Below, piece by piece: positions 1-64,000 of a DNA stretch of 64,000 nt (positions are counted from its first letter, which is position 1; every line of letters starts with the position of its first letter). The DNA is from Pythium myriotylum (taxonomy: Eukaryota > Oomycota > Peronosporomycetes > Pythiales > Pythiaceae), in assembly GCA_023091665.1 (NCBI GenBank), contig JALJCQ010000046.1, forward strand, positions 18,935-82,934, given 5' to 3'. The position numbers and the translations under genes were made by a program. The notes under the pieces are model-generated. The model was not told the DNA's origin, did no database searches, and worked only from the letters and a program-made list of their open reading frames with translations.

Positions 1-1
1 A

Positions 2-3000
2 GCACATTGTGCAGAGACGCCCGAAAACTTGCGTGGCTTCCTCGTGAAGCTTGAGCAGCCACGTGTACTGTCGATACGGGGTGATGGAGACTTGGGTGTA
101 GTCGACATGTCGCTCAGCAAACTCGATCGCGCTCGGCCACTTGTCGCCTTCACCAGCGAAGTCACGAAGAGATCGCAACTGAAAGACACGGGCAACTTGC
201 CGACGGAAGCTTCGTTGCGGCTCTGCAATCATGCTGAGAGAACGATGCTGGGACGGCGTTGTGTCGGAACGGCTGGTTGGGAGGAACTGGAAGTTCTTGT
301 CGCCATGGAACCAGATCGGTTGGTCGAGTGCAAACGCAAGACGGTCTTCTGGAGGGAGGTCGAGCCACGACACCGGCCACTTGATAGCGTACCAAGTCTT
401 CCAGGCCGCACGCCACCACGAAGAGAGCTGGTCCCACTCGATCGAGCCTCGATGCCGCCACGGACTGACGTAGAGAAAGTCGAGTGGCCTCTGCGGGCCC
501 CACCGCGGAAGACTGATCCGCAGCAGCTCGACTCCTGCTACCGTCCAGTTGCCGGTCGTCGATGCCGAAGCTGCCGTGAACTGAAGCAGGAGCTGCAGTG
601 ACTGTCGCTTGAGCACACCGTCGAGACTCGGTACCTGCAGACCCCCAGACTCGCGCGGCAGGTTGACAAATTCGTTCGAGATCAACTGGACATGCCGAGC
701 GTCGCGTTCGTAGCGCCGACTCAAGACGAACCGGTGTAGCGCGGCTTGCCACTTCTTCACTCGTCCTGGCGGCACAACAACGTGAGCAGTGTAGTGCCAC
801 AGACGTGAGAGCACCATGGTCTGGGCGACGAGGAGCCTGCCTTGGAGCGTCCGTGCGCGCCGAAACCACTGCTTGAACCCGTCAAAGAAGCGTCGATCGA
901 GGTCTTCAACAATCAATTCCGTTGTGCGTCGTTGACCGAACAGGAGACCGAGGAACTTGACCGTGGAGTCTTCATCGAGAACCTGCACACCTGGTATGCC
1001 CGGGCATCGCCGCGTTCGATGCAGCGACATCAGCACACACTTGTTCACGTTGAGCTTGGCGCCGGAGCCTTGACAGTATTCTTCGACCAACCCAAGTTGC
1101 GCCTCGACACCAGCGATAGAGCCCGACAGTAACGTCGAGTCGTCGGCGAAGAAAATACTCGCGACGGTGGCATCCGCTGTCAAGCAGATCCCATGTTCTT
1201 CGTGCTGGCGGAGCAGGTTACCGAGTGGCTCGATAACAAGCAAGAACAGCAGCGCCGACAGCGGATCACCTTGCTTGACTCCGCGCGTTGGGCAGAGCGG
1301 GTCTTGCACGAATCCGTTGATCATGAGATGCGCGTGTGGTCGAGTGTACAGGAGCTTCACCCACCCCGAGAACGCCCCGCCACATCCCATCCGATCGAGC
1401 ACCTGAAACATGTAGTTCCAGTTGACGCGGTCGTACGCCTTCTCAAAGTCGAGGAACATGGCGTAGGCTTCCTCGTCGCGCGCGGTGACGAGGTCTTGCA
1501 GGTCACTCACGAAACGAACGTGGTGATGCAGAGAGCGACCACGCACGAAAGCCTTCTGGTCTTGGTGCACAAGCTTGGTCAGGAACAACTGCAGTCGGAA
1601 AGCGAGAACCTTTGACAGTGCCTTCACGTCGACACCCATCAAAGCAATTGGGCGATAGTTGCCTGGGTCAGCTCGGGATCCCTTCTTGTGCAGCAGACTG
1701 ATCGCAGACTGGCGCTGACACCGAAGGAGCTCTCCTCGCTGAAGCTGGTAGTTGAACACGATCTCGAGGCATTCACCGAAGACGTCAGGAGCCACTTGGT
1801 AGAACGAAGCTGGAAGCCCATCCATCCCGGGTGCAGACGATGCCCGCATCTTCTTGATTGCACTAGCAAGGTCCGCCGCTGTGATCGGAGCGTTGAGGAT
1901 ATTTTGCTCGTCTTCAGACAGTCGGCGGTCGATCGTGTCGAGCATCCGGTCAATCTGGCTCTGCTCAGGCTCTTGGACGACAACACCACCGCGCTCAACA
2001 TCGCCCATGATACCGCCCCAGTGCTGACCGAAGACAGCCGCGATATCCGCGGGGTTGCTGGAGGCAGAGCCATCTCGAAGCCGCACTTCCTCGATGCTGA
2101 CTCTCCGCAAGGATCCGTCCAGCGGTCGAAAGAAGTACTTGGATGACATCTCCGCGTGTTGAGCCTGGAAGTCGAAAGCCGAGTCCTGGTTGTAAAGCCG
2201 CGCCGAGTTGATGCTGTCTTGGTATGCCGTCAGTGCGGTCTGGAACACCGTCTGCGCGCGATCGCTTCGCTCCGACCGGTATGCCGCAGCCGCGTGGGCA
2301 AGTGCCTGACGAGCTTCGGTGATGGCGGTCTCACCTTGACGCTTCAGCTTGCGCTGCAGAGCTTGAAGCTGACGACGCATGTCCTTCTTCCACTTGTGCC
2401 ACACCTTGCCCGGGTTGGAGGAGCGCCGTAACGCAGCAAGCACAGTCGTCGCTTCGCCTTGGATAGCTTCAACGATATCGGGGAAGTCGAGCATCGCCGA
2501 CTGGAAACGCCAGTACCCGTGGCCTTGAGGCTGGCTCATCGCGCGCAACACAACTTGATGTGCGAGATGGTCGCCGGCACCCTTGGGCTCAAAGTACGAG
2601 GAGTCACCGTATAGCGCGGTGCAGAAGTCCTCCGACATGAGGATGTAGTCGAGACGGTTGTGTCGAGGCTGTGGACCAGTGTAGACGCGTTCGTCGGGAT
2701 GGTGGATTCGCCAGGCATCCACGACACCGAGTTGGGCCAACCACGCCACACACGCGTTACCGCCGGTCGTTCCTGTCGCCCTTGGATCCGACGCATCGAC
2801 GAGGGGGTCAAGTGGCGTGTTGAGGTCACCGAGCACCAGGTGAGTCGCATTGTCTTCGAACACTTCGTACGGTAGCGCTTCGAAGAACCCCTTCTTCTCG
2901 AAGTTATCGACTGGCGCGTACACGTTGTGGATGTAGATCGGAGCACCGTTCGCGACGACCCGGACGACCAAGTAGCGGCCTTGAATAGTCAACGAAGACT

Positions 3001-3349
3001 GCTCACAAGCAGACTGAAAGCCGGGAAAGTCGGAGCGGAGCACTGTCATGACGCCACCCGATCGTGCAGCAACGGCAACTGGACTGTGCGCGTTGGTGTC
3101 GCTGACGAAGAGGCGGTGTTGAAATCTTGAGTCATGGTGGAATTGGAGCGTTGCACGATGATGCGAGTCGCGCAGCTTGGTCTCTTGGACGCACGAGAGA
3201 CTGTTCTTGATGAGCTGGTTCTCGATCAACAGGTGGCCGTTCTTCTTGATCCCGTTGGTGTTCACCGTCAAAAGACTGATGTTCTCCCACGAGACCTCGG
3301 CCGCGTCCGCCTCGACCGCTTTAGCAGTCGAGGCAGAGCGGTCCGGCAC
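2..3349 (-). CDS. LINE ORF2: APE endonuclease and reverse transcriptase, C-terminus outside window
   Basis: I translated this frame through all 1,116 codons from 3349 to the left edge and found no stop. The N-terminal domain is an APE-type endonuclease that nicks target DNA. Visible catalytic residues are N32 in NTNGI, E56 in VQETKL, D175/N177 in GDLN, D234 in NRLDYIL and H261 in GDH. A basic, probably coiled linker follows (about 330-480). The reverse transcriptase has NYRPI (564-568), FLDFEKAYDRV with D634, RGVKQGDPLS (about 689-698), FFADDSTLL with D736/D737 and KFLGL near 798. A tryptophan-rich stretch lies near 977-997. Enzyme and target-primed reverse transcription roles follow from the family. 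No ATG occurs before codon 101 (3047-3049), which is already inside the endonuclease. Translation therefore probably depends on +1 frameshifting from ORF1 or on termination-reinitiation. The frame is +1 relative to ORF1. Any C-terminal RNase H or zinc motif would be outside the window. Confidence 0.95.
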   Translation of the reverse strand, partial: MPDRSASTAKAVEADAAEVSWENISLLTVNTNGIKKNGHLLIENQLIKNSLSCVQETKLRDSHHRATLQFHHDSRFQHRLFVSDTNAHSPVAVAARSGGVMTVLRSDFPGFQSACEQSSLTIQGRYLVVRVVANGAPIYIHNVYAPVDNFEKKGFFEALPYEVFEDNATHLVLGDLNTPLDPLVDASDPRATGTTGGNACVAWLAQLGVVDAWRIHHPDERVYTGPQPRHNRLDYILMSEDFCTALYGDSSYFEPKGAGDHLAHQVVLRAMSQPQGHGYWRFQSAMLDFPDIVEAIQGEATTVLAALRRSSNPGKVWHKWKKDMRRQLQALQRKLKRQGETAITEARQALAHAAAAYRSERSDRAQTVFQTALTAYQDSINSARLYNQDSAFDFQAQHAEMSSKYFFRPLDGSLRRVSIEEVRLRDGSASSNPADIAAVFGQHWGGIMGDVERGGVVVQEPEQSQIDRMLDTIDRRLSEDEQNILNAPITAADLASAIKKMRASSAPGMDGLPASFYQVAPDVFGECLEIVFNYQLQRGELLRCQRQSAISLLHKKGSRADPGNYRPIALMGVDVKALSKVLAFRLQLFLTKLVHQDQKAFVRGRSLHHHVRFVSDLQDLVTARDEEAYAMFLDFEKAYDRVNWNYMFQVLDRMGCGGAFSGWVKLLYTRPHAHLMINGFVQDPLCPTRGVKQGDPLSALLFLLVIEPLGNLLRQHEEHGICLTADATVASIFFADDSTLLSGSIAGVEAQLGLVEEYCQGSGAKLNVNKCVLMSLHRTRRCPGIPGVQVLDEDSTVKFLGLLFGQRRTTELIVEDLDRRFFDGFKQWFRRARTLQGRLLVAQTMVLSRLWHYTAHVVVPPGRVKKWQAALHRFVLSRRYERDARHVQLISNEFVNLPRESGGLQVPSLDGVLKRQSLQLLLQFTAASASTTGNWTVAGVELLRISLPRWGPQRPLDFLYVSPWRHRGSIEWDQLSSWWRAAWKTWYAIKWPVSWLDLPPEDRLAFALDQPIWFHGDKNFQFLPTSRSDTTPSQHRSLSMIAEPQRSFRRQVARVFQLRSLRDFAGEGDKWPSAIEFAERHVDYTQVSITPYRQYTWLLKLHEEATQVFGRLCTMC

Positions 3350-6038
3350 CTAGTGTTGCGACGCCGTTGACAGCCGTAAGCTGGAGAACCGCTTCGTCGT
3401 CGGAGAAGTACAAGCCGCACGTGCGAAGATATTCGAGGTCGTCGAGAAGCTCGCCTTGCCACTGGATCTTCTCCCACACGGCAAAGATCTGTGCGCCCAA
3501 GTCGGAGCGCAGCAGTGCCAACAACACGTTGGGGTGGAGCAAACGACCGTTGAGTGCTGGAATCCACCCGACTGGAGCTCCGGTAAGGCGCTGGATCCAC
3601 ATGTCGCTCTGGAAGATCTGCGGCGCCGTGCACATGAGCATCAACTCGAACAACGAGAGCGCGCACGTGGCTCGCAAGAGCGCCGACATCCGCTCATCAC
3701 GATACCACCGTCCCGTCATCTTGAAGATGTCATTGCGATCCTTCGGCAGCTTCTCACCGTAGTGCGCAGCCCACTTGTGCGCGAAGGTCGTACACGAGTT
3801 TGGATCAGTCGCGCTCAACACACGATTGATCATGTGGAGCTGTGCGAGTTCCTTGACGTTGCCGCTGAGGTCACTCATCTCGCCGAGCAGCACAGAGTTG
3901 AACGCGAGCGGAGACTTCCCACCGGCAAGATGGCCGATCGTGTCCGGGTTGGCCGTGTTGCGGAGAGTCTTCCGAAGTGATTCCGCACGAACGTCCGCTG
4001 CAGCGATATGGTTCGACTGGAGCTGGAGGTCGGCGGTGGGCTCGGTCGTCTCGAGTTCGGCGAGGATCTCTTGGATTGACGTCGGTTCCTTCGTCTTCAT
4101 GACCAGAGTGTGGTGCTTGGTCAAGAAGTGACTCGACTCCTTGCTGGTCTTGATCGTGTCGGGACCCTTGACCTTGCGAGGCACGACCTGGAACCGCGGC
4201 AGGCTCGACTCGTTGAGCGCCGCATTGCAGCAGTCGAGTTCGAACTCGATGGAGTTCAACACTTCGAAGTAGTTGCTTGTCGCGATGCCTTGCACGGGCT
4301 TCGGTCGCGCCTTCTGTAACATGTCGGCAAAGTCGTCGGCGTAACGCGAGCGCTTGCCCTTGGACTTGGTCGATTTGGTTCCGTTTTCCGGACGATCTGC
4401 GTTGGACGCGGACAGACCGAGCGGCGGTGGCGGCGGCGGCAGAGACTTGGCTCCAGGCTGCGGACTACCCGGAGGCGTCAACAGCGATCCCGCGTGCGTA
4501 CCGACCGAGATGACGCTTGCAGAGTCTTGCGACTTGGACTCCGCTTGCGAGACACCGTTCTTCACCGCGTCTGCGTACGAAGTCGGAGCAGCCGGCTCGG
4601 ACGGTTGCACTGGTGCTGGCGGAGTAGGCTGGTTGATCTTGTCCAAGTCCAAAGCGTGTGGCGACACCTGACCGAAACCACGTCGCTGGGACGGGAACGC
4701 GGCGTCGCGCGCCAAAGCTGGGTACATGCGGTTGCCGAAGATGACTTGGTCGCACGTGAAGCCTTGCACACACAGCGCTCGTGGGCACGTCGCACTTCGA
4801 AAGTAGACGCGCCACGTTGCTGTCGTCATTCCGGACGCGAGGTTGACGTCGCGGAACGTGTCGTAAATCGGCTCGCTGCCGATGTCGAAGAACGCGCGCA
4901 GAAGACCTTCGTTGTCGAAGTTGCTGTCGACGCTCGAGATGTCGATGTAGAAGCGATCGGCGAGGACGTCGAAGTCTTGGAACATGTACTTGCCACCGAG
5001 GATCTTGACTTCCTGACGCGCGAGGCGTTCGCACGCAGCACGTGACTTGACCTTGACGCGGATTTCTCCGCCACGACCCTTGGAGATCTGGCCGAGTTCT
5101 TGAAGCTTGATCTGCTCGGTGACCACGGGGCTCCCGTTGTCCTTGAGAAAAGACGCCATGATCTTGTTGATGCCGGTACGCTCGAACGCGCGACCAGTGT
5201 CGATGGTCATGACGTAACGAGCGCGCGGGAGCTCGTACGGGCGCGCTTGTTCAACTGACGTGAAGAGCGAGGCCCAGTCGCCACCGTTCTCGTACAGCGC
5301 GTCAATCGCTTCGATATCCGCAGCACACGGTCGAGGCAGCACCACACGACTGGTCGCCGAGACGGGAGTTCTGTCACGGCGAATCTCGGTTGGACGGCGT
5401 AGAAGAGCACCAAGCGAAGGCGTCGCACCTGCCGCACTGGCAGGCGGTTGCTGAGCATCCGGAATCGGATCCGGGGTCGAATCAGTCGTAGTCGAGTCTT
5501 CAACAGTTGATTCGTCGGGGCTTGAGGCGAGACTGAGCTGGAGCGAGGTCGCCGCCATCATCAAGTCGTCGTCGTCATCGTCGCCACCGGAGACAGCAGT
5601 AGTCCCAGTGTTCGCGGGCGAGTCGGTCGAACTGGAAAGCGCAACGGAGATCTCGACTCCAGACGCCACCGGAGCGGAGCCTGTCACGAGCACCGTCATA
5701 CCGGCACCGACATCCACGATGCGGGCGGTAGAGGCGGGTCCGTCGGCGGTTGAAGGAGCGTCGGCGTCGTCGACCGCGGAGGTGGTGGTCGTGCCGGAGC
5801 TGACTGGGGCTTGCGCATTCACTGACTTCGAAGTCACGTGAGATACGGGCGCAGGCGTCGCAGAGTCGTCGGCAGTGTTACTGGCACCATCCAGACCAGA
5901 TGGTGGCTCACAATGCGTGAGACTTCCCGAATCTTGTGCAGAGACGGGACGGAGCAGCTGCGCGGGAGGGTTCTCACCCACAAAGTCGAGGTCGGAGGGG
6001 GATGGGCGAGCCGAGTCGATCTGGTTCGCTGGCTTCAT
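3321..6038 (-). CDS. LINE ORF1 protein (gag-like RNA-binding protein), 905 aa
   Basis: ORF1 proteins of LINEs coat the element RNA and chaperone reverse transcription. The frame starts at the first ATG of the element (6036-6038) and ends with TAA at 3321. Residues 1-240 are low-complexity Ser/Thr/Ala/Pro with an acidic GGDDDDDD run at 151-158. Residues about 270-430 are globular. Around 361-420 (RFYIDISSV, then RAFFDIGSEP, then WRVYFRSATCP) the pattern resembles an RRM-like fold. A canonical CCHC zinc knuckle is missing; only a C-x4-C-x5-C cluster is seen near 418-429. A Pro-rich linker follows with SYADAV (487-492), a six-proline run (534-539), a basic patch KSTKSKGKRSR that could be a nuclear signal, and SNYFEVLN near 588. 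The C-terminal 300 residues are helical-looking and unassigned. The end overlaps the ORF2 open frame by 29 nt. ORF1 identity rests on position and composition, so domain calls are tentative. Confidence 0.88.
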   Translation of the reverse strand: MKPANQIDSARPSPSDLDFVGENPPAQLLRPVSAQDSGSLTHCEPPSGLDGASNTADDSATPAPVSHVTSKSVNAQAPVSSGTTTTSAVDDADAPSTADGPASTARIVDVGAGMTVLVTGSAPVASGVEISVALSSSTDSPANTGTTAVSGGDDDDDDLMMAATSLQLSLASSPDESTVEDSTTTDSTPDPIPDAQQPPASAAGATPSLGALLRRPTEIRRDRTPVSATSRVVLPRPCAADIEAIDALYENGGDWASLFTSVEQARPYELPRARYVMTIDTGRAFERTGINKIMASFLKDNGSPVVTEQIKLQELGQISKGRGGEIRVKVKSRAACERLARQEVKILGGKYMFQDFDVLADRFYIDISSVDSNFDNEGLLRAFFDIGSEPIYDTFRDVNLASGMTTATWRVYFRSATCPRALCVQGFTCDQVIFGNRMYPALARDAAFPSQRRGFGQVSPHALDLDKINQPTPPAPVQPSEPAAPTSYADAVKNGVSQAESKSQDSASVISVGTHAGSLLTPPGSPQPGAKSLPPPPPPLGLSASNADRPENGTKSTKSKGKRSRYADDFADMLQKARPKPVQGIATSNYFEVLNSIEFELDCCNAALNESSLPRFQVVPRKVKGPDTIKTSKESSHFLTKHHTLVMKTKEPTSIQEILAELETTEPTADLQLQSNHIAAADVRAESLRKTLRNTANPDTIGHLAGGKSPLAFNSVLLGEMSDLSGNVKELAQLHMINRVLSATDPNSCTTFAHKWAAHYGEKLPKDRNDIFKMTGRWYRDERMSALLRATCALSLFELMLMCTAPQIFQSDMWIQRLTGAPVGWIPALNGRLLHPNVLLALLRSDLGAQIFAVWEKIQWQGELLDDLEYLRTCGLYFSDDEAVLQLTAVNGVATLGAGPLCLDC

Positions 6039-6132
6039 CTTCGTTCGACGGGAAGGCTGGGAGGCTGGTTGGCTGGTTACTTCGGCTGTTTGCTTGGATC
6101 GACTTGTGCTCGACGAGGCAAAACGAGAAGTG
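6039..6132 (-). other. LINE 5' untranslated region
   Basis: These are the 94 nt between the tRNA junction and the ORF1 ATG. On the element strand it begins CACTTCTCGTTTTGCCTCG and continues as a C/A-rich stretch with repeated CCAGCC. The short inserts in the array begin TCACTTCGCAATTTGCTCGC on the same strand. The shared CACTTC start and TTTGC a few bases later may reflect a common 5' end. An internal promoter would be expected here, but I recognise no promoter motif. Confidence 0.7.
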
Positions 6133-6139
6133 GCGCGGG

Positions 6140-6150
6140 TAGCTCAGTGG
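6140..6150 (+). promoter_or_regulatory. Pol III A box inside tRNA-Cys (representative, unit 1)
   Basis: TAGCTCAGTGG at tRNA positions 8-19 matches the internal A box. The retroelement insertion point (after T16) falls inside it. The target duplication repeats bases 1-16, so the box is complete again in the copy on the right of each insert and broken in the left fragment. Confidence 0.9.
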
Positions 6151-6182
6151 TAGAGCTTTCGATTGCAGCTCGAAGGGTCACT

Positions 6183-6193
6183 GGTTCGAACCC
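6183..6193 (+). promoter_or_regulatory. Pol III B box inside tRNA-Cys (representative, unit 1)
   Basis: GGTTCGAACCC in the T arm is a perfect B box and is present in all 42 loci, including the 5'-truncated one at 52487. The five 16-nt fragments left of inserts have no B box and should not be transcribed as tRNA. Confidence 0.92.
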
Positions 6194-6206
6194 GGTCTCG
6201 CGCTTC

Positions 6207-6211
6207 TTTTT
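6207..6211 (+). terminator. Pol III terminator T5 (representative, unit 1)
   Basis: A run of five T follows the tRNA 3' end by two bases (TCTTTTTG). It recurs 74-78 nt after each full tRNA start. T-runs in this context end Pol III transcription, so each gene should make a short precursor with a trailer of a few bases. Confidence 0.85.
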
Positions 6212-6212
6212 G

Positions 6213-6328
6213 ATCCACGCCCGACTCCACTCACATACACAAACACACCGCATACTACAACAACCAAAACAATAAAACAACACAACTAACCACCACACAA
6301 TCAAACACAAACACACACACCAGCACAT
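6213..6328 (+). other. C/A-rich spacer just downstream of the tRNA (representative, unit 1)
   Basis: About 115 bases almost free of G, built from CACA, ACAA and CCAC words. It is present in every unit at the same place. No gene or known regulatory motif is visible. It contrasts with the G/T-rich spacer upstream of each tRNA. Site 158 (C or T at 6290) is one of the diagnostic variants. Confidence 0.85.
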
Positions 6329-6820
6329 TATCTATCACCTCCTTCCCGTCACCCTCATCCTATCCTCGACAATGCTCGCTCTTCGTCGTGCTTGCTTGTC
6401 TTTCTTTCCACACTCCACCGCTGCCCGCATGTTGGCTCCATTTGACGAGCATGTCACCATCTAACCAGCGTGTGCGTTCAGCTGACAAGGTGAACCAGGA
6501 GTCGGCACCAACCCCCGCACTTGTTCCCACGCATGCGGCTTCAATCCCCTCGCACTCGTTGGTTCTAGCCCCTCACCGCGGACCCAGCGTGGGTGGGTGA
6601 GTGGGTGGGTCCCAACTACGAGTCCATCGACCACGTTCAGGTTGGTGTAGTCGTTCGAGTCTGTCGTGCCAACACATACGCGCAGTTGAGTCGAGATCCT
6701 GTGTGGACAATAGACACCTTCGCTCAGCTCGCACAGACGACACGAGGCGAAGGATGAAGGACGGATCAGCCCACCTGTGTGGGGTGGCATCAACCGGAAG
6801 GCAAGCGGGATGCTCGTTTC
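6329..6820 (+). other. Mixed-composition spacer between C/A-rich tract and hexamer tract (representative, unit 1)
   Basis: I see no gene here. Short open frames exist on both strands, but they are only as conserved as the rest of the repeat. The stretch contains diagnostic variants at 6446, 6536 and 6548 and the G4 motif at 6591-6609. A GGTTCTAGCCC word near 6560 recalls a B box but has no tRNA-like stems around it. Confidence 0.7.
6591..6609 (+). other. G-quadruplex motif in spacer (representative, unit 1)
   Basis: Four GGG runs with loops of 1, 5 and 1 nt (GGGTGGGTGAGTGGGTGGG) match the canonical G4 pattern. It sits 458 nt after the tRNA start in each unit. In units 17, 18, 19 and 21 the last run reads GAG, which removes the fourth G-tract. 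Confidence 0.75.
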
Positions 6821-6880
6821 GGTTTCGGTCGCGGTTTCGGTATCGGTTTCGGTCGCGGTCGCGGTCGCGGTCGCGGTTCC
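6821..6880 (+). repeat. Hexamer microrepeat (GGTCGC / GGTTTC / GGTATC), n = 9 in unit 1
   Basis: Nine hexamers precede a closing GGTTCC. The order is GGTTTC, GGTCGC, GGTTTC, GGTATC, GGTTTC, then four GGTCGC. The tract starts 688 nt after the tRNA start in each unit, and n varies from 6 to 14. Units 3 and 15-26 lack the GGTTTC after GGTATC. Unit 34 carries a GT insertion (53197-53204 reads GGTGTCGC) and unit 36 a one-base deletion (GGTTC at 55767-55771). These frame-breaking changes argue that the Arg-Gly or Arg-Ser reading frames are not proteins. Confidence 0.95.
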
Positions 6881-7124
6881 GAGTTCAGTTTGGCTTTTGG
6901 TTTCGTTGATGTGAGGATAGCACTCATCATGCGTGAGAGAATGATAGTACGACGAGATAACGGGCTGACAAGCATGATCGGTAGGCAGACGTATAGGCCA
7001 ATCGAGTCGTGGACGGCGTCGGATGGATGGATGGCATTTGGGTCGGGTGTTTGACAGCAGTGCGGGGTCACACGCATTCGGAAGGAGCTGTGTATCACCA
7101 CGTAGGGATGGATGGTCAGATGGA
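6881..7124 (+). other. Spacer between the two microrepeats (representative, unit 1)
   Basis: Unique-looking spacer conserved between units, with a GGAT tetramer run near 7021. I see no gene, RNA structure or known site in it. Confidence 0.6.
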
Positions 7125-7144
7125 TCTGGGGTCTGGGGTCTGGG
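7125..7144 (+). repeat. Heptamer microrepeat TCTGGGG, m = 2 in unit 1
   Basis: Two full TCTGGGG copies plus a partial third. With m = 2 there are three G-runs; with m = 3 there are four, which meets the G4 pattern. m is 3 in units 3-8, 25-36, 38, 39, 41 and 42 and 2 elsewhere. The seven-base step shifts reading frames across the spacer. Confidence 0.92.
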
Positions 7145-7402
7145 TAATGTGTGCGTAGAGGTAAAGCAATGGCATGCGGTGGGGGTGTAGTGTGGGGAGC
7201 GTTGTGTTGGGTTGTTGGGATCCGTGTGCGCCGGTGCGGCGTGTGGTGGCGTGTGTGTATCTGGTTGTGGCGGTTTGTTGGTTAGTTGTTCGCGTGGAGG
7301 CGATGATGTGTGTATTGTGTTGTTGTTGGTGTAATGTGAAAGTTGTCCAAGTGTATTGTCAAAGCGGGGTTTGTTGAGTGAGCGTAGGAGTCTGGTTTCG
7401 AC
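7145..7402 (+). other. G/T-rich spacer upstream of the next tRNA (representative, unit 1)
   Basis: About 250 bases rich in G and T and poor in C on the plus strand, ending 5' of the tRNA. With the C/A-rich tract after the tRNA it makes a sharp strand-composition switch centred on each gene. Unit 1 has GTAGAGGTAAAG where others have GTAGAGGGTAAAG. No TATA-like or other upstream Pol III element is recognised. Confidence 0.7.
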
Positions 7403-7474
7403 GCGCGGGTAGCTCAGTGGTAGAGCTTTCGATTGCAGCTCGAAGGGTCACTGGTTCGAACCCGGTCTCGCGCT
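7403..7474 (+). tRNA. tRNA-Cys(GCA), unit 2
   Basis: Identical to unit 1 and preceded by the normal G/T-rich spacer. Unit: n=9, m=2, 1,271 bp, haplotype CCCC, with GATCCATG in the spacer where unit 1 has GATCCGTG. Confidence 0.97.
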
Positions 7475-8673
7475 TCTTTTTGATCCACGCCCGACTCCAC
7501 TCACATACACAAACACACCGCATACTACAACAACCAAAACAATAAAACAACACAACTAACCACCACACAATCAAACACAAACACACACACCAGCACATTA
7601 TCTATCACCTCCTTCCCGTCACCCTCATCCTATCCTCGACAATGCTCGCTCTTCGTCGTGCTTGCTTGTCTTTCTTTCCACACTCCACCGCTGCCCGCAT
7701 GTTGGCTCCATTTGACGAGCATGTCACCATCTAACCAGCGTGTGCGTTCAGCTGACAAGGTGAACCAGGAGTCGGCACCAACCCCCGCACTTGTTCCCAC
7801 GCATGCGGCTTCAATCCCCTCGCACTCGTTGGTTCTAGCCCCTCACCGCGGACCCAGCGTGGGTGGGTGAGTGGGTGGGTCCCAACTACGAGTCCATCGA
7901 CCACGTTCAGGTTGGTGTAGTCGTTCGAGTCTGTCGTGCCAACACATACGCGCAGTTGAGTCGAGATCCTGTGTGGACAATAGACACCTTCGCTCAGCTC
8001 GCACAGACGACACGAGGCGAAGGATGAAGGACGGATCAGCCCACCTGTGTGGGGTGGCATCAACCGGAAGGCAAGCGGGATGCTCGTTTCGGTTTCGGTC
8101 GCGGTTTCGGTATCGGTTTCGGTCGCGGTCGCGGTCGCGGTCGCGGTTCCGAGTTCAGTTTGGCTTTTGGTTTCGTTGATGTGAGGATAGCACTCATCAT
8201 GCGTGAGAGAATGATAGTACGACGAGATAACGGGCTGACAAGCATGATCGGTAGGCAGACGTATAGGCCAATCGAGTCGTGGACGGCGTCGGATGGATGG
8301 ATGGCATTTGGGTCGGGTGTTTGACAGCAGTGCGGGGTCACACGCATTCGGAAGGAGCTGTGTATCACCACGTAGGGATGGATGGTCAGATGGATCTGGG
8401 GTCTGGGGTCTGGGTAATGTGTGCGTAGAGGGTAAAGCAATGGCATGCGGTGGGGGTGTAGTGTGGGGAGCGTTGTGTTGGGTTGTTGGGATCCATGTGC
8501 GCCGGTGCGGCGTGTGGTGGCGTGTGTGTATCTGGTTGTGGCGGTTTGTTGGTTAGTTGTTCGCGTGGAGGCGATGATGTGTGTATTGTGTTGTTGTTGG
8601 TGTAATGTGAAAGTTGTCCAAGTGTATTGTCAAAGCGGGGTTTGTTGAGTGAGCGTAGGAGTCTGGTTTCGAC

Positions 8674-8745
8674 GCGCGGGTAGCTCAGTGGTAGAGCTTT
8701 CGATTGCAGCTCGAAGGGTCACTGGTTCGAACCCGGTCTCGCGCT
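8674..8745 (+). tRNA. tRNA-Cys(GCA), unit 3
   Basis: Canonical copy. Unit: n=9 but without GGTTTC after GGTATC, m=3, 1,278 bp, haplotype CCCC. Confidence 0.97.
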
Positions 8746-9951
8746 TCTTTTTGATCCACGCCCGACTCCACTCACATACACAAACACACCGCATACTACA
8801 ACAACCAAAACAATAAAACAACACAACTAACCACCACACAATCAAACACAAACACACACACCAGCACATTATCTATCACCTCCTTCCCGTCACCCTCATC
8901 CTATCCTCGACAATGCTCGCTCTTCGTCGTGCTTGCTTGTCTTTCTTTCCACACTCCACCGCTGCCCGCATGTTGGCTCCATTTGACGAGCATGTCACCA
9001 TCTAACCAGCGTGTGCGTTCAGCTGACAAGGTGAACCAGGAGTCGGCACCAACCCCCGCACTTGTTCCCACGCATGCGGCTTCAATCCCCTCGCACTCGT
9101 TGGTTCTAGCCCCTCACCGCGGACCCAGCGTGGGTGGGTGAGTGGGTGGGTCCCAACTACGAGTCCATCGACCACGTTCAGGTTGGTGTAGTCGTTCGAG
9201 TCTGTCGTGCCAACACATACGCGCAGTTGAGTCGAGATCCTGTGTGGACAATAGACACCTTCGCTCAGCTCGCACAGACGACACGAGGCGAAGGATGAAG
9301 GACGGATCAGCCCACCTGTGTGGGGTGGCATCAACCGGAAGGCAAGCGGGATGCTCGTTTCGGTTTCGGTCGCGGTTTCGGTATCGGTCGCGGTCGCGGT
9401 CGCGGTCGCGGTCGCGGTTCCGAGTTCAGTTTGGCTTTTGGTTTCGTTGATGTGAGGATAGCACTCATCATGCGTGAGAGAATGATAGTACGACGAGATA
9501 ACGGGCTGACAAGCATGATCGGTAGGCAGACGTATAGGCCAATCGAGTCGTGGACGGCGTCGGATGGATGGATGGCATTTGGGTCGGGTGTTTGACAGCA
9601 GTGCGGGGTCACACGCATTCGGAAGGAGCTGTGTATCACCACGTAGGGATGGATGGTCAGATGGATCTGGGGTCTGGGGTCTGGGGTCTGGGTAATGTGT
9701 GCGTAGAGGGTAAAGCAATGGCATGCGGTGGGGGTGTAGTGTGGGGAGCGTTGTGTTGGGTTGTTGGGATCCGTGTGCGCCGGTGCGGCGTGTGGTGGCG
9801 TGTGTGTATCTGGTTGTGGCGGTTTGTTGGTTAGTTGTTCGCGTGGAGGCGATGATGTGTGTATTGTGTTGTTGTTGGTGTAATGTGAAAGTTGTCCAAG
9901 TGTATTGTCAAAGCGGGGTTTGTTGAGTGAGCGTAGGAGTCTGGTTTCGAC

Positions 9952-10023
9952 GCGCGGGTAGCTCAGTGGTAGAGCTTTCGATTGCAGCTCGAAGGGTCAC
10001 TGGTTCGAACCCGGTCTCGCGCT
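9952..10023 (+). tRNA. tRNA-Cys(GCA), unit 4
   Basis: Canonical copy. First of five consecutive 1,290-bp units (4-8), n=11, m=3, haplotype TCCC. The run suggests a recent local amplification. Confidence 0.97.
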
Positions 10024-11241
10024 TCTTTTTGATCCACGCCCGACTCCACTCACATACACAAACACACCGCATACTACAACAACCAAAACAATAAAACAAC
10101 ACAACTAATCACCACACAATCAAACACAAACACACACACCAGCACATTATCTATCACCTCCTTCCCGTCACCCTCATCCTATCCTCGACAATGCTCGCTC
10201 TTCGTCGTGCTTGCTTGTCTTTCTTTCCACACTCCACCGCTGCCCGCATGTTGGCTCCATTTGACGAGCATGTCACCATCTAACCAGCGTGTGCGTTCAG
10301 CTGACAAGGTGAACCAGGAGTCGGCACCAACCCCCGCACTTGTTCCCACGCATGCGGCTTCAATCCCCTCGCACTCGTTGGTTCTAGCCCCTCACCGCGG
10401 ACCCAGCGTGGGTGGGTGAGTGGGTGGGTCCCAACTACGAGTCCATCGACCACGTTCAGGTTGGTGTAGTCGTTCGAGTCTGTCGTGCCAACACATACGC
10501 GCAGTTGAGTCGAGATCCTGTGTGGACAATAGACACCTTCGCTCAGCTCGCACAGACGACACGAGGCGAAGGATGAAGGACGGATCAGCCCACCTGTGTG
10601 GGGTGGCATCAACCGGAAGGCAAGCGGGATGCTCGTTTCGGTTTCGGTCGCGGTTTCGGTATCGGTTTCGGTCGCGGTCGCGGTCGCGGTCGCGGTCGCG
10701 GTCGCGGTTCCGAGTTCAGTTTGGCTTTTGGTTTCGTTGATGTGAGGATAGCACTCATCATGCGTGAGAGAATGATAGTACGACGAGATAACGGGCTGAC
10801 AAGCATGATCGGTAGGCAGACGTATAGGCCAATCGAGTCGTGGACGGCGTCGGATGGATGGATGGCATTTGGGTCGGGTGTTTGACAGCAGTGCGGGGTC
10901 ACACGCATTCGGAAGGAGCTGTGTATCACCACGTAGGGATGGATGGTCAGATGGATCTGGGGTCTGGGGTCTGGGGTCTGGGTAATGTGTGCGTAGAGGG
11001 TAAAGCAATGGCATGCGGTGGGGGTGTAGTGTGGGGAGCGTTGTGTTGGGTTGTTGGGATCCGTGTGCGCCGGTGCGGCGTGTGGTGGCGTGTGTGTATC
11101 TGGTTGTGGCGGTTTGTTGGTTAGTTGTTCGCGTGGAGGCGATGATGTGTGTATTGTGTTGTTGTTGGTGTAATGTGAAAGTTGTCCAAGTGTATTGTCA
11201 AAGCGGGGTTTGTTGAGTGAGCGTAGGAGTCTGGTTTCGAC

Positions 11242-11313
11242 GCGCGGGTAGCTCAGTGGTAGAGCTTTCGATTGCAGCTCGAAGGGTCACTGGTTCGAAC
11301 CCGGTCTCGCGCT
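11242..11313 (+). tRNA. tRNA-Cys(GCA), unit 5
   Basis: Canonical copy. n=11, m=3, 1,290 bp, haplotype TCCC, with GATCCATG in the spacer as in units 6-8. Confidence 0.97.
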
Positions 11314-12531
11314 TCTTTTTGATCCACGCCCGACTCCACTCACATACACAAACACACCGCATACTACAACAACCAAAACAATAAAACAACACAACTAATC
11401 ACCACACAATCAAACACAAACACACACACCAGCACATTATCTATCACCTCCTTCCCGTCACCCTCATCCTATCCTCGACAATGCTCGCTCTTCGTCGTGC
11501 TTGCTTGTCTTTCTTTCCACACTCCACCGCTGCCCGCATGTTGGCTCCATTTGACGAGCATGTCACCATCTAACCAGCGTGTGCGTTCAGCTGACAAGGT
11601 GAACCAGGAGTCGGCACCAACCCCCGCACTTGTTCCCACGCATGCGGCTTCAATCCCCTCGCACTCGTTGGTTCTAGCCCCTCACCGCGGACCCAGCGTG
11701 GGTGGGTGAGTGGGTGGGTCCCAACTACGAGTCCATCGACCACGTTCAGGTTGGTGTAGTCGTTCGAGTCTGTCGTGCCAACACATACGCGCAGTTGAGT
11801 CGAGATCCTGTGTGGACAATAGACACCTTCGCTCAGCTCGCACAGACGACACGAGGCGAAGGATGAAGGACGGATCAGCCCACCTGTGTGGGGTGGCATC
11901 AACCGGAAGGCAAGCGGGATGCTCGTTTCGGTTTCGGTCGCGGTTTCGGTATCGGTTTCGGTCGCGGTCGCGGTCGCGGTCGCGGTCGCGGTCGCGGTTC
12001 CGAGTTCAGTTTGGCTTTTGGTTTCGTTGATGTGAGGATAGCACTCATCATGCGTGAGAGAATGATAGTACGACGAGATAACGGGCTGACAAGCATGATC
12101 GGTAGGCAGACGTATAGGCCAATCGAGTCGTGGACGGCGTCGGATGGATGGATGGCATTTGGGTCGGGTGTTTGACAGCAGTGCGGGGTCACACGCATTC
12201 GGAAGGAGCTGTGTATCACCACGTAGGGATGGATGGTCAGATGGATCTGGGGTCTGGGGTCTGGGGTCTGGGTAATGTGTGCGTAGAGGGTAAAGCAATG
12301 GCATGCGGTGGGGGTGTAGTGTGGGGAGCGTTGTGTTGGGTTGTTGGGATCCATGTGCGCCGGTGCGGCGTGTGGTGGCGTGTGTGTATCTGGTTGTGGC
12401 GGTTTGTTGGTTAGTTGTTCGCGTGGAGGCGATGATGTGTGTATTGTGTTGTTGTTGGTGTAATGTGAAAGTTGTCCAAGTGTATTGTCAAAGCGGGGTT
12501 TGTTGAGTGAGCGTAGGAGTCTGGTTTCGAC

Positions 12532-12603
12532 GCGCGGGTAGCTCAGTGGTAGAGCTTTCGATTGCAGCTCGAAGGGTCACTGGTTCGAACCCGGTCTCGC
12601 GCT
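12532..12603 (+). tRNA. tRNA-Cys(GCA), unit 6
   Basis: Canonical copy. n=11, m=3, 1,290 bp, haplotype TCCC; no difference from unit 5 noticed. Confidence 0.97.
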
Positions 12604-13821
12604 TCTTTTTGATCCACGCCCGACTCCACTCACATACACAAACACACCGCATACTACAACAACCAAAACAATAAAACAACACAACTAATCACCACACAAT
12701 CAAACACAAACACACACACCAGCACATTATCTATCACCTCCTTCCCGTCACCCTCATCCTATCCTCGACAATGCTCGCTCTTCGTCGTGCTTGCTTGTCT
12801 TTCTTTCCACACTCCACCGCTGCCCGCATGTTGGCTCCATTTGACGAGCATGTCACCATCTAACCAGCGTGTGCGTTCAGCTGACAAGGTGAACCAGGAG
12901 TCGGCACCAACCCCCGCACTTGTTCCCACGCATGCGGCTTCAATCCCCTCGCACTCGTTGGTTCTAGCCCCTCACCGCGGACCCAGCGTGGGTGGGTGAG
13001 TGGGTGGGTCCCAACTACGAGTCCATCGACCACGTTCAGGTTGGTGTAGTCGTTCGAGTCTGTCGTGCCAACACATACGCGCAGTTGAGTCGAGATCCTG
13101 TGTGGACAATAGACACCTTCGCTCAGCTCGCACAGACGACACGAGGCGAAGGATGAAGGACGGATCAGCCCACCTGTGTGGGGTGGCATCAACCGGAAGG
13201 CAAGCGGGATGCTCGTTTCGGTTTCGGTCGCGGTTTCGGTATCGGTTTCGGTCGCGGTCGCGGTCGCGGTCGCGGTCGCGGTCGCGGTTCCGAGTTCAGT
13301 TTGGCTTTTGGTTTCGTTGATGTGAGGATAGCACTCATCATGCGTGAGAGAATGATAGTACGACGAGATAACGGGCTGACAAGCATGATCGGTAGGCAGA
13401 CGTATAGGCCAATCGAGTCGTGGACGGCGTCGGATGGATGGATGGCATTTGGGTCGGGTGTTTGACAGCAGTGCGGGGTCACACGCATTCGGAAGGAGCT
13501 GTGTATCACCACGTAGGGATGGATGGTCAGATGGATCTGGGGTCTGGGGTCTGGGGTCTGGGTAATGTGTGCGTAGAGGGTAAAGCAATGGCATGCGGTG
13601 GGGGTGTAGTGTGGGGAGCGTTGTGTTGGGTTGTTGGGATCCATGTGCGCCGGTGCGGCGTGTGGTGGCGTGTGTGTATCTGGTTGTGGCGGTTTGTTGG
13701 TTAGTTGTTCGCGTGGAGGCGATGATGTGTGTATTGTGTTGTTGTTGGTGTAATGTGAAAGTTGTCCAAGTGTATTGTCAAAGCGGGGTTTGTTGAGTGA
13801 GCGTAGGAGTCTGGTTTCGAC

Positions 13822-13893
13822 GCGCGGGTAGCTCAGTGGTAGAGCTTTCGATTGCAGCTCGAAGGGTCACTGGTTCGAACCCGGTCTCGCGCT
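13822..13893 (+). tRNA. tRNA-Cys(GCA), unit 7
   Basis: Canonical copy. n=11, m=3, 1,290 bp, haplotype TCCC. Confidence 0.97.
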
Positions 13894-15111
13894 TCTTTTT
13901 GATCCACGCCCGACTCCACTCACATACACAAACACACCGCATACTACAACAACCAAAACAATAAAACAACACAACTAATCACCACACAATCAAACACAAA
14001 CACACACACCAGCACATTATCTATCACCTCCTTCCCGTCACCCTCATCCTATCCTCGACAATGCTCGCTCTTCGTCGTGCTTGCTTGTCTTTCTTTCCAC
14101 ACTCCACCGCTGCCCGCATGTTGGCTCCATTTGACGAGCATGTCACCATCTAACCAGCGTGTGCGTTCAGCTGACAAGGTGAACCAGGAGTCGGCACCAA
14201 CCCCCGCACTTGTTCCCACGCATGCGGCTTCAATCCCCTCGCACTCGTTGGTTCTAGCCCCTCACCGCGGACCCAGCGTGGGTGGGTGAGTGGGTGGGTC
14301 CCAACTACGAGTCCATCGACCACGTTCAGGTTGGTGTAGTCGTTCGAGTCTGTCGTGCCAACACATACGCGCAGTTGAGTCGAGATCCTGTGTGGACAAT
14401 AGACACCTTCGCTCAGCTCGCACAGACGACACGAGGCGAAGGATGAAGGACGGATCAGCCCACCTGTGTGGGGTGGCATCAACCGGAAGGCAAGCGGGAT
14501 GCTCGTTTCGGTTTCGGTCGCGGTTTCGGTATCGGTTTCGGTCGCGGTCGCGGTCGCGGTCGCGGTCGCGGTCGCGGTTCCGAGTTCAGTTTGGCTTTTG
14601 GTTTCGTTGATGTGAGGATAGCACTCATCATGCGTGAGAGAATGATAGTACGACGAGATAACGGGCTGACAAGCATGATCGGTAGGCAGACGTATAGGCC
14701 AATCGAGTCGTGGACGGCGTCGGATGGATGGATGGCATTTGGGTCGGGTGTTTGACAGCAGTGCGGGGTCACACGCATTCGGAAGGAGCTGTGTATCACC
14801 ACGTAGGGATGGATGGTCAGATGGATCTGGGGTCTGGGGTCTGGGGTCTGGGTAATGTGTGCGTAGAGGGTAAAGCAATGGCATGCGGTGGGGGTGTAGT
14901 GTGGGGAGCGTTGTGTTGGGTTGTTGGGATCCATGTGCGCCGGTGCGGCGTGTGGTGGCGTGTGTGTATCTGGTTGTGGCGGTTTGTTGGTTAGTTGTTC
15001 GCGTGGAGGCGATGATGTGTGTATTGTGTTGTTGTTGGTGTAATGTGAAAGTTGTCCAAGTGTATTGTCAAAGCGGGGTTTGTTGAGTGAGCGTAGGAGT
15101 CTGGTTTCGAC

Positions 15112-15183
15112 GCGCGGGTAGCTCAGTGGTAGAGCTTTCGATTGCAGCTCGAAGGGTCACTGGTTCGAACCCGGTCTCGCGCT
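15112..15183 (+). tRNA. tRNA-Cys(GCA), unit 8
   Basis: Canonical copy. n=11, m=3, 1,290 bp, but site 158 returns to C (haplotype CCCC), so the block of equal-length units is a mosaic. Confidence 0.97.
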
Positions 15184-16401
15184 TCTTTTTGATCCACGCC
15201 CGACTCCACTCACATACACAAACACACCGCATACTACAACAACCAAAACAATAAAACAACACAACTAACCACCACACAATCAAACACAAACACACACACC
15301 AGCACATTATCTATCACCTCCTTCCCGTCACCCTCATCCTATCCTCGACAATGCTCGCTCTTCGTCGTGCTTGCTTGTCTTTCTTTCCACACTCCACCGC
15401 TGCCCGCATGTTGGCTCCATTTGACGAGCATGTCACCATCTAACCAGCGTGTGCGTTCAGCTGACAAGGTGAACCAGGAGTCGGCACCAACCCCCGCACT
15501 TGTTCCCACGCATGCGGCTTCAATCCCCTCGCACTCGTTGGTTCTAGCCCCTCACCGCGGACCCAGCGTGGGTGGGTGAGTGGGTGGGTCCCAACTACGA
15601 GTCCATCGACCACGTTCAGGTTGGTGTAGTCGTTCGAGTCTGTCGTGCCAACACATACGCGCAGTTGAGTCGAGATCCTGTGTGGACAATAGACACCTTC
15701 GCTCAGCTCGCACAGACGACACGAGGCGAAGGATGAAGGACGGATCAGCCCACCTGTGTGGGGTGGCATCAACCGGAAGGCAAGCGGGATGCTCGTTTCG
15801 GTTTCGGTCGCGGTTTCGGTATCGGTTTCGGTCGCGGTCGCGGTCGCGGTCGCGGTCGCGGTCGCGGTTCCGAGTTCAGTTTGGCTTTTGGTTTCGTTGA
15901 TGTGAGGATAGCACTCATCATGCGTGAGAGAATGATAGTACGACGAGATAACGGGCTGACAAGCATGATCGGTAGGCAGACGTATAGGCCAATCGAGTCG
16001 TGGACGGCGTCGGATGGATGGATGGCATTTGGGTCGGGTGTTTGACAGCAGTGCGGGGTCACACGCATTCGGAAGGAGCTGTGTATCACCACGTAGGGAT
16101 GGATGGTCAGATGGATCTGGGGTCTGGGGTCTGGGGTCTGGGTAATGTGTGCGTAGAGGGTAAAGCAATGGCATGCGGTGGGGGTGTAGTGTGGGGAGCG
16201 TTGTGTTGGGTTGTTGGGATCCATGTGCGCCGGTGCGGCGTGTGGTGGCGTGTGTGTATCTGGTTGTGGCGGTTTGTTGGTTAGTTGTTCGCGTGGAGGC
16301 GATGATGTGTGTATTGTGTTGTTGTTGGTGTAATGTGAAAGTTGTCCAAGTGTATTGTCAAAGCGGGGTTTGTTGAGTGAGCGTAGGAGTCTGGTTTCGA
16401 C

Positions 16402-16473
16402 GCGCGGGTAGCTCAGTGGTAGAGCTTTCGATTGCAGCTCGAAGGGTCACTGGTTCGAACCCGGTCTCGCGCT
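16402..16473 (+). tRNA. tRNA-Cys(GCA), unit 9
   Basis: Canonical copy. n=11, m=2, 1,283 bp, haplotype CCCC. Confidence 0.97.
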
Positions 16474-17684
16474 TCTTTTTGATCCACGCCCGACTCCACT
16501 CACATACACAAACACACCGCATACTACAACAACCAAAACAATAAAACAACACAACTAACCACCACACAATCAAACACAAACACACACACCAGCACATTAT
16601 CTATCACCTCCTTCCCGTCACCCTCATCCTATCCTCGACAATGCTCGCTCTTCGTCGTGCTTGCTTGTCTTTCTTTCCACACTCCACCGCTGCCCGCATG
16701 TTGGCTCCATTTGACGAGCATGTCACCATCTAACCAGCGTGTGCGTTCAGCTGACAAGGTGAACCAGGAGTCGGCACCAACCCCCGCACTTGTTCCCACG
16801 CATGCGGCTTCAATCCCCTCGCACTCGTTGGTTCTAGCCCCTCACCGCGGACCCAGCGTGGGTGGGTGAGTGGGTGGGTCCCAACTACGAGTCCATCGAC
16901 CACGTTCAGGTTGGTGTAGTCGTTCGAGTCTGTCGTGCCAACACATACGCGCAGTTGAGTCGAGATCCTGTGTGGACAATAGACACCTTCGCTCAGCTCG
17001 CACAGACGACACGAGGCGAAGGATGAAGGACGGATCAGCCCACCTGTGTGGGGTGGCATCAACCGGAAGGCAAGCGGGATGCTCGTTTCGGTTTCGGTCG
17101 CGGTTTCGGTATCGGTTTCGGTCGCGGTCGCGGTCGCGGTCGCGGTCGCGGTCGCGGTTCCGAGTTCAGTTTGGCTTTTGGTTTCGTTGATGTGAGGATA
17201 GCACTCATCATGCGTGAGAGAATGATAGTACGACGAGATAACGGGCTGACAAGCATGATCGGTAGGCAGACGTATAGGCCAATCGAGTCGTGGACGGCGT
17301 CGGATGGATGGATGGCATTTGGGTCGGGTGTTTGACAGCAGTGCGGGGTCACACGCATTCGGAAGGAGCTGTGTATCACCACGTAGGGATGGATGGTCAG
17401 ATGGATCTGGGGTCTGGGGTCTGGGTAATGTGTGCGTAGAGGGTAAAGCAATGGCATGCGGTGGGGGTGTAGTGTGGGGAGCGTTGTGTTGGGTTGTTGG
17501 GATCCGTGTGCGCCGGTGCGGCGTGTGGTGGCGTGTGTGTATCTGGTTGTGGCGGTTTGTTGGTTAGTTGTTCGCGTGGAGGCGATGATGTGTGTATTGT
17601 GTTGTTGTTGGTGTAATGTGAAAGTTGTCCAAGTGTATTGTCAAAGCGGGGTTTGTTGAGTGAGCGTAGGAGTCTGGTTTCGAC

Positions 17685-17756
17685 GCGCGGGTAGCTCAGT
17701 GGTAGAGCTTTCGATTGCAGCTCGAAGGGTCACTGGTTCGAACCCGGTCTCGCGCT
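17685..17756 (+). tRNA. tRNA-Cys(GCA), unit 10
   Basis: Canonical copy. n=11, m=2, 1,283 bp, haplotype TCCC. Confidence 0.97.
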
Positions 17757-18967
17757 TCTTTTTGATCCACGCCCGACTCCACTCACATACACAAACACAC
17801 CGCATACTACAACAACCAAAACAATAAAACAACACAACTAATCACCACACAATCAAACACAAACACACACACCAGCACATTATCTATCACCTCCTTCCCG
17901 TCACCCTCATCCTATCCTCGACAATGCTCGCTCTTCGTCGTGCTTGCTTGTCTTTCTTTCCACACTCCACCGCTGCCCGCATGTTGGCTCCATTTGACGA
18001 GCATGTCACCATCTAACCAGCGTGTGCGTTCAGCTGACAAGGTGAACCAGGAGTCGGCACCAACCCCCGCACTTGTTCCCACGCATGCGGCTTCAATCCC
18101 CTCGCACTCGTTGGTTCTAGCCCCTCACCGCGGACCCAGCGTGGGTGGGTGAGTGGGTGGGTCCCAACTACGAGTCCATCGACCACGTTCAGGTTGGTGT
18201 AGTCGTTCGAGTCTGTCGTGCCAACACATACGCGCAGTTGAGTCGAGATCCTGTGTGGACAATAGACACCTTCGCTCAGCTCGCACAGACGACACGAGGC
18301 GAAGGATGAAGGACGGATCAGCCCACCTGTGTGGGGTGGCATCAACCGGAAGGCAAGCGGGATGCTCGTTTCGGTTTCGGTCGCGGTTTCGGTATCGGTT
18401 TCGGTCGCGGTCGCGGTCGCGGTCGCGGTCGCGGTCGCGGTTCCGAGTTCAGTTTGGCTTTTGGTTTCGTTGATGTGAGGATAGCACTCATCATGCGTGA
18501 GAGAATGATAGTACGACGAGATAACGGGCTGACAAGCATGATCGGTAGGCAGACGTATAGGCCAATCGAGTCGTGGACGGCGTCGGATGGATGGATGGCA
18601 TTTGGGTCGGGTGTTTGACAGCAGTGCGGGGTCACACGCATTCGGAAGGAGCTGTGTATCACCACGTAGGGATGGATGGTCAGATGGATCTGGGGTCTGG
18701 GGTCTGGGTAATGTGTGCGTAGAGGGTAAAGCAATGGCATGCGGTGGGGGTGTAGTGTGGGGAGCGTTGTGTTGGGTTGTTGGGATCCGTGTGCGCCGGT
18801 GCGGCGTGTGGTGGCGTGTGTGTATCTGGTTGTGGCGGTTTGTTGGTTAGTTGTTCGCGTGGAGGCGATGATGTGTGTATTGTGTTGTTGTTGGTGTAAT
18901 GTGAAAGTTGTCCAAGTGTATTGTCAAAGCGGGGTTTGTTGAGTGAGCGTAGGAGTCTGGTTTCGAC

Positions 18968-19039
18968 GCGCGGGTAGCTCAGTGGTAGAGCTTTCGATTG
19001 CAGCTCGAAGGGTCACTGGTTCGAACCCGGTCTCGCGCT
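18968..19039 (+). tRNA. tRNA-Cys(GCA), unit 11
   Basis: Canonical copy. n=9, m=2, 1,271 bp, haplotype TCCC. Confidence 0.97.
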
Positions 19040-20238
19040 TCTTTTTGATCCACGCCCGACTCCACTCACATACACAAACACACCGCATACTACAACAACC
19101 AAAACAATAAAACAACACAACTAATCACCACACAATCAAACACAAACACACACACCAGCACATTATCTATCACCTCCTTCCCGTCACCCTCATCCTATCC
19201 TCGACAATGCTCGCTCTTCGTCGTGCTTGCTTGTCTTTCTTTCCACACTCCACCGCTGCCCGCATGTTGGCTCCATTTGACGAGCATGTCACCATCTAAC
19301 CAGCGTGTGCGTTCAGCTGACAAGGTGAACCAGGAGTCGGCACCAACCCCCGCACTTGTTCCCACGCATGCGGCTTCAATCCCCTCGCACTCGTTGGTTC
19401 TAGCCCCTCACCGCGGACCCAGCGTGGGTGGGTGAGTGGGTGGGTCCCAACTACGAGTCCATCGACCACGTTCAGGTTGGTGTAGTCGTTCGAGTCTGTC
19501 GTGCCAACACATACGCGCAGTTGAGTCGAGATCCTGTGTGGACAATAGACACCTTCGCTCAGCTCGCACAGACGACACGAGGCGAAGGATGAAGGACGGA
19601 TCAGCCCACCTGTGTGGGGTGGCATCAACCGGAAGGCAAGCGGGATGCTCGTTTCGGTTTCGGTCGCGGTTTCGGTATCGGTTTCGGTCGCGGTCGCGGT
19701 CGCGGTCGCGGTTCCGAGTTCAGTTTGGCTTTTGGTTTCGTTGATGTGAGGATAGCACTCATCATGCGTGAGAGAATGATAGTACGACGAGATAACGGGC
19801 TGACAAGCATGATCGGTAGGCAGACGTATAGGCCAATCGAGTCGTGGACGGCGTCGGATGGATGGATGGCATTTGGGTCGGGTGTTTGACAGCAGTGCGG
19901 GGTCACACGCATTCGGAAGGAGCTGTGTATCACCACGTAGGGATGGATGGTCAGATGGATCTGGGGTCTGGGGTCTGGGTAATGTGTGCGTAGAGGGTAA
20001 AGCAATGGCATGCGGTGGGGGTGTAGTGTGGGGAGCGTTGTGTTGGGTTGTTGGGATCCGTGTGCGCCGGTGCGGCGTGTGGTGGCGTGTGTGTATCTGG
20101 TTGTGGCGGTTTGTTGGTTAGTTGTTCGCGTGGAGGCGATGATGTGTGTATTGTGTTGTTGTTGGTGTAATGTGAAAGTTGTCCAAGTGTATTGTCAAAG
20201 CGGGGTTTGTTGAGTGAGCGTAGGAGTCTGGTTTCGAC

Positions 20239-20310
20239 GCGCGGGTAGCTCAGTGGTAGAGCTTTCGATTGCAGCTCGAAGGGTCACTGGTTCGAACCCG
20301 GTCTCGCGCT
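20239..20310 (+). tRNA. tRNA-Cys(GCA), unit 12
   Basis: Canonical copy. n=11, m=2, 1,283 bp to the next tRNA start, haplotype CCCC. The unit ends in the 16-nt tRNA fragment left of insert A. Confidence 0.97.
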
Positions 20311-21521
20311 TCTTTTTGATCCACGCCCGACTCCACTCACATACACAAACACACCGCATACTACAACAACCAAAACAATAAAACAACACAACTAACCACC
20401 ACACAATCAAACACAAACACACACACCAGCACATTATCTATCACCTCCTTCCCGTCACCCTCATCCTATCCTCGACAATGCTCGCTCTTCGTCGTGCTTG
20501 CTTGTCTTTCTTTCCACACTCCACCGCTGCCCGCATGTTGGCTCCATTTGACGAGCATGTCACCATCTAACCAGCGTGTGCGTTCAGCTGACAAGGTGAA
20601 CCAGGAGTCGGCACCAACCCCCGCACTTGTTCCCACGCATGCGGCTTCAATCCCCTCGCACTCGTTGGTTCTAGCCCCTCACCGCGGACCCAGCGTGGGT
20701 GGGTGAGTGGGTGGGTCCCAACTACGAGTCCATCGACCACGTTCAGGTTGGTGTAGTCGTTCGAGTCTGTCGTGCCAACACATACGCGCAGTTGAGTCGA
20801 GATCCTGTGTGGACAATAGACACCTTCGCTCAGCTCGCACAGACGACACGAGGCGAAGGATGAAGGACGGATCAGCCCACCTGTGTGGGGTGGCATCAAC
20901 CGGAAGGCAAGCGGGATGCTCGTTTCGGTTTCGGTCGCGGTTTCGGTATCGGTTTCGGTCGCGGTCGCGGTCGCGGTCGCGGTCGCGGTCGCGGTTCCGA
21001 GTTCAGTTTGGCTTTTGGTTTCGTTGATGTGAGGATAGCACTCATCATGCGTGAGAGAATGATAGTACGACGAGATAACGGGCTGACAAGCATGATCGGT
21101 AGGCAGACGTATAGGCCAATCGAGTCGTGGACGGCGTCGGATGGATGGATGGCATTTGGGTCGGGTGTTTGACAGCAGTGCGGGGTCACACGCATTCGGA
21201 AGGAGCTGTGTATCACCACGTAGGGATGGATGGTCAGATGGATCTGGGGTCTGGGGTCTGGGTAATGTGTGCGTAGAGGGTAAAGCAATGGCATGCGGTG
21301 GGGGTGTAGTGTGGGGAGCGTTGTGTTGGGTTGTTGGGATCCGTGTGCGCCGGTGCGGCGTGTGGTGGCGTGTGTGTATCTGGTTGTGGCGGTTTGTTGG
21401 TTAGTTGTTCGCGTGGAGGCGATGATGTGTGTATTGTGTTGTTGTTGGTGTAATGTGAAAGTTGTCCAAGTGTATTGTCAAAGCGGGGTTTGTTGAGTGA
21501 GCGTAGGAGTCTGGTTTCGAC

Positions 21522-21537
21522 GCGCGGGTAGCTCAGT
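21522..21537 (+). pseudogene. tRNA-Cys 5' fragment (16 nt), left target duplication of insert A
   Basis: GCGCGGGTAGCTCAGT is tRNA nucleotides 1-16, cut in the D loop and followed at once by the insert. It has no B box and no 3' half, so it cannot make a tRNA. Confidence 0.95.
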
Positions 21538-21859
21538 TTCAAGGCGTCTGTATTGCTGCACTAGCATTTACGACTGACTTCTAACTGCTCGCTAATCCCG
21601 TGCGGGTTTTATGTTGCTAAGGTTCGGTTGAGTCTCGTGGTTGGCTGGTCGGTTTGTGCTGAGAGGATGAATCCTTGCGTCATGGTTCGTTGGGTTGTTG
21701 AGGTGGTTGTTCTGTTGTCGTTGAAGCTGGGTACTGGGTTAACTTGACCTTCATTTGCTGGTTTGCTGGTATGTTGATGCTGGGTGAGTTGAGTGTTGGT
21801 TGGGTTGAAGCTGGGTTGGCTGAATGCCGGTTGGGTTGATGCTGGGTTGCTTGAATGCT

Positions 21860-21952
21860 GGTTGGGTTGAGGTTGGTGTCGGTGAGTGCTGGTTGGGTTG
21901 AGGTTGGTGTCGGTGAGTGCTGGTTGGGTTGAGGTTGGTGTCGGTGAGTGTT
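21860..21952 (-). repeat. Three tandem 31-bp repeats in insert A
   Basis: Three near-perfect copies beginning GGTTGGGTTGAGG (plus strand) at 21860, 21891 and 21922. Inserts B-E have two, for example 31567-31628. Since 31 is not a multiple of 3, the change in copy number shifts every reading frame through the tract, which argues against coding there. Confidence 0.9.
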
Positions 21953-22040
21953 GGTTACCCAACGGTCTCGTGAGTGAAGGTTGGTGGCTGGGTGCCGTGA
22001 GTGTTGGTCACGGCGTGGGTTGATCAGCGGTGGGTTGATA

Positions 22041-22217
22041 TTAGAGTCGACCGGGTGGCCGAGCTCTGGCGCGCGCTCTCCATGTGGTGAATGTCGGCTC
22101 TCCCGATGAAGCCGAAGGAAGCACGCATGGGATGCCGACTGGTCGGCGCGGTGGCGGCAGCGTCCCGATGCCAAGCTTCTTGCGCTTGGTCTTGGCTCTC
22201 GCAGAACCCTTGGTCAT
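22041..22217 (-). CDS. Hypothetical 58-aa basic frame in insert A
   Basis: An ATG-started frame opening MTKGSARAKTKRKKLG, basic at the N-terminus, then PRRPVGIP and an Arg/Ala-rich end. An equivalent frame is open in inserts B-E (stops at 31717, 48076, 50133 and 52196), with Ser5 to Ala as the one difference noticed. It has no recognised domain and does not resemble ORF1 of the LINE. The copies are so similar that conservation says little. It could be a remnant of a parent ORF1 or a chance frame. Confidence 0.25.
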   Translation of the reverse strand: MTKGSARAKTKRKKLGIGTLPPPRRPVGIPCVLPSASSGEPTFTTWRARARARPPGRL

Positions 22218-22331
22218 GGCGACTGGGTGTGGAGAGGGTCGGGGGTGATGGGCTGGCAGCTGGGCTGGGTGCTTGGACTGGACACTTCTGGACTTGGTCA
22301 CTTGAGGGGTAGCGAGCAAATTGCGAAGTGA

Positions 22332-22403
22332 GCGCGGGTAGCTCAGTGGTAGAGCTTTCGATTGCAGCTCGAAGGGTCACTGGTTCGAACCCGGTCTCGC
22401 GCT
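22332..22403 (+). tRNA. tRNA-Cys(GCA), unit 13 (regenerated right of insert A)
   Basis: A complete canonical gene. Its first 16 nt are the right target duplication, and its 5' flank is the insert, ending GCGAAGTGA. Unit: n=6, m=2, 1,253 bp, haplotype CCCC. Confidence 0.97.
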
Positions 22404-23584
22404 TCTTTTTGATCCACGCCCGACTCCACTCACATACACAAACACACCGCATACTACAACAACCAAAACAATAAAACAACACAACTAACCACCACACAAT
22501 CAAACACAAACACACACACCAGCACATTATCTATCACCTCCTTCCCGTCACCCTCATCCTATCCTCGACAATGCTCGCTCTTCGTCGTGCTTGCTTGTCT
22601 TTCTTTCCACACTCCACCGCTGCCCGCATGTTGGCTCCATTTGACGAGCATGTCACCATCTAACCAGCGTGTGCGTTCAGCTGACAAGGTGAACCAGGAG
22701 TCGGCACCAACCCCCGCACTTGTTCCCACGCATGCGGCTTCAATCCCCTCGCACTCGTTGGTTCTAGCCCCTCACCGCGGACCCAGCGTGGGTGGGTGAG
22801 TGGGTGGGTCCCAACTACGAGTCCATCGACCACGTTCAGGTTGGTGTAGTCGTTCGAGTCTGTCGTGCCAACACATACGCGCAGTTGAGTCGAGATCCTG
22901 TGTGGACAATAGACACCTTCGCTCAGCTCGCACAGACGACACGAGGCGAAGGATGAAGGACGGATCAGCCCACCTGTGTGGGGTGGCATCAACCGGAAGG
23001 CAAGCGGGATGCTCGTTTCGGTTTCGGTCGCGGTTTCGGTATCGGTTTCGGTCGCGGTTCCGAGTTCAGTTTGGCTTTTGGTTTCGTTGATGTGAGGATA
23101 GCACTCATCATGCGTGAGAGAATGATAGTACGACGAGATAACGGGCTGACAAGCATGATCGGTAGGCAGACGTATAGGCCAATCGAGTCGTGGACGGCGT
23201 CGGATGGATGGATGGCATTTGGGTCGGGTGTTTGACAGCAGTGCGGGGTCACACGCATTCGGAAGGAGCTGTGTATCACCACGTAGGGATGGATGGTCAG
23301 ATGGATCTGGGGTCTGGGGTCTGGGTAATGTGTGCGTAGAGGGTAAAGCAATGGCATGCGGTGGGGGTGTAGTGTGGGGAGCGTTGTGTTGGGTTGTTGG
23401 GATCCGTGTGCGCCGGTGCGGCGTGTGGTGGCGTGTGTGTATCTGGTTGTGGCGGTTTGTTGGTTAGTTGTTCGCGTGGAGGCGATGATGTGTGTATTGT
23501 GTTGTTGTTGGTGTAATGTGAAAGTTGTCCAAGTGTATTGTCAAAGCGGGGTTTGTTGAGTGAGCGTAGGAGTCTGGTTTCGAC

Positions 23585-23656
23585 GCGCGGGTAGCTCAGT
23601 GGTAGAGCTTTCGATTGCAGCTCGAAGGGTCACTGGTTCGAACCCGGTCTCGCGCT
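23585..23656 (+). tRNA. tRNA-Cys(GCA), unit 14
   Basis: Canonical copy. n=6, m=2, 1,253 bp, haplotype CCCC, with a private A-to-G (GCGGGGTGCTCG) just before the hexamers. Confidence 0.97.
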
Positions 23657-24837
23657 TCTTTTTGATCCACGCCCGACTCCACTCACATACACAAACACAC
23701 CGCATACTACAACAACCAAAACAATAAAACAACACAACTAACCACCACACAATCAAACACAAACACACACACCAGCACATTATCTATCACCTCCTTCCCG
23801 TCACCCTCATCCTATCCTCGACAATGCTCGCTCTTCGTCGTGCTTGCTTGTCTTTCTTTCCACACTCCACCGCTGCCCGCATGTTGGCTCCATTTGACGA
23901 GCATGTCACCATCTAACCAGCGTGTGCGTTCAGCTGACAAGGTGAACCAGGAGTCGGCACCAACCCCCGCACTTGTTCCCACGCATGCGGCTTCAATCCC
24001 CTCGCACTCGTTGGTTCTAGCCCCTCACCGCGGACCCAGCGTGGGTGGGTGAGTGGGTGGGTCCCAACTACGAGTCCATCGACCACGTTCAGGTTGGTGT
24101 AGTCGTTCGAGTCTGTCGTGCCAACACATACGCGCAGTTGAGTCGAGATCCTGTGTGGACAATAGACACCTTCGCTCAGCTCGCACAGACGACACGAGGC
24201 GAAGGATGAAGGACGGATCAGCCCACCTGTGTGGGGTGGCATCAACCGGAAGGCAAGCGGGGTGCTCGTTTCGGTTTCGGTCGCGGTTTCGGTATCGGTT
24301 TCGGTCGCGGTTCCGAGTTCAGTTTGGCTTTTGGTTTCGTTGATGTGAGGATAGCACTCATCATGCGTGAGAGAATGATAGTACGACGAGATAACGGGCT
24401 GACAAGCATGATCGGTAGGCAGACGTATAGGCCAATCGAGTCGTGGACGGCGTCGGATGGATGGATGGCATTTGGGTCGGGTGTTTGACAGCAGTGCGGG
24501 GTCACACGCATTCGGAAGGAGCTGTGTATCACCACGTAGGGATGGATGGTCAGATGGATCTGGGGTCTGGGGTCTGGGTAATGTGTGCGTAGAGGGTAAA
24601 GCAATGGCATGCGGTGGGGGTGTAGTGTGGGGAGCGTTGTGTTGGGTTGTTGGGATCCGTGTGCGCCGGTGCGGCGTGTGGTGGCGTGTGTGTATCTGGT
24701 TGTGGCGGTTTGTTGGTTAGTTGTTCGCGTGGAGGCGATGATGTGTGTATTGTGTTGTTGTTGGTGTAATGTGAAAGTTGTCCAAGTGTATTGTCAAAGC
24801 GGGGTTTGTTGAGTGAGCGTAGGAGTCTGGTTTCGAC

Positions 24838-24909
24838 GCGCGGGTAGCTCAGTGGTAGAGCTTTCGATTGCAGCTCGAAGGGTCACTGGTTCGAACCCGG
24901 TCTCGCGCT
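24838..24909 (+). tRNA. tRNA-Cys(GCA), unit 15
   Basis: Canonical copy. n=13 without GGTTTC after GGTATC (the form kept through unit 26), m=2, 1,295 bp, haplotype CCCC. Confidence 0.97.
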
Positions 24910-26132
24910 TCTTTTTGATCCACGCCCGACTCCACTCACATACACAAACACACCGCATACTACAACAACCAAAACAATAAAACAACACAACTAACCACCA
25001 CACAATCAAACACAAACACACACACCAGCACATTATCTATCACCTCCTTCCCGTCACCCTCATCCTATCCTCGACAATGCTCGCTCTTCGTCGTGCTTGC
25101 TTGTCTTTCTTTCCACACTCCACCGCTGCCCGCATGTTGGCTCCATTTGACGAGCATGTCACCATCTAACCAGCGTGTGCGTTCAGCTGACAAGGTGAAC
25201 CAGGAGTCGGCACCAACCCCCGCACTTGTTCCCACGCATGCGGCTTCAATCCCCTCGCACTCGTTGGTTCTAGCCCCTCACCGCGGACCCAGCGTGGGTG
25301 GGTGAGTGGGTGGGTCCCAACTACGAGTCCATCGACCACGTTCAGGTTGGTGTAGTCGTTCGAGTCTGTCGTGCCAACACATACGCGCAGTTGAGTCGAG
25401 ATCCTGTGTGGACAATAGACACCTTCGCTCAGCTCGCACAGACGACACGAGGCGAAGGATGAAGGACGGATCAGCCCACCTGTGTGGGGTGGCATCAACC
25501 GGAAGGCAAGCGGGATGCTCGTTTCGGTTTCGGTCGCGGTTTCGGTATCGGTCGCGGTCGCGGTCGCGGTCGCGGTCGCGGTCGCGGTCGCGGTCGCGGT
25601 CGCGGTTCCGAGTTCAGTTTGGCTTTTGGTTTCGTTGATGTGAGGATAGCACTCATCATGCGTGAGAGAATGATAGTACGACGAGATAACGGGCTGACAA
25701 GCATGATCGGTAGGCAGACGTATAGGCCAATCGAGTCGTGGACGGCGTCGGATGGATGGATGGCATTTGGGTCGGGTGTTTGACAGCAGTGCGGGGTCAC
25801 ACGCATTCGGAAGGAGCTGTGTATCACCACGTAGGGATGGATGGTCAGATGGATCTGGGGTCTGGGGTCTGGGTAATGTGTGCGTAGAGGGTAAAGCAAT
25901 GGCATGCGGTGGGGGTGTAGTGTGGGGAGCGTTGTGTTGGGTTGTTGGGATCCGTGTGCGCCGGTGCGGCGTGTGGTGGCGTGTGTGTATCTGGTTGTGG
26001 CGGTTTGTTGGTTAGTTGTTCGCGTGGAGGCGATGATGTGTGTATTGTGTTGTTGTTGGTGTAATGTGAAAGTTGTCCAAGTGTATTGTCAAAGCGGGGT
26101 TTGTTGAGTGAGCGTAGGAGTCTGGTTTCGAC

Positions 26133-26204
26133 GCGCGGGTAGCTCAGTGGTAGAGCTTTCGATTGCAGCTCGAAGGGTCACTGGTTCGAACCCGGTCTCG
26201 CGCT
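26133..26204 (+). tRNA. tRNA-Cys(GCA), unit 16
   Basis: Canonical copy. n=13, m=2, 1,295 bp, haplotype CCCA: the first unit with A at site 416. Confidence 0.97.
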
Positions 26205-27427
26205 TCTTTTTGATCCACGCCCGACTCCACTCACATACACAAACACACCGCATACTACAACAACCAAAACAATAAAACAACACAACTAACCACCACACAA
26301 TCAAACACAAACACACACACCAGCACATTATCTATCACCTCCTTCCCGTCACCCTCATCCTATCCTCGACAATGCTCGCTCTTCGTCGTGCTTGCTTGTC
26401 TTTCTTTCCACACTCCACCGCTGCCCGCATGTTGGCTCCATTTGACGAGCATGTCACCATCTAACCAGCGTGTGCGTTCAGCTGACAAGGTGAACCAGGA
26501 GTCGGCACCAACCCCCGCACTTGTTCCCACGCATGCGGCTTCAATCCACTCGCACTCGTTGGTTCTAGCCCCTCACCGCGGACCCAGCGTGGGTGGGTGA
26601 GTGGGTGGGTCCCAACTACGAGTCCATCGACCACGTTCAGGTTGGTGTAGTCGTTCGAGTCTGTCGTGCCAACACATACGCGCAGTTGAGTCGAGATCCT
26701 GTGTGGACAATAGACACCTTCGCTCAGCTCGCACAGACGACACGAGGCGAAGGATGAAGGACGGATCAGCCCACCTGTGTGGGGTGGCATCAACCGGAAG
26801 GCAAGCGGGATGCTCGTTTCGGTTTCGGTCGCGGTTTCGGTATCGGTCGCGGTCGCGGTCGCGGTCGCGGTCGCGGTCGCGGTCGCGGTCGCGGTCGCGG
26901 TTCCGAGTTCAGTTTGGCTTTTGGTTTCGTTGATGTGAGGATAGCACTCATCATGCGTGAGAGAATGATAGTACGACGAGATAACGGGCTGACAAGCATG
27001 ATCGGTAGGCAGACGTATAGGCCAATCGAGTCGTGGACGGCGTCGGATGGATGGATGGCATTTGGGTCGGGTGTTTGACAGCAGTGCGGGGTCACACGCA
27101 TTCGGAAGGAGCTGTGTATCACCACGTAGGGATGGATGGTCAGATGGATCTGGGGTCTGGGGTCTGGGTAATGTGTGCGTAGAGGGTAAAGCAATGGCAT
27201 GCGGTGGGGGTGTAGTGTGGGGAGCGTTGTGTTGGGTTGTTGGGATCCGTGTGCGCCGGTGCGGCGTGTGGTGGCGTGTGTGTATCTGGTTGTGGCGGTT
27301 TGTTGGTTAGTTGTTCGCGTGGAGGCGATGATGTGTGTATTGTGTTGTTGTTGGTGTAATGTGAAAGTTGTCCAAGTGTATTGTCAAAGCGGGGTTTGTT
27401 GAGTGAGCGTAGGAGTCTGGTTTCGAC

Positions 27428-27499
27428 GCGCGGGTAGCTCAGTGGTAGAGCTTTCGATTGCAGCTCGAAGGGTCACTGGTTCGAACCCGGTCTCGCGCT
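27428..27499 (+). tRNA. tRNA-Cys(GCA), unit 17
   Basis: Canonical copy. n=9, m=2, 1,271 bp, haplotype TCTA; the spacer G4 has lost its fourth G-run. Confidence 0.97.
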
Positions 27500-28698
27500 T
27501 CTTTTTGATCCACGCCCGACTCCACTCACATACACAAACACACCGCATACTACAACAACCAAAACAATAAAACAACACAACTAATCACCACACAATCAAA
27601 CACAAACACACACACCAGCACATTATCTATCACCTCCTTCCCGTCACCCTCATCCTATCCTCGACAATGCTCGCTCTTCGTCGTGCTTGCTTGTCTTTCT
27701 TTCCACACTCCACCGCTGCCCGCATGTTGGCTCCATTTGACGAGCATGTCACCATCTAACCAGCGTGTGCGTTCAGCTGACAAGGTGAACCAGGAGTCGG
27801 CACCAACCCCCGCACTTGTTCCCACGCATGTGGCTTCAATCCACTCGCACTCGTTGGTTCTAGCCCCTCACCGCGGACCCAGCGTGGGTGGGTGAGTGGG
27901 TGAGTCCCAACTACGAGTCCATCGACCACGTTCAGGTTGGTGTAGTCGTTCGAGTCTGTCGTGCCAACACATACGCGCAGTTGAGTCGAGATCCTGTGTG
28001 GACAATAGACACCTTCGCTCAGCTCGCACAGACGACACGAGGCGAAGGATGAAGGACGGATCAGCCCACCTGTGTGGGGTGGCATCAACCGGAAGGCAAG
28101 CGGGATGCTCGTTTCGGTTTCGGTCGCGGTTTCGGTATCGGTCGCGGTCGCGGTCGCGGTCGCGGTCGCGGTTCCGAGTTCAGTTTGGCTTTTGGTTTCG
28201 TTGATGTGAGGATAGCACTCATCATGCGTGAGAGAATGATAGTACGACGAGATAACGGGCTGACAAGCATGATCGGTAGGCAGACGTATAGGCCAATCGA
28301 GTCGTGGACGGCGTCGGATGGATGGATGGCATTTGGGTCGGGTGTTTGACAGCAGTGCGGGGTCACACGCATTCGGAAGGAGCTGTGTATCACCACGTAG
28401 GGATGGATGGTCAGATGGATCTGGGGTCTGGGGTCTGGGTAATGTGTGCGTAGAGGGTAAAGCAATGGCATGCGGTGGGGGTGTAGTGTGGGGAGCGTTG
28501 TGTTGGGTTGTTGGGATCCGTGTGCGCCGGTGCGGCGTGTGGTGGCGTGTGTGTATCTGGTTGTGGCGGTTTGTTGGTTAGTTGTTCGCGTGGAGGCGAT
28601 GATGTGTGTATTGTGTTGTTGTTGGTGTAATGTGAAAGTTGTCCAAGTGTATTGTCAAAGCGGGGTTTGTTGAGTGAGCGTAGGAGTCTGGTTTCGAC

Positions 28699-28770
28699 GC
28701 GCGGGTAGCTCAGTGGTAGAGCTTTCGATTGCAGCTCGAAGGGTCACTGGTTCGAACCCGGTCTCGCGCT
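28699..28770 (+). tRNA. tRNA-Cys(GCA), unit 18
   Basis: Canonical copy. n=9, m=2, 1,271 bp, haplotype TTTA, G4 broken. Confidence 0.97.
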
Positions 28771-29969
28771 TCTTTTTGATCCACGCCCGACTCCACTCAC
28801 ATACACAAACACACCGCATACTACAACAACCAAAACAATAAAACAACACAACTAATCACCACACAATCAAACACAAACACACACACCAGCACATTATCTA
28901 TCACCTCCTTCCCGTCACCCTCATCCTATCCTCGACAATGCTCGCTCTTCGTCGTGCTTGCTTGTCTTTCTTTCCACACTCCACCGCTGCCCGCATGTTG
29001 GCTCCATTTGATGAGCATGTCACCATCTAACCAGCGTGTGCGTTCAGCTGACAAGGTGAACCAGGAGTCGGCACCAACCCCCGCACTTGTTCCCACGCAT
29101 GTGGCTTCAATCCACTCGCACTCGTTGGTTCTAGCCCCTCACCGCGGACCCAGCGTGGGTGGGTGAGTGGGTGAGTCCCAACTACGAGTCCATCGACCAC
29201 GTTCAGGTTGGTGTAGTCGTTCGAGTCTGTCGTGCCAACACATACGCGCAGTTGAGTCGAGATCCTGTGTGGACAATAGACACCTTCGCTCAGCTCGCAC
29301 AGACGACACGAGGCGAAGGATGAAGGACGGATCAGCCCACCTGTGTGGGGTGGCATCAACCGGAAGGCAAGCGGGATGCTCGTTTCGGTTTCGGTCGCGG
29401 TTTCGGTATCGGTCGCGGTCGCGGTCGCGGTCGCGGTCGCGGTTCCGAGTTCAGTTTGGCTTTTGGTTTCGTTGATGTGAGGATAGCACTCATCATGCGT
29501 GAGAGAATGATAGTACGACGAGATAACGGGCTGACAAGCATGATCGGTAGGCAGACGTATAGGCCAATCGAGTCGTGGACGGCGTCGGATGGATGGATGG
29601 CATTTGGGTCGGGTGTTTGACAGCAGTGCGGGGTCACACGCATTCGGAAGGAGCTGTGTATCACCACGTAGGGATGGATGGTCAGATGGATCTGGGGTCT
29701 GGGGTCTGGGTAATGTGTGCGTAGAGGGTAAAGCAATGGCATGCGGTGGGGGTGTAGTGTGGGGAGCGTTGTGTTGGGTTGTTGGGATCCGTGTGCGCCG
29801 GTGCGGCGTGTGGTGGCGTGTGTGTATCTGGTTGTGGCGGTTTGTTGGTTAGTTGTTCGCGTGGAGGCGATGATGTGTGTATTGTGTTGTTGTTGGTGTA
29901 ATGTGAAAGTTGTCCAAGTGTATTGTCAAAGCGGGGTTTGTTGAGTGAGCGTAGGAGTCTGGTTTCGAC

Positions 29970-30041
29970 GCGCGGGTAGCTCAGTGGTAGAGCTTTCGAT
30001 TGCAGCTCGAAGGGTCACTGGTTCGAACCCGGTCTCGCGCT
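29970..30041 (+). tRNA. tRNA-Cys(GCA), unit 19
   Basis: Canonical copy. n=7, m=2, 1,259 bp to the next tRNA start, haplotype TCCA, G4 broken. The unit ends in the fragment left of insert B. Confidence 0.97.
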
Positions 30042-31228
30042 TCTTTTTGATCCACGCCCGACTCCACTCACATACACAAACACACCGCATACTACAACAA
30101 CCAAAACAATAAAACAACACAACTAATCACCACACAATCAAACACAAACACACACACCAGCACATTATCTATCACCTCCTTCCCGTCACCCTCATCCTAT
30201 CCTCGACAATGCTCGCTCTTCGTCGTGCTTGCTTGTCTTTCTTTCCACACTCCACCGCTGCCCGCATGTTGGCTCCATTTGACGAGCATGTCACCATCTA
30301 ACCAGCGTGTGCGTTCAGCTGACAAGGTGAACCAGGAGTCGGCACCAACCCCCGCACTTGTTCCCACGCATGCGGCTTCAATCCACTCGCACTCGTTGGT
30401 TCTAGCCCCTCACCGCGGACCCAGCGTGGGTGGGTGAGTGGGTGAGTCCCAACTACGAGTCCATCGACCACGTTCAGGTTGGTGTAGTCGTTCGAGTCTG
30501 TCGTGCCAACACATACGCGCAGTTGAGTCGAGATCCTGTGTGGACAATAGACACCTTCGCTCAGCTCGCACAGACGACACGAGGCGAAGGATGAAGGACG
30601 GATCAGCCCACCTGTGTGGGGTGGCATCAACCGGAAGGCAAGCGGGATGCTCGTTTCGGTTTCGGTCGCGGTTTCGGTATCGGTCGCGGTCGCGGTCGCG
30701 GTTCCGAGTTCAGTTTGGCTTTTGGTTTCGTTGATGTGAGGATAGCACTCATCATGCGTGAGAGAATGATAGTACGACGAGATAACGGGCTGACAAGCAT
30801 GATCGGTAGGCAGACGTATAGGCCAATCGAGTCGTGGACGGCGTCGGATGGATGGATGGCATTTGGGTCGGGTGTTTGACAGCAGTGCGGGGTCACACGC
30901 ATTCGGAAGGAGCTGTGTATCACCACGTAGGGATGGATGGTCAGATGGATCTGGGGTCTGGGGTCTGGGTAATGTGTGCGTAGAGGGTAAAGCAATGGCA
31001 TGCGGTGGGGGTGTAGTGTGGGGAGCGTTGTGTTGGGTTGTTGGGATCCGTGTGCGCCGGTGCGGCGTGTGGTGGCGTGTGTGTATCTGGTTGTGGCGGT
31101 TTGTTGGTTAGTTGTTCGCGTGGAGGCGATGATGTGTGTATTGTGTTGTTGTTGGTGTAATGTGAAAGTTGTCCAAGTGTATTGTCAAAGCGGGGTTTGT
31201 TGAGTGAGCGTAGGAGTCTGGTTTCGAC

Positions 31229-31244
31229 GCGCGGGTAGCTCAGT
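31229..31244 (+). pseudogene. tRNA-Cys 5' fragment (16 nt), left of insert B
   Basis: Same D-loop cut as at 21522. Here the duplication extends two bases upstream: ACGCGCGGGTAGCTCAGT at 31227-31244 and again at 32123-32140. Confidence 0.95.
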
Positions 31245-32122
31245 TTCAAGGCGTCTGTATTGCTGCACTAGCATTTACGACTGACTTCTAACTGCTCGCT
31301 AATCCCGTGCGGGTTCTATGTTGCTAAGGTTCGGTTGAGTCTCGTGGTTGGCTGGTCGGTTTGTGCTGAGAGGATGAATCCTTGCGTCATGGTTCGTTGG
31401 GTTGTTGAGGTGGTTGTTCTGTTGTCGTTGAAGCTGGGTACTGGGTTAACTTGACCTTCATTTGCTGGTTTGCTGGTATGTTGATGCTGGGTTGCTTGAG
31501 TGTTGGTTGGGTTGAAGCTGGGTTGGCTGAATGCCGGTTGGGTTGATGCTGGGTTGCTTGAATGCTGGTTGGGTTGAGGTTGGTGTCGGTGAGTGCTGGT
31601 TGGGTTGAGGTTGGTGTCGGTGAGTGTTGGTTACCCAACGGTCTCGTGAGTGAAGGTTGGTGGCTGGGTGCCGTGAGTGTTGGTCACGGCGTGGGTTGAT
31701 CAGCGGTGGGTTGATATTAGAGTCGACCAGGTGGCCGAGCTCTGGCGCGCGCTCTCCATGTGGTGAATGTCGGCTCTCCCGATGAAGCCGAAGGAAGCAC
31801 GCATGGGATGCCGACTGGTCGGCGCGGTGGCGGCAGCGTCCCGATGCCAAGCTTCTTGCGCTTGGTCTTGGCTCTCGCAGCACCCTTGGTCATGGCGACT
31901 GGGTGTGGAGAGGGTCGGGGGTGATGGGCTGGCAGCTGGGCTGGGTGCTTGGACTGGACACTTCTGGACTTGGTCACTTGAGGGGTAGCGAGCAAATTGC
32001 GAAGTGATATCTTTAAAAAGTACTAGAAATTGAACCAACAATTTCAAACGTCAACGCCTCCGTCCGGCTCGCATATCCTCCGAATACTCAGGGGCAGCAA
32101 ACTTTCTGGCTGCGTTTCTGCT
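31245..32122 (-). mobile_element. Short tRNA-Cys-inserted retroelement, copy B (878 bp, with extra 115 bp at its 5' end)
   Basis: The core (31245-32007, 763 bp) matches copies C-E, with two 31-bp repeats. The element-sense 5' end does not stop at TCACTTCGC but continues with 115 bp (32008-32122) absent from all other copies. The target duplication is 18 bp rather than 16. Together these suggest an insertion event independent of A and C. It has a private GCTGGGTTGCTTGAGTG where others have GCTGGGTGAGTTGAGTG. The 58-aa-type frame is present, with its stop at 31717. Confidence 0.85.
32008..32122 (-). other. Extra 115-bp sequence joined to the 5' end of insert B, source unknown
   Basis: More A/T-rich than its surroundings. 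A perfect 7-bp hairpin, GAAATTG/CAATTTC with a 6-nt loop, lies at 32026-32045. On the element strand a T5 run follows shortly after it. It could be the true full-length 5' end lost from other copies, or a fragment of a small structured RNA joined by template switching during reverse transcription. I could not identify the source. Confidence 0.6.
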
Positions 32123-32124
32123 AC

Positions 32125-32196
32125 GCGCGGGTAGCTCAGTGGTAGAGCTTTCGATTGCAGCTCGAAGGGTCACTGGTTCGAACCCGGTCTCGCGCT
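32125..32196 (+). tRNA. tRNA-Cys(GCA), unit 20 (regenerated right of insert B)
   Basis: Complete canonical gene with the insert as its 5' flank, apart from two restored spacer bases. n=12, m=2, 1,289 bp, haplotype TCTA. Its G4 is intact although units on both sides are broken. Confidence 0.97.
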
Positions 32197-33413
32197 TCTT
32201 TTTGATCCACGCCCGACTCCACTCACATACACAAACACACCGCATACTACAACAACCAAAACAATAAAACAACACAACTAATCACCACACAATCAAACAC
32301 AAACACACACACCAGCACATTATCTATCACCTCCTTCCCGTCACCCTCATCCTATCCTCGACAATGCTCGCTCTTCGTCGTGCTTGCTTGTCTTTCTTTC
32401 CACACTCCACCGCTGCCCGCATGTTGGCTCCATTTGACGAGCATGTCACCATCTAACCAGCGTGTGCGTTCAGCTGACAAGGTGAACCAGGAGTCGGCAC
32501 CAACCCCCGCACTTGTTCCCACGCATGTGGCTTCAATCCACTCGCACTCGTTGGTTCTAGCCCCTCACCGCGGACCCAGCGTGGGTGGGTGAGTGGGTGG
32601 GTCCCAACTACGAGTCCATCGACCACGTTCAGGTTGGTGTAGTCGTTCGAGTCTGTCGTGCCAACACATACGCGCAGTTGAGTCGAGATCCTGTGTGGAC
32701 AATAGACACCTTCGCTCAGCTCGCACAGACGACACGAGGCGAAGGATGAAGGACGGATCAGCCCACCTGTGTGGGGTGGCATCAACCGGAAGGCAAGCGG
32801 GATGCTCGTTTCGGTTTCGGTCGCGGTTTCGGTATCGGTCGCGGTCGCGGTCGCGGTCGCGGTCGCGGTCGCGGTCGCGGTCGCGGTTCCGAGTTCAGTT
32901 TGGCTTTTGGTTTCGTTGATGTGAGGATAGCACTCATCATGCGTGAGAGAATGATAGTACGACGAGATAACGGGCTGACAAGCATGATCGGTAGGCAGAC
33001 GTATAGGCCAATCGAGTCGTGGACGGCGTCGGATGGATGGATGGCATTTGGGTCGGGTGTTTGACAGCAGTGCGGGGTCACACGCATTCGGAAGGAGCTG
33101 TGTATCACCACGTAGGGATGGATGGTCAGATGGATCTGGGGTCTGGGGTCTGGGTAATGTGTGCGTAGAGGGTAAAGCAATGGCATGCGGTGGGGGTGTA
33201 GTGTGGGGAGCGTTGTGTTGGGTTGTTGGGATCCGTGTGCGCCGGTGCGGCGTGTGGTGGCGTGTGTGTATCTGGTTGTGGCGGTTTGTTGGTTAGTTGT
33301 TCGCGTGGAGGCGATGATGTGTGTATTGTGTTGTTGTTGGTGTAATGTGAAAGTTGTCCAAGTGTATTGTCAAAGCGGGGTTTGTTGAGTGAGCGTAGGA
33401 GTCTGGTTTCGAC

Positions 33414-33485
33414 GCGCCGGTAGCTCAGTGGTAGAGCTTTCGATTGCAGCTCGAAGGGTCACTGGTTCGAACCCGGTCTCGCGCT
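33414..33485 (+). tRNA. tRNA-Cys(GCA) variant with G5C in the acceptor stem, unit 21
   Basis: Position 5 reads C (33418), giving GCGCCGG, while the 3' strand is unchanged, so the 5-68 pair becomes C-C. The rest of the cloverleaf and both internal promoter boxes are intact, so it should be transcribed but may be less stable or poorly processed. It is the only base substitution I found among the full-length tRNA genes. Unit: n=14, m=2, 1,301 bp, haplotype TCTA, G4 broken. Confidence 0.9.
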
Positions 33486-34714
33486 TCTTTTTGATCCACG
33501 CCCGACTCCACTCACATACACAAACACACCGCATACTACAACAACCAAAACAATAAAACAACACAACTAATCACCACACAATCAAACACAAACACACACA
33601 CCAGCACATTATCTATCACCTCCTTCCCGTCACCCTCATCCTATCCTCGACAATGCTCGCTCTTCGTCGTGCTTGCTTGTCTTTCTTTCCACACTCCACC
33701 GCTGCCCGCATGTTGGCTCCATTTGACGAGCATGTCACCATCTAACCAGCGTGTGCGTTCAGCTGACAAGGTGAACCAGGAGTCGGCACCAACCCCCGCA
33801 CTTGTTCCCACGCATGTGGCTTCAATCCACTCGCACTCGTTGGTTCTAGCCCCTCACCGCGGACCCAGCGTGGGTGGGTGAGTGGGTGAGTCCCAACTAC
33901 GAGTCCATCGACCACGTTCAGGTTGGTGTAGTCGTTCGAGTCTGTCGTGCCAACACATACGCGCAGTTGAGTCGAGATCCTGTGTGGACAATAGACACCT
34001 TCGCTCAGCTCGCACAGACGACACGAGGCGAAGGATGAAGGACGGATCAGCCCACCTGTGTGGGGTGGCATCAACCGGAAGGCAAGCGGGATGCTCGTTT
34101 CGGTTTCGGTCGCGGTTTCGGTATCGGTCGCGGTCGCGGTCGCGGTCGCGGTCGCGGTCGCGGTCGCGGTCGCGGTCGCGGTCGCGGTTCCGAGTTCAGT
34201 TTGGCTTTTGGTTTCGTTGATGTGAGGATAGCACTCATCATGCGTGAGAGAATGATAGTACGACGAGATAACGGGCTGACAAGCATGATCGGTAGGCAGA
34301 CGTATAGGCCAATCGAGTCGTGGACGGCGTCGGATGGATGGATGGCATTTGGGTCGGGTGTTTGACAGCAGTGCGGGGTCACACGCATTCGGAAGGAGCT
34401 GTGTATCACCACGTAGGGATGGATGGTCAGATGGATCTGGGGTCTGGGGTCTGGGTAATGTGTGCGTAGAGGGTAAAGCAATGGCATGCGGTGGGGGTGT
34501 AGTGTGGGGAGCGTTGTGTTGGGTTGTTGGGATCCGTGTGCGCCGGTGCGGCGTGTGGTGGCGTGTGTGTATCTGGTTGTGGCGGTTTGTTGGTTAGTTG
34601 TTCGCGTGGAGGCGATGATGTGTGTATTGTGTTGTTGTTGGTGTAATGTGAAAGTTGTCCAAGTGTATTGTCAAAGCGGGGTTTGTTGAGTGAGCGTAGG
34701 AGTCTGGTTTCGAC

Positions 34715-34786
34715 GCGCGGGTAGCTCAGTGGTAGAGCTTTCGATTGCAGCTCGAAGGGTCACTGGTTCGAACCCGGTCTCGCGCT
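34715..34786 (+). tRNA. tRNA-Cys(GCA), unit 22
   Basis: Canonical copy. n=9, m=2, 1,271 bp; from here to the right edge all units have haplotype TTTA. Confidence 0.97.
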
Positions 34787-35985
34787 TCTTTTTGATCCAC
34801 GCCCGACTCCACTCACATACACAAACACACCGCATACTACAACAACCAAAACAATAAAACAACACAACTAATCACCACACAATCAAACACAAACACACAC
34901 ACCAGCACATTATCTATCACCTCCTTCCCGTCACCCTCATCCTATCCTCGACAATGCTCGCTCTTCGTCGTGCTTGCTTGTCTTTCTTTCCACACTCCAC
35001 CGCTGCCCGCATGTTGGCTCCATTTGATGAGCATGTCACCATCTAACCAGCGTGTGCGTTCAGCTGACAAGGTGAACCAGGAGTCGGCACCAACCCCCGC
35101 ACTTGTTCCCACGCATGTGGCTTCAATCCACTCGCACTCGTTGGTTCTAGCCCCTCACCGCGGACCCAGCGTGGGTGGGTGAGTGGGTGGGTCCCAACTA
35201 CGAGTCCATCGACCACGTTCAGGTTGGTGTAGTCGTTCGAGTCTGTCGTGCCAACACATACGCGCAGTTGAGTCGAGATCCTGTGTGGACAATAGACACC
35301 TTCGCTCAGCTCGCACAGACGACACGAGGCGAAGGATGAAGGACGGATCAGCCCACCTGTGTGGGGTGGCATCAACCGGAAGGCAAGCGGGATGCTCGTT
35401 TCGGTTTCGGTCGCGGTTTCGGTATCGGTCGCGGTCGCGGTCGCGGTCGCGGTCGCGGTTCCGAGTTCAGTTTGGCTTTTGGTTTCGTTGATGTGAGGAT
35501 AGCACTCATCATGCGTGAGAGAATGATAGTACGACGAGATAACGGGCTGACAAGCATGATCGGTAGGCAGACGTATAGGCCAATCGAGTCGTGGACGGCG
35601 TCGGATGGATGGATGGCATTTGGGTCGGGTGTTTGACAGCAGTGCGGGGTCACACGCATTCGGAAGGAGCTGTGTATCACCACGTAGGGATGGATGGTCA
35701 GATGGATCTGGGGTCTGGGGTCTGGGTAATGTGTGCGTAGAGGGTAAAGCAATGGCATGCGGTGGGGGTGTAGTGTGGGGAGCGTTGTGTTGGGTTGTTG
35801 GGATCCGTGTGCGCCGGTGCGGCGTGTGGTGGCGTGTGTGTATCTGGTTGTGGCGGTTTGTTGGTTAGTTGTTCGCGTGGAGGCGATGATGTGTGTATTG
35901 TGTTGTTGTTGGTGTAATGTGAAAGTTGTCCAAGTGTATTGTCAAAGCGGGGTTTGTTGAGTGAGCGTAGGAGTCTGGTTTCGAC

Positions 35986-36057
35986 GCGCGGGTAGCTCAG
36001 TGGTAGAGCTTTCGATTGCAGCTCGAAGGGTCACTGGTTCGAACCCGGTCTCGCGCT
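35986..36057 (+). tRNA. tRNA-Cys(GCA), unit 23
   Basis: Canonical copy. n=10, m=2, 1,277 bp. Confidence 0.97.
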
Positions 36058-37262
36058 TCTTTTTGATCCACGCCCGACTCCACTCACATACACAAACACA
36101 CCGCATACTACAACAACCAAAACAATAAAACAACACAACTAATCACCACACAATCAAACACAAACACACACACCAGCACATTATCTATCACCTCCTTCCC
36201 GTCACCCTCATCCTATCCTCGACAATGCTCGCTCTTCGTCGTGCTTGCTTGTCTTTCTTTCCACACTCCACCGCTGCCCGCATGTTGGCTCCATTTGATG
36301 AGCATGTCACCATCTAACCAGCGTGTGCGTTCAGCTGACAAGGTGAACCAGGAGTCGGCACCAACCCCCGCACTTGTTCCCACGCATGTGGCTTCAATCC
36401 ACTCGCACTCGTTGGTTCTAGCCCCTCACCGCGGACCCAGCGTGGGTGGGTGAGTGGGTGGGTCCCAACTACGAGTCCATCGACCACGTTCAGGTTGGTG
36501 TAGTCGTTCGAGTCTGTCGTGCCAACACATACGCGCAGTTGAGTCGAGATCCTGTGTGGACAATAGACACCTTCGCTCAGCTCGCACAGACGACACGAGG
36601 CGAAGGATGAAGGACGGATCAGCCCACCTGTGTGGGGTGGCATCAACCGGAAGGCAAGCGGGATGCTCGTTTCGGTTTCGGTCGCGGTTTCGGTATCGGT
36701 CGCGGTCGCGGTCGCGGTCGCGGTCGCGGTCGCGGTTCCGAGTTCAGTTTGGCTTTTGGTTTCGTTGATGTGAGGATAGCACTCATCATGCGTGAGAGAA
36801 TGATAGTACGACGAGATAACGGGCTGACAAGCATGATCGGTAGGCAGACGTATAGGCCAATCGAGTCGTGGACGGCGTCGGATGGATGGATGGCATTTGG
36901 GTCGGGTGTTTGACAGCAGTGCGGGGTCACACGCATTCGGAAGGAGCTGTGTATCACCACGTAGGGATGGATGGTCAGATGGATCTGGGGTCTGGGGTCT
37001 GGGTAATGTGTGCGTAGAGGGTAAAGCAATGGCATGCGGTGGGGGTGTAGTGTGGGGAGCGTTGTGTTGGGTTGTTGGGATCCGTGTGCGCCGGTGCGGC
37101 GTGTGGTGGCGTGTGTGTATCTGGTTGTGGCGGTTTGTTGGTTAGTTGTTCGCGTGGAGGCGATGATGTGTGTATTGTGTTGTTGTTGGTGTAATGTGAA
37201 AGTTGTCCAAGTGTATTGTCAAAGCGGGGTTTGTTGAGTGAGCGTAGGAGTCTGGTTTCGAC

Positions 37263-37334
37263 GCGCGGGTAGCTCAGTGGTAGAGCTTTCGATTGCAGCT
37301 CGAAGGGTCACTGGTTCGAACCCGGTCTCGCGCT
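37263..37334 (+). tRNA. tRNA-Cys(GCA), unit 24
   Basis: Canonical copy. n=6, m=2, 1,253 bp; shortest spacer class, shared with units 13 and 14 but with the other hexamer order. Confidence 0.97.
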
Positions 37335-38515
37335 TCTTTTTGATCCACGCCCGACTCCACTCACATACACAAACACACCGCATACTACAACAACCAAAAC
37401 AATAAAACAACACAACTAATCACCACACAATCAAACACAAACACACACACCAGCACATTATCTATCACCTCCTTCCCGTCACCCTCATCCTATCCTCGAC
37501 AATGCTCGCTCTTCGTCGTGCTTGCTTGTCTTTCTTTCCACACTCCACCGCTGCCCGCATGTTGGCTCCATTTGATGAGCATGTCACCATCTAACCAGCG
37601 TGTGCGTTCAGCTGACAAGGTGAACCAGGAGTCGGCACCAACCCCCGCACTTGTTCCCACGCATGTGGCTTCAATCCACTCGCACTCGTTGGTTCTAGCC
37701 CCTCACCGCGGACCCAGCGTGGGTGGGTGAGTGGGTGGGTCCCAACTACGAGTCCATCGACCACGTTCAGGTTGGTGTAGTCGTTCGAGTCTGTCGTGCC
37801 AACACATACGCGCAGTTGAGTCGAGATCCTGTGTGGACAATAGACACCTTCGCTCAGCTCGCACAGACGACACGAGGCGAAGGATGAAGGACGGATCAGC
37901 CCACCTGTGTGGGGTGGCATCAACCGGAAGGCAAGCGGGATGCTCGTTTCGGTTTCGGTCGCGGTTTCGGTATCGGTCGCGGTCGCGGTTCCGAGTTCAG
38001 TTTGGCTTTTGGTTTCGTTGATGTGAGGATAGCACTCATCATGCGTGAGAGAATGATAGTACGACGAGATAACGGGCTGACAAGCATGATCGGTAGGCAG
38101 ACGTATAGGCCAATCGAGTCGTGGACGGCGTCGGATGGATGGATGGCATTTGGGTCGGGTGTTTGACAGCAGTGCGGGGTCACACGCATTCGGAAGGAGC
38201 TGTGTATCACCACGTAGGGATGGATGGTCAGATGGATCTGGGGTCTGGGGTCTGGGTAATGTGTGCGTAGAGGGTAAAGCAATGGCATGCGGTGGGGGTG
38301 TAGTGTGGGGAGCGTTGTGTTGGGTTGTTGGGATCCGTGTGCGCCGGTGCGGCGTGTGGTGGCGTGTGTGTATCTGGTTGTGGCGGTTTGTTGGTTAGTT
38401 GTTCGCGTGGAGGCGATGATGTGTGTATTGTGTTGTTGTTGGTGTAATGTGAAAGTTGTCCAAGTGTATTGTCAAAGCGGGGTTTGTTGAGTGAGCGTAG
38501 GAGTCTGGTTTCGAC

Positions 38516-38587
38516 GCGCGGGTAGCTCAGTGGTAGAGCTTTCGATTGCAGCTCGAAGGGTCACTGGTTCGAACCCGGTCTCGCGCT
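38516..38587 (+). tRNA. tRNA-Cys(GCA), unit 25
   Basis: Canonical copy. n=12, m=3, 1,296 bp. The second hexamer is GGTATC and the spacer has GTTGTGCTGGG, also seen in units 26, 33, 34, 35 and 38. Confidence 0.97.
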
Positions 38588-39811
38588 TCTTTTTGATCCA
38601 CGCCCGACTCCACTCACATACACAAACACACCGCATACTACAACAACCAAAACAATAAAACAACACAACTAATCACCACACAATCAAACACAAACACACA
38701 CACCAGCACATTATCTATCACCTCCTTCCCGTCACCCTCATCCTATCCTCGACAATGCTCGCTCTTCGTCGTGCTTGCTTGTCTTTCTTTCCACACTCCA
38801 CCGCTGCCCGCATGTTGGCTCCATTTGATGAGCATGTCACCATCTAACCAGCGTGTGCGTTCAGCTGACAAGGTGAACCAGGAGTCGGCACCAACCCCCG
38901 CACTTGTTCCCACGCATGTGGCTTCAATCCACTCGCACTCGTTGGTTCTAGCCCCTCACCGCGGACCCAGCGTGGGTGGGTGAGTGGGTGGGTCCCAACT
39001 ACGAGTCCATCGACCACGTTCAGGTTGGTGTAGTCGTTCGAGTCTGTCGTGCCAACACATACGCGCAGTTGAGTCGAGATCCTGTGTGGACAATAGACAC
39101 CTTCGCTCAGCTCGCACAGACGACACGAGGCGAAGGATGAAGGACGGATCAGCCCACCTGTGTGGGGTGGCATCAACCGGAAGGCAAGCGGGATGCTCGT
39201 TTCGGTTTCGGTATCGGTTTCGGTATCGGTCGCGGTCGCGGTCGCGGTCGCGGTCGCGGTCGCGGTCGCGGTCGCGGTTCCGAGTTCAGTTTGGCTTTTG
39301 GTTTCGTTGATGTGAGGATAGCACTCATCATGCGTGAGAGAATGATAGTACGACGAGATAACGGGCTGACAAGCATGATCGGTAGGCAGACGTATAGGCC
39401 AATCGAGTCGTGGACGGCGTCGGATGGATGGATGGCATTTGGGTCGGGTGTTTGACAGCAGTGCGGGGTCACACGCATTCGGAAGGAGCTGTGTATCACC
39501 ACGTAGGGATGGATGGTCAGATGGATCTGGGGTCTGGGGTCTGGGGTCTGGGTAATGTGTGCGTAGAGGGTAAAGCAATGGCATGCGGTGGGGGTGTAGT
39601 GTGGGGAGCGTTGTGCTGGGTTGTTGGGATCCGTGTGCGCCGGTGCGGCGTGTGGTGGCGTGTGTGTATCTGGTTGTGGCGGTTTGTTGGTTAGTTGTTC
39701 GCGTGGAGGCGATGATGTGTGTATTGTGTTGTTGTTGGTGTAATGTGAAAGTTGTCCAAGTGTATTGTCAAAGCGGGGTTTGTTGAGTGAGCGTAGGAGT
39801 CTGGTTTCGAC

Positions 39812-39883
39812 GCGCGGGTAGCTCAGTGGTAGAGCTTTCGATTGCAGCTCGAAGGGTCACTGGTTCGAACCCGGTCTCGCGCT
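39812..39883 (+). tRNA. tRNA-Cys(GCA), unit 26
   Basis: Canonical copy. n=13, m=3, 1,302 bp, GTTGTGCTGGG variant. Confidence 0.97.
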
Positions 39884-41113
39884 TCTTTTTGATCCACGCC
39901 CGACTCCACTCACATACACAAACACACCGCATACTACAACAACCAAAACAATAAAACAACACAACTAATCACCACACAATCAAACACAAACACACACACC
40001 AGCACATTATCTATCACCTCCTTCCCGTCACCCTCATCCTATCCTCGACAATGCTCGCTCTTCGTCGTGCTTGCTTGTCTTTCTTTCCACACTCCACCGC
40101 TGCCCGCATGTTGGCTCCATTTGATGAGCATGTCACCATCTAACCAGCGTGTGCGTTCAGCTGACAAGGTGAACCAGGAGTCGGCACCAACCCCCGCACT
40201 TGTTCCCACGCATGTGGCTTCAATCCACTCGCACTCGTTGGTTCTAGCCCCTCACCGCGGACCCAGCGTGGGTGGGTGAGTGGGTGGGTCCCAACTACGA
40301 GTCCATCGACCACGTTCAGGTTGGTGTAGTCGTTCGAGTCTGTCGTGCCAACACATACGCGCAGTTGAGTCGAGATCCTGTGTGGACAATAGACACCTTC
40401 GCTCAGCTCGCACAGACGACACGAGGCGAAGGATGAAGGACGGATCAGCCCACCTGTGTGGGGTGGCATCAACCGGAAGGCAAGCGGGATGCTCGTTTCG
40501 GTTTCGGTCGCGGTTTCGGTATCGGTCGCGGTCGCGGTCGCGGTCGCGGTCGCGGTCGCGGTCGCGGTCGCGGTCGCGGTTCCGAGTTCAGTTTGGCTTT
40601 TGGTTTCGTTGATGTGAGGATAGCACTCATCATGCGTGAGAGAATGATAGTACGACGAGATAACGGGCTGACAAGCATGATCGGTAGGCAGACGTATAGG
40701 CCAATCGAGTCGTGGACGGCGTCGGATGGATGGATGGCATTTGGGTCGGGTGTTTGACAGCAGTGCGGGGTCACACGCATTCGGAAGGAGCTGTGTATCA
40801 CCACGTAGGGATGGATGGTCAGATGGATCTGGGGTCTGGGGTCTGGGGTCTGGGTAATGTGTGCGTAGAGGGTAAAGCAATGGCATGCGGTGGGGGTGTA
40901 GTGTGGGGAGCGTTGTGCTGGGTTGTTGGGATCCGTGTGCGCCGGTGCGGCGTGTGGTGGCGTGTGTGTATCTGGTTGTGGCGGTTTGTTGGTTAGTTGT
41001 TCGCGTGGAGGCGATGATGTGTGTATTGTGTTGTTGTTGGTGTAATGTGAAAGTTGTCCAAGTGTATTGTCAAAGCGGGGTTTGTTGAGTGAGCGTAGGA
41101 GTCTGGTTTCGAC

Positions 41114-41185
41114 GCGCGGGTAGCTCAGTGGTAGAGCTTTCGATTGCAGCTCGAAGGGTCACTGGTTCGAACCCGGTCTCGCGCT
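41114..41185 (+). tRNA. tRNA-Cys(GCA), unit 27
   Basis: Canonical copy. n=12, with GGTTTC after GGTATC again from here on, m=3, 1,296 bp. Confidence 0.97.
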
Positions 41186-42409
41186 TCTTTTTGATCCACG
41201 CCCGACTCCACTCACATACACAAACACACCGCATACTACAACAACCAAAACAATAAAACAACACAACTAATCACCACACAATCAAACACAAACACACACA
41301 CCAGCACATTATCTATCACCTCCTTCCCGTCACCCTCATCCTATCCTCGACAATGCTCGCTCTTCGTCGTGCTTGCTTGTCTTTCTTTCCACACTCCACC
41401 GCTGCCCGCATGTTGGCTCCATTTGATGAGCATGTCACCATCTAACCAGCGTGTGCGTTCAGCTGACAAGGTGAACCAGGAGTCGGCACCAACCCCCGCA
41501 CTTGTTCCCACGCATGTGGCTTCAATCCACTCGCACTCGTTGGTTCTAGCCCCTCACCGCGGACCCAGCGTGGGTGGGTGAGTGGGTGGGTCCCAACTAC
41601 GAGTCCATCGACCACGTTCAGGTTGGTGTAGTCGTTCGAGTCTGTCGTGCCAACACATACGCGCAGTTGAGTCGAGATCCTGTGTGGACAATAGACACCT
41701 TCGCTCAGCTCGCACAGACGACACGAGGCGAAGGATGAAGGACGGATCAGCCCACCTGTGTGGGGTGGCATCAACCGGAAGGCAAGCGGGATGCTCGTTT
41801 CGGTTTCGGTCGCGGTTTCGGTATCGGTTTCGGTCGCGGTCGCGGTCGCGGTCGCGGTCGCGGTCGCGGTCGCGGTTCCGAGTTCAGTTTGGCTTTTGGT
41901 TTCGTTGATGTGAGGATAGCACTCATCATGCGTGAGAGAATGATAGTACGACGAGATAACGGGCTGACAAGCATGATCGGTAGGCAGACGTATAGGCCAA
42001 TCGAGTCGTGGACGGCGTCGGATGGATGGATGGCATTTGGGTCGGGTGTTTGACAGCAGTGCGGGGTCACACGCATTCGGAAGGAGCTGTGTATCACCAC
42101 GTAGGGATGGATGGTCAGATGGATCTGGGGTCTGGGGTCTGGGGTCTGGGTAATGTGTGCGTAGAGGGTAAAGCAATGGCATGCGGTGGGGGTGTAGTGT
42201 GGGGAGCGTTGTGTTGGGTTGTTGGGATCCGTGTGCGCCGGTGCGGCGTGTGGTGGCGTGTGTGTATCTGGTTGTGGCGGTTTGTTGGTTAGTTGTTCGC
42301 GTGGAGGCGATGATGTGTGTATTGTGTTGTTGTTGGTGTAATGTGAAAGTTGTCCAAGTGTATTGTCAAAGCGGGGTTTGTTGAGTGAGCGTAGGAGTCT
42401 GGTTTCGAC

Positions 42410-42481
42410 GCGCGGGTAGCTCAGTGGTAGAGCTTTCGATTGCAGCTCGAAGGGTCACTGGTTCGAACCCGGTCTCGCGCT
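42410..42481 (+). tRNA. tRNA-Cys(GCA), unit 28
   Basis: Canonical copy. n=13, m=3, 1,302 bp. Confidence 0.97.
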
Positions 42482-43711
42482 TCTTTTTGATCCACGCCCG
42501 ACTCCACTCACATACACAAACACACCGCATACTACAACAACCAAAACAATAAAACAACACAACTAATCACCACACAATCAAACACAAACACACACACCAG
42601 CACATTATCTATCACCTCCTTCCCGTCACCCTCATCCTATCCTCGACAATGCTCGCTCTTCGTCGTGCTTGCTTGTCTTTCTTTCCACACTCCACCGCTG
42701 CCCGCATGTTGGCTCCATTTGATGAGCATGTCACCATCTAACCAGCGTGTGCGTTCAGCTGACAAGGTGAACCAGGAGTCGGCACCAACCCCCGCACTTG
42801 TTCCCACGCATGTGGCTTCAATCCACTCGCACTCGTTGGTTCTAGCCCCTCACCGCGGACCCAGCGTGGGTGGGTGAGTGGGTGGGTCCCAACTACGAGT
42901 CCATCGACCACGTTCAGGTTGGTGTAGTCGTTCGAGTCTGTCGTGCCAACACATACGCGCAGTTGAGTCGAGATCCTGTGTGGACAATAGACACCTTCGC
43001 TCAGCTCGCACAGACGACACGAGGCGAAGGATGAAGGACGGATCAGCCCACCTGTGTGGGGTGGCATCAACCGGAAGGCAAGCGGGATGCTCGTTTCGGT
43101 TTCGGTCGCGGTTTCGGTATCGGTTTCGGTCGCGGTCGCGGTCGCGGTCGCGGTCGCGGTCGCGGTCGCGGTCGCGGTTCCGAGTTCAGTTTGGCTTTTG
43201 GTTTCGTTGATGTGAGGATAGCACTCATCATGCGTGAGAGAATGATAGTACGACGAGATAACGGGCTGACAAGCATGATCGGTAGGCAGACGTATAGGCC
43301 AATCGAGTCGTGGACGGCGTCGGATGGATGGATGGCATTTGGGTCGGGTGTTTGACAGCAGTGCGGGGTCACACGCATTCGGAAGGAGCTGTGTATCACC
43401 ACGTAGGGATGGATGGTCAGATGGATCTGGGGTCTGGGGTCTGGGGTCTGGGTAATGTGTGCGTAGAGGGTAAAGCAATGGCATGCGGTGGGGGTGTAGT
43501 GTGGGGAGCGTTGTGTTGGGTTGTTGGGATCCGTGTGCGCCGGTGCGGCGTGTGGTGGCGTGTGTGTATCTGGTTGTGGCGGTTTGTTGGTTAGTTGTTC
43601 GCGTGGAGGCGATGATGTGTGTATTGTGTTGTTGTTGGTGTAATGTGAAAGTTGTCCAAGTGTATTGTCAAAGCGGGGTTTGTTGAGTGAGCGTAGGAGT
43701 CTGGTTTCGAC

Positions 43712-43783
43712 GCGCGGGTAGCTCAGTGGTAGAGCTTTCGATTGCAGCTCGAAGGGTCACTGGTTCGAACCCGGTCTCGCGCT
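43712..43783 (+). tRNA. tRNA-Cys(GCA), unit 29
   Basis: Canonical copy. n=14 (hexamers at 44400-44483), m=3, 1,308 bp: the longest unit. Confidence 0.97.
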
Positions 43784-45019
43784 TCTTTTTGATCCACGCC
43801 CGACTCCACTCACATACACAAACACACCGCATACTACAACAACCAAAACAATAAAACAACACAACTAATCACCACACAATCAAACACAAACACACACACC
43901 AGCACATTATCTATCACCTCCTTCCCGTCACCCTCATCCTATCCTCGACAATGCTCGCTCTTCGTCGTGCTTGCTTGTCTTTCTTTCCACACTCCACCGC
44001 TGCCCGCATGTTGGCTCCATTTGATGAGCATGTCACCATCTAACCAGCGTGTGCGTTCAGCTGACAAGGTGAACCAGGAGTCGGCACCAACCCCCGCACT
44101 TGTTCCCACGCATGTGGCTTCAATCCACTCGCACTCGTTGGTTCTAGCCCCTCACCGCGGACCCAGCGTGGGTGGGTGAGTGGGTGGGTCCCAACTACGA
44201 GTCCATCGACCACGTTCAGGTTGGTGTAGTCGTTCGAGTCTGTCGTGCCAACACATACGCGCAGTTGAGTCGAGATCCTGTGTGGACAATAGACACCTTC
44301 GCTCAGCTCGCACAGACGACACGAGGCGAAGGATGAAGGACGGATCAGCCCACCTGTGTGGGGTGGCATCAACCGGAAGGCAAGCGGGATGCTCGTTTCG
44401 GTTTCGGTCGCGGTTTCGGTATCGGTTTCGGTCGCGGTCGCGGTCGCGGTCGCGGTCGCGGTCGCGGTCGCGGTCGCGGTCGCGGTTCCGAGTTCAGTTT
44501 GGCTTTTGGTTTCGTTGATGTGAGGATAGCACTCATCATGCGTGAGAGAATGATAGTACGACGAGATAACGGGCTGACAAGCATGATCGGTAGGCAGACG
44601 TATAGGCCAATCGAGTCGTGGACGGCGTCGGATGGATGGATGGCATTTGGGTCGGGTGTTTGACAGCAGTGCGGGGTCACACGCATTCGGAAGGAGCTGT
44701 GTATCACCACGTAGGGATGGATGGTCAGATGGATCTGGGGTCTGGGGTCTGGGGTCTGGGTAATGTGTGCGTAGAGGGTAAAGCAATGGCATGCGGTGGG
44801 GGTGTAGTGTGGGGAGCGTTGTGTTGGGTTGTTGGGATCCGTGTGCGCCGGTGCGGCGTGTGGTGGCGTGTGTGTATCTGGTTGTGGCGGTTTGTTGGTT
44901 AGTTGTTCGCGTGGAGGCGATGATGTGTGTATTGTGTTGTTGTTGGTGTAATGTGAAAGTTGTCCAAGTGTATTGTCAAAGCGGGGTTTGTTGAGTGAGC
45001 GTAGGAGTCTGGTTTCGAC

Positions 45020-45091
45020 GCGCGGGTAGCTCAGTGGTAGAGCTTTCGATTGCAGCTCGAAGGGTCACTGGTTCGAACCCGGTCTCGCGCT
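45020..45091 (+). tRNA. tRNA-Cys(GCA), unit 30
   Basis: Canonical copy. n=11, m=3, 1,290 bp. Confidence 0.97.
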
Positions 45092-46309
45092 TCTTTTTGA
45101 TCCACGCCCGACTCCACTCACATACACAAACACACCGCATACTACAACAACCAAAACAATAAAACAACACAACTAATCACCACACAATCAAACACAAACA
45201 CACACACCAGCACATTATCTATCACCTCCTTCCCGTCACCCTCATCCTATCCTCGACAATGCTCGCTCTTCGTCGTGCTTGCTTGTCTTTCTTTCCACAC
45301 TCCACCGCTGCCCGCATGTTGGCTCCATTTGATGAGCATGTCACCATCTAACCAGCGTGTGCGTTCAGCTGACAAGGTGAACCAGGAGTCGGCACCAACC
45401 CCCGCACTTGTTCCCACGCATGTGGCTTCAATCCACTCGCACTCGTTGGTTCTAGCCCCTCACCGCGGACCCAGCGTGGGTGGGTGAGTGGGTGGGTCCC
45501 AACTACGAGTCCATCGACCACGTTCAGGTTGGTGTAGTCGTTCGAGTCTGTCGTGCCAACACATACGCGCAGTTGAGTCGAGATCCTGTGTGGACAATAG
45601 ACACCTTCGCTCAGCTCGCACAGACGACACGAGGCGAAGGATGAAGGACGGATCAGCCCACCTGTGTGGGGTGGCATCAACCGGAAGGCAAGCGGGATGC
45701 TCGTTTCGGTTTCGGTCGCGGTTTCGGTATCGGTTTCGGTCGCGGTCGCGGTCGCGGTCGCGGTCGCGGTCGCGGTTCCGAGTTCAGTTTGGCTTTTGGT
45801 TTCGTTGATGTGAGGATAGCACTCATCATGCGTGAGAGAATGATAGTACGACGAGATAACGGGCTGACAAGCATGATCGGTAGGCAGACGTATAGGCCAA
45901 TCGAGTCGTGGACGGCGTCGGATGGATGGATGGCATTTGGGTCGGGTGTTTGACAGCAGTGCGGGGTCACACGCATTCGGAAGGAGCTGTGTATCACCAC
46001 GTAGGGATGGATGGTCAGATGGATCTGGGGTCTGGGGTCTGGGGTCTGGGTAATGTGTGCGTAGAGGGTAAAGCAATGGCATGCGGTGGGGGTGTAGTGT
46101 GGGGAGCGTTGTGTTGGGTTGTTGGGATCCGTGTGCGCCGGTGCGGCGTGTGGTGGCGTGTGTGTATCTGGTTGTGGCGGTTTGTTGGTTAGTTGTTCGC
46201 GTGGAGGCGATGATGTGTGTATTGTGTTGTTGTTGGTGTAATGTGAAAGTTGTCCAAGTGTATTGTCAAAGCGGGGTTTGTTGAGTGAGCGTAGGAGTCT
46301 GGTTTCGAC

Positions 46310-46381
46310 GCGCGGGTAGCTCAGTGGTAGAGCTTTCGATTGCAGCTCGAAGGGTCACTGGTTCGAACCCGGTCTCGCGCT
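46310..46381 (+). tRNA. tRNA-Cys(GCA), unit 31
   Basis: Canonical copy. n=9, m=3, 1,278 bp. It starts the first of three consecutive unit-plus-insert blocks of about 2,057 bp. Confidence 0.97.
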
Positions 46382-47587
46382 TCTTTTTGATCCACGCCCG
46401 ACTCCACTCACATACACAAACACACCGCATACTACAACAACCAAAACAATAAAACAACACAACTAATCACCACACAATCAAACACAAACACACACACCAG
46501 CACATTATCTATCACCTCCTTCCCGTCACCCTCATCCTATCCTCGACAATGCTCGCTCTTCGTCGTGCTTGCTTGTCTTTCTTTCCACACTCCACCGCTG
46601 CCCGCATGTTGGCTCCATTTGATGAGCATGTCACCATCTAACCAGCGTGTGCGTTCAGCTGACAAGGTGAACCAGGAGTCGGCACCAACCCCCGCACTTG
46701 TTCCCACGCATGTGGCTTCAATCCACTCGCACTCGTTGGTTCTAGCCCCTCACCGCGGACCCAGCGTGGGTGGGTGAGTGGGTGGGTCCCAACTACGAGT
46801 CCATCGACCACGTTCAGGTTGGTGTAGTCGTTCGAGTCTGTCGTGCCAACACATACGCGCAGTTGAGTCGAGATCCTGTGTGGACAATAGACACCTTCGC
46901 TCAGCTCGCACAGACGACACGAGGCGAAGGATGAAGGACGGATCAGCCCACCTGTGTGGGGTGGCATCAACCGGAAGGCAAGCGGGATGCTCGTTTCGGT
47001 TTCGGTCGCGGTTTCGGTATCGGTTTCGGTCGCGGTCGCGGTCGCGGTCGCGGTTCCGAGTTCAGTTTGGCTTTTGGTTTCGTTGATGTGAGGATAGCAC
47101 TCATCATGCGTGAGAGAATGATAGTACGACGAGATAACGGGCTGACAAGCATGATCGGTAGGCAGACGTATAGGCCAATCGAGTCGTGGACGGCGTCGGA
47201 TGGATGGATGGCATTTGGGTCGGGTGTTTGACAGCAGTGCGGGGTCACACGCATTCGGAAGGAGCTGTGTATCACCACGTAGGGATGGATGGTCAGATGG
47301 ATCTGGGGTCTGGGGTCTGGGGTCTGGGTAATGTGTGCGTAGAGGGTAAAGCAATGGCATGCGGTGGGGGTGTAGTGTGGGGAGCGTTGTGTTGGGTTGT
47401 TGGGATCCGTGTGCGCCGGTGCGGCGTGTGGTGGCGTGTGTGTATCTGGTTGTGGCGGTTTGTTGGTTAGTTGTTCGCGTGGAGGCGATGATGTGTGTAT
47501 TGTGTTGTTGTTGGTGTAATGTGAAAGTTGTCCAAGTGTATTGTCAAAGCGGGGTTTGTTGAGTGAGCGTAGGAGTCTGGTTTCGAC

Positions 47588-47603
47588 GCGCGGGTAGCTC
47601 AGT
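47588..47603 (+). pseudogene. tRNA-Cys 5' fragment (16 nt), left of insert C
   Basis: Left target duplication, matched by 48367-48382; no B box or 3' half. Confidence 0.95.
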
Positions 47604-48366
47604 TTCAAGGCGTCTGTATTGCTGCACTAGCATTTACGACTGACTTCTAACTGCTCGCTAATCCCGTGCGGGTTCTATGTTGCTAAGGTTCGGTTGAGTC
47701 TCGTGGTTGGCTGGTCGGTTTGTGCTGAGAGGATGAATCCTTGCGTCATGGTTCGTTGGGTTGTTGAGGTTGTTGTTCTGTTGTCGTTGAAGCTGGGTAC
47801 TGGGTTAACTTGACCTTCATTTGCTGGTTTGCTGGTATGTTGATGCTGGGTGAGTTGAGTGTTGGTTGGGTTGAAGCTGGGTTGGCTGAATGCCGGTTGG
47901 GTTGATGCTGGGTTGCTTGAATGCTGGTTGGGTTGAGGTTGGTGTCGGTGAGTGCTGGTTGGGTTGAGGTTGGTGTCGGTGAGTGTTGGTTACCCAACGG
48001 TCTCGTGAGTGAAGGTTGGTGGCTGGGTGCCGTGAGTGTTGGTCACAGCGTGGGTTGATCAGCGGTGGGTTGATATTAGAGTCGACCGGGTGGCCGAGCT
48101 CTGGCGCGCGCTCTCCATGTGGTGAATGTCGGCTCTCCCGATGAAGCCGAAGGAAGCACGCATGGGATGCCGACTGGTCGGCGCGGTGGCGGCAGCGTCC
48201 CGATGCCAAGCTTCTTGCGCTTGGTCTTGGCTCTCGCAGCACCCTTGGTCATGGCGACTGGGTGTGGAGAGGGTCGGGGGTGATGGGCTGGCAGCTGGGC
48301 TGGGTGCTTGGACTGGACACTTCTGGACTTGGTCACTTGAGGGGTAGCGAGCAAATTGCGAAGTGA
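47604..48366 (-). mobile_element. Short tRNA-Cys-inserted retroelement, copy C (763 bp)
   Basis: Exact 16-bp target duplication and two 31-bp repeats. It shares GAGGTTGTTGTTC near 47765 with D and E, and GGTCACAGCG near 48045 with D only. Being near-identical to D in the same setting, it looks like a product of array duplication rather than a separate insertion. The short frame ends at 48076. Confidence 0.85.
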
Positions 48367-48438
48367 GCGCGGGTAGCTCAGTGGTAGAGCTTTCGATTGC
48401 AGCTCGAAGGGTCACTGGTTCGAACCCGGTCTCGCGCT
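48367..48438 (+). tRNA. tRNA-Cys(GCA), unit 32 (regenerated right of insert C)
   Basis: Complete canonical gene with the insert as its 5' flank. n=9, m=3, 1,278 bp, with a private G-to-A (GCGGTAGGGG) near 49423. Confidence 0.97.
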
Positions 48439-49644
48439 TCTTTTTGATCCACGCCCGACTCCACTCACATACACAAACACACCGCATACTACAACAACCA
48501 AAACAATAAAACAACACAACTAATCACCACACAATCAAACACAAACACACACACCAGCACATTATCTATCACCTCCTTCCCGTCACCCTCATCCTATCCT
48601 CGACAATGCTCGCTCTTCGTCGTGCTTGCTTGTCTTTCTTTCCACACTCCACCGCTGCCCGCATGTTGGCTCCATTTGATGAGCATGTCACCATCTAACC
48701 AGCGTGTGCGTTCAGCTGACAAGGTGAACCAGGAGTCGGCACCAACCCCCGCACTTGTTCCCACGCATGTGGCTTCAATCCACTCGCACTCGTTGGTTCT
48801 AGCCCCTCACCGCGGACCCAGCGTGGGTGGGTGAGTGGGTGGGTCCCAACTACGAGTCCATCGACCACGTTCAGGTTGGTGTAGTCGTTCGAGTCTGTCG
48901 TGCCAACACATACGCGCAGTTGAGTCGAGATCCTGTGTGGACAATAGACACCTTCGCTCAGCTCGCACAGACGACACGAGGCGAAGGATGAAGGACGGAT
49001 CAGCCCACCTGTGTGGGGTGGCATCAACCGGAAGGCAAGCGGGATGCTCGTTTCGGTTTCGGTCGCGGTTTCGGTATCGGTTTCGGTCGCGGTCGCGGTC
49101 GCGGTCGCGGTTCCGAGTTCAGTTTGGCTTTTGGTTTCGTTGATGTGAGGATAGCACTCATCATGCGTGAGAGAATGATAGTACGACGAGATAACGGGCT
49201 GACAAGCATGATCGGTAGGCAGACGTATAGGCCAATCGAGTCGTGGACGGCGTCGGATGGATGGATGGCATTTGGGTCGGGTGTTTGACAGCAGTGCGGG
49301 GTCACACGCATTCGGAAGGAGCTGTGTATCACCACGTAGGGATGGATGGTCAGATGGATCTGGGGTCTGGGGTCTGGGGTCTGGGTAATGTGTGCGTAGA
49401 GGGTAAAGCAATGGCATGCGGTAGGGGTGTAGTGTGGGGAGCGTTGTGTTGGGTTGTTGGGATCCGTGTGCGCCGGTGCGGCGTGTGGTGGCGTGTGTGT
49501 ATCTGGTTGTGGCGGTTTGTTGGTTAGTTGTTCGCGTGGAGGCGATGATGTGTGTATTGTGTTGTTGTTGGTGTAATGTGAAAGTTGTCCAAGTGTATTG
49601 TCAAAGCGGGGTTTGTTGAGTGAGCGTAGGAGTCTGGTTTCGAC

Positions 49645-49660
49645 GCGCGGGTAGCTCAGT
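49645..49660 (+). pseudogene. tRNA-Cys 5' fragment (16 nt), left of insert D
   Basis: Left target duplication, matched by 50424-50439. Confidence 0.95.
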
Positions 49661-50423
49661 TTCAAGGCGTCTGTATTGCTGCACTAGCATTTACGACTGA
49701 CTTCTAACTGCTCGCTAATCCCGTGCGGGTTCTATGTTGCTAAGGTTCGGTTGAGTCTCGTGGTTGGCTGGTCGGTTTGTGCTGAGAGGATGAATCCTTG
49801 CGTCATGGTTCGTTGGGTTGTTGAGGTTGTTGTTCTGTTGTCGTTGAAGCTGGGTACTGGGTTAACTTGACCTTCATTTGCTGGTTTGCTGGTATGTTGA
49901 TGCTGGGTGAGTTGAGTGTTGGTTGGGTTGAAGCTGGGTTGGCTGAATGCCGGTTGGGTTGATGCTGGGTTGCTTGAATGCTGGTTGGGTTGAGGTTGGT
50001 GTCGGTGAGTGCTGGTTGGGTTGAGGTTGGTGTCGGTGAGTGTTGGTTACCCAACGGTCTCGTGAGTGAAGGTTGGTGGCTGGGTGCCGTGAGTGTTGGT
50101 CACAGCGTGGGTTGATCAGCGGTGGGTTGATATTAGAGTCGACCGGGTGGCCGAGCTCTGGCGCGCGCTCTCCATGTGGTGAATGTCGGCTCTCCCGATG
50201 AAGCCGAAGGAAGCACGCATGGGATGCCGACTGGTCGGCGCGGTGGCGGCAGCGTCCCGATGCCAAGCTTCTTGCGCTTGGTCTTGGCTCTCGCAGCACC
50301 CTTGGTCATGGCGACTGGGTGTGGAGAGGGTCGGGGGTGATGGGCTGGCAGCTGGGCTGGGTGCTTGGACTGGACACTTCTGGACTTGGTCACTTGAGGG
50401 GTAGCGAGCAAATTGCGAAGTGA
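49661..50423 (-). mobile_element. Short tRNA-Cys-inserted retroelement, copy D (763 bp)
   Basis: No difference from copy C was noticed; same boundaries and 16-bp duplication. Short frame ends at 50133. Confidence 0.85.
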
Positions 50424-50495
50424 GCGCGGGTAGCTCAGTGGTAGAGCTTTCGATTGCAGCTCGAAGGGTCACTGGTTCGAACCCGGTCTCGCGCT
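50424..50495 (+). tRNA. tRNA-Cys(GCA), unit 33 (regenerated right of insert D)
   Basis: Complete canonical gene. n=10, m=3, 1,284 bp. It has ACAATGGACACC where most units have ACAATAGACACC, shared only with unit 35, and the GTTGTGCTGGG variant. Confidence 0.97.
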
Positions 50496-51707
50496 TCTTT
50501 TTGATCCACGCCCGACTCCACTCACATACACAAACACACCGCATACTACAACAACCAAAACAATAAAACAACACAACTAATCACCACACAATCAAACACA
50601 AACACACACACCAGCACATTATCTATCACCTCCTTCCCGTCACCCTCATCCTATCCTCGACAATGCTCGCTCTTCGTCGTGCTTGCTTGTCTTTCTTTCC
50701 ACACTCCACCGCTGCCCGCATGTTGGCTCCATTTGATGAGCATGTCACCATCTAACCAGCGTGTGCGTTCAGCTGACAAGGTGAACCAGGAGTCGGCACC
50801 AACCCCCGCACTTGTTCCCACGCATGTGGCTTCAATCCACTCGCACTCGTTGGTTCTAGCCCCTCACCGCGGACCCAGCGTGGGTGGGTGAGTGGGTGGG
50901 TCCCAACTACGAGTCCATCGACCACGTTCAGGTTGGTGTAGTCGTTCGAGTCTGTCGTGCCAACACATACGCGCAGTTGAGTCGAGATCCTGTGTGGACA
51001 ATGGACACCTTCGCTCAGCTCGCACAGACGACACGAGGCGAAGGATGAAGGACGGATCAGCCCACCTGTGTGGGGTGGCATCAACCGGAAGGCAAGCGGG
51101 ATGCTCGTTTCGGTTTCGGTCGCGGTTTCGGTATCGGTTTCGGTCGCGGTCGCGGTCGCGGTCGCGGTCGCGGTTCCGAGTTCAGTTTGGCTTTTGGTTT
51201 CGTTGATGTGAGGATAGCACTCATCATGCGTGAGAGAATGATAGTACGACGAGATAACGGGCTGACAAGCATGATCGGTAGGCAGACGTATAGGCCAATC
51301 GAGTCGTGGACGGCGTCGGATGGATGGATGGCATTTGGGTCGGGTGTTTGACAGCAGTGCGGGGTCACACGCATTCGGAAGGAGCTGTGTATCACCACGT
51401 AGGGATGGATGGTCAGATGGATCTGGGGTCTGGGGTCTGGGGTCTGGGTAATGTGTGCGTAGAGGGTAAAGCAATGGCATGCGGTGGGGGTGTAGTGTGG
51501 GGAGCGTTGTGCTGGGTTGTTGGGATCCGTGTGCGCCGGTGCGGCGTGTGGTGGCGTGTGTGTATCTGGTTGTGGCGGTTTGTTGGTTAGTTGTTCGCGT
51601 GGAGGCGATGATGTGTGTATTGTGTTGTTGTTGGTGTAATGTGAAAGTTGTCCAAGTGTATTGTCAAAGCGGGGTTTGTTGAGTGAGCGTAGGAGTCTGG
51701 TTTCGAC

Positions 51708-51723
51708 GCGCGGGTAGCTCAGT
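51708..51723 (+). pseudogene. tRNA-Cys 5' fragment (16 nt), left of insert E
   Basis: The fragment is complete on this side, but only its last 8 bases (AGCTCAGT) are repeated at the right border, at 52487-52494. Confidence 0.95.
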
Positions 51724-52486
51724 TTCAAGGCGTCTGTATTGCTGCACTAGCATTTACGACTGACTTCTAACTGCTCGCTAATCCCGTGCGGGTTCTATGT
51801 TGCTAAGGTTCGGTTGAGTCTCGTGGTTGGCTGGTCGGTTTGTGCTGAGAGGATGAATCCTTGCGTCATGGTTCGTTGGGTTGTTGAGGTTGTTGTTCTG
51901 TTGTCGTTGAAGCTGGGTACTGGGTTAACTTGACCTTCATTTGCTGGTTTGCTGGTATGTTGATGCTGGGTGAGTTGAGTGTTGGTTGGGTTGAAGCTGG
52001 GTTGGCTGAATGCCGGTTGGGTTGATGCTGGGTTGCTTGAATGCTGGTTGGGTTGAGGTTGGTGTCGGTGAGTGCTGGTTGGGTTGAGGTTGGTGTCGGT
52101 GAGTGTTGGTTACCCAACGGTCTCGTGAGTGAAGGTTGGTGGCTGGGTGCCGTGAGTGTTGGTCACGGCGTGGGTTGATCAGCGGTGGGTTGATATTAGA
52201 GTCGACCAGGTGGCCGAGCTCTGGCGCGCGCTCTCCATGTGGTGAATGTCGGCTCTCCCGATGAAGCCGAAGGAAGCACGCATGGGATGCCGACTGGTCG
52301 GCGCGGTGGCGGCAGCGTCCCGATGCCAAGCTTCTTGCGCTTGGTCTTGGCTCTCGCAGCACCCTTGGTCATGGCGACTGGGTGTGGAGAGGGTCGGGGG
52401 TGATGGGCTGGCAGCTGGGCTGGGTGCTTGGACTGGACACTTCTGGACTTGGTCACTTGAGGGGTAGCGAGCAAATTGCGAAGTGA
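51724..52486 (-). mobile_element. Short tRNA-Cys-inserted retroelement, copy E (763 bp, 8-bp duplication)
   Basis: Same core and ends as C and D, but the right duplication is only 8 bp, so the neighbouring tRNA has lost its start. At internal sites it is a mosaic. It has GAGGTTGTTGTTC like C and D, but GGTCACGGCG like A and B and CGACCAGGTGG like B. Either a separate insertion with a shorter stagger or a later 8-bp deletion would explain it. Short frame ends at 52196. Confidence 0.83.
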
Positions 52487-52550
52487 AGCTCAGTGGTAGA
52501 GCTTTCGATTGCAGCTCGAAGGGTCACTGGTTCGAACCCGGTCTCGCGCT
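52487..52550 (+). pseudogene. 5'-truncated tRNA-Cys (lacks nucleotides 1-8), unit 34
   Basis: Insert E is followed directly by AGCTCAGTGG, so the whole 5' acceptor strand and T8 are missing. The anticodon arm, T arm, B box and terminator remain. Without the 5' acceptor strand it cannot make a normal tRNA. Unit: hexamer tract with a GT insertion (53197-53204), m=3, haplotype TTTA. Confidence 0.93.
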
Positions 52551-53770
52551 TCTTTTTGATCCACGCCCGACTCCACTCACATACACAAACACACCGCATA
52601 CTACAACAACCAAAACAATAAAACAACACAACTAATCACCACACAATCAAACACAAACACACACACCAGCACATTATCTATCACCTCCTTCCCGTCACCC
52701 TCATCCTATCCTCGACAATGCTCGCTCTTCGTCGTGCTTGCTTGTCTTTCTTTCCACACTCCACCGCTGCCCGCATGTTGGCTCCATTTGATGAGCATGT
52801 CACCATCTAACCAGCGTGTGCGTTCAGCTGACAAGGTGAACCAGGAGTCGGCACCAACCCCCGCACTTGTTCCCACGCATGTGGCTTCAATCCACTCGCA
52901 CTCGTTGGTTCTAGCCCCTCACCGCGGACCCAGCGTGGGTGGGTGAGTGGGTGGGTCCCAACTACGAGTCCATCGACCACGTTCAGGTTGGTGTAGTCGT
53001 TCGAGTCTGTCGTGCCAACACATACGCGCAGTTGAGTCGAGATCCTGTGTGGACAATAGACACCTTCGCTCAGCTCGCACAGACGACACGAGGCGAAGGA
53101 TGAAGGACGGATCAGCCCACCTGTGTGGGGTGGCATCAACCGGAAGGCAAGCGGGATGCTCGTTTCGGTTTCGGTCGCGGTTTCGGTATCGGTTTCGGTG
53201 TCGCGGTCGCGGTCGCGGTCGCGGTCGCGGTCGCGGTTCCGAGTTCAGTTTGGCTTTTGGTTTCGTTGATGTGAGGATAGCACTCATCATGCGTGAGAGA
53301 ATGATAGTACGACGAGATAACGGGCTGACAAGCATGATCGGTAGGCAGACGTATAGGCCAATCGAGTCGTGGACGGCGTCGGATGGATGGATGGCATTTG
53401 GGTCGGGTGTTTGACAGCAGTGCGGGGTCACACGCATTCGGAAGGAGCTGTGTATCACCACGTAGGGATGGATGGTCAGATGGATCTGGGGTCTGGGGTC
53501 TGGGGTCTGGGTAATGTGTGCGTAGAGGGTAAAGCAATGGCATGCGGTGGGGGTGTAGTGTGGGGAGCGTTGTGCTGGGTTGTTGGGATCCGTGTGCGCC
53601 GGTGCGGCGTGTGGTGGCGTGTGTGTATCTGGTTGTGGCGGTTTGTTGGTTAGTTGTTCGCGTGGAGGCGATGATGTGTGTATTGTGTTGTTGTTGGTGT
53701 AATGTGAAAGTTGTCCAAGTGTATTGTCAAAGCGGGGTTTGTTGAGTGAGCGTAGGAGTCTGGTTTCGAC

Positions 53771-53842
53771 GCGCGGGTAGCTCAGTGGTAGAGCTTTCGA
53801 TTGCAGCTCGAAGGGTCACTGGTTCGAACCCGGTCTCGCGCT
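53771..53842 (+). tRNA. tRNA-Cys(GCA), unit 35
   Basis: Canonical copy. n=10, m=3, 1,284 bp. It shares ACAATGGACACC and GTTGTGCTGGG with unit 33, so the two are probably duplicates separated by unit 34. Confidence 0.97.
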
Positions 53843-55054
53843 TCTTTTTGATCCACGCCCGACTCCACTCACATACACAAACACACCGCATACTACAACA
53901 ACCAAAACAATAAAACAACACAACTAATCACCACACAATCAAACACAAACACACACACCAGCACATTATCTATCACCTCCTTCCCGTCACCCTCATCCTA
54001 TCCTCGACAATGCTCGCTCTTCGTCGTGCTTGCTTGTCTTTCTTTCCACACTCCACCGCTGCCCGCATGTTGGCTCCATTTGATGAGCATGTCACCATCT
54101 AACCAGCGTGTGCGTTCAGCTGACAAGGTGAACCAGGAGTCGGCACCAACCCCCGCACTTGTTCCCACGCATGTGGCTTCAATCCACTCGCACTCGTTGG
54201 TTCTAGCCCCTCACCGCGGACCCAGCGTGGGTGGGTGAGTGGGTGGGTCCCAACTACGAGTCCATCGACCACGTTCAGGTTGGTGTAGTCGTTCGAGTCT
54301 GTCGTGCCAACACATACGCGCAGTTGAGTCGAGATCCTGTGTGGACAATGGACACCTTCGCTCAGCTCGCACAGACGACACGAGGCGAAGGATGAAGGAC
54401 GGATCAGCCCACCTGTGTGGGGTGGCATCAACCGGAAGGCAAGCGGGATGCTCGTTTCGGTTTCGGTCGCGGTTTCGGTATCGGTTTCGGTCGCGGTCGC
54501 GGTCGCGGTCGCGGTCGCGGTTCCGAGTTCAGTTTGGCTTTTGGTTTCGTTGATGTGAGGATAGCACTCATCATGCGTGAGAGAATGATAGTACGACGAG
54601 ATAACGGGCTGACAAGCATGATCGGTAGGCAGACGTATAGGCCAATCGAGTCGTGGACGGCGTCGGATGGATGGATGGCATTTGGGTCGGGTGTTTGACA
54701 GCAGTGCGGGGTCACACGCATTCGGAAGGAGCTGTGTATCACCACGTAGGGATGGATGGTCAGATGGATCTGGGGTCTGGGGTCTGGGGTCTGGGTAATG
54801 TGTGCGTAGAGGGTAAAGCAATGGCATGCGGTGGGGGTGTAGTGTGGGGAGCGTTGTGCTGGGTTGTTGGGATCCGTGTGCGCCGGTGCGGCGTGTGGTG
54901 GCGTGTGTGTATCTGGTTGTGGCGGTTTGTTGGTTAGTTGTTCGCGTGGAGGCGATGATGTGTGTATTGTGTTGTTGTTGGTGTAATGTGAAAGTTGTCC
55001 AAGTGTATTGTCAAAGCGGGGTTTGTTGAGTGAGCGTAGGAGTCTGGTTTCGAC

Positions 55055-55126
55055 GCGCGGGTAGCTCAGTGGTAGAGCTTTCGATTGCAGCTCGAAGGGT
55101 CACTGGTTCGAACCCGGTCTCGCGCT
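55055..55126 (+). tRNA. tRNA-Cys(GCA), unit 36
   Basis: Canonical copy. Thirteen hexamers, one of them short by a base (55767-55771), m=3, 1,301 bp. Confidence 0.97.
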
Positions 55127-56355
55127 TCTTTTTGATCCACGCCCGACTCCACTCACATACACAAACACACCGCATACTACAACAACCAAAACAATAAAAC
55201 AACACAACTAATCACCACACAATCAAACACAAACACACACACCAGCACATTATCTATCACCTCCTTCCCGTCACCCTCATCCTATCCTCGACAATGCTCG
55301 CTCTTCGTCGTGCTTGCTTGTCTTTCTTTCCACACTCCACCGCTGCCCGCATGTTGGCTCCATTTGATGAGCATGTCACCATCTAACCAGCGTGTGCGTT
55401 CAGCTGACAAGGTGAACCAGGAGTCGGCACCAACCCCCGCACTTGTTCCCACGCATGTGGCTTCAATCCACTCGCACTCGTTGGTTCTAGCCCCTCACCG
55501 CGGACCCAGCGTGGGTGGGTGAGTGGGTGGGTCCCAACTACGAGTCCATCGACCACGTTCAGGTTGGTGTAGTCGTTCGAGTCTGTCGTGCCAACACATA
55601 CGCGCAGTTGAGTCGAGATCCTGTGTGGACAATAGACACCTTCGCTCAGCTCGCACAGACGACACGAGGCGAAGGATGAAGGACGGATCAGCCCACCTGT
55701 GTGGGGTGGCATCAACCGGAAGGCAAGCGGGATGCTCGTTTCGGTTTCGGTCGCGGTTTCGGTATCGGTTCGGTCGCGGTCGCGGTCGCGGTCGCGGTCG
55801 CGGTCGCGGTCGCGGTCGCGGTTCCGAGTTCAGTTTGGCTTTTGGTTTCGTTGATGTGAGGATAGCACTCATCATGCGTGAGAGAATGATAGTACGACGA
55901 GATAACGGGCTGACAAGCATGATCGGTAGGCAGACGTATAGGCCAATCGAGTCGTGGACGGCGTCGGATGGATGGATGGCATTTGGGTCGGGTGTTTGAC
56001 AGCAGTGCGGGGTCACACGCATTCGGAAGGAGCTGTGTATCACCACGTAGGGATGGATGGTCAGATGGATCTGGGGTCTGGGGTCTGGGGTCTGGGTAAT
56101 GTGTGCGTAGAGGGTAAAGCAATGGCATGCGGTGGGGGTGTAGTGTGGGGAGCGTTGTGTTGGGTTGTTGGGATCCGTGTGCGCCGGTGCGGCGTGTGGT
56201 GGCGTGTGTGTATCTGGTTGTGGCGGTTTGTTGGTTAGTTGTTCGCGTGGAGGCGATGATGTGTGTATTGTGTTGTTGTTGGTGTAATGTGAAAGTTGTC
56301 CAAGTGTATTGTCAAAGCGGGGTTTGTTGAGTGAGCGTAGGAGTCTGGTTTCGAC

Positions 56356-56427
56356 GCGCGGGTAGCTCAGTGGTAGAGCTTTCGATTGCAGCTCGAAGGG
56401 TCACTGGTTCGAACCCGGTCTCGCGCT
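56356..56427 (+). tRNA. tRNA-Cys(GCA), unit 37
   Basis: Canonical copy. n=10, m=2, 1,277 bp. Confidence 0.97.
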
Positions 56428-57632
56428 TCTTTTTGATCCACGCCCGACTCCACTCACATACACAAACACACCGCATACTACAACAACCAAAACAATAAAA
56501 CAACACAACTAATCACCACACAATCAAACACAAACACACACACCAGCACATTATCTATCACCTCCTTCCCGTCACCCTCATCCTATCCTCGACAATGCTC
56601 GCTCTTCGTCGTGCTTGCTTGTCTTTCTTTCCACACTCCACCGCTGCCCGCATGTTGGCTCCATTTGATGAGCATGTCACCATCTAACCAGCGTGTGCGT
56701 TCAGCTGACAAGGTGAACCAGGAGTCGGCACCAACCCCCGCACTTGTTCCCACGCATGTGGCTTCAATCCACTCGCACTCGTTGGTTCTAGCCCCTCACC
56801 GCGGACCCAGCGTGGGTGGGTGAGTGGGTGGGTCCCAACTACGAGTCCATCGACCACGTTCAGGTTGGTGTAGTCGTTCGAGTCTGTCGTGCCAACACAT
56901 ACGCGCAGTTGAGTCGAGATCCTGTGTGGACAATAGACACCTTCGCTCAGCTCGCACAGACGACACGAGGCGAAGGATGAAGGACGGATCAGCCCACCTG
57001 TGTGGGGTGGCATCAACCGGAAGGCAAGCGGGATGCTCGTTTCGGTTTCGGTCGCGGTTTCGGTATCGGTTTCGGTCGCGGTCGCGGTCGCGGTCGCGGT
57101 CGCGGTTCCGAGTTCAGTTTGGCTTTTGGTTTCGTTGATGTGAGGATAGCACTCATCATGCGTGAGAGAATGATAGTACGACGAGATAACGGGCTGACAA
57201 GCATGATCGGTAGGCAGACGTATAGGCCAATCGAGTCGTGGACGGCGTCGGATGGATGGATGGCATTTGGGTCGGGTGTTTGACAGCAGTGCGGGGTCAC
57301 ACGCATTCGGAAGGAGCTGTGTATCACCACGTAGGGATGGATGGTCAGATGGATCTGGGGTCTGGGGTCTGGGTAATGTGTGCGTAGAGGGTAAAGCAAT
57401 GGCATGCGGTGGGGGTGTAGTGTGGGGAGCGTTGTGTTGGGTTGTTGGGATCCGTGTGCGCCGGTGCGGCGTGTGGTGGCGTGTGTGTATCTGGTTGTGG
57501 CGGTTTGTTGGTTAGTTGTTCGCGTGGAGGCGATGATGTGTGTATTGTGTTGTTGTTGGTGTAATGTGAAAGTTGTCCAAGTGTATTGTCAAAGCGGGGT
57601 TTGTTGAGTGAGCGTAGGAGTCTGGTTTCGAC

Positions 57633-57704
57633 GCGCGGGTAGCTCAGTGGTAGAGCTTTCGATTGCAGCTCGAAGGGTCACTGGTTCGAACCCGGTCTCG
57701 CGCT
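57633..57704 (+). tRNA. tRNA-Cys(GCA), unit 38
   Basis: Canonical copy. n=10, m=3, 1,284 bp, GTTGTGCTGGG variant. Confidence 0.97.
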
Positions 57705-58916
57705 TCTTTTTGATCCACGCCCGACTCCACTCACATACACAAACACACCGCATACTACAACAACCAAAACAATAAAACAACACAACTAATCACCACACAA
57801 TCAAACACAAACACACACACCAGCACATTATCTATCACCTCCTTCCCGTCACCCTCATCCTATCCTCGACAATGCTCGCTCTTCGTCGTGCTTGCTTGTC
57901 TTTCTTTCCACACTCCACCGCTGCCCGCATGTTGGCTCCATTTGATGAGCATGTCACCATCTAACCAGCGTGTGCGTTCAGCTGACAAGGTGAACCAGGA
58001 GTCGGCACCAACCCCCGCACTTGTTCCCACGCATGTGGCTTCAATCCACTCGCACTCGTTGGTTCTAGCCCCTCACCGCGGACCCAGCGTGGGTGGGTGA
58101 GTGGGTGGGTCCCAACTACGAGTCCATCGACCACGTTCAGGTTGGTGTAGTCGTTCGAGTCTGTCGTGCCAACACATACGCGCAGTTGAGTCGAGATCCT
58201 GTGTGGACAATAGACACCTTCGCTCAGCTCGCACAGACGACACGAGGCGAAGGATGAAGGACGGATCAGCCCACCTGTGTGGGGTGGCATCAACCGGAAG
58301 GCAAGCGGGATGCTCGTTTCGGTTTCGGTCGCGGTTTCGGTATCGGTTTCGGTCGCGGTCGCGGTCGCGGTCGCGGTCGCGGTTCCGAGTTCAGTTTGGC
58401 TTTTGGTTTCGTTGATGTGAGGATAGCACTCATCATGCGTGAGAGAATGATAGTACGACGAGATAACGGGCTGACAAGCATGATCGGTAGGCAGACGTAT
58501 AGGCCAATCGAGTCGTGGACGGCGTCGGATGGATGGATGGCATTTGGGTCGGGTGTTTGACAGCAGTGCGGGGTCACACGCATTCGGAAGGAGCTGTGTA
58601 TCACCACGTAGGGATGGATGGTCAGATGGATCTGGGGTCTGGGGTCTGGGGTCTGGGTAATGTGTGCGTAGAGGGTAAAGCAATGGCATGCGGTGGGGGT
58701 GTAGTGTGGGGAGCGTTGTGCTGGGTTGTTGGGATCCGTGTGCGCCGGTGCGGCGTGTGGTGGCGTGTGTGTATCTGGTTGTGGCGGTTTGTTGGTTAGT
58801 TGTTCGCGTGGAGGCGATGATGTGTGTATTGTGTTGTTGTTGGTGTAATGTGAAAGTTGTCCAAGTGTATTGTCAAAGCGGGGTTTGTTGAGTGAGCGTA
58901 GGAGTCTGGTTTCGAC

Positions 58917-58988
58917 GCGCGGGTAGCTCAGTGGTAGAGCTTTCGATTGCAGCTCGAAGGGTCACTGGTTCGAACCCGGTCTCGCGCT
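58917..58988 (+). tRNA. tRNA-Cys(GCA), unit 39
   Basis: Canonical copy. n=12, m=3, 1,296 bp. Confidence 0.97.
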
Positions 58989-60212
58989 TCTTTTTGATCC
59001 ACGCCCGACTCCACTCACATACACAAACACACCGCATACTACAACAACCAAAACAATAAAACAACACAACTAATCACCACACAATCAAACACAAACACAC
59101 ACACCAGCACATTATCTATCACCTCCTTCCCGTCACCCTCATCCTATCCTCGACAATGCTCGCTCTTCGTCGTGCTTGCTTGTCTTTCTTTCCACACTCC
59201 ACCGCTGCCCGCATGTTGGCTCCATTTGATGAGCATGTCACCATCTAACCAGCGTGTGCGTTCAGCTGACAAGGTGAACCAGGAGTCGGCACCAACCCCC
59301 GCACTTGTTCCCACGCATGTGGCTTCAATCCACTCGCACTCGTTGGTTCTAGCCCCTCACCGCGGACCCAGCGTGGGTGGGTGAGTGGGTGGGTCCCAAC
59401 TACGAGTCCATCGACCACGTTCAGGTTGGTGTAGTCGTTCGAGTCTGTCGTGCCAACACATACGCGCAGTTGAGTCGAGATCCTGTGTGGACAATAGACA
59501 CCTTCGCTCAGCTCGCACAGACGACACGAGGCGAAGGATGAAGGACGGATCAGCCCACCTGTGTGGGGTGGCATCAACCGGAAGGCAAGCGGGATGCTCG
59601 TTTCGGTTTCGGTCGCGGTTTCGGTATCGGTTTCGGTCGCGGTCGCGGTCGCGGTCGCGGTCGCGGTCGCGGTCGCGGTTCCGAGTTCAGTTTGGCTTTT
59701 GGTTTCGTTGATGTGAGGATAGCACTCATCATGCGTGAGAGAATGATAGTACGACGAGATAACGGGCTGACAAGCATGATCGGTAGGCAGACGTATAGGC
59801 CAATCGAGTCGTGGACGGCGTCGGATGGATGGATGGCATTTGGGTCGGGTGTTTGACAGCAGTGCGGGGTCACACGCATTCGGAAGGAGCTGTGTATCAC
59901 CACGTAGGGATGGATGGTCAGATGGATCTGGGGTCTGGGGTCTGGGGTCTGGGTAATGTGTGCGTAGAGGGTAAAGCAATGGCATGCGGTGGGGGTGTAG
60001 TGTGGGGAGCGTTGTGTTGGGTTGTTGGGATCCGTGTGCGCCGGTGCGGCGTGTGGTGGCGTGTGTGTATCTGGTTGTGGCGGTTTGTTGGTTAGTTGTT
60101 CGCGTGGAGGCGATGATGTGTGTATTGTGTTGTTGTTGGTGTAATGTGAAAGTTGTCCAAGTGTATTGTCAAAGCGGGGTTTGTTGAGTGAGCGTAGGAG
60201 TCTGGTTTCGAC

Positions 60213-60284
60213 GCGCGGGTAGCTCAGTGGTAGAGCTTTCGATTGCAGCTCGAAGGGTCACTGGTTCGAACCCGGTCTCGCGCT
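60213..60284 (+). tRNA. tRNA-Cys(GCA), unit 40
   Basis: Canonical copy. n=12, m=2, 1,289 bp. Confidence 0.97.
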
Positions 60285-61501
60285 TCTTTTTGATCCACGC
60301 CCGACTCCACTCACATACACAAACACACCGCATACTACAACAACCAAAACAATAAAACAACACAACTAATCACCACACAATCAAACACAAACACACACAC
60401 CAGCACATTATCTATCACCTCCTTCCCGTCACCCTCATCCTATCCTCGACAATGCTCGCTCTTCGTCGTGCTTGCTTGTCTTTCTTTCCACACTCCACCG
60501 CTGCCCGCATGTTGGCTCCATTTGATGAGCATGTCACCATCTAACCAGCGTGTGCGTTCAGCTGACAAGGTGAACCAGGAGTCGGCACCAACCCCCGCAC
60601 TTGTTCCCACGCATGTGGCTTCAATCCACTCGCACTCGTTGGTTCTAGCCCCTCACCGCGGACCCAGCGTGGGTGGGTGAGTGGGTGGGTCCCAACTACG
60701 AGTCCATCGACCACGTTCAGGTTGGTGTAGTCGTTCGAGTCTGTCGTGCCAACACATACGCGCAGTTGAGTCGAGATCCTGTGTGGACAATAGACACCTT
60801 CGCTCAGCTCGCACAGACGACACGAGGCGAAGGATGAAGGACGGATCAGCCCACCTGTGTGGGGTGGCATCAACCGGAAGGCAAGCGGGATGCTCGTTTC
60901 GGTTTCGGTCGCGGTTTCGGTATCGGTTTCGGTCGCGGTCGCGGTCGCGGTCGCGGTCGCGGTCGCGGTCGCGGTTCCGAGTTCAGTTTGGCTTTTGGTT
61001 TCGTTGATGTGAGGATAGCACTCATCATGCGTGAGAGAATGATAGTACGACGAGATAACGGGCTGACAAGCATGATCGGTAGGCAGACGTATAGGCCAAT
61101 CGAGTCGTGGACGGCGTCGGATGGATGGATGGCATTTGGGTCGGGTGTTTGACAGCAGTGCGGGGTCACACGCATTCGGAAGGAGCTGTGTATCACCACG
61201 TAGGGATGGATGGTCAGATGGATCTGGGGTCTGGGGTCTGGGTAATGTGTGCGTAGAGGGTAAAGCAATGGCATGCGGTGGGGGTGTAGTGTGGGGAGCG
61301 TTGTGTTGGGTTGTTGGGATCCGTGTGCGCCGGTGCGGCGTGTGGTGGCGTGTGTGTATCTGGTTGTGGCGGTTTGTTGGTTAGTTGTTCGCGTGGAGGC
61401 GATGATGTGTGTATTGTGTTGTTGTTGGTGTAATGTGAAAGTTGTCCAAGTGTATTGTCAAAGCGGGGTTTGTTGAGTGAGCGTAGGAGTCTGGTTTCGA
61501 C

Positions 61502-61573
61502 GCGCGGGTAGCTCAGTGGTAGAGCTTTCGATTGCAGCTCGAAGGGTCACTGGTTCGAACCCGGTCTCGCGCT
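61502..61573 (+). tRNA. tRNA-Cys(GCA), unit 41
   Basis: Canonical copy. n=10, m=3, 1,284 bp. Confidence 0.97.
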
Positions 61574-62785
61574 TCTTTTTGATCCACGCCCGACTCCACT
61601 CACATACACAAACACACCGCATACTACAACAACCAAAACAATAAAACAACACAACTAATCACCACACAATCAAACACAAACACACACACCAGCACATTAT
61701 CTATCACCTCCTTCCCGTCACCCTCATCCTATCCTCGACAATGCTCGCTCTTCGTCGTGCTTGCTTGTCTTTCTTTCCACACTCCACCGCTGCCCGCATG
61801 TTGGCTCCATTTGATGAGCATGTCACCATCTAACCAGCGTGTGCGTTCAGCTGACAAGGTGAACCAGGAGTCGGCACCAACCCCCGCACTTGTTCCCACG
61901 CATGTGGCTTCAATCCACTCGCACTCGTTGGTTCTAGCCCCTCACCGCGGACCCAGCGTGGGTGGGTGAGTGGGTGGGTCCCAACTACGAGTCCATCGAC
62001 CACGTTCAGGTTGGTGTAGTCGTTCGAGTCTGTCGTGCCAACACATACGCGCAGTTGAGTCGAGATCCTGTGTGGACAATAGACACCTTCGCTCAGCTCG
62101 CACAGACGACACGAGGCGAAGGATGAAGGACGGATCAGCCCACCTGTGTGGGGTGGCATCAACCGGAAGGCAAGCGGGATGCTCGTTTCGGTTTCGGTCG
62201 CGGTTTCGGTATCGGTTTCGGTCGCGGTCGCGGTCGCGGTCGCGGTCGCGGTTCCGAGTTCAGTTTGGCTTTTGGTTTCGTTGATGTGAGGATAGCACTC
62301 ATCATGCGTGAGAGAATGATAGTACGACGAGATAACGGGCTGACAAGCATGATCGGTAGGCAGACGTATAGGCCAATCGAGTCGTGGACGGCGTCGGATG
62401 GATGGATGGCATTTGGGTCGGGTGTTTGACAGCAGTGCGGGGTCACACGCATTCGGAAGGAGCTGTGTATCACCACGTAGGGATGGATGGTCAGATGGAT
62501 CTGGGGTCTGGGGTCTGGGGTCTGGGTAATGTGTGCGTAGAGGGTAAAGCAATGGCATGCGGTGGGGGTGTAGTGTGGGGAGCGTTGTGTTGGGTTGTTG
62601 GGATCCGTGTGCGCCGGTGCGGCGTGTGGTGGCGTGTGTGTATCTGGTTGTGGCGGTTTGTTGGTTAGTTGTTCGCGTGGAGGCGATGATGTGTGTATTG
62701 TGTTGTTGTTGGTGTAATGTGAAAGTTGTCCAAGTGTATTGTCAAAGCGGGGTTTGTTGAGTGAGCGTAGGAGTCTGGTTTCGAC

Positions 62786-62857
62786 GCGCGGGTAGCTCAG
62801 TGGTAGAGCTTTCGATTGCAGCTCGAAGGGTCACTGGTTCGAACCCGGTCTCGCGCT
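62786..62857 (+). tRNA. tRNA-Cys(GCA), unit 42 (unit cut by window edge)
   Basis: Canonical copy. n=12, m=3. The window ends inside the G/T-rich spacer, so the array continues. Confidence 0.97.
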
Positions 62858-64000
62858 TCTTTTTGATCCACGCCCGACTCCACTCACATACACAAACACA
62901 CCGCATACTACAACAACCAAAACAATAAAACAACACAACTAATCACCACACAATCAAACACAAACACACACACCAGCACATTATCTATCACCTCCTTCCC
63001 GTCACCCTCATCCTATCCTCGACAATGCTCGCTCTTCGTCGTGCTTGCTTGTCTTTCTTTCCACACTCCACCGCTGCCCGCATGTTGGCTCCATTTGATG
63101 AGCATGTCACCATCTAACCAGCGTGTGCGTTCAGCTGACAAGGTGAACCAGGAGTCGGCACCAACCCCCGCACTTGTTCCCACGCATGTGGCTTCAATCC
63201 ACTCGCACTCGTTGGTTCTAGCCCCTCACCGCGGACCCAGCGTGGGTGGGTGAGTGGGTGGGTCCCAACTACGAGTCCATCGACCACGTTCAGGTTGGTG
63301 TAGTCGTTCGAGTCTGTCGTGCCAACACATACGCGCAGTTGAGTCGAGATCCTGTGTGGACAATAGACACCTTCGCTCAGCTCGCACAGACGACACGAGG
63401 CGAAGGATGAAGGACGGATCAGCCCACCTGTGTGGGGTGGCATCAACCGGAAGGCAAGCGGGATGCTCGTTTCGGTTTCGGTCGCGGTTTCGGTATCGGT
63501 TTCGGTCGCGGTCGCGGTCGCGGTCGCGGTCGCGGTCGCGGTCGCGGTTCCGAGTTCAGTTTGGCTTTTGGTTTCGTTGATGTGAGGATAGCACTCATCA
63601 TGCGTGAGAGAATGATAGTACGACGAGATAACGGGCTGACAAGCATGATCGGTAGGCAGACGTATAGGCCAATCGAGTCGTGGACGGCGTCGGATGGATG
63701 GATGGCATTTGGGTCGGGTGTTTGACAGCAGTGCGGGGTCACACGCATTCGGAAGGAGCTGTGTATCACCACGTAGGGATGGATGGTCAGATGGATCTGG
63801 GGTCTGGGGTCTGGGGTCTGGGTAATGTGTGCGTAGAGGGTAAAGCAATGGCATGCGGTGGGGGTGTAGTGTGGGGAGCGTTGTGTTGGGTTGTTGGGAT
63901 CCGTGTGCGCCGGTGCGGCGTGTGGTGGCGTGTGTGTATCTGGTTGTGGCGGTTTGTTGGTTAGTTGTTCGCGTGGAGGCGATGATGTGTGTATTGTGTT

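Follow-up and report, generated by a model that had tools for sequence, protein, structure and literature searches.

A tandem array of tRNA-Cys(GCA) genes in the oomycete Pythium myriotylum is interrupted by a LINE and by five short inserts that all meet the same gene in one orientation, which raises the question of what these elements recognize: this particular tRNA gene, a short motif within it, or tRNA genes as such. The window analyzed here, a stretch of 64,000 nucleotides, contains the following features of the array, which counts 52 tRNA-Cys(GCA) genes across the whole 82.9-kb contig.

6132..62857, plus strand: tandem tRNA-Cys(GCA) target array, 41 genes called in the window, spacing mostly 1.25-1.3 kb
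1..6132, minus strand: LINE, 5′ end at 6132, running beyond the left edge of the window to C46:17,724 (L001:8224), about 7.34 kb in total
6133..6204, plus strand: complete tRNA-Cys at the LINE 5′ end, rebuilt via a 14-bp duplication
21522..21535, plus strand: tRNA-Cys nt 1-14, left duplication copy of short insert 1
21536..22331, minus strand: short element (SINE-like), insert 1, 796 bp
22332..22403, plus strand: complete tRNA-Cys rebuilt after insert 1
31243..32124, minus strand: short element, insert 2, with 117 extra nt at its 5′ end (32008-32124)
32125..32196, plus strand: complete tRNA-Cys rebuilt after insert 2
47602..48366, minus strand: short element, insert 3, 765 bp; tRNA rebuilt at 48367-48438
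49659..50423, minus strand: short element, insert 4, 765 bp; tRNA rebuilt at 50424-50495
51722..52486, minus strand: short element, insert 5, 765 bp; tRNA not rebuilt, beginning at A9 (52487)

The initial annotation had described both elements as meeting tRNA-Cys in the same orientation, and the junctions agree. The LINE 5′ end at 6132 directly abuts the complete gene starting at 6133, and the short inserts begin at 21536, 31243, 47602, 49659, and 51722, each after GCGCGGGTAGCTCA. The left junction of the LINE, expected to be a tRNA fragment as well, lies just beyond the window edge and is indeed a fragment of tRNA-Cys (C46:17,710-17,724; L001:8210-8224). The break, which had been placed between T16 and G18 of the D loop, is instead located after A14. 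The G that follows it is the element's own, since targets without G15 (Arg, the Val-adjacent site, and box B of Ala) also show it.

Target Sites of the LINE Across the Genome

Genome-wide, 46 LINE 3′ ends were found and all were read. In 43 of them the site is tRNA-type and the end lies in the A box (D arm); 42 of these sites are identified tRNA genes, and the one on C16 is a putative tRNA gene. Of the remaining three ends, one is inserted into the tRNA-like A box of a different LINE copy, one is 3 bp upstream of tRNA-Val, and one is at a non-tRNA site on C12, where a 32-nt LINE stub is joined at GGAGCTGCTCA/GAGG (the slash marks the junction) with a 17-bp duplication and no tRNA gene is called. 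The LINE joins the tRNA-sense strand after A14, within the Pol III A box TRGYNNA/R, and is always antisense to the tRNA. When 3′ and 5′ junctions are both counted, at least 15 tRNA isoacceptors are targeted. In 38 of the 41 LINE copies, the 5′ stretch contains a tRNA called by ARAGORN (Cys, Ala-AGC, Ile-TAT, Ile-AAT, Lys-CTT, Lys-TTT, Trp, Thr-AGT, Phe, Tyr, Asn, Arg-ACG, Pro-AGG, and the Val-adjacent one), and the Met-CAT and Thr-TGT targets were identified from flanks equal to those of called tRNAs. The LINE 5′ end is present in 40 of the 41 copies and falls into 24 distinct 5′ junction classes. Since copies within tandem arrays, of which there are many, are not independent of one another, these 24 classes are a safer count than the 46 3′ ends. 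All counts are based on one genome and on copies with no more than one to two mismatches in the tail pattern.

A target restricted to tRNA-Cys, as first proposed for this locus, is ruled out, as only five of the 46 LINE 3′ ends are found there and 41 lie elsewhere. The broader part of that proposal, a LINE with a fixed site inside multicopy tRNA genes, holds, with the A box of at least 15 isoacceptors in place of one gene. Judged by its insertion sites, the LINE is target-specific, with most copies at one site of multicopy genes and with target duplications. Two off-register events are still at tRNA genes, namely the LINE 3 bp upstream of Val and a short element in box B of Ala (GGTTCA/A).

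Rebuilding of the Target Gene

Among the 34 LINE copies with a readable duplication, 29 have one of 14-15 bp, equal to tRNA nt 1-14; duplications of 16, 18, and 21 bp also occur, and two further ones are unreadable. Because the duplication covers tRNA nt 1-14, a complete tRNA adjoins the 5′ end of the element. Landing sites are thus not consumed, as a typical insertion duplicates as much of the gene as is needed for an intact one to remain. Some prophages likewise restore the tRNA gene they enter. The initial annotation overlooked this duplication, which rebuilds the gene beside most insertions. The rebuilt tRNA genes are targeted again by both elements, resulting in stacks in which the short element is followed by the LINE (Lys-TTT, Met, and Thr-TGT) or the LINE by the short element (Thr-AGT).

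It is conceivable, though on balance doubtful, that the 14-bp stagger is an adaptation, as it matches the distance from A14 to tRNA nt 1. The new tRNA would have the 5′ end of the element as its leader, the target would never be exhausted, stacking would be possible, and the Pol III complex on the rebuilt gene would sit on the 94-nt 5′ UTR, where it could mark, insulate, or even help drive LINE transcription.

The Short Element

The LINE and the short element have identical last 18 nt, a likeness that the initial annotation had suggested looking for. This shared 3′ end has 220 matches in the genome at up to 2 mismatches (reversed control 0), and the exact short-element tail (...TATTG) is directly preceded by TRGYNNAG in 167 places (reversed control 0). 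Short-element 5′ ends with an A box within the following 12 nt number 125 (control 0), and 96 of the 100 inserts listed from these restore 13 nt or more of the tRNA start, while at the remaining four the tRNA is not rebuilt. In the window, a complete tRNA-Cys stands on the right side of four of the five inserts; insert 5 (51722-52486) has a duplication of only AGCTCA, leaving a tRNA-Cys without its first 8 nt. The short element uses the same A-box site at no fewer than eight isoacceptors. The idea of a short partner family is therefore upheld by the same 18-nt end and the same site, and the family is probably mobilized by the LINE enzymes.

A consensus scan of both strands of the short element for a Pol III promoter gave no good pair of A box and B box, and the element may be a non-autonomous one of a kind other than a SINE. 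The 117-nt 5′ extension of insert 2 matched no Rfam family at E up to 1. A possible hairpin upstream of the shared 3′ tail of the two elements appears in single folds only, as the alignment-based fold gave none. A conserved 5′ hairpin common to both was not retained: the single folds are alike, but the alignment-based fold found no common structure.

Coding Capacity and Class of the LINE

The LINE carries two open reading frames and a short 5′ UTR in the window.

3321..6038, minus strand: ORF1, 905 aa, with a predicted RRM-like region (about residues 270-448) and a helical C-terminal domain
2..3349, minus strand: ORF2, N-terminal 1116 aa, with apurinic-type endonuclease and reverse transcriptase; the 1388-aa frame continues left of the window (L001)
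6039..6132, minus strand: 5′ UTR of 94 nt, head to head with the adjoining tRNA

The outermost part of the 5′ UTR varies little or not at all among 40 of the 41 copies, with 62-nt variants differing at 1-3 positions. ORF2 matches the Pfam profiles PF03372 (25.0 bits, just above the cut-off of 24.5) and PF00078, with the endonuclease N-terminal to the reverse transcriptase (RT) in a single frame. Its closest solved structure is human L1 ORF2p (best E 5e-56, residues 50-849; another entry, 24-855), followed by R2-type RTs (best E 8e-23), which match the RT portion only. Profile searches found no RNase H family in ORF2 residues 1-1116 or in the C-terminal 460 aa, and ORF2 had no match in viral_contigs. 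Related LINEs exist in oomycetes, with best ORF2 matches 58-68% identical, and the separate ORF1 that precedes ORF2 also has relatives in other oomycetes. The element is accordingly classed with the L1-group LINEs by its domain order, separate ORF1, and closest solved structures, and may belong to either the L1 or the Tx1 clade. A Foldseek comparison of the predicted C-terminal domain of ORF1 (mean pLDDT 89) with PDB and BFVD gave no match below E 0.5, so the domain offers no clue to tethering.

Site Choice

Taken together, the data make it highly probable that an L1-group LINE uses tRNA genes as its landing site, with a junction after A14, a short partner, and two layers of site choice. The strand opened after A14 would prime reverse transcription from the 3′ tail of the LINE (target-primed reverse transcription), and a second-strand cut near tRNA nt 1 would set the 14-bp stagger. 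The LINE enzymes would also recognize the shared tail in the RNA of the short element and copy it. The first layer of site choice would be a local preference of the endonuclease for approximately GYYYA/R, and the second would be recognition of the tRNA gene itself, with Pol III factors on the gene as the most likely intermediaries. This last step, to which the site statistics and the two off-register events at tRNA genes point, is the least certain one, and we regard it as moderately probable.

The alternative to a second layer is that an extended A-box sequence suffices for the endonuclease, without the help of any tRNA-bound factor. Enzymes of the R1 and Tx1 clades are held to choose their targets by sequence, and here the junction has one-nucleotide precision in nearly all tRNA targets. 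The stub on C12 still reads GCTCA/GAGG, and the core of the box B insertion is similar. The stub shows that GCTCA/G can serve the enzyme as a site where no tRNA gene is called, so sequence accounts for much of the choice. However, box-A-like sequences are about as common outside tRNA genes as inside, and with the exception of the stub, none of the 46 LINE 3′ ends lies at an outside site; thus, a short motif alone does not explain site choice. TAGCTCAG occurs 1748 times (reversed control 4271), with 714 occurrences in tRNA D arms (control 6), and TRGYYYARNGG occurs 2314 times (reversed control 3424). On C1, where all 99 TRGYYYARNGG sites were listed, 30 belong to an Arg array that holds all five LINE 3′ ends of this contig, and the other 69, a few of which may be other tRNA genes, have none. 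If half of the sites were outside, finding none of 22 junction classes there would have P ~2e-7, a value that ignores selection, and selection against insertions elsewhere would likewise empty non-tRNA sites. Conversely, the Arg, Pro, and Val-adjacent targets depart strongly from the common motif, yet are used. Choice by sequence alone is therefore rather unlikely.

Selection could also act by itself, if the LINE inserted widely and only insertions in tRNA genes survived since the gene is rebuilt. This would agree with the complete tRNA left by most insertions and with the existence of the non-tRNA stub. Selection is nevertheless unlikely to fix the junction to one nucleotide at A14 across unrelated tRNAs, and the outside box-A-like sites, some of them presumably neutral, hold no LINE but the stub, making this explanation very improbable. 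Even less credit can be given to passive spread, in which unequal crossing-over of the tRNA arrays brought one old insertion to many copies and no targeting took place. Runs of identical junctions within one array, such as four Lys-CTT copies on C15, and the regular short-element spacing of 779/810 bp on C4 are as expected from such copying, but the tRNA genes occupied by the LINE are of at least 15 kinds and are spread over many contigs, and most copies have their own tRNA duplication, with 24 distinct 5′ junctions. As sole cause, array copying is refuted by these diverse targets and junctions, although it adds copy number within arrays. Finally, the tRNA pieces could be part of a tRNA-tailed element inserted elsewhere. 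Such an origin would fit the tRNA-like stretch that lies antisense in the LINE 3′ part, for which an Rfam search at E up to 1 returned no tRNA, but it is refuted by flanking tRNAs that vary by locus and agree between the two sides of each copy.

Comparison With Known Elements

Among known LINEs that target multicopy genes, many disrupt the gene copy into which they insert. The tRNA-linked LINEs found in print land beside the gene, whereas the LINE described here enters a highly conserved part of it and leaves an intact-looking copy, and this rebuilding is seen across many tRNA families of one genome. No LINE with an A14 tRNA target and this repair geometry was found in the literature searched, which was open access.

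The same spot in the tRNA is used by Dada DNA transposons, which insert in tRNA genes at the A box; as their target sites are given in PMC8869645 and PMC3706591, nt 8-13 serve as the target in five fish lineages and in Perkinsus families, with TAGCTC then AG in three Perkinsus families. Dada elements are DDE transposons with 6-7 bp duplications, too short to restore tRNA nt 1-14, whereas the present element has an RT and an endonuclease and duplications of mostly 14-15 bp. Each Perkinsus Dada family described there is tied to its own tRNA, in contrast to the one LINE family at 15 or more isoacceptors.

TRE5 and TRE3 of Dictyostelium are likewise non-LTR elements; their endonuclease is of the APE type, they use tRNA genes in general, and Pol III factors are implicated. 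According to the accounts in PMC5391098 and PMC5911963, their insertions lie outside tRNA genes, about 40-54 bp upstream or 40-150 bp downstream, whereas the LINE lies inside the gene, after A14, in 43 of 46 cases. NLTR-A of Dictyostelium purpureum sits right at the 5′ edge of the tRNA gene, 2-6 bp upstream of the mature tRNA sequence (PMC5006619, PMC5911963). It carries an RNase H domain, which profile search did not find in the LINE, and the passages on NLTR-A in these two papers describe no duplication covering the tRNA start, such as the LINE has.

Utopia, a LINE of oomycetes with a restriction-like endonuclease and, in oomycetes, RNase H, targets U2 snRNA genes (PMC4640811). It shares with the present LINE the host group and the strict targeting of a tandem small-RNA gene, but is described there as disrupting the U2 genes it enters, while the LINE mostly leaves a complete tRNA. 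R1, R2, Keno, Mutsu, and Dewa, whose targets are named in PMC3706591, each occupy one site in a multicopy RNA gene or its spacer, and each keeps to a single gene type (for Dewa, a tRNA-Leu spacer), whereas the site used here is a motif common to most tRNA genes. Arrays of tRNA genes are also treated for Entamoeba in PMC2652664.

The insertion geometry is also of interest for placing DNA at a defined site within a tRNA gene without harm to it. Since a single genome here allows equal motifs within tRNA genes to be compared with those elsewhere, two questions that are commonly entangled become separable: how the endonuclease reads its site and how insertion is guided by Pol III chromatin.

LINE Anatomy and Landing Sites

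In the window (C46:18,935-82,934), tRNA-Cys(GCA) genes follow one another in tandem at intervals of mostly 1.25-1.3 kb. The array as such is not new, since tandem single-tRNA arrays, tRNA-Cys among them, are on record for Phytophthora infestans (PMC9584435). The LINE within it has the following features (C46, contig JALJCQ010000046.1):

Window 1-6132, minus strand: LINE, with its 5′ end at 6132, continuing left to C46:17,724
C46:17,710-17,723: GCGCGGGTAGCTCA, adjoining the LINE 3′ end left of the window
Window 3324-4283, minus strand: ORF1 residues 586-905, predicted helical domain
C46:17,912-17,985 (L001:8412-8485): antisense tRNA-like stretch in the LINE 3′ part

ORF1 comprises 905 aa, and ORF2 is a frame of 1388 aa encoding an apurinic-type endonuclease and a reverse transcriptase. 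The nearest solved structure to ORF2 is human L1 ORF2p, and its named relatives occur in Globisporangium splendens, Peronospora, Lagenidium, and further oomycetes, which makes a Pythium-like oomycete the likely host. The helical domain of ORF1 was predicted confidently (mean pLDDT 89) and is kept across ORF1 proteins of oomycete LINEs; a Foldseek search with it against PDB and viral models returned nothing below E 0.5. The antisense tRNA-like stretch, in which A and B boxes (the Pol III promoter boxes inside tRNA genes) are recognizable, was also observed at loci L004, L006, and L008, and was found in all nine aligned LINE copies, which form two subfamilies with differing surroundings.

Across the genome (58.7 Mb, 55 contigs), ORF2 has 42 matches, of which just the top candidates were scored; they represent 41 LINE copies, one copy being split. 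At least 1115 of the 1116 ORF2 query residues are covered in 38 of the 41 copies, at 96-100% identity, and 37 of these 38 are stop-free. Copies this complete, similar, and largely intact indicate a young family.

The LINE 3′ end was located by collecting all genome matches at no more than one mismatch, and the left flank was read for each of the resulting 46. The junction follows tRNA nt 1-14, or a TTTCA-slipped form thereof, in 43. The identity of the tRNA is known for 42 of these; the remaining one, on contig C16 (...GATAGTCTA|, the bar marking the insertion point), has a tRNA-like look, its other side not being located. There are three exceptions. One, at C18:619,002, struck the tRNA-like A box that a second LINE copy carries in its 3′ part, and another, on C43 (GGTCA|AGT), lies just outside a tRNA-Val gene, 3 bp upstream of it. 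The third, on C12 (GGAGCTGCTCA|GAGG), is a stub that retains 32 nt of the LINE 3′ end and has a 17-bp duplication; tRNA calling on the surrounding 321 bases gave none. The initial annotation had taken tRNA-Cys to be the target, which proved too narrow, as just 5 of the 46 LINE 3′ ends sit there. Eight of the 46 were not linked to an ORF2 match in our own comparison and perhaps represent truncated or decayed copies. Extra TTTCA-type units occur at some 3′ junctions (loci L083, L004, L005, L007, L122, and L071), as if reverse transcription had begun more than once.

The Short Element

The last 18 nt of the short element are those of the LINE, and this tail occurs at 220 places genome-wide. The first bases, CACTTC, likewise agree, and single-sequence folds allow a hairpin just upstream of the shared tail in both elements. 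As a consensus scan revealed no clear Pol III promoter in the short element, it is termed SINE-like.

TTTCAAGGCGTCTGTATTGCTGC was found at 172 places with up to one mismatch, and TRGYNNAG immediately preceding an exact tail ending in TATTG at 167; the two patterns are not nested and were compared among 100 listed matches of each. Among these, three TTTCAAGGCGTCTGTATTGCTGC places are absent from the TRGYNNAG-tail set. Two are slipped junctions (C11:1,631,857, seen in locus L071, and C13:1,622,506), and the third is a genuine exception in box B of tRNA-Ala(TGC), GGGTTCA|A. An A box lies within 12 nt of the short-element 5′ end at 125 places. The targets among 100 listed 5′ ends are 23 Thr-TGT, 19 Cys, 18 Met-CAT, 17 Lys-TTT, 11 Thr-AGT, 9 Lys-CTT, 2 Ile-TAT, and 1 Ala-TGC.

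Around insert 5 (window 51708-52549), AGCTCA alone is duplicated and the tRNA-Cys gene is without its first 8 nt; among the matches listed, four Cys copies on C14 also have an AGCTCA-only duplication. The 5′ end of insert 2 is extended by 117 nt (window 32008-32124), which have no match in Rfam and look as if reverse transcription had switched template. An internal repeat of about 31 bp, about 230-420 nt from the 3′ end, varies in copy number, which fits the insert lengths of 765 and 796 bp in the window.

Cut Position and Restoration of the tRNA Gene

Of the 34 copies that allowed the target duplication to be measured, 29 have one of 14 or 15 bp; some lengths may include at least one base shared by chance with the element's own end. 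At tRNA targets the duplicated stretch is nt 1-14, at times with one leading base. Longer duplications were found in one Arg copy (16), one Ala copy (18), and one Lys-TTT copy (21), the last because a short element already preceded that tRNA; in two copies (Thr and Arg), a slipped 3′ junction masks the duplication.

Directly after the cut, nearly all targets have G, but Arg has A15. A G nevertheless stands at the left junction in Arg, as it does in the Val-adjacent target and in box B of Ala. Since G is present where the target lacks it, it belongs to the element, and the junction sequences thus place the cut after A14 rather than between T16 and G18 as initially proposed. Because the duplication starts at nt 1, a whole tRNA stands behind the element. 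In 38 of the 41 LINE copies ARAGORN recognizes a tRNA within the 5′ stretch, and the other three are the tRNA-like site, a tRNA re-hit by the short element, and a copy missing its 5′ end.

The 5′ end is kept by 40 of the 41 LINE copies, which display 24 distinct 5′ junctions, a low count given that one junction class merges Lys-CTT and Lys-TTT. In 22 classes the junction falls in the A box of a tRNA gene, and the other two are the tRNA-like and Val-adjacent sites. Stacks in the order short element, tRNA nt 1-14, LINE occur at Lys-TTT (L104/L064), Met (L118), and Thr-TGT (L119), and the opposite order, LINE then short element, at Thr-AGT (L071). Each stack requires a first insertion and then another into the gene that it restored. 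On C4 and C13, short elements form long runs, which may stem from such repeated insertion or from unequal crossing-over.

Determinants of Site Choice

TAGCTCAG occurs at 1748 genome sites vs. 4271 for the reversed control motif, and TRGYYYARNGG at 2314 vs. 3424; as the controls exceed the counts, many such occurrences are simply background. Inside tRNA D arms, TAGCTCAG occurs 714 times vs. 6 in the control, the other sites including element-split half sites and nearly a thousand dispersed ones (extrapolated from contig C1). On C1, 30 of 99 TRGYYYARNGG sites form a tRNA-Arg array and 69 lie elsewhere, a few of which may be further tRNA genes (e.g., three TAGTCTAATGG at a spacing of 2.8 kb); the array holds every one of the five LINE 3′ ends on C1. 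Poor motif matches are nonetheless used at Arg, Pro, and the Val-adjacent site. From these patterns, a short motif alone cannot be all that directs targeting, with the caveat that non-tRNA sites could be empty through selection against insertions there. The simplest reading would be a loose local preference, approximately GYYYA|R, plus recognition of the tRNA gene. For TRE5-A, ORF1 is reported to contact TFIIIB proteins and box B to be required (PMC5391098; PMC5911963); by analogy, the most natural candidate for guiding the LINE to tRNA genes would be a Pol III factor. Targeting may act in two layers, and the stagger may be adaptive.

Comparison with Known Elements

Dada DNA transposons enter tRNA nt 8-13 (PMC8869645), so use of the A box for insertion had been described before in a different element class. 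NLTR-A is placed 2-6 bp upstream of tRNA genes (PMC5006619). In the open-access literature, we found no LINE combining an A-box cut, at least 15 isoacceptors, and a gene-restoring duplication. The case for the LINE anatomy and target is strong.

tRNA Neighborhoods on C11

On C11, tRNA-Trp (L082, L100, L106, and L107) has a natural 5′ flank, GAGCAAAGCGAATGTG, that resembles, in tRNA orientation, both the LINE 5′ end GCAAAACGAGAAGTG and the short-element 5′ end GAGCAAATTGCGAAGTG; the likeness could go back to an old element or to a leader signal common to them. At C11:1,613,674-1,639,680, successive tRNA D arms switch from one strand to the other, probably because a unit of two genes, tRNA-Thr(AGT) and tRNA-Trp(CCA), is repeated in tandem.
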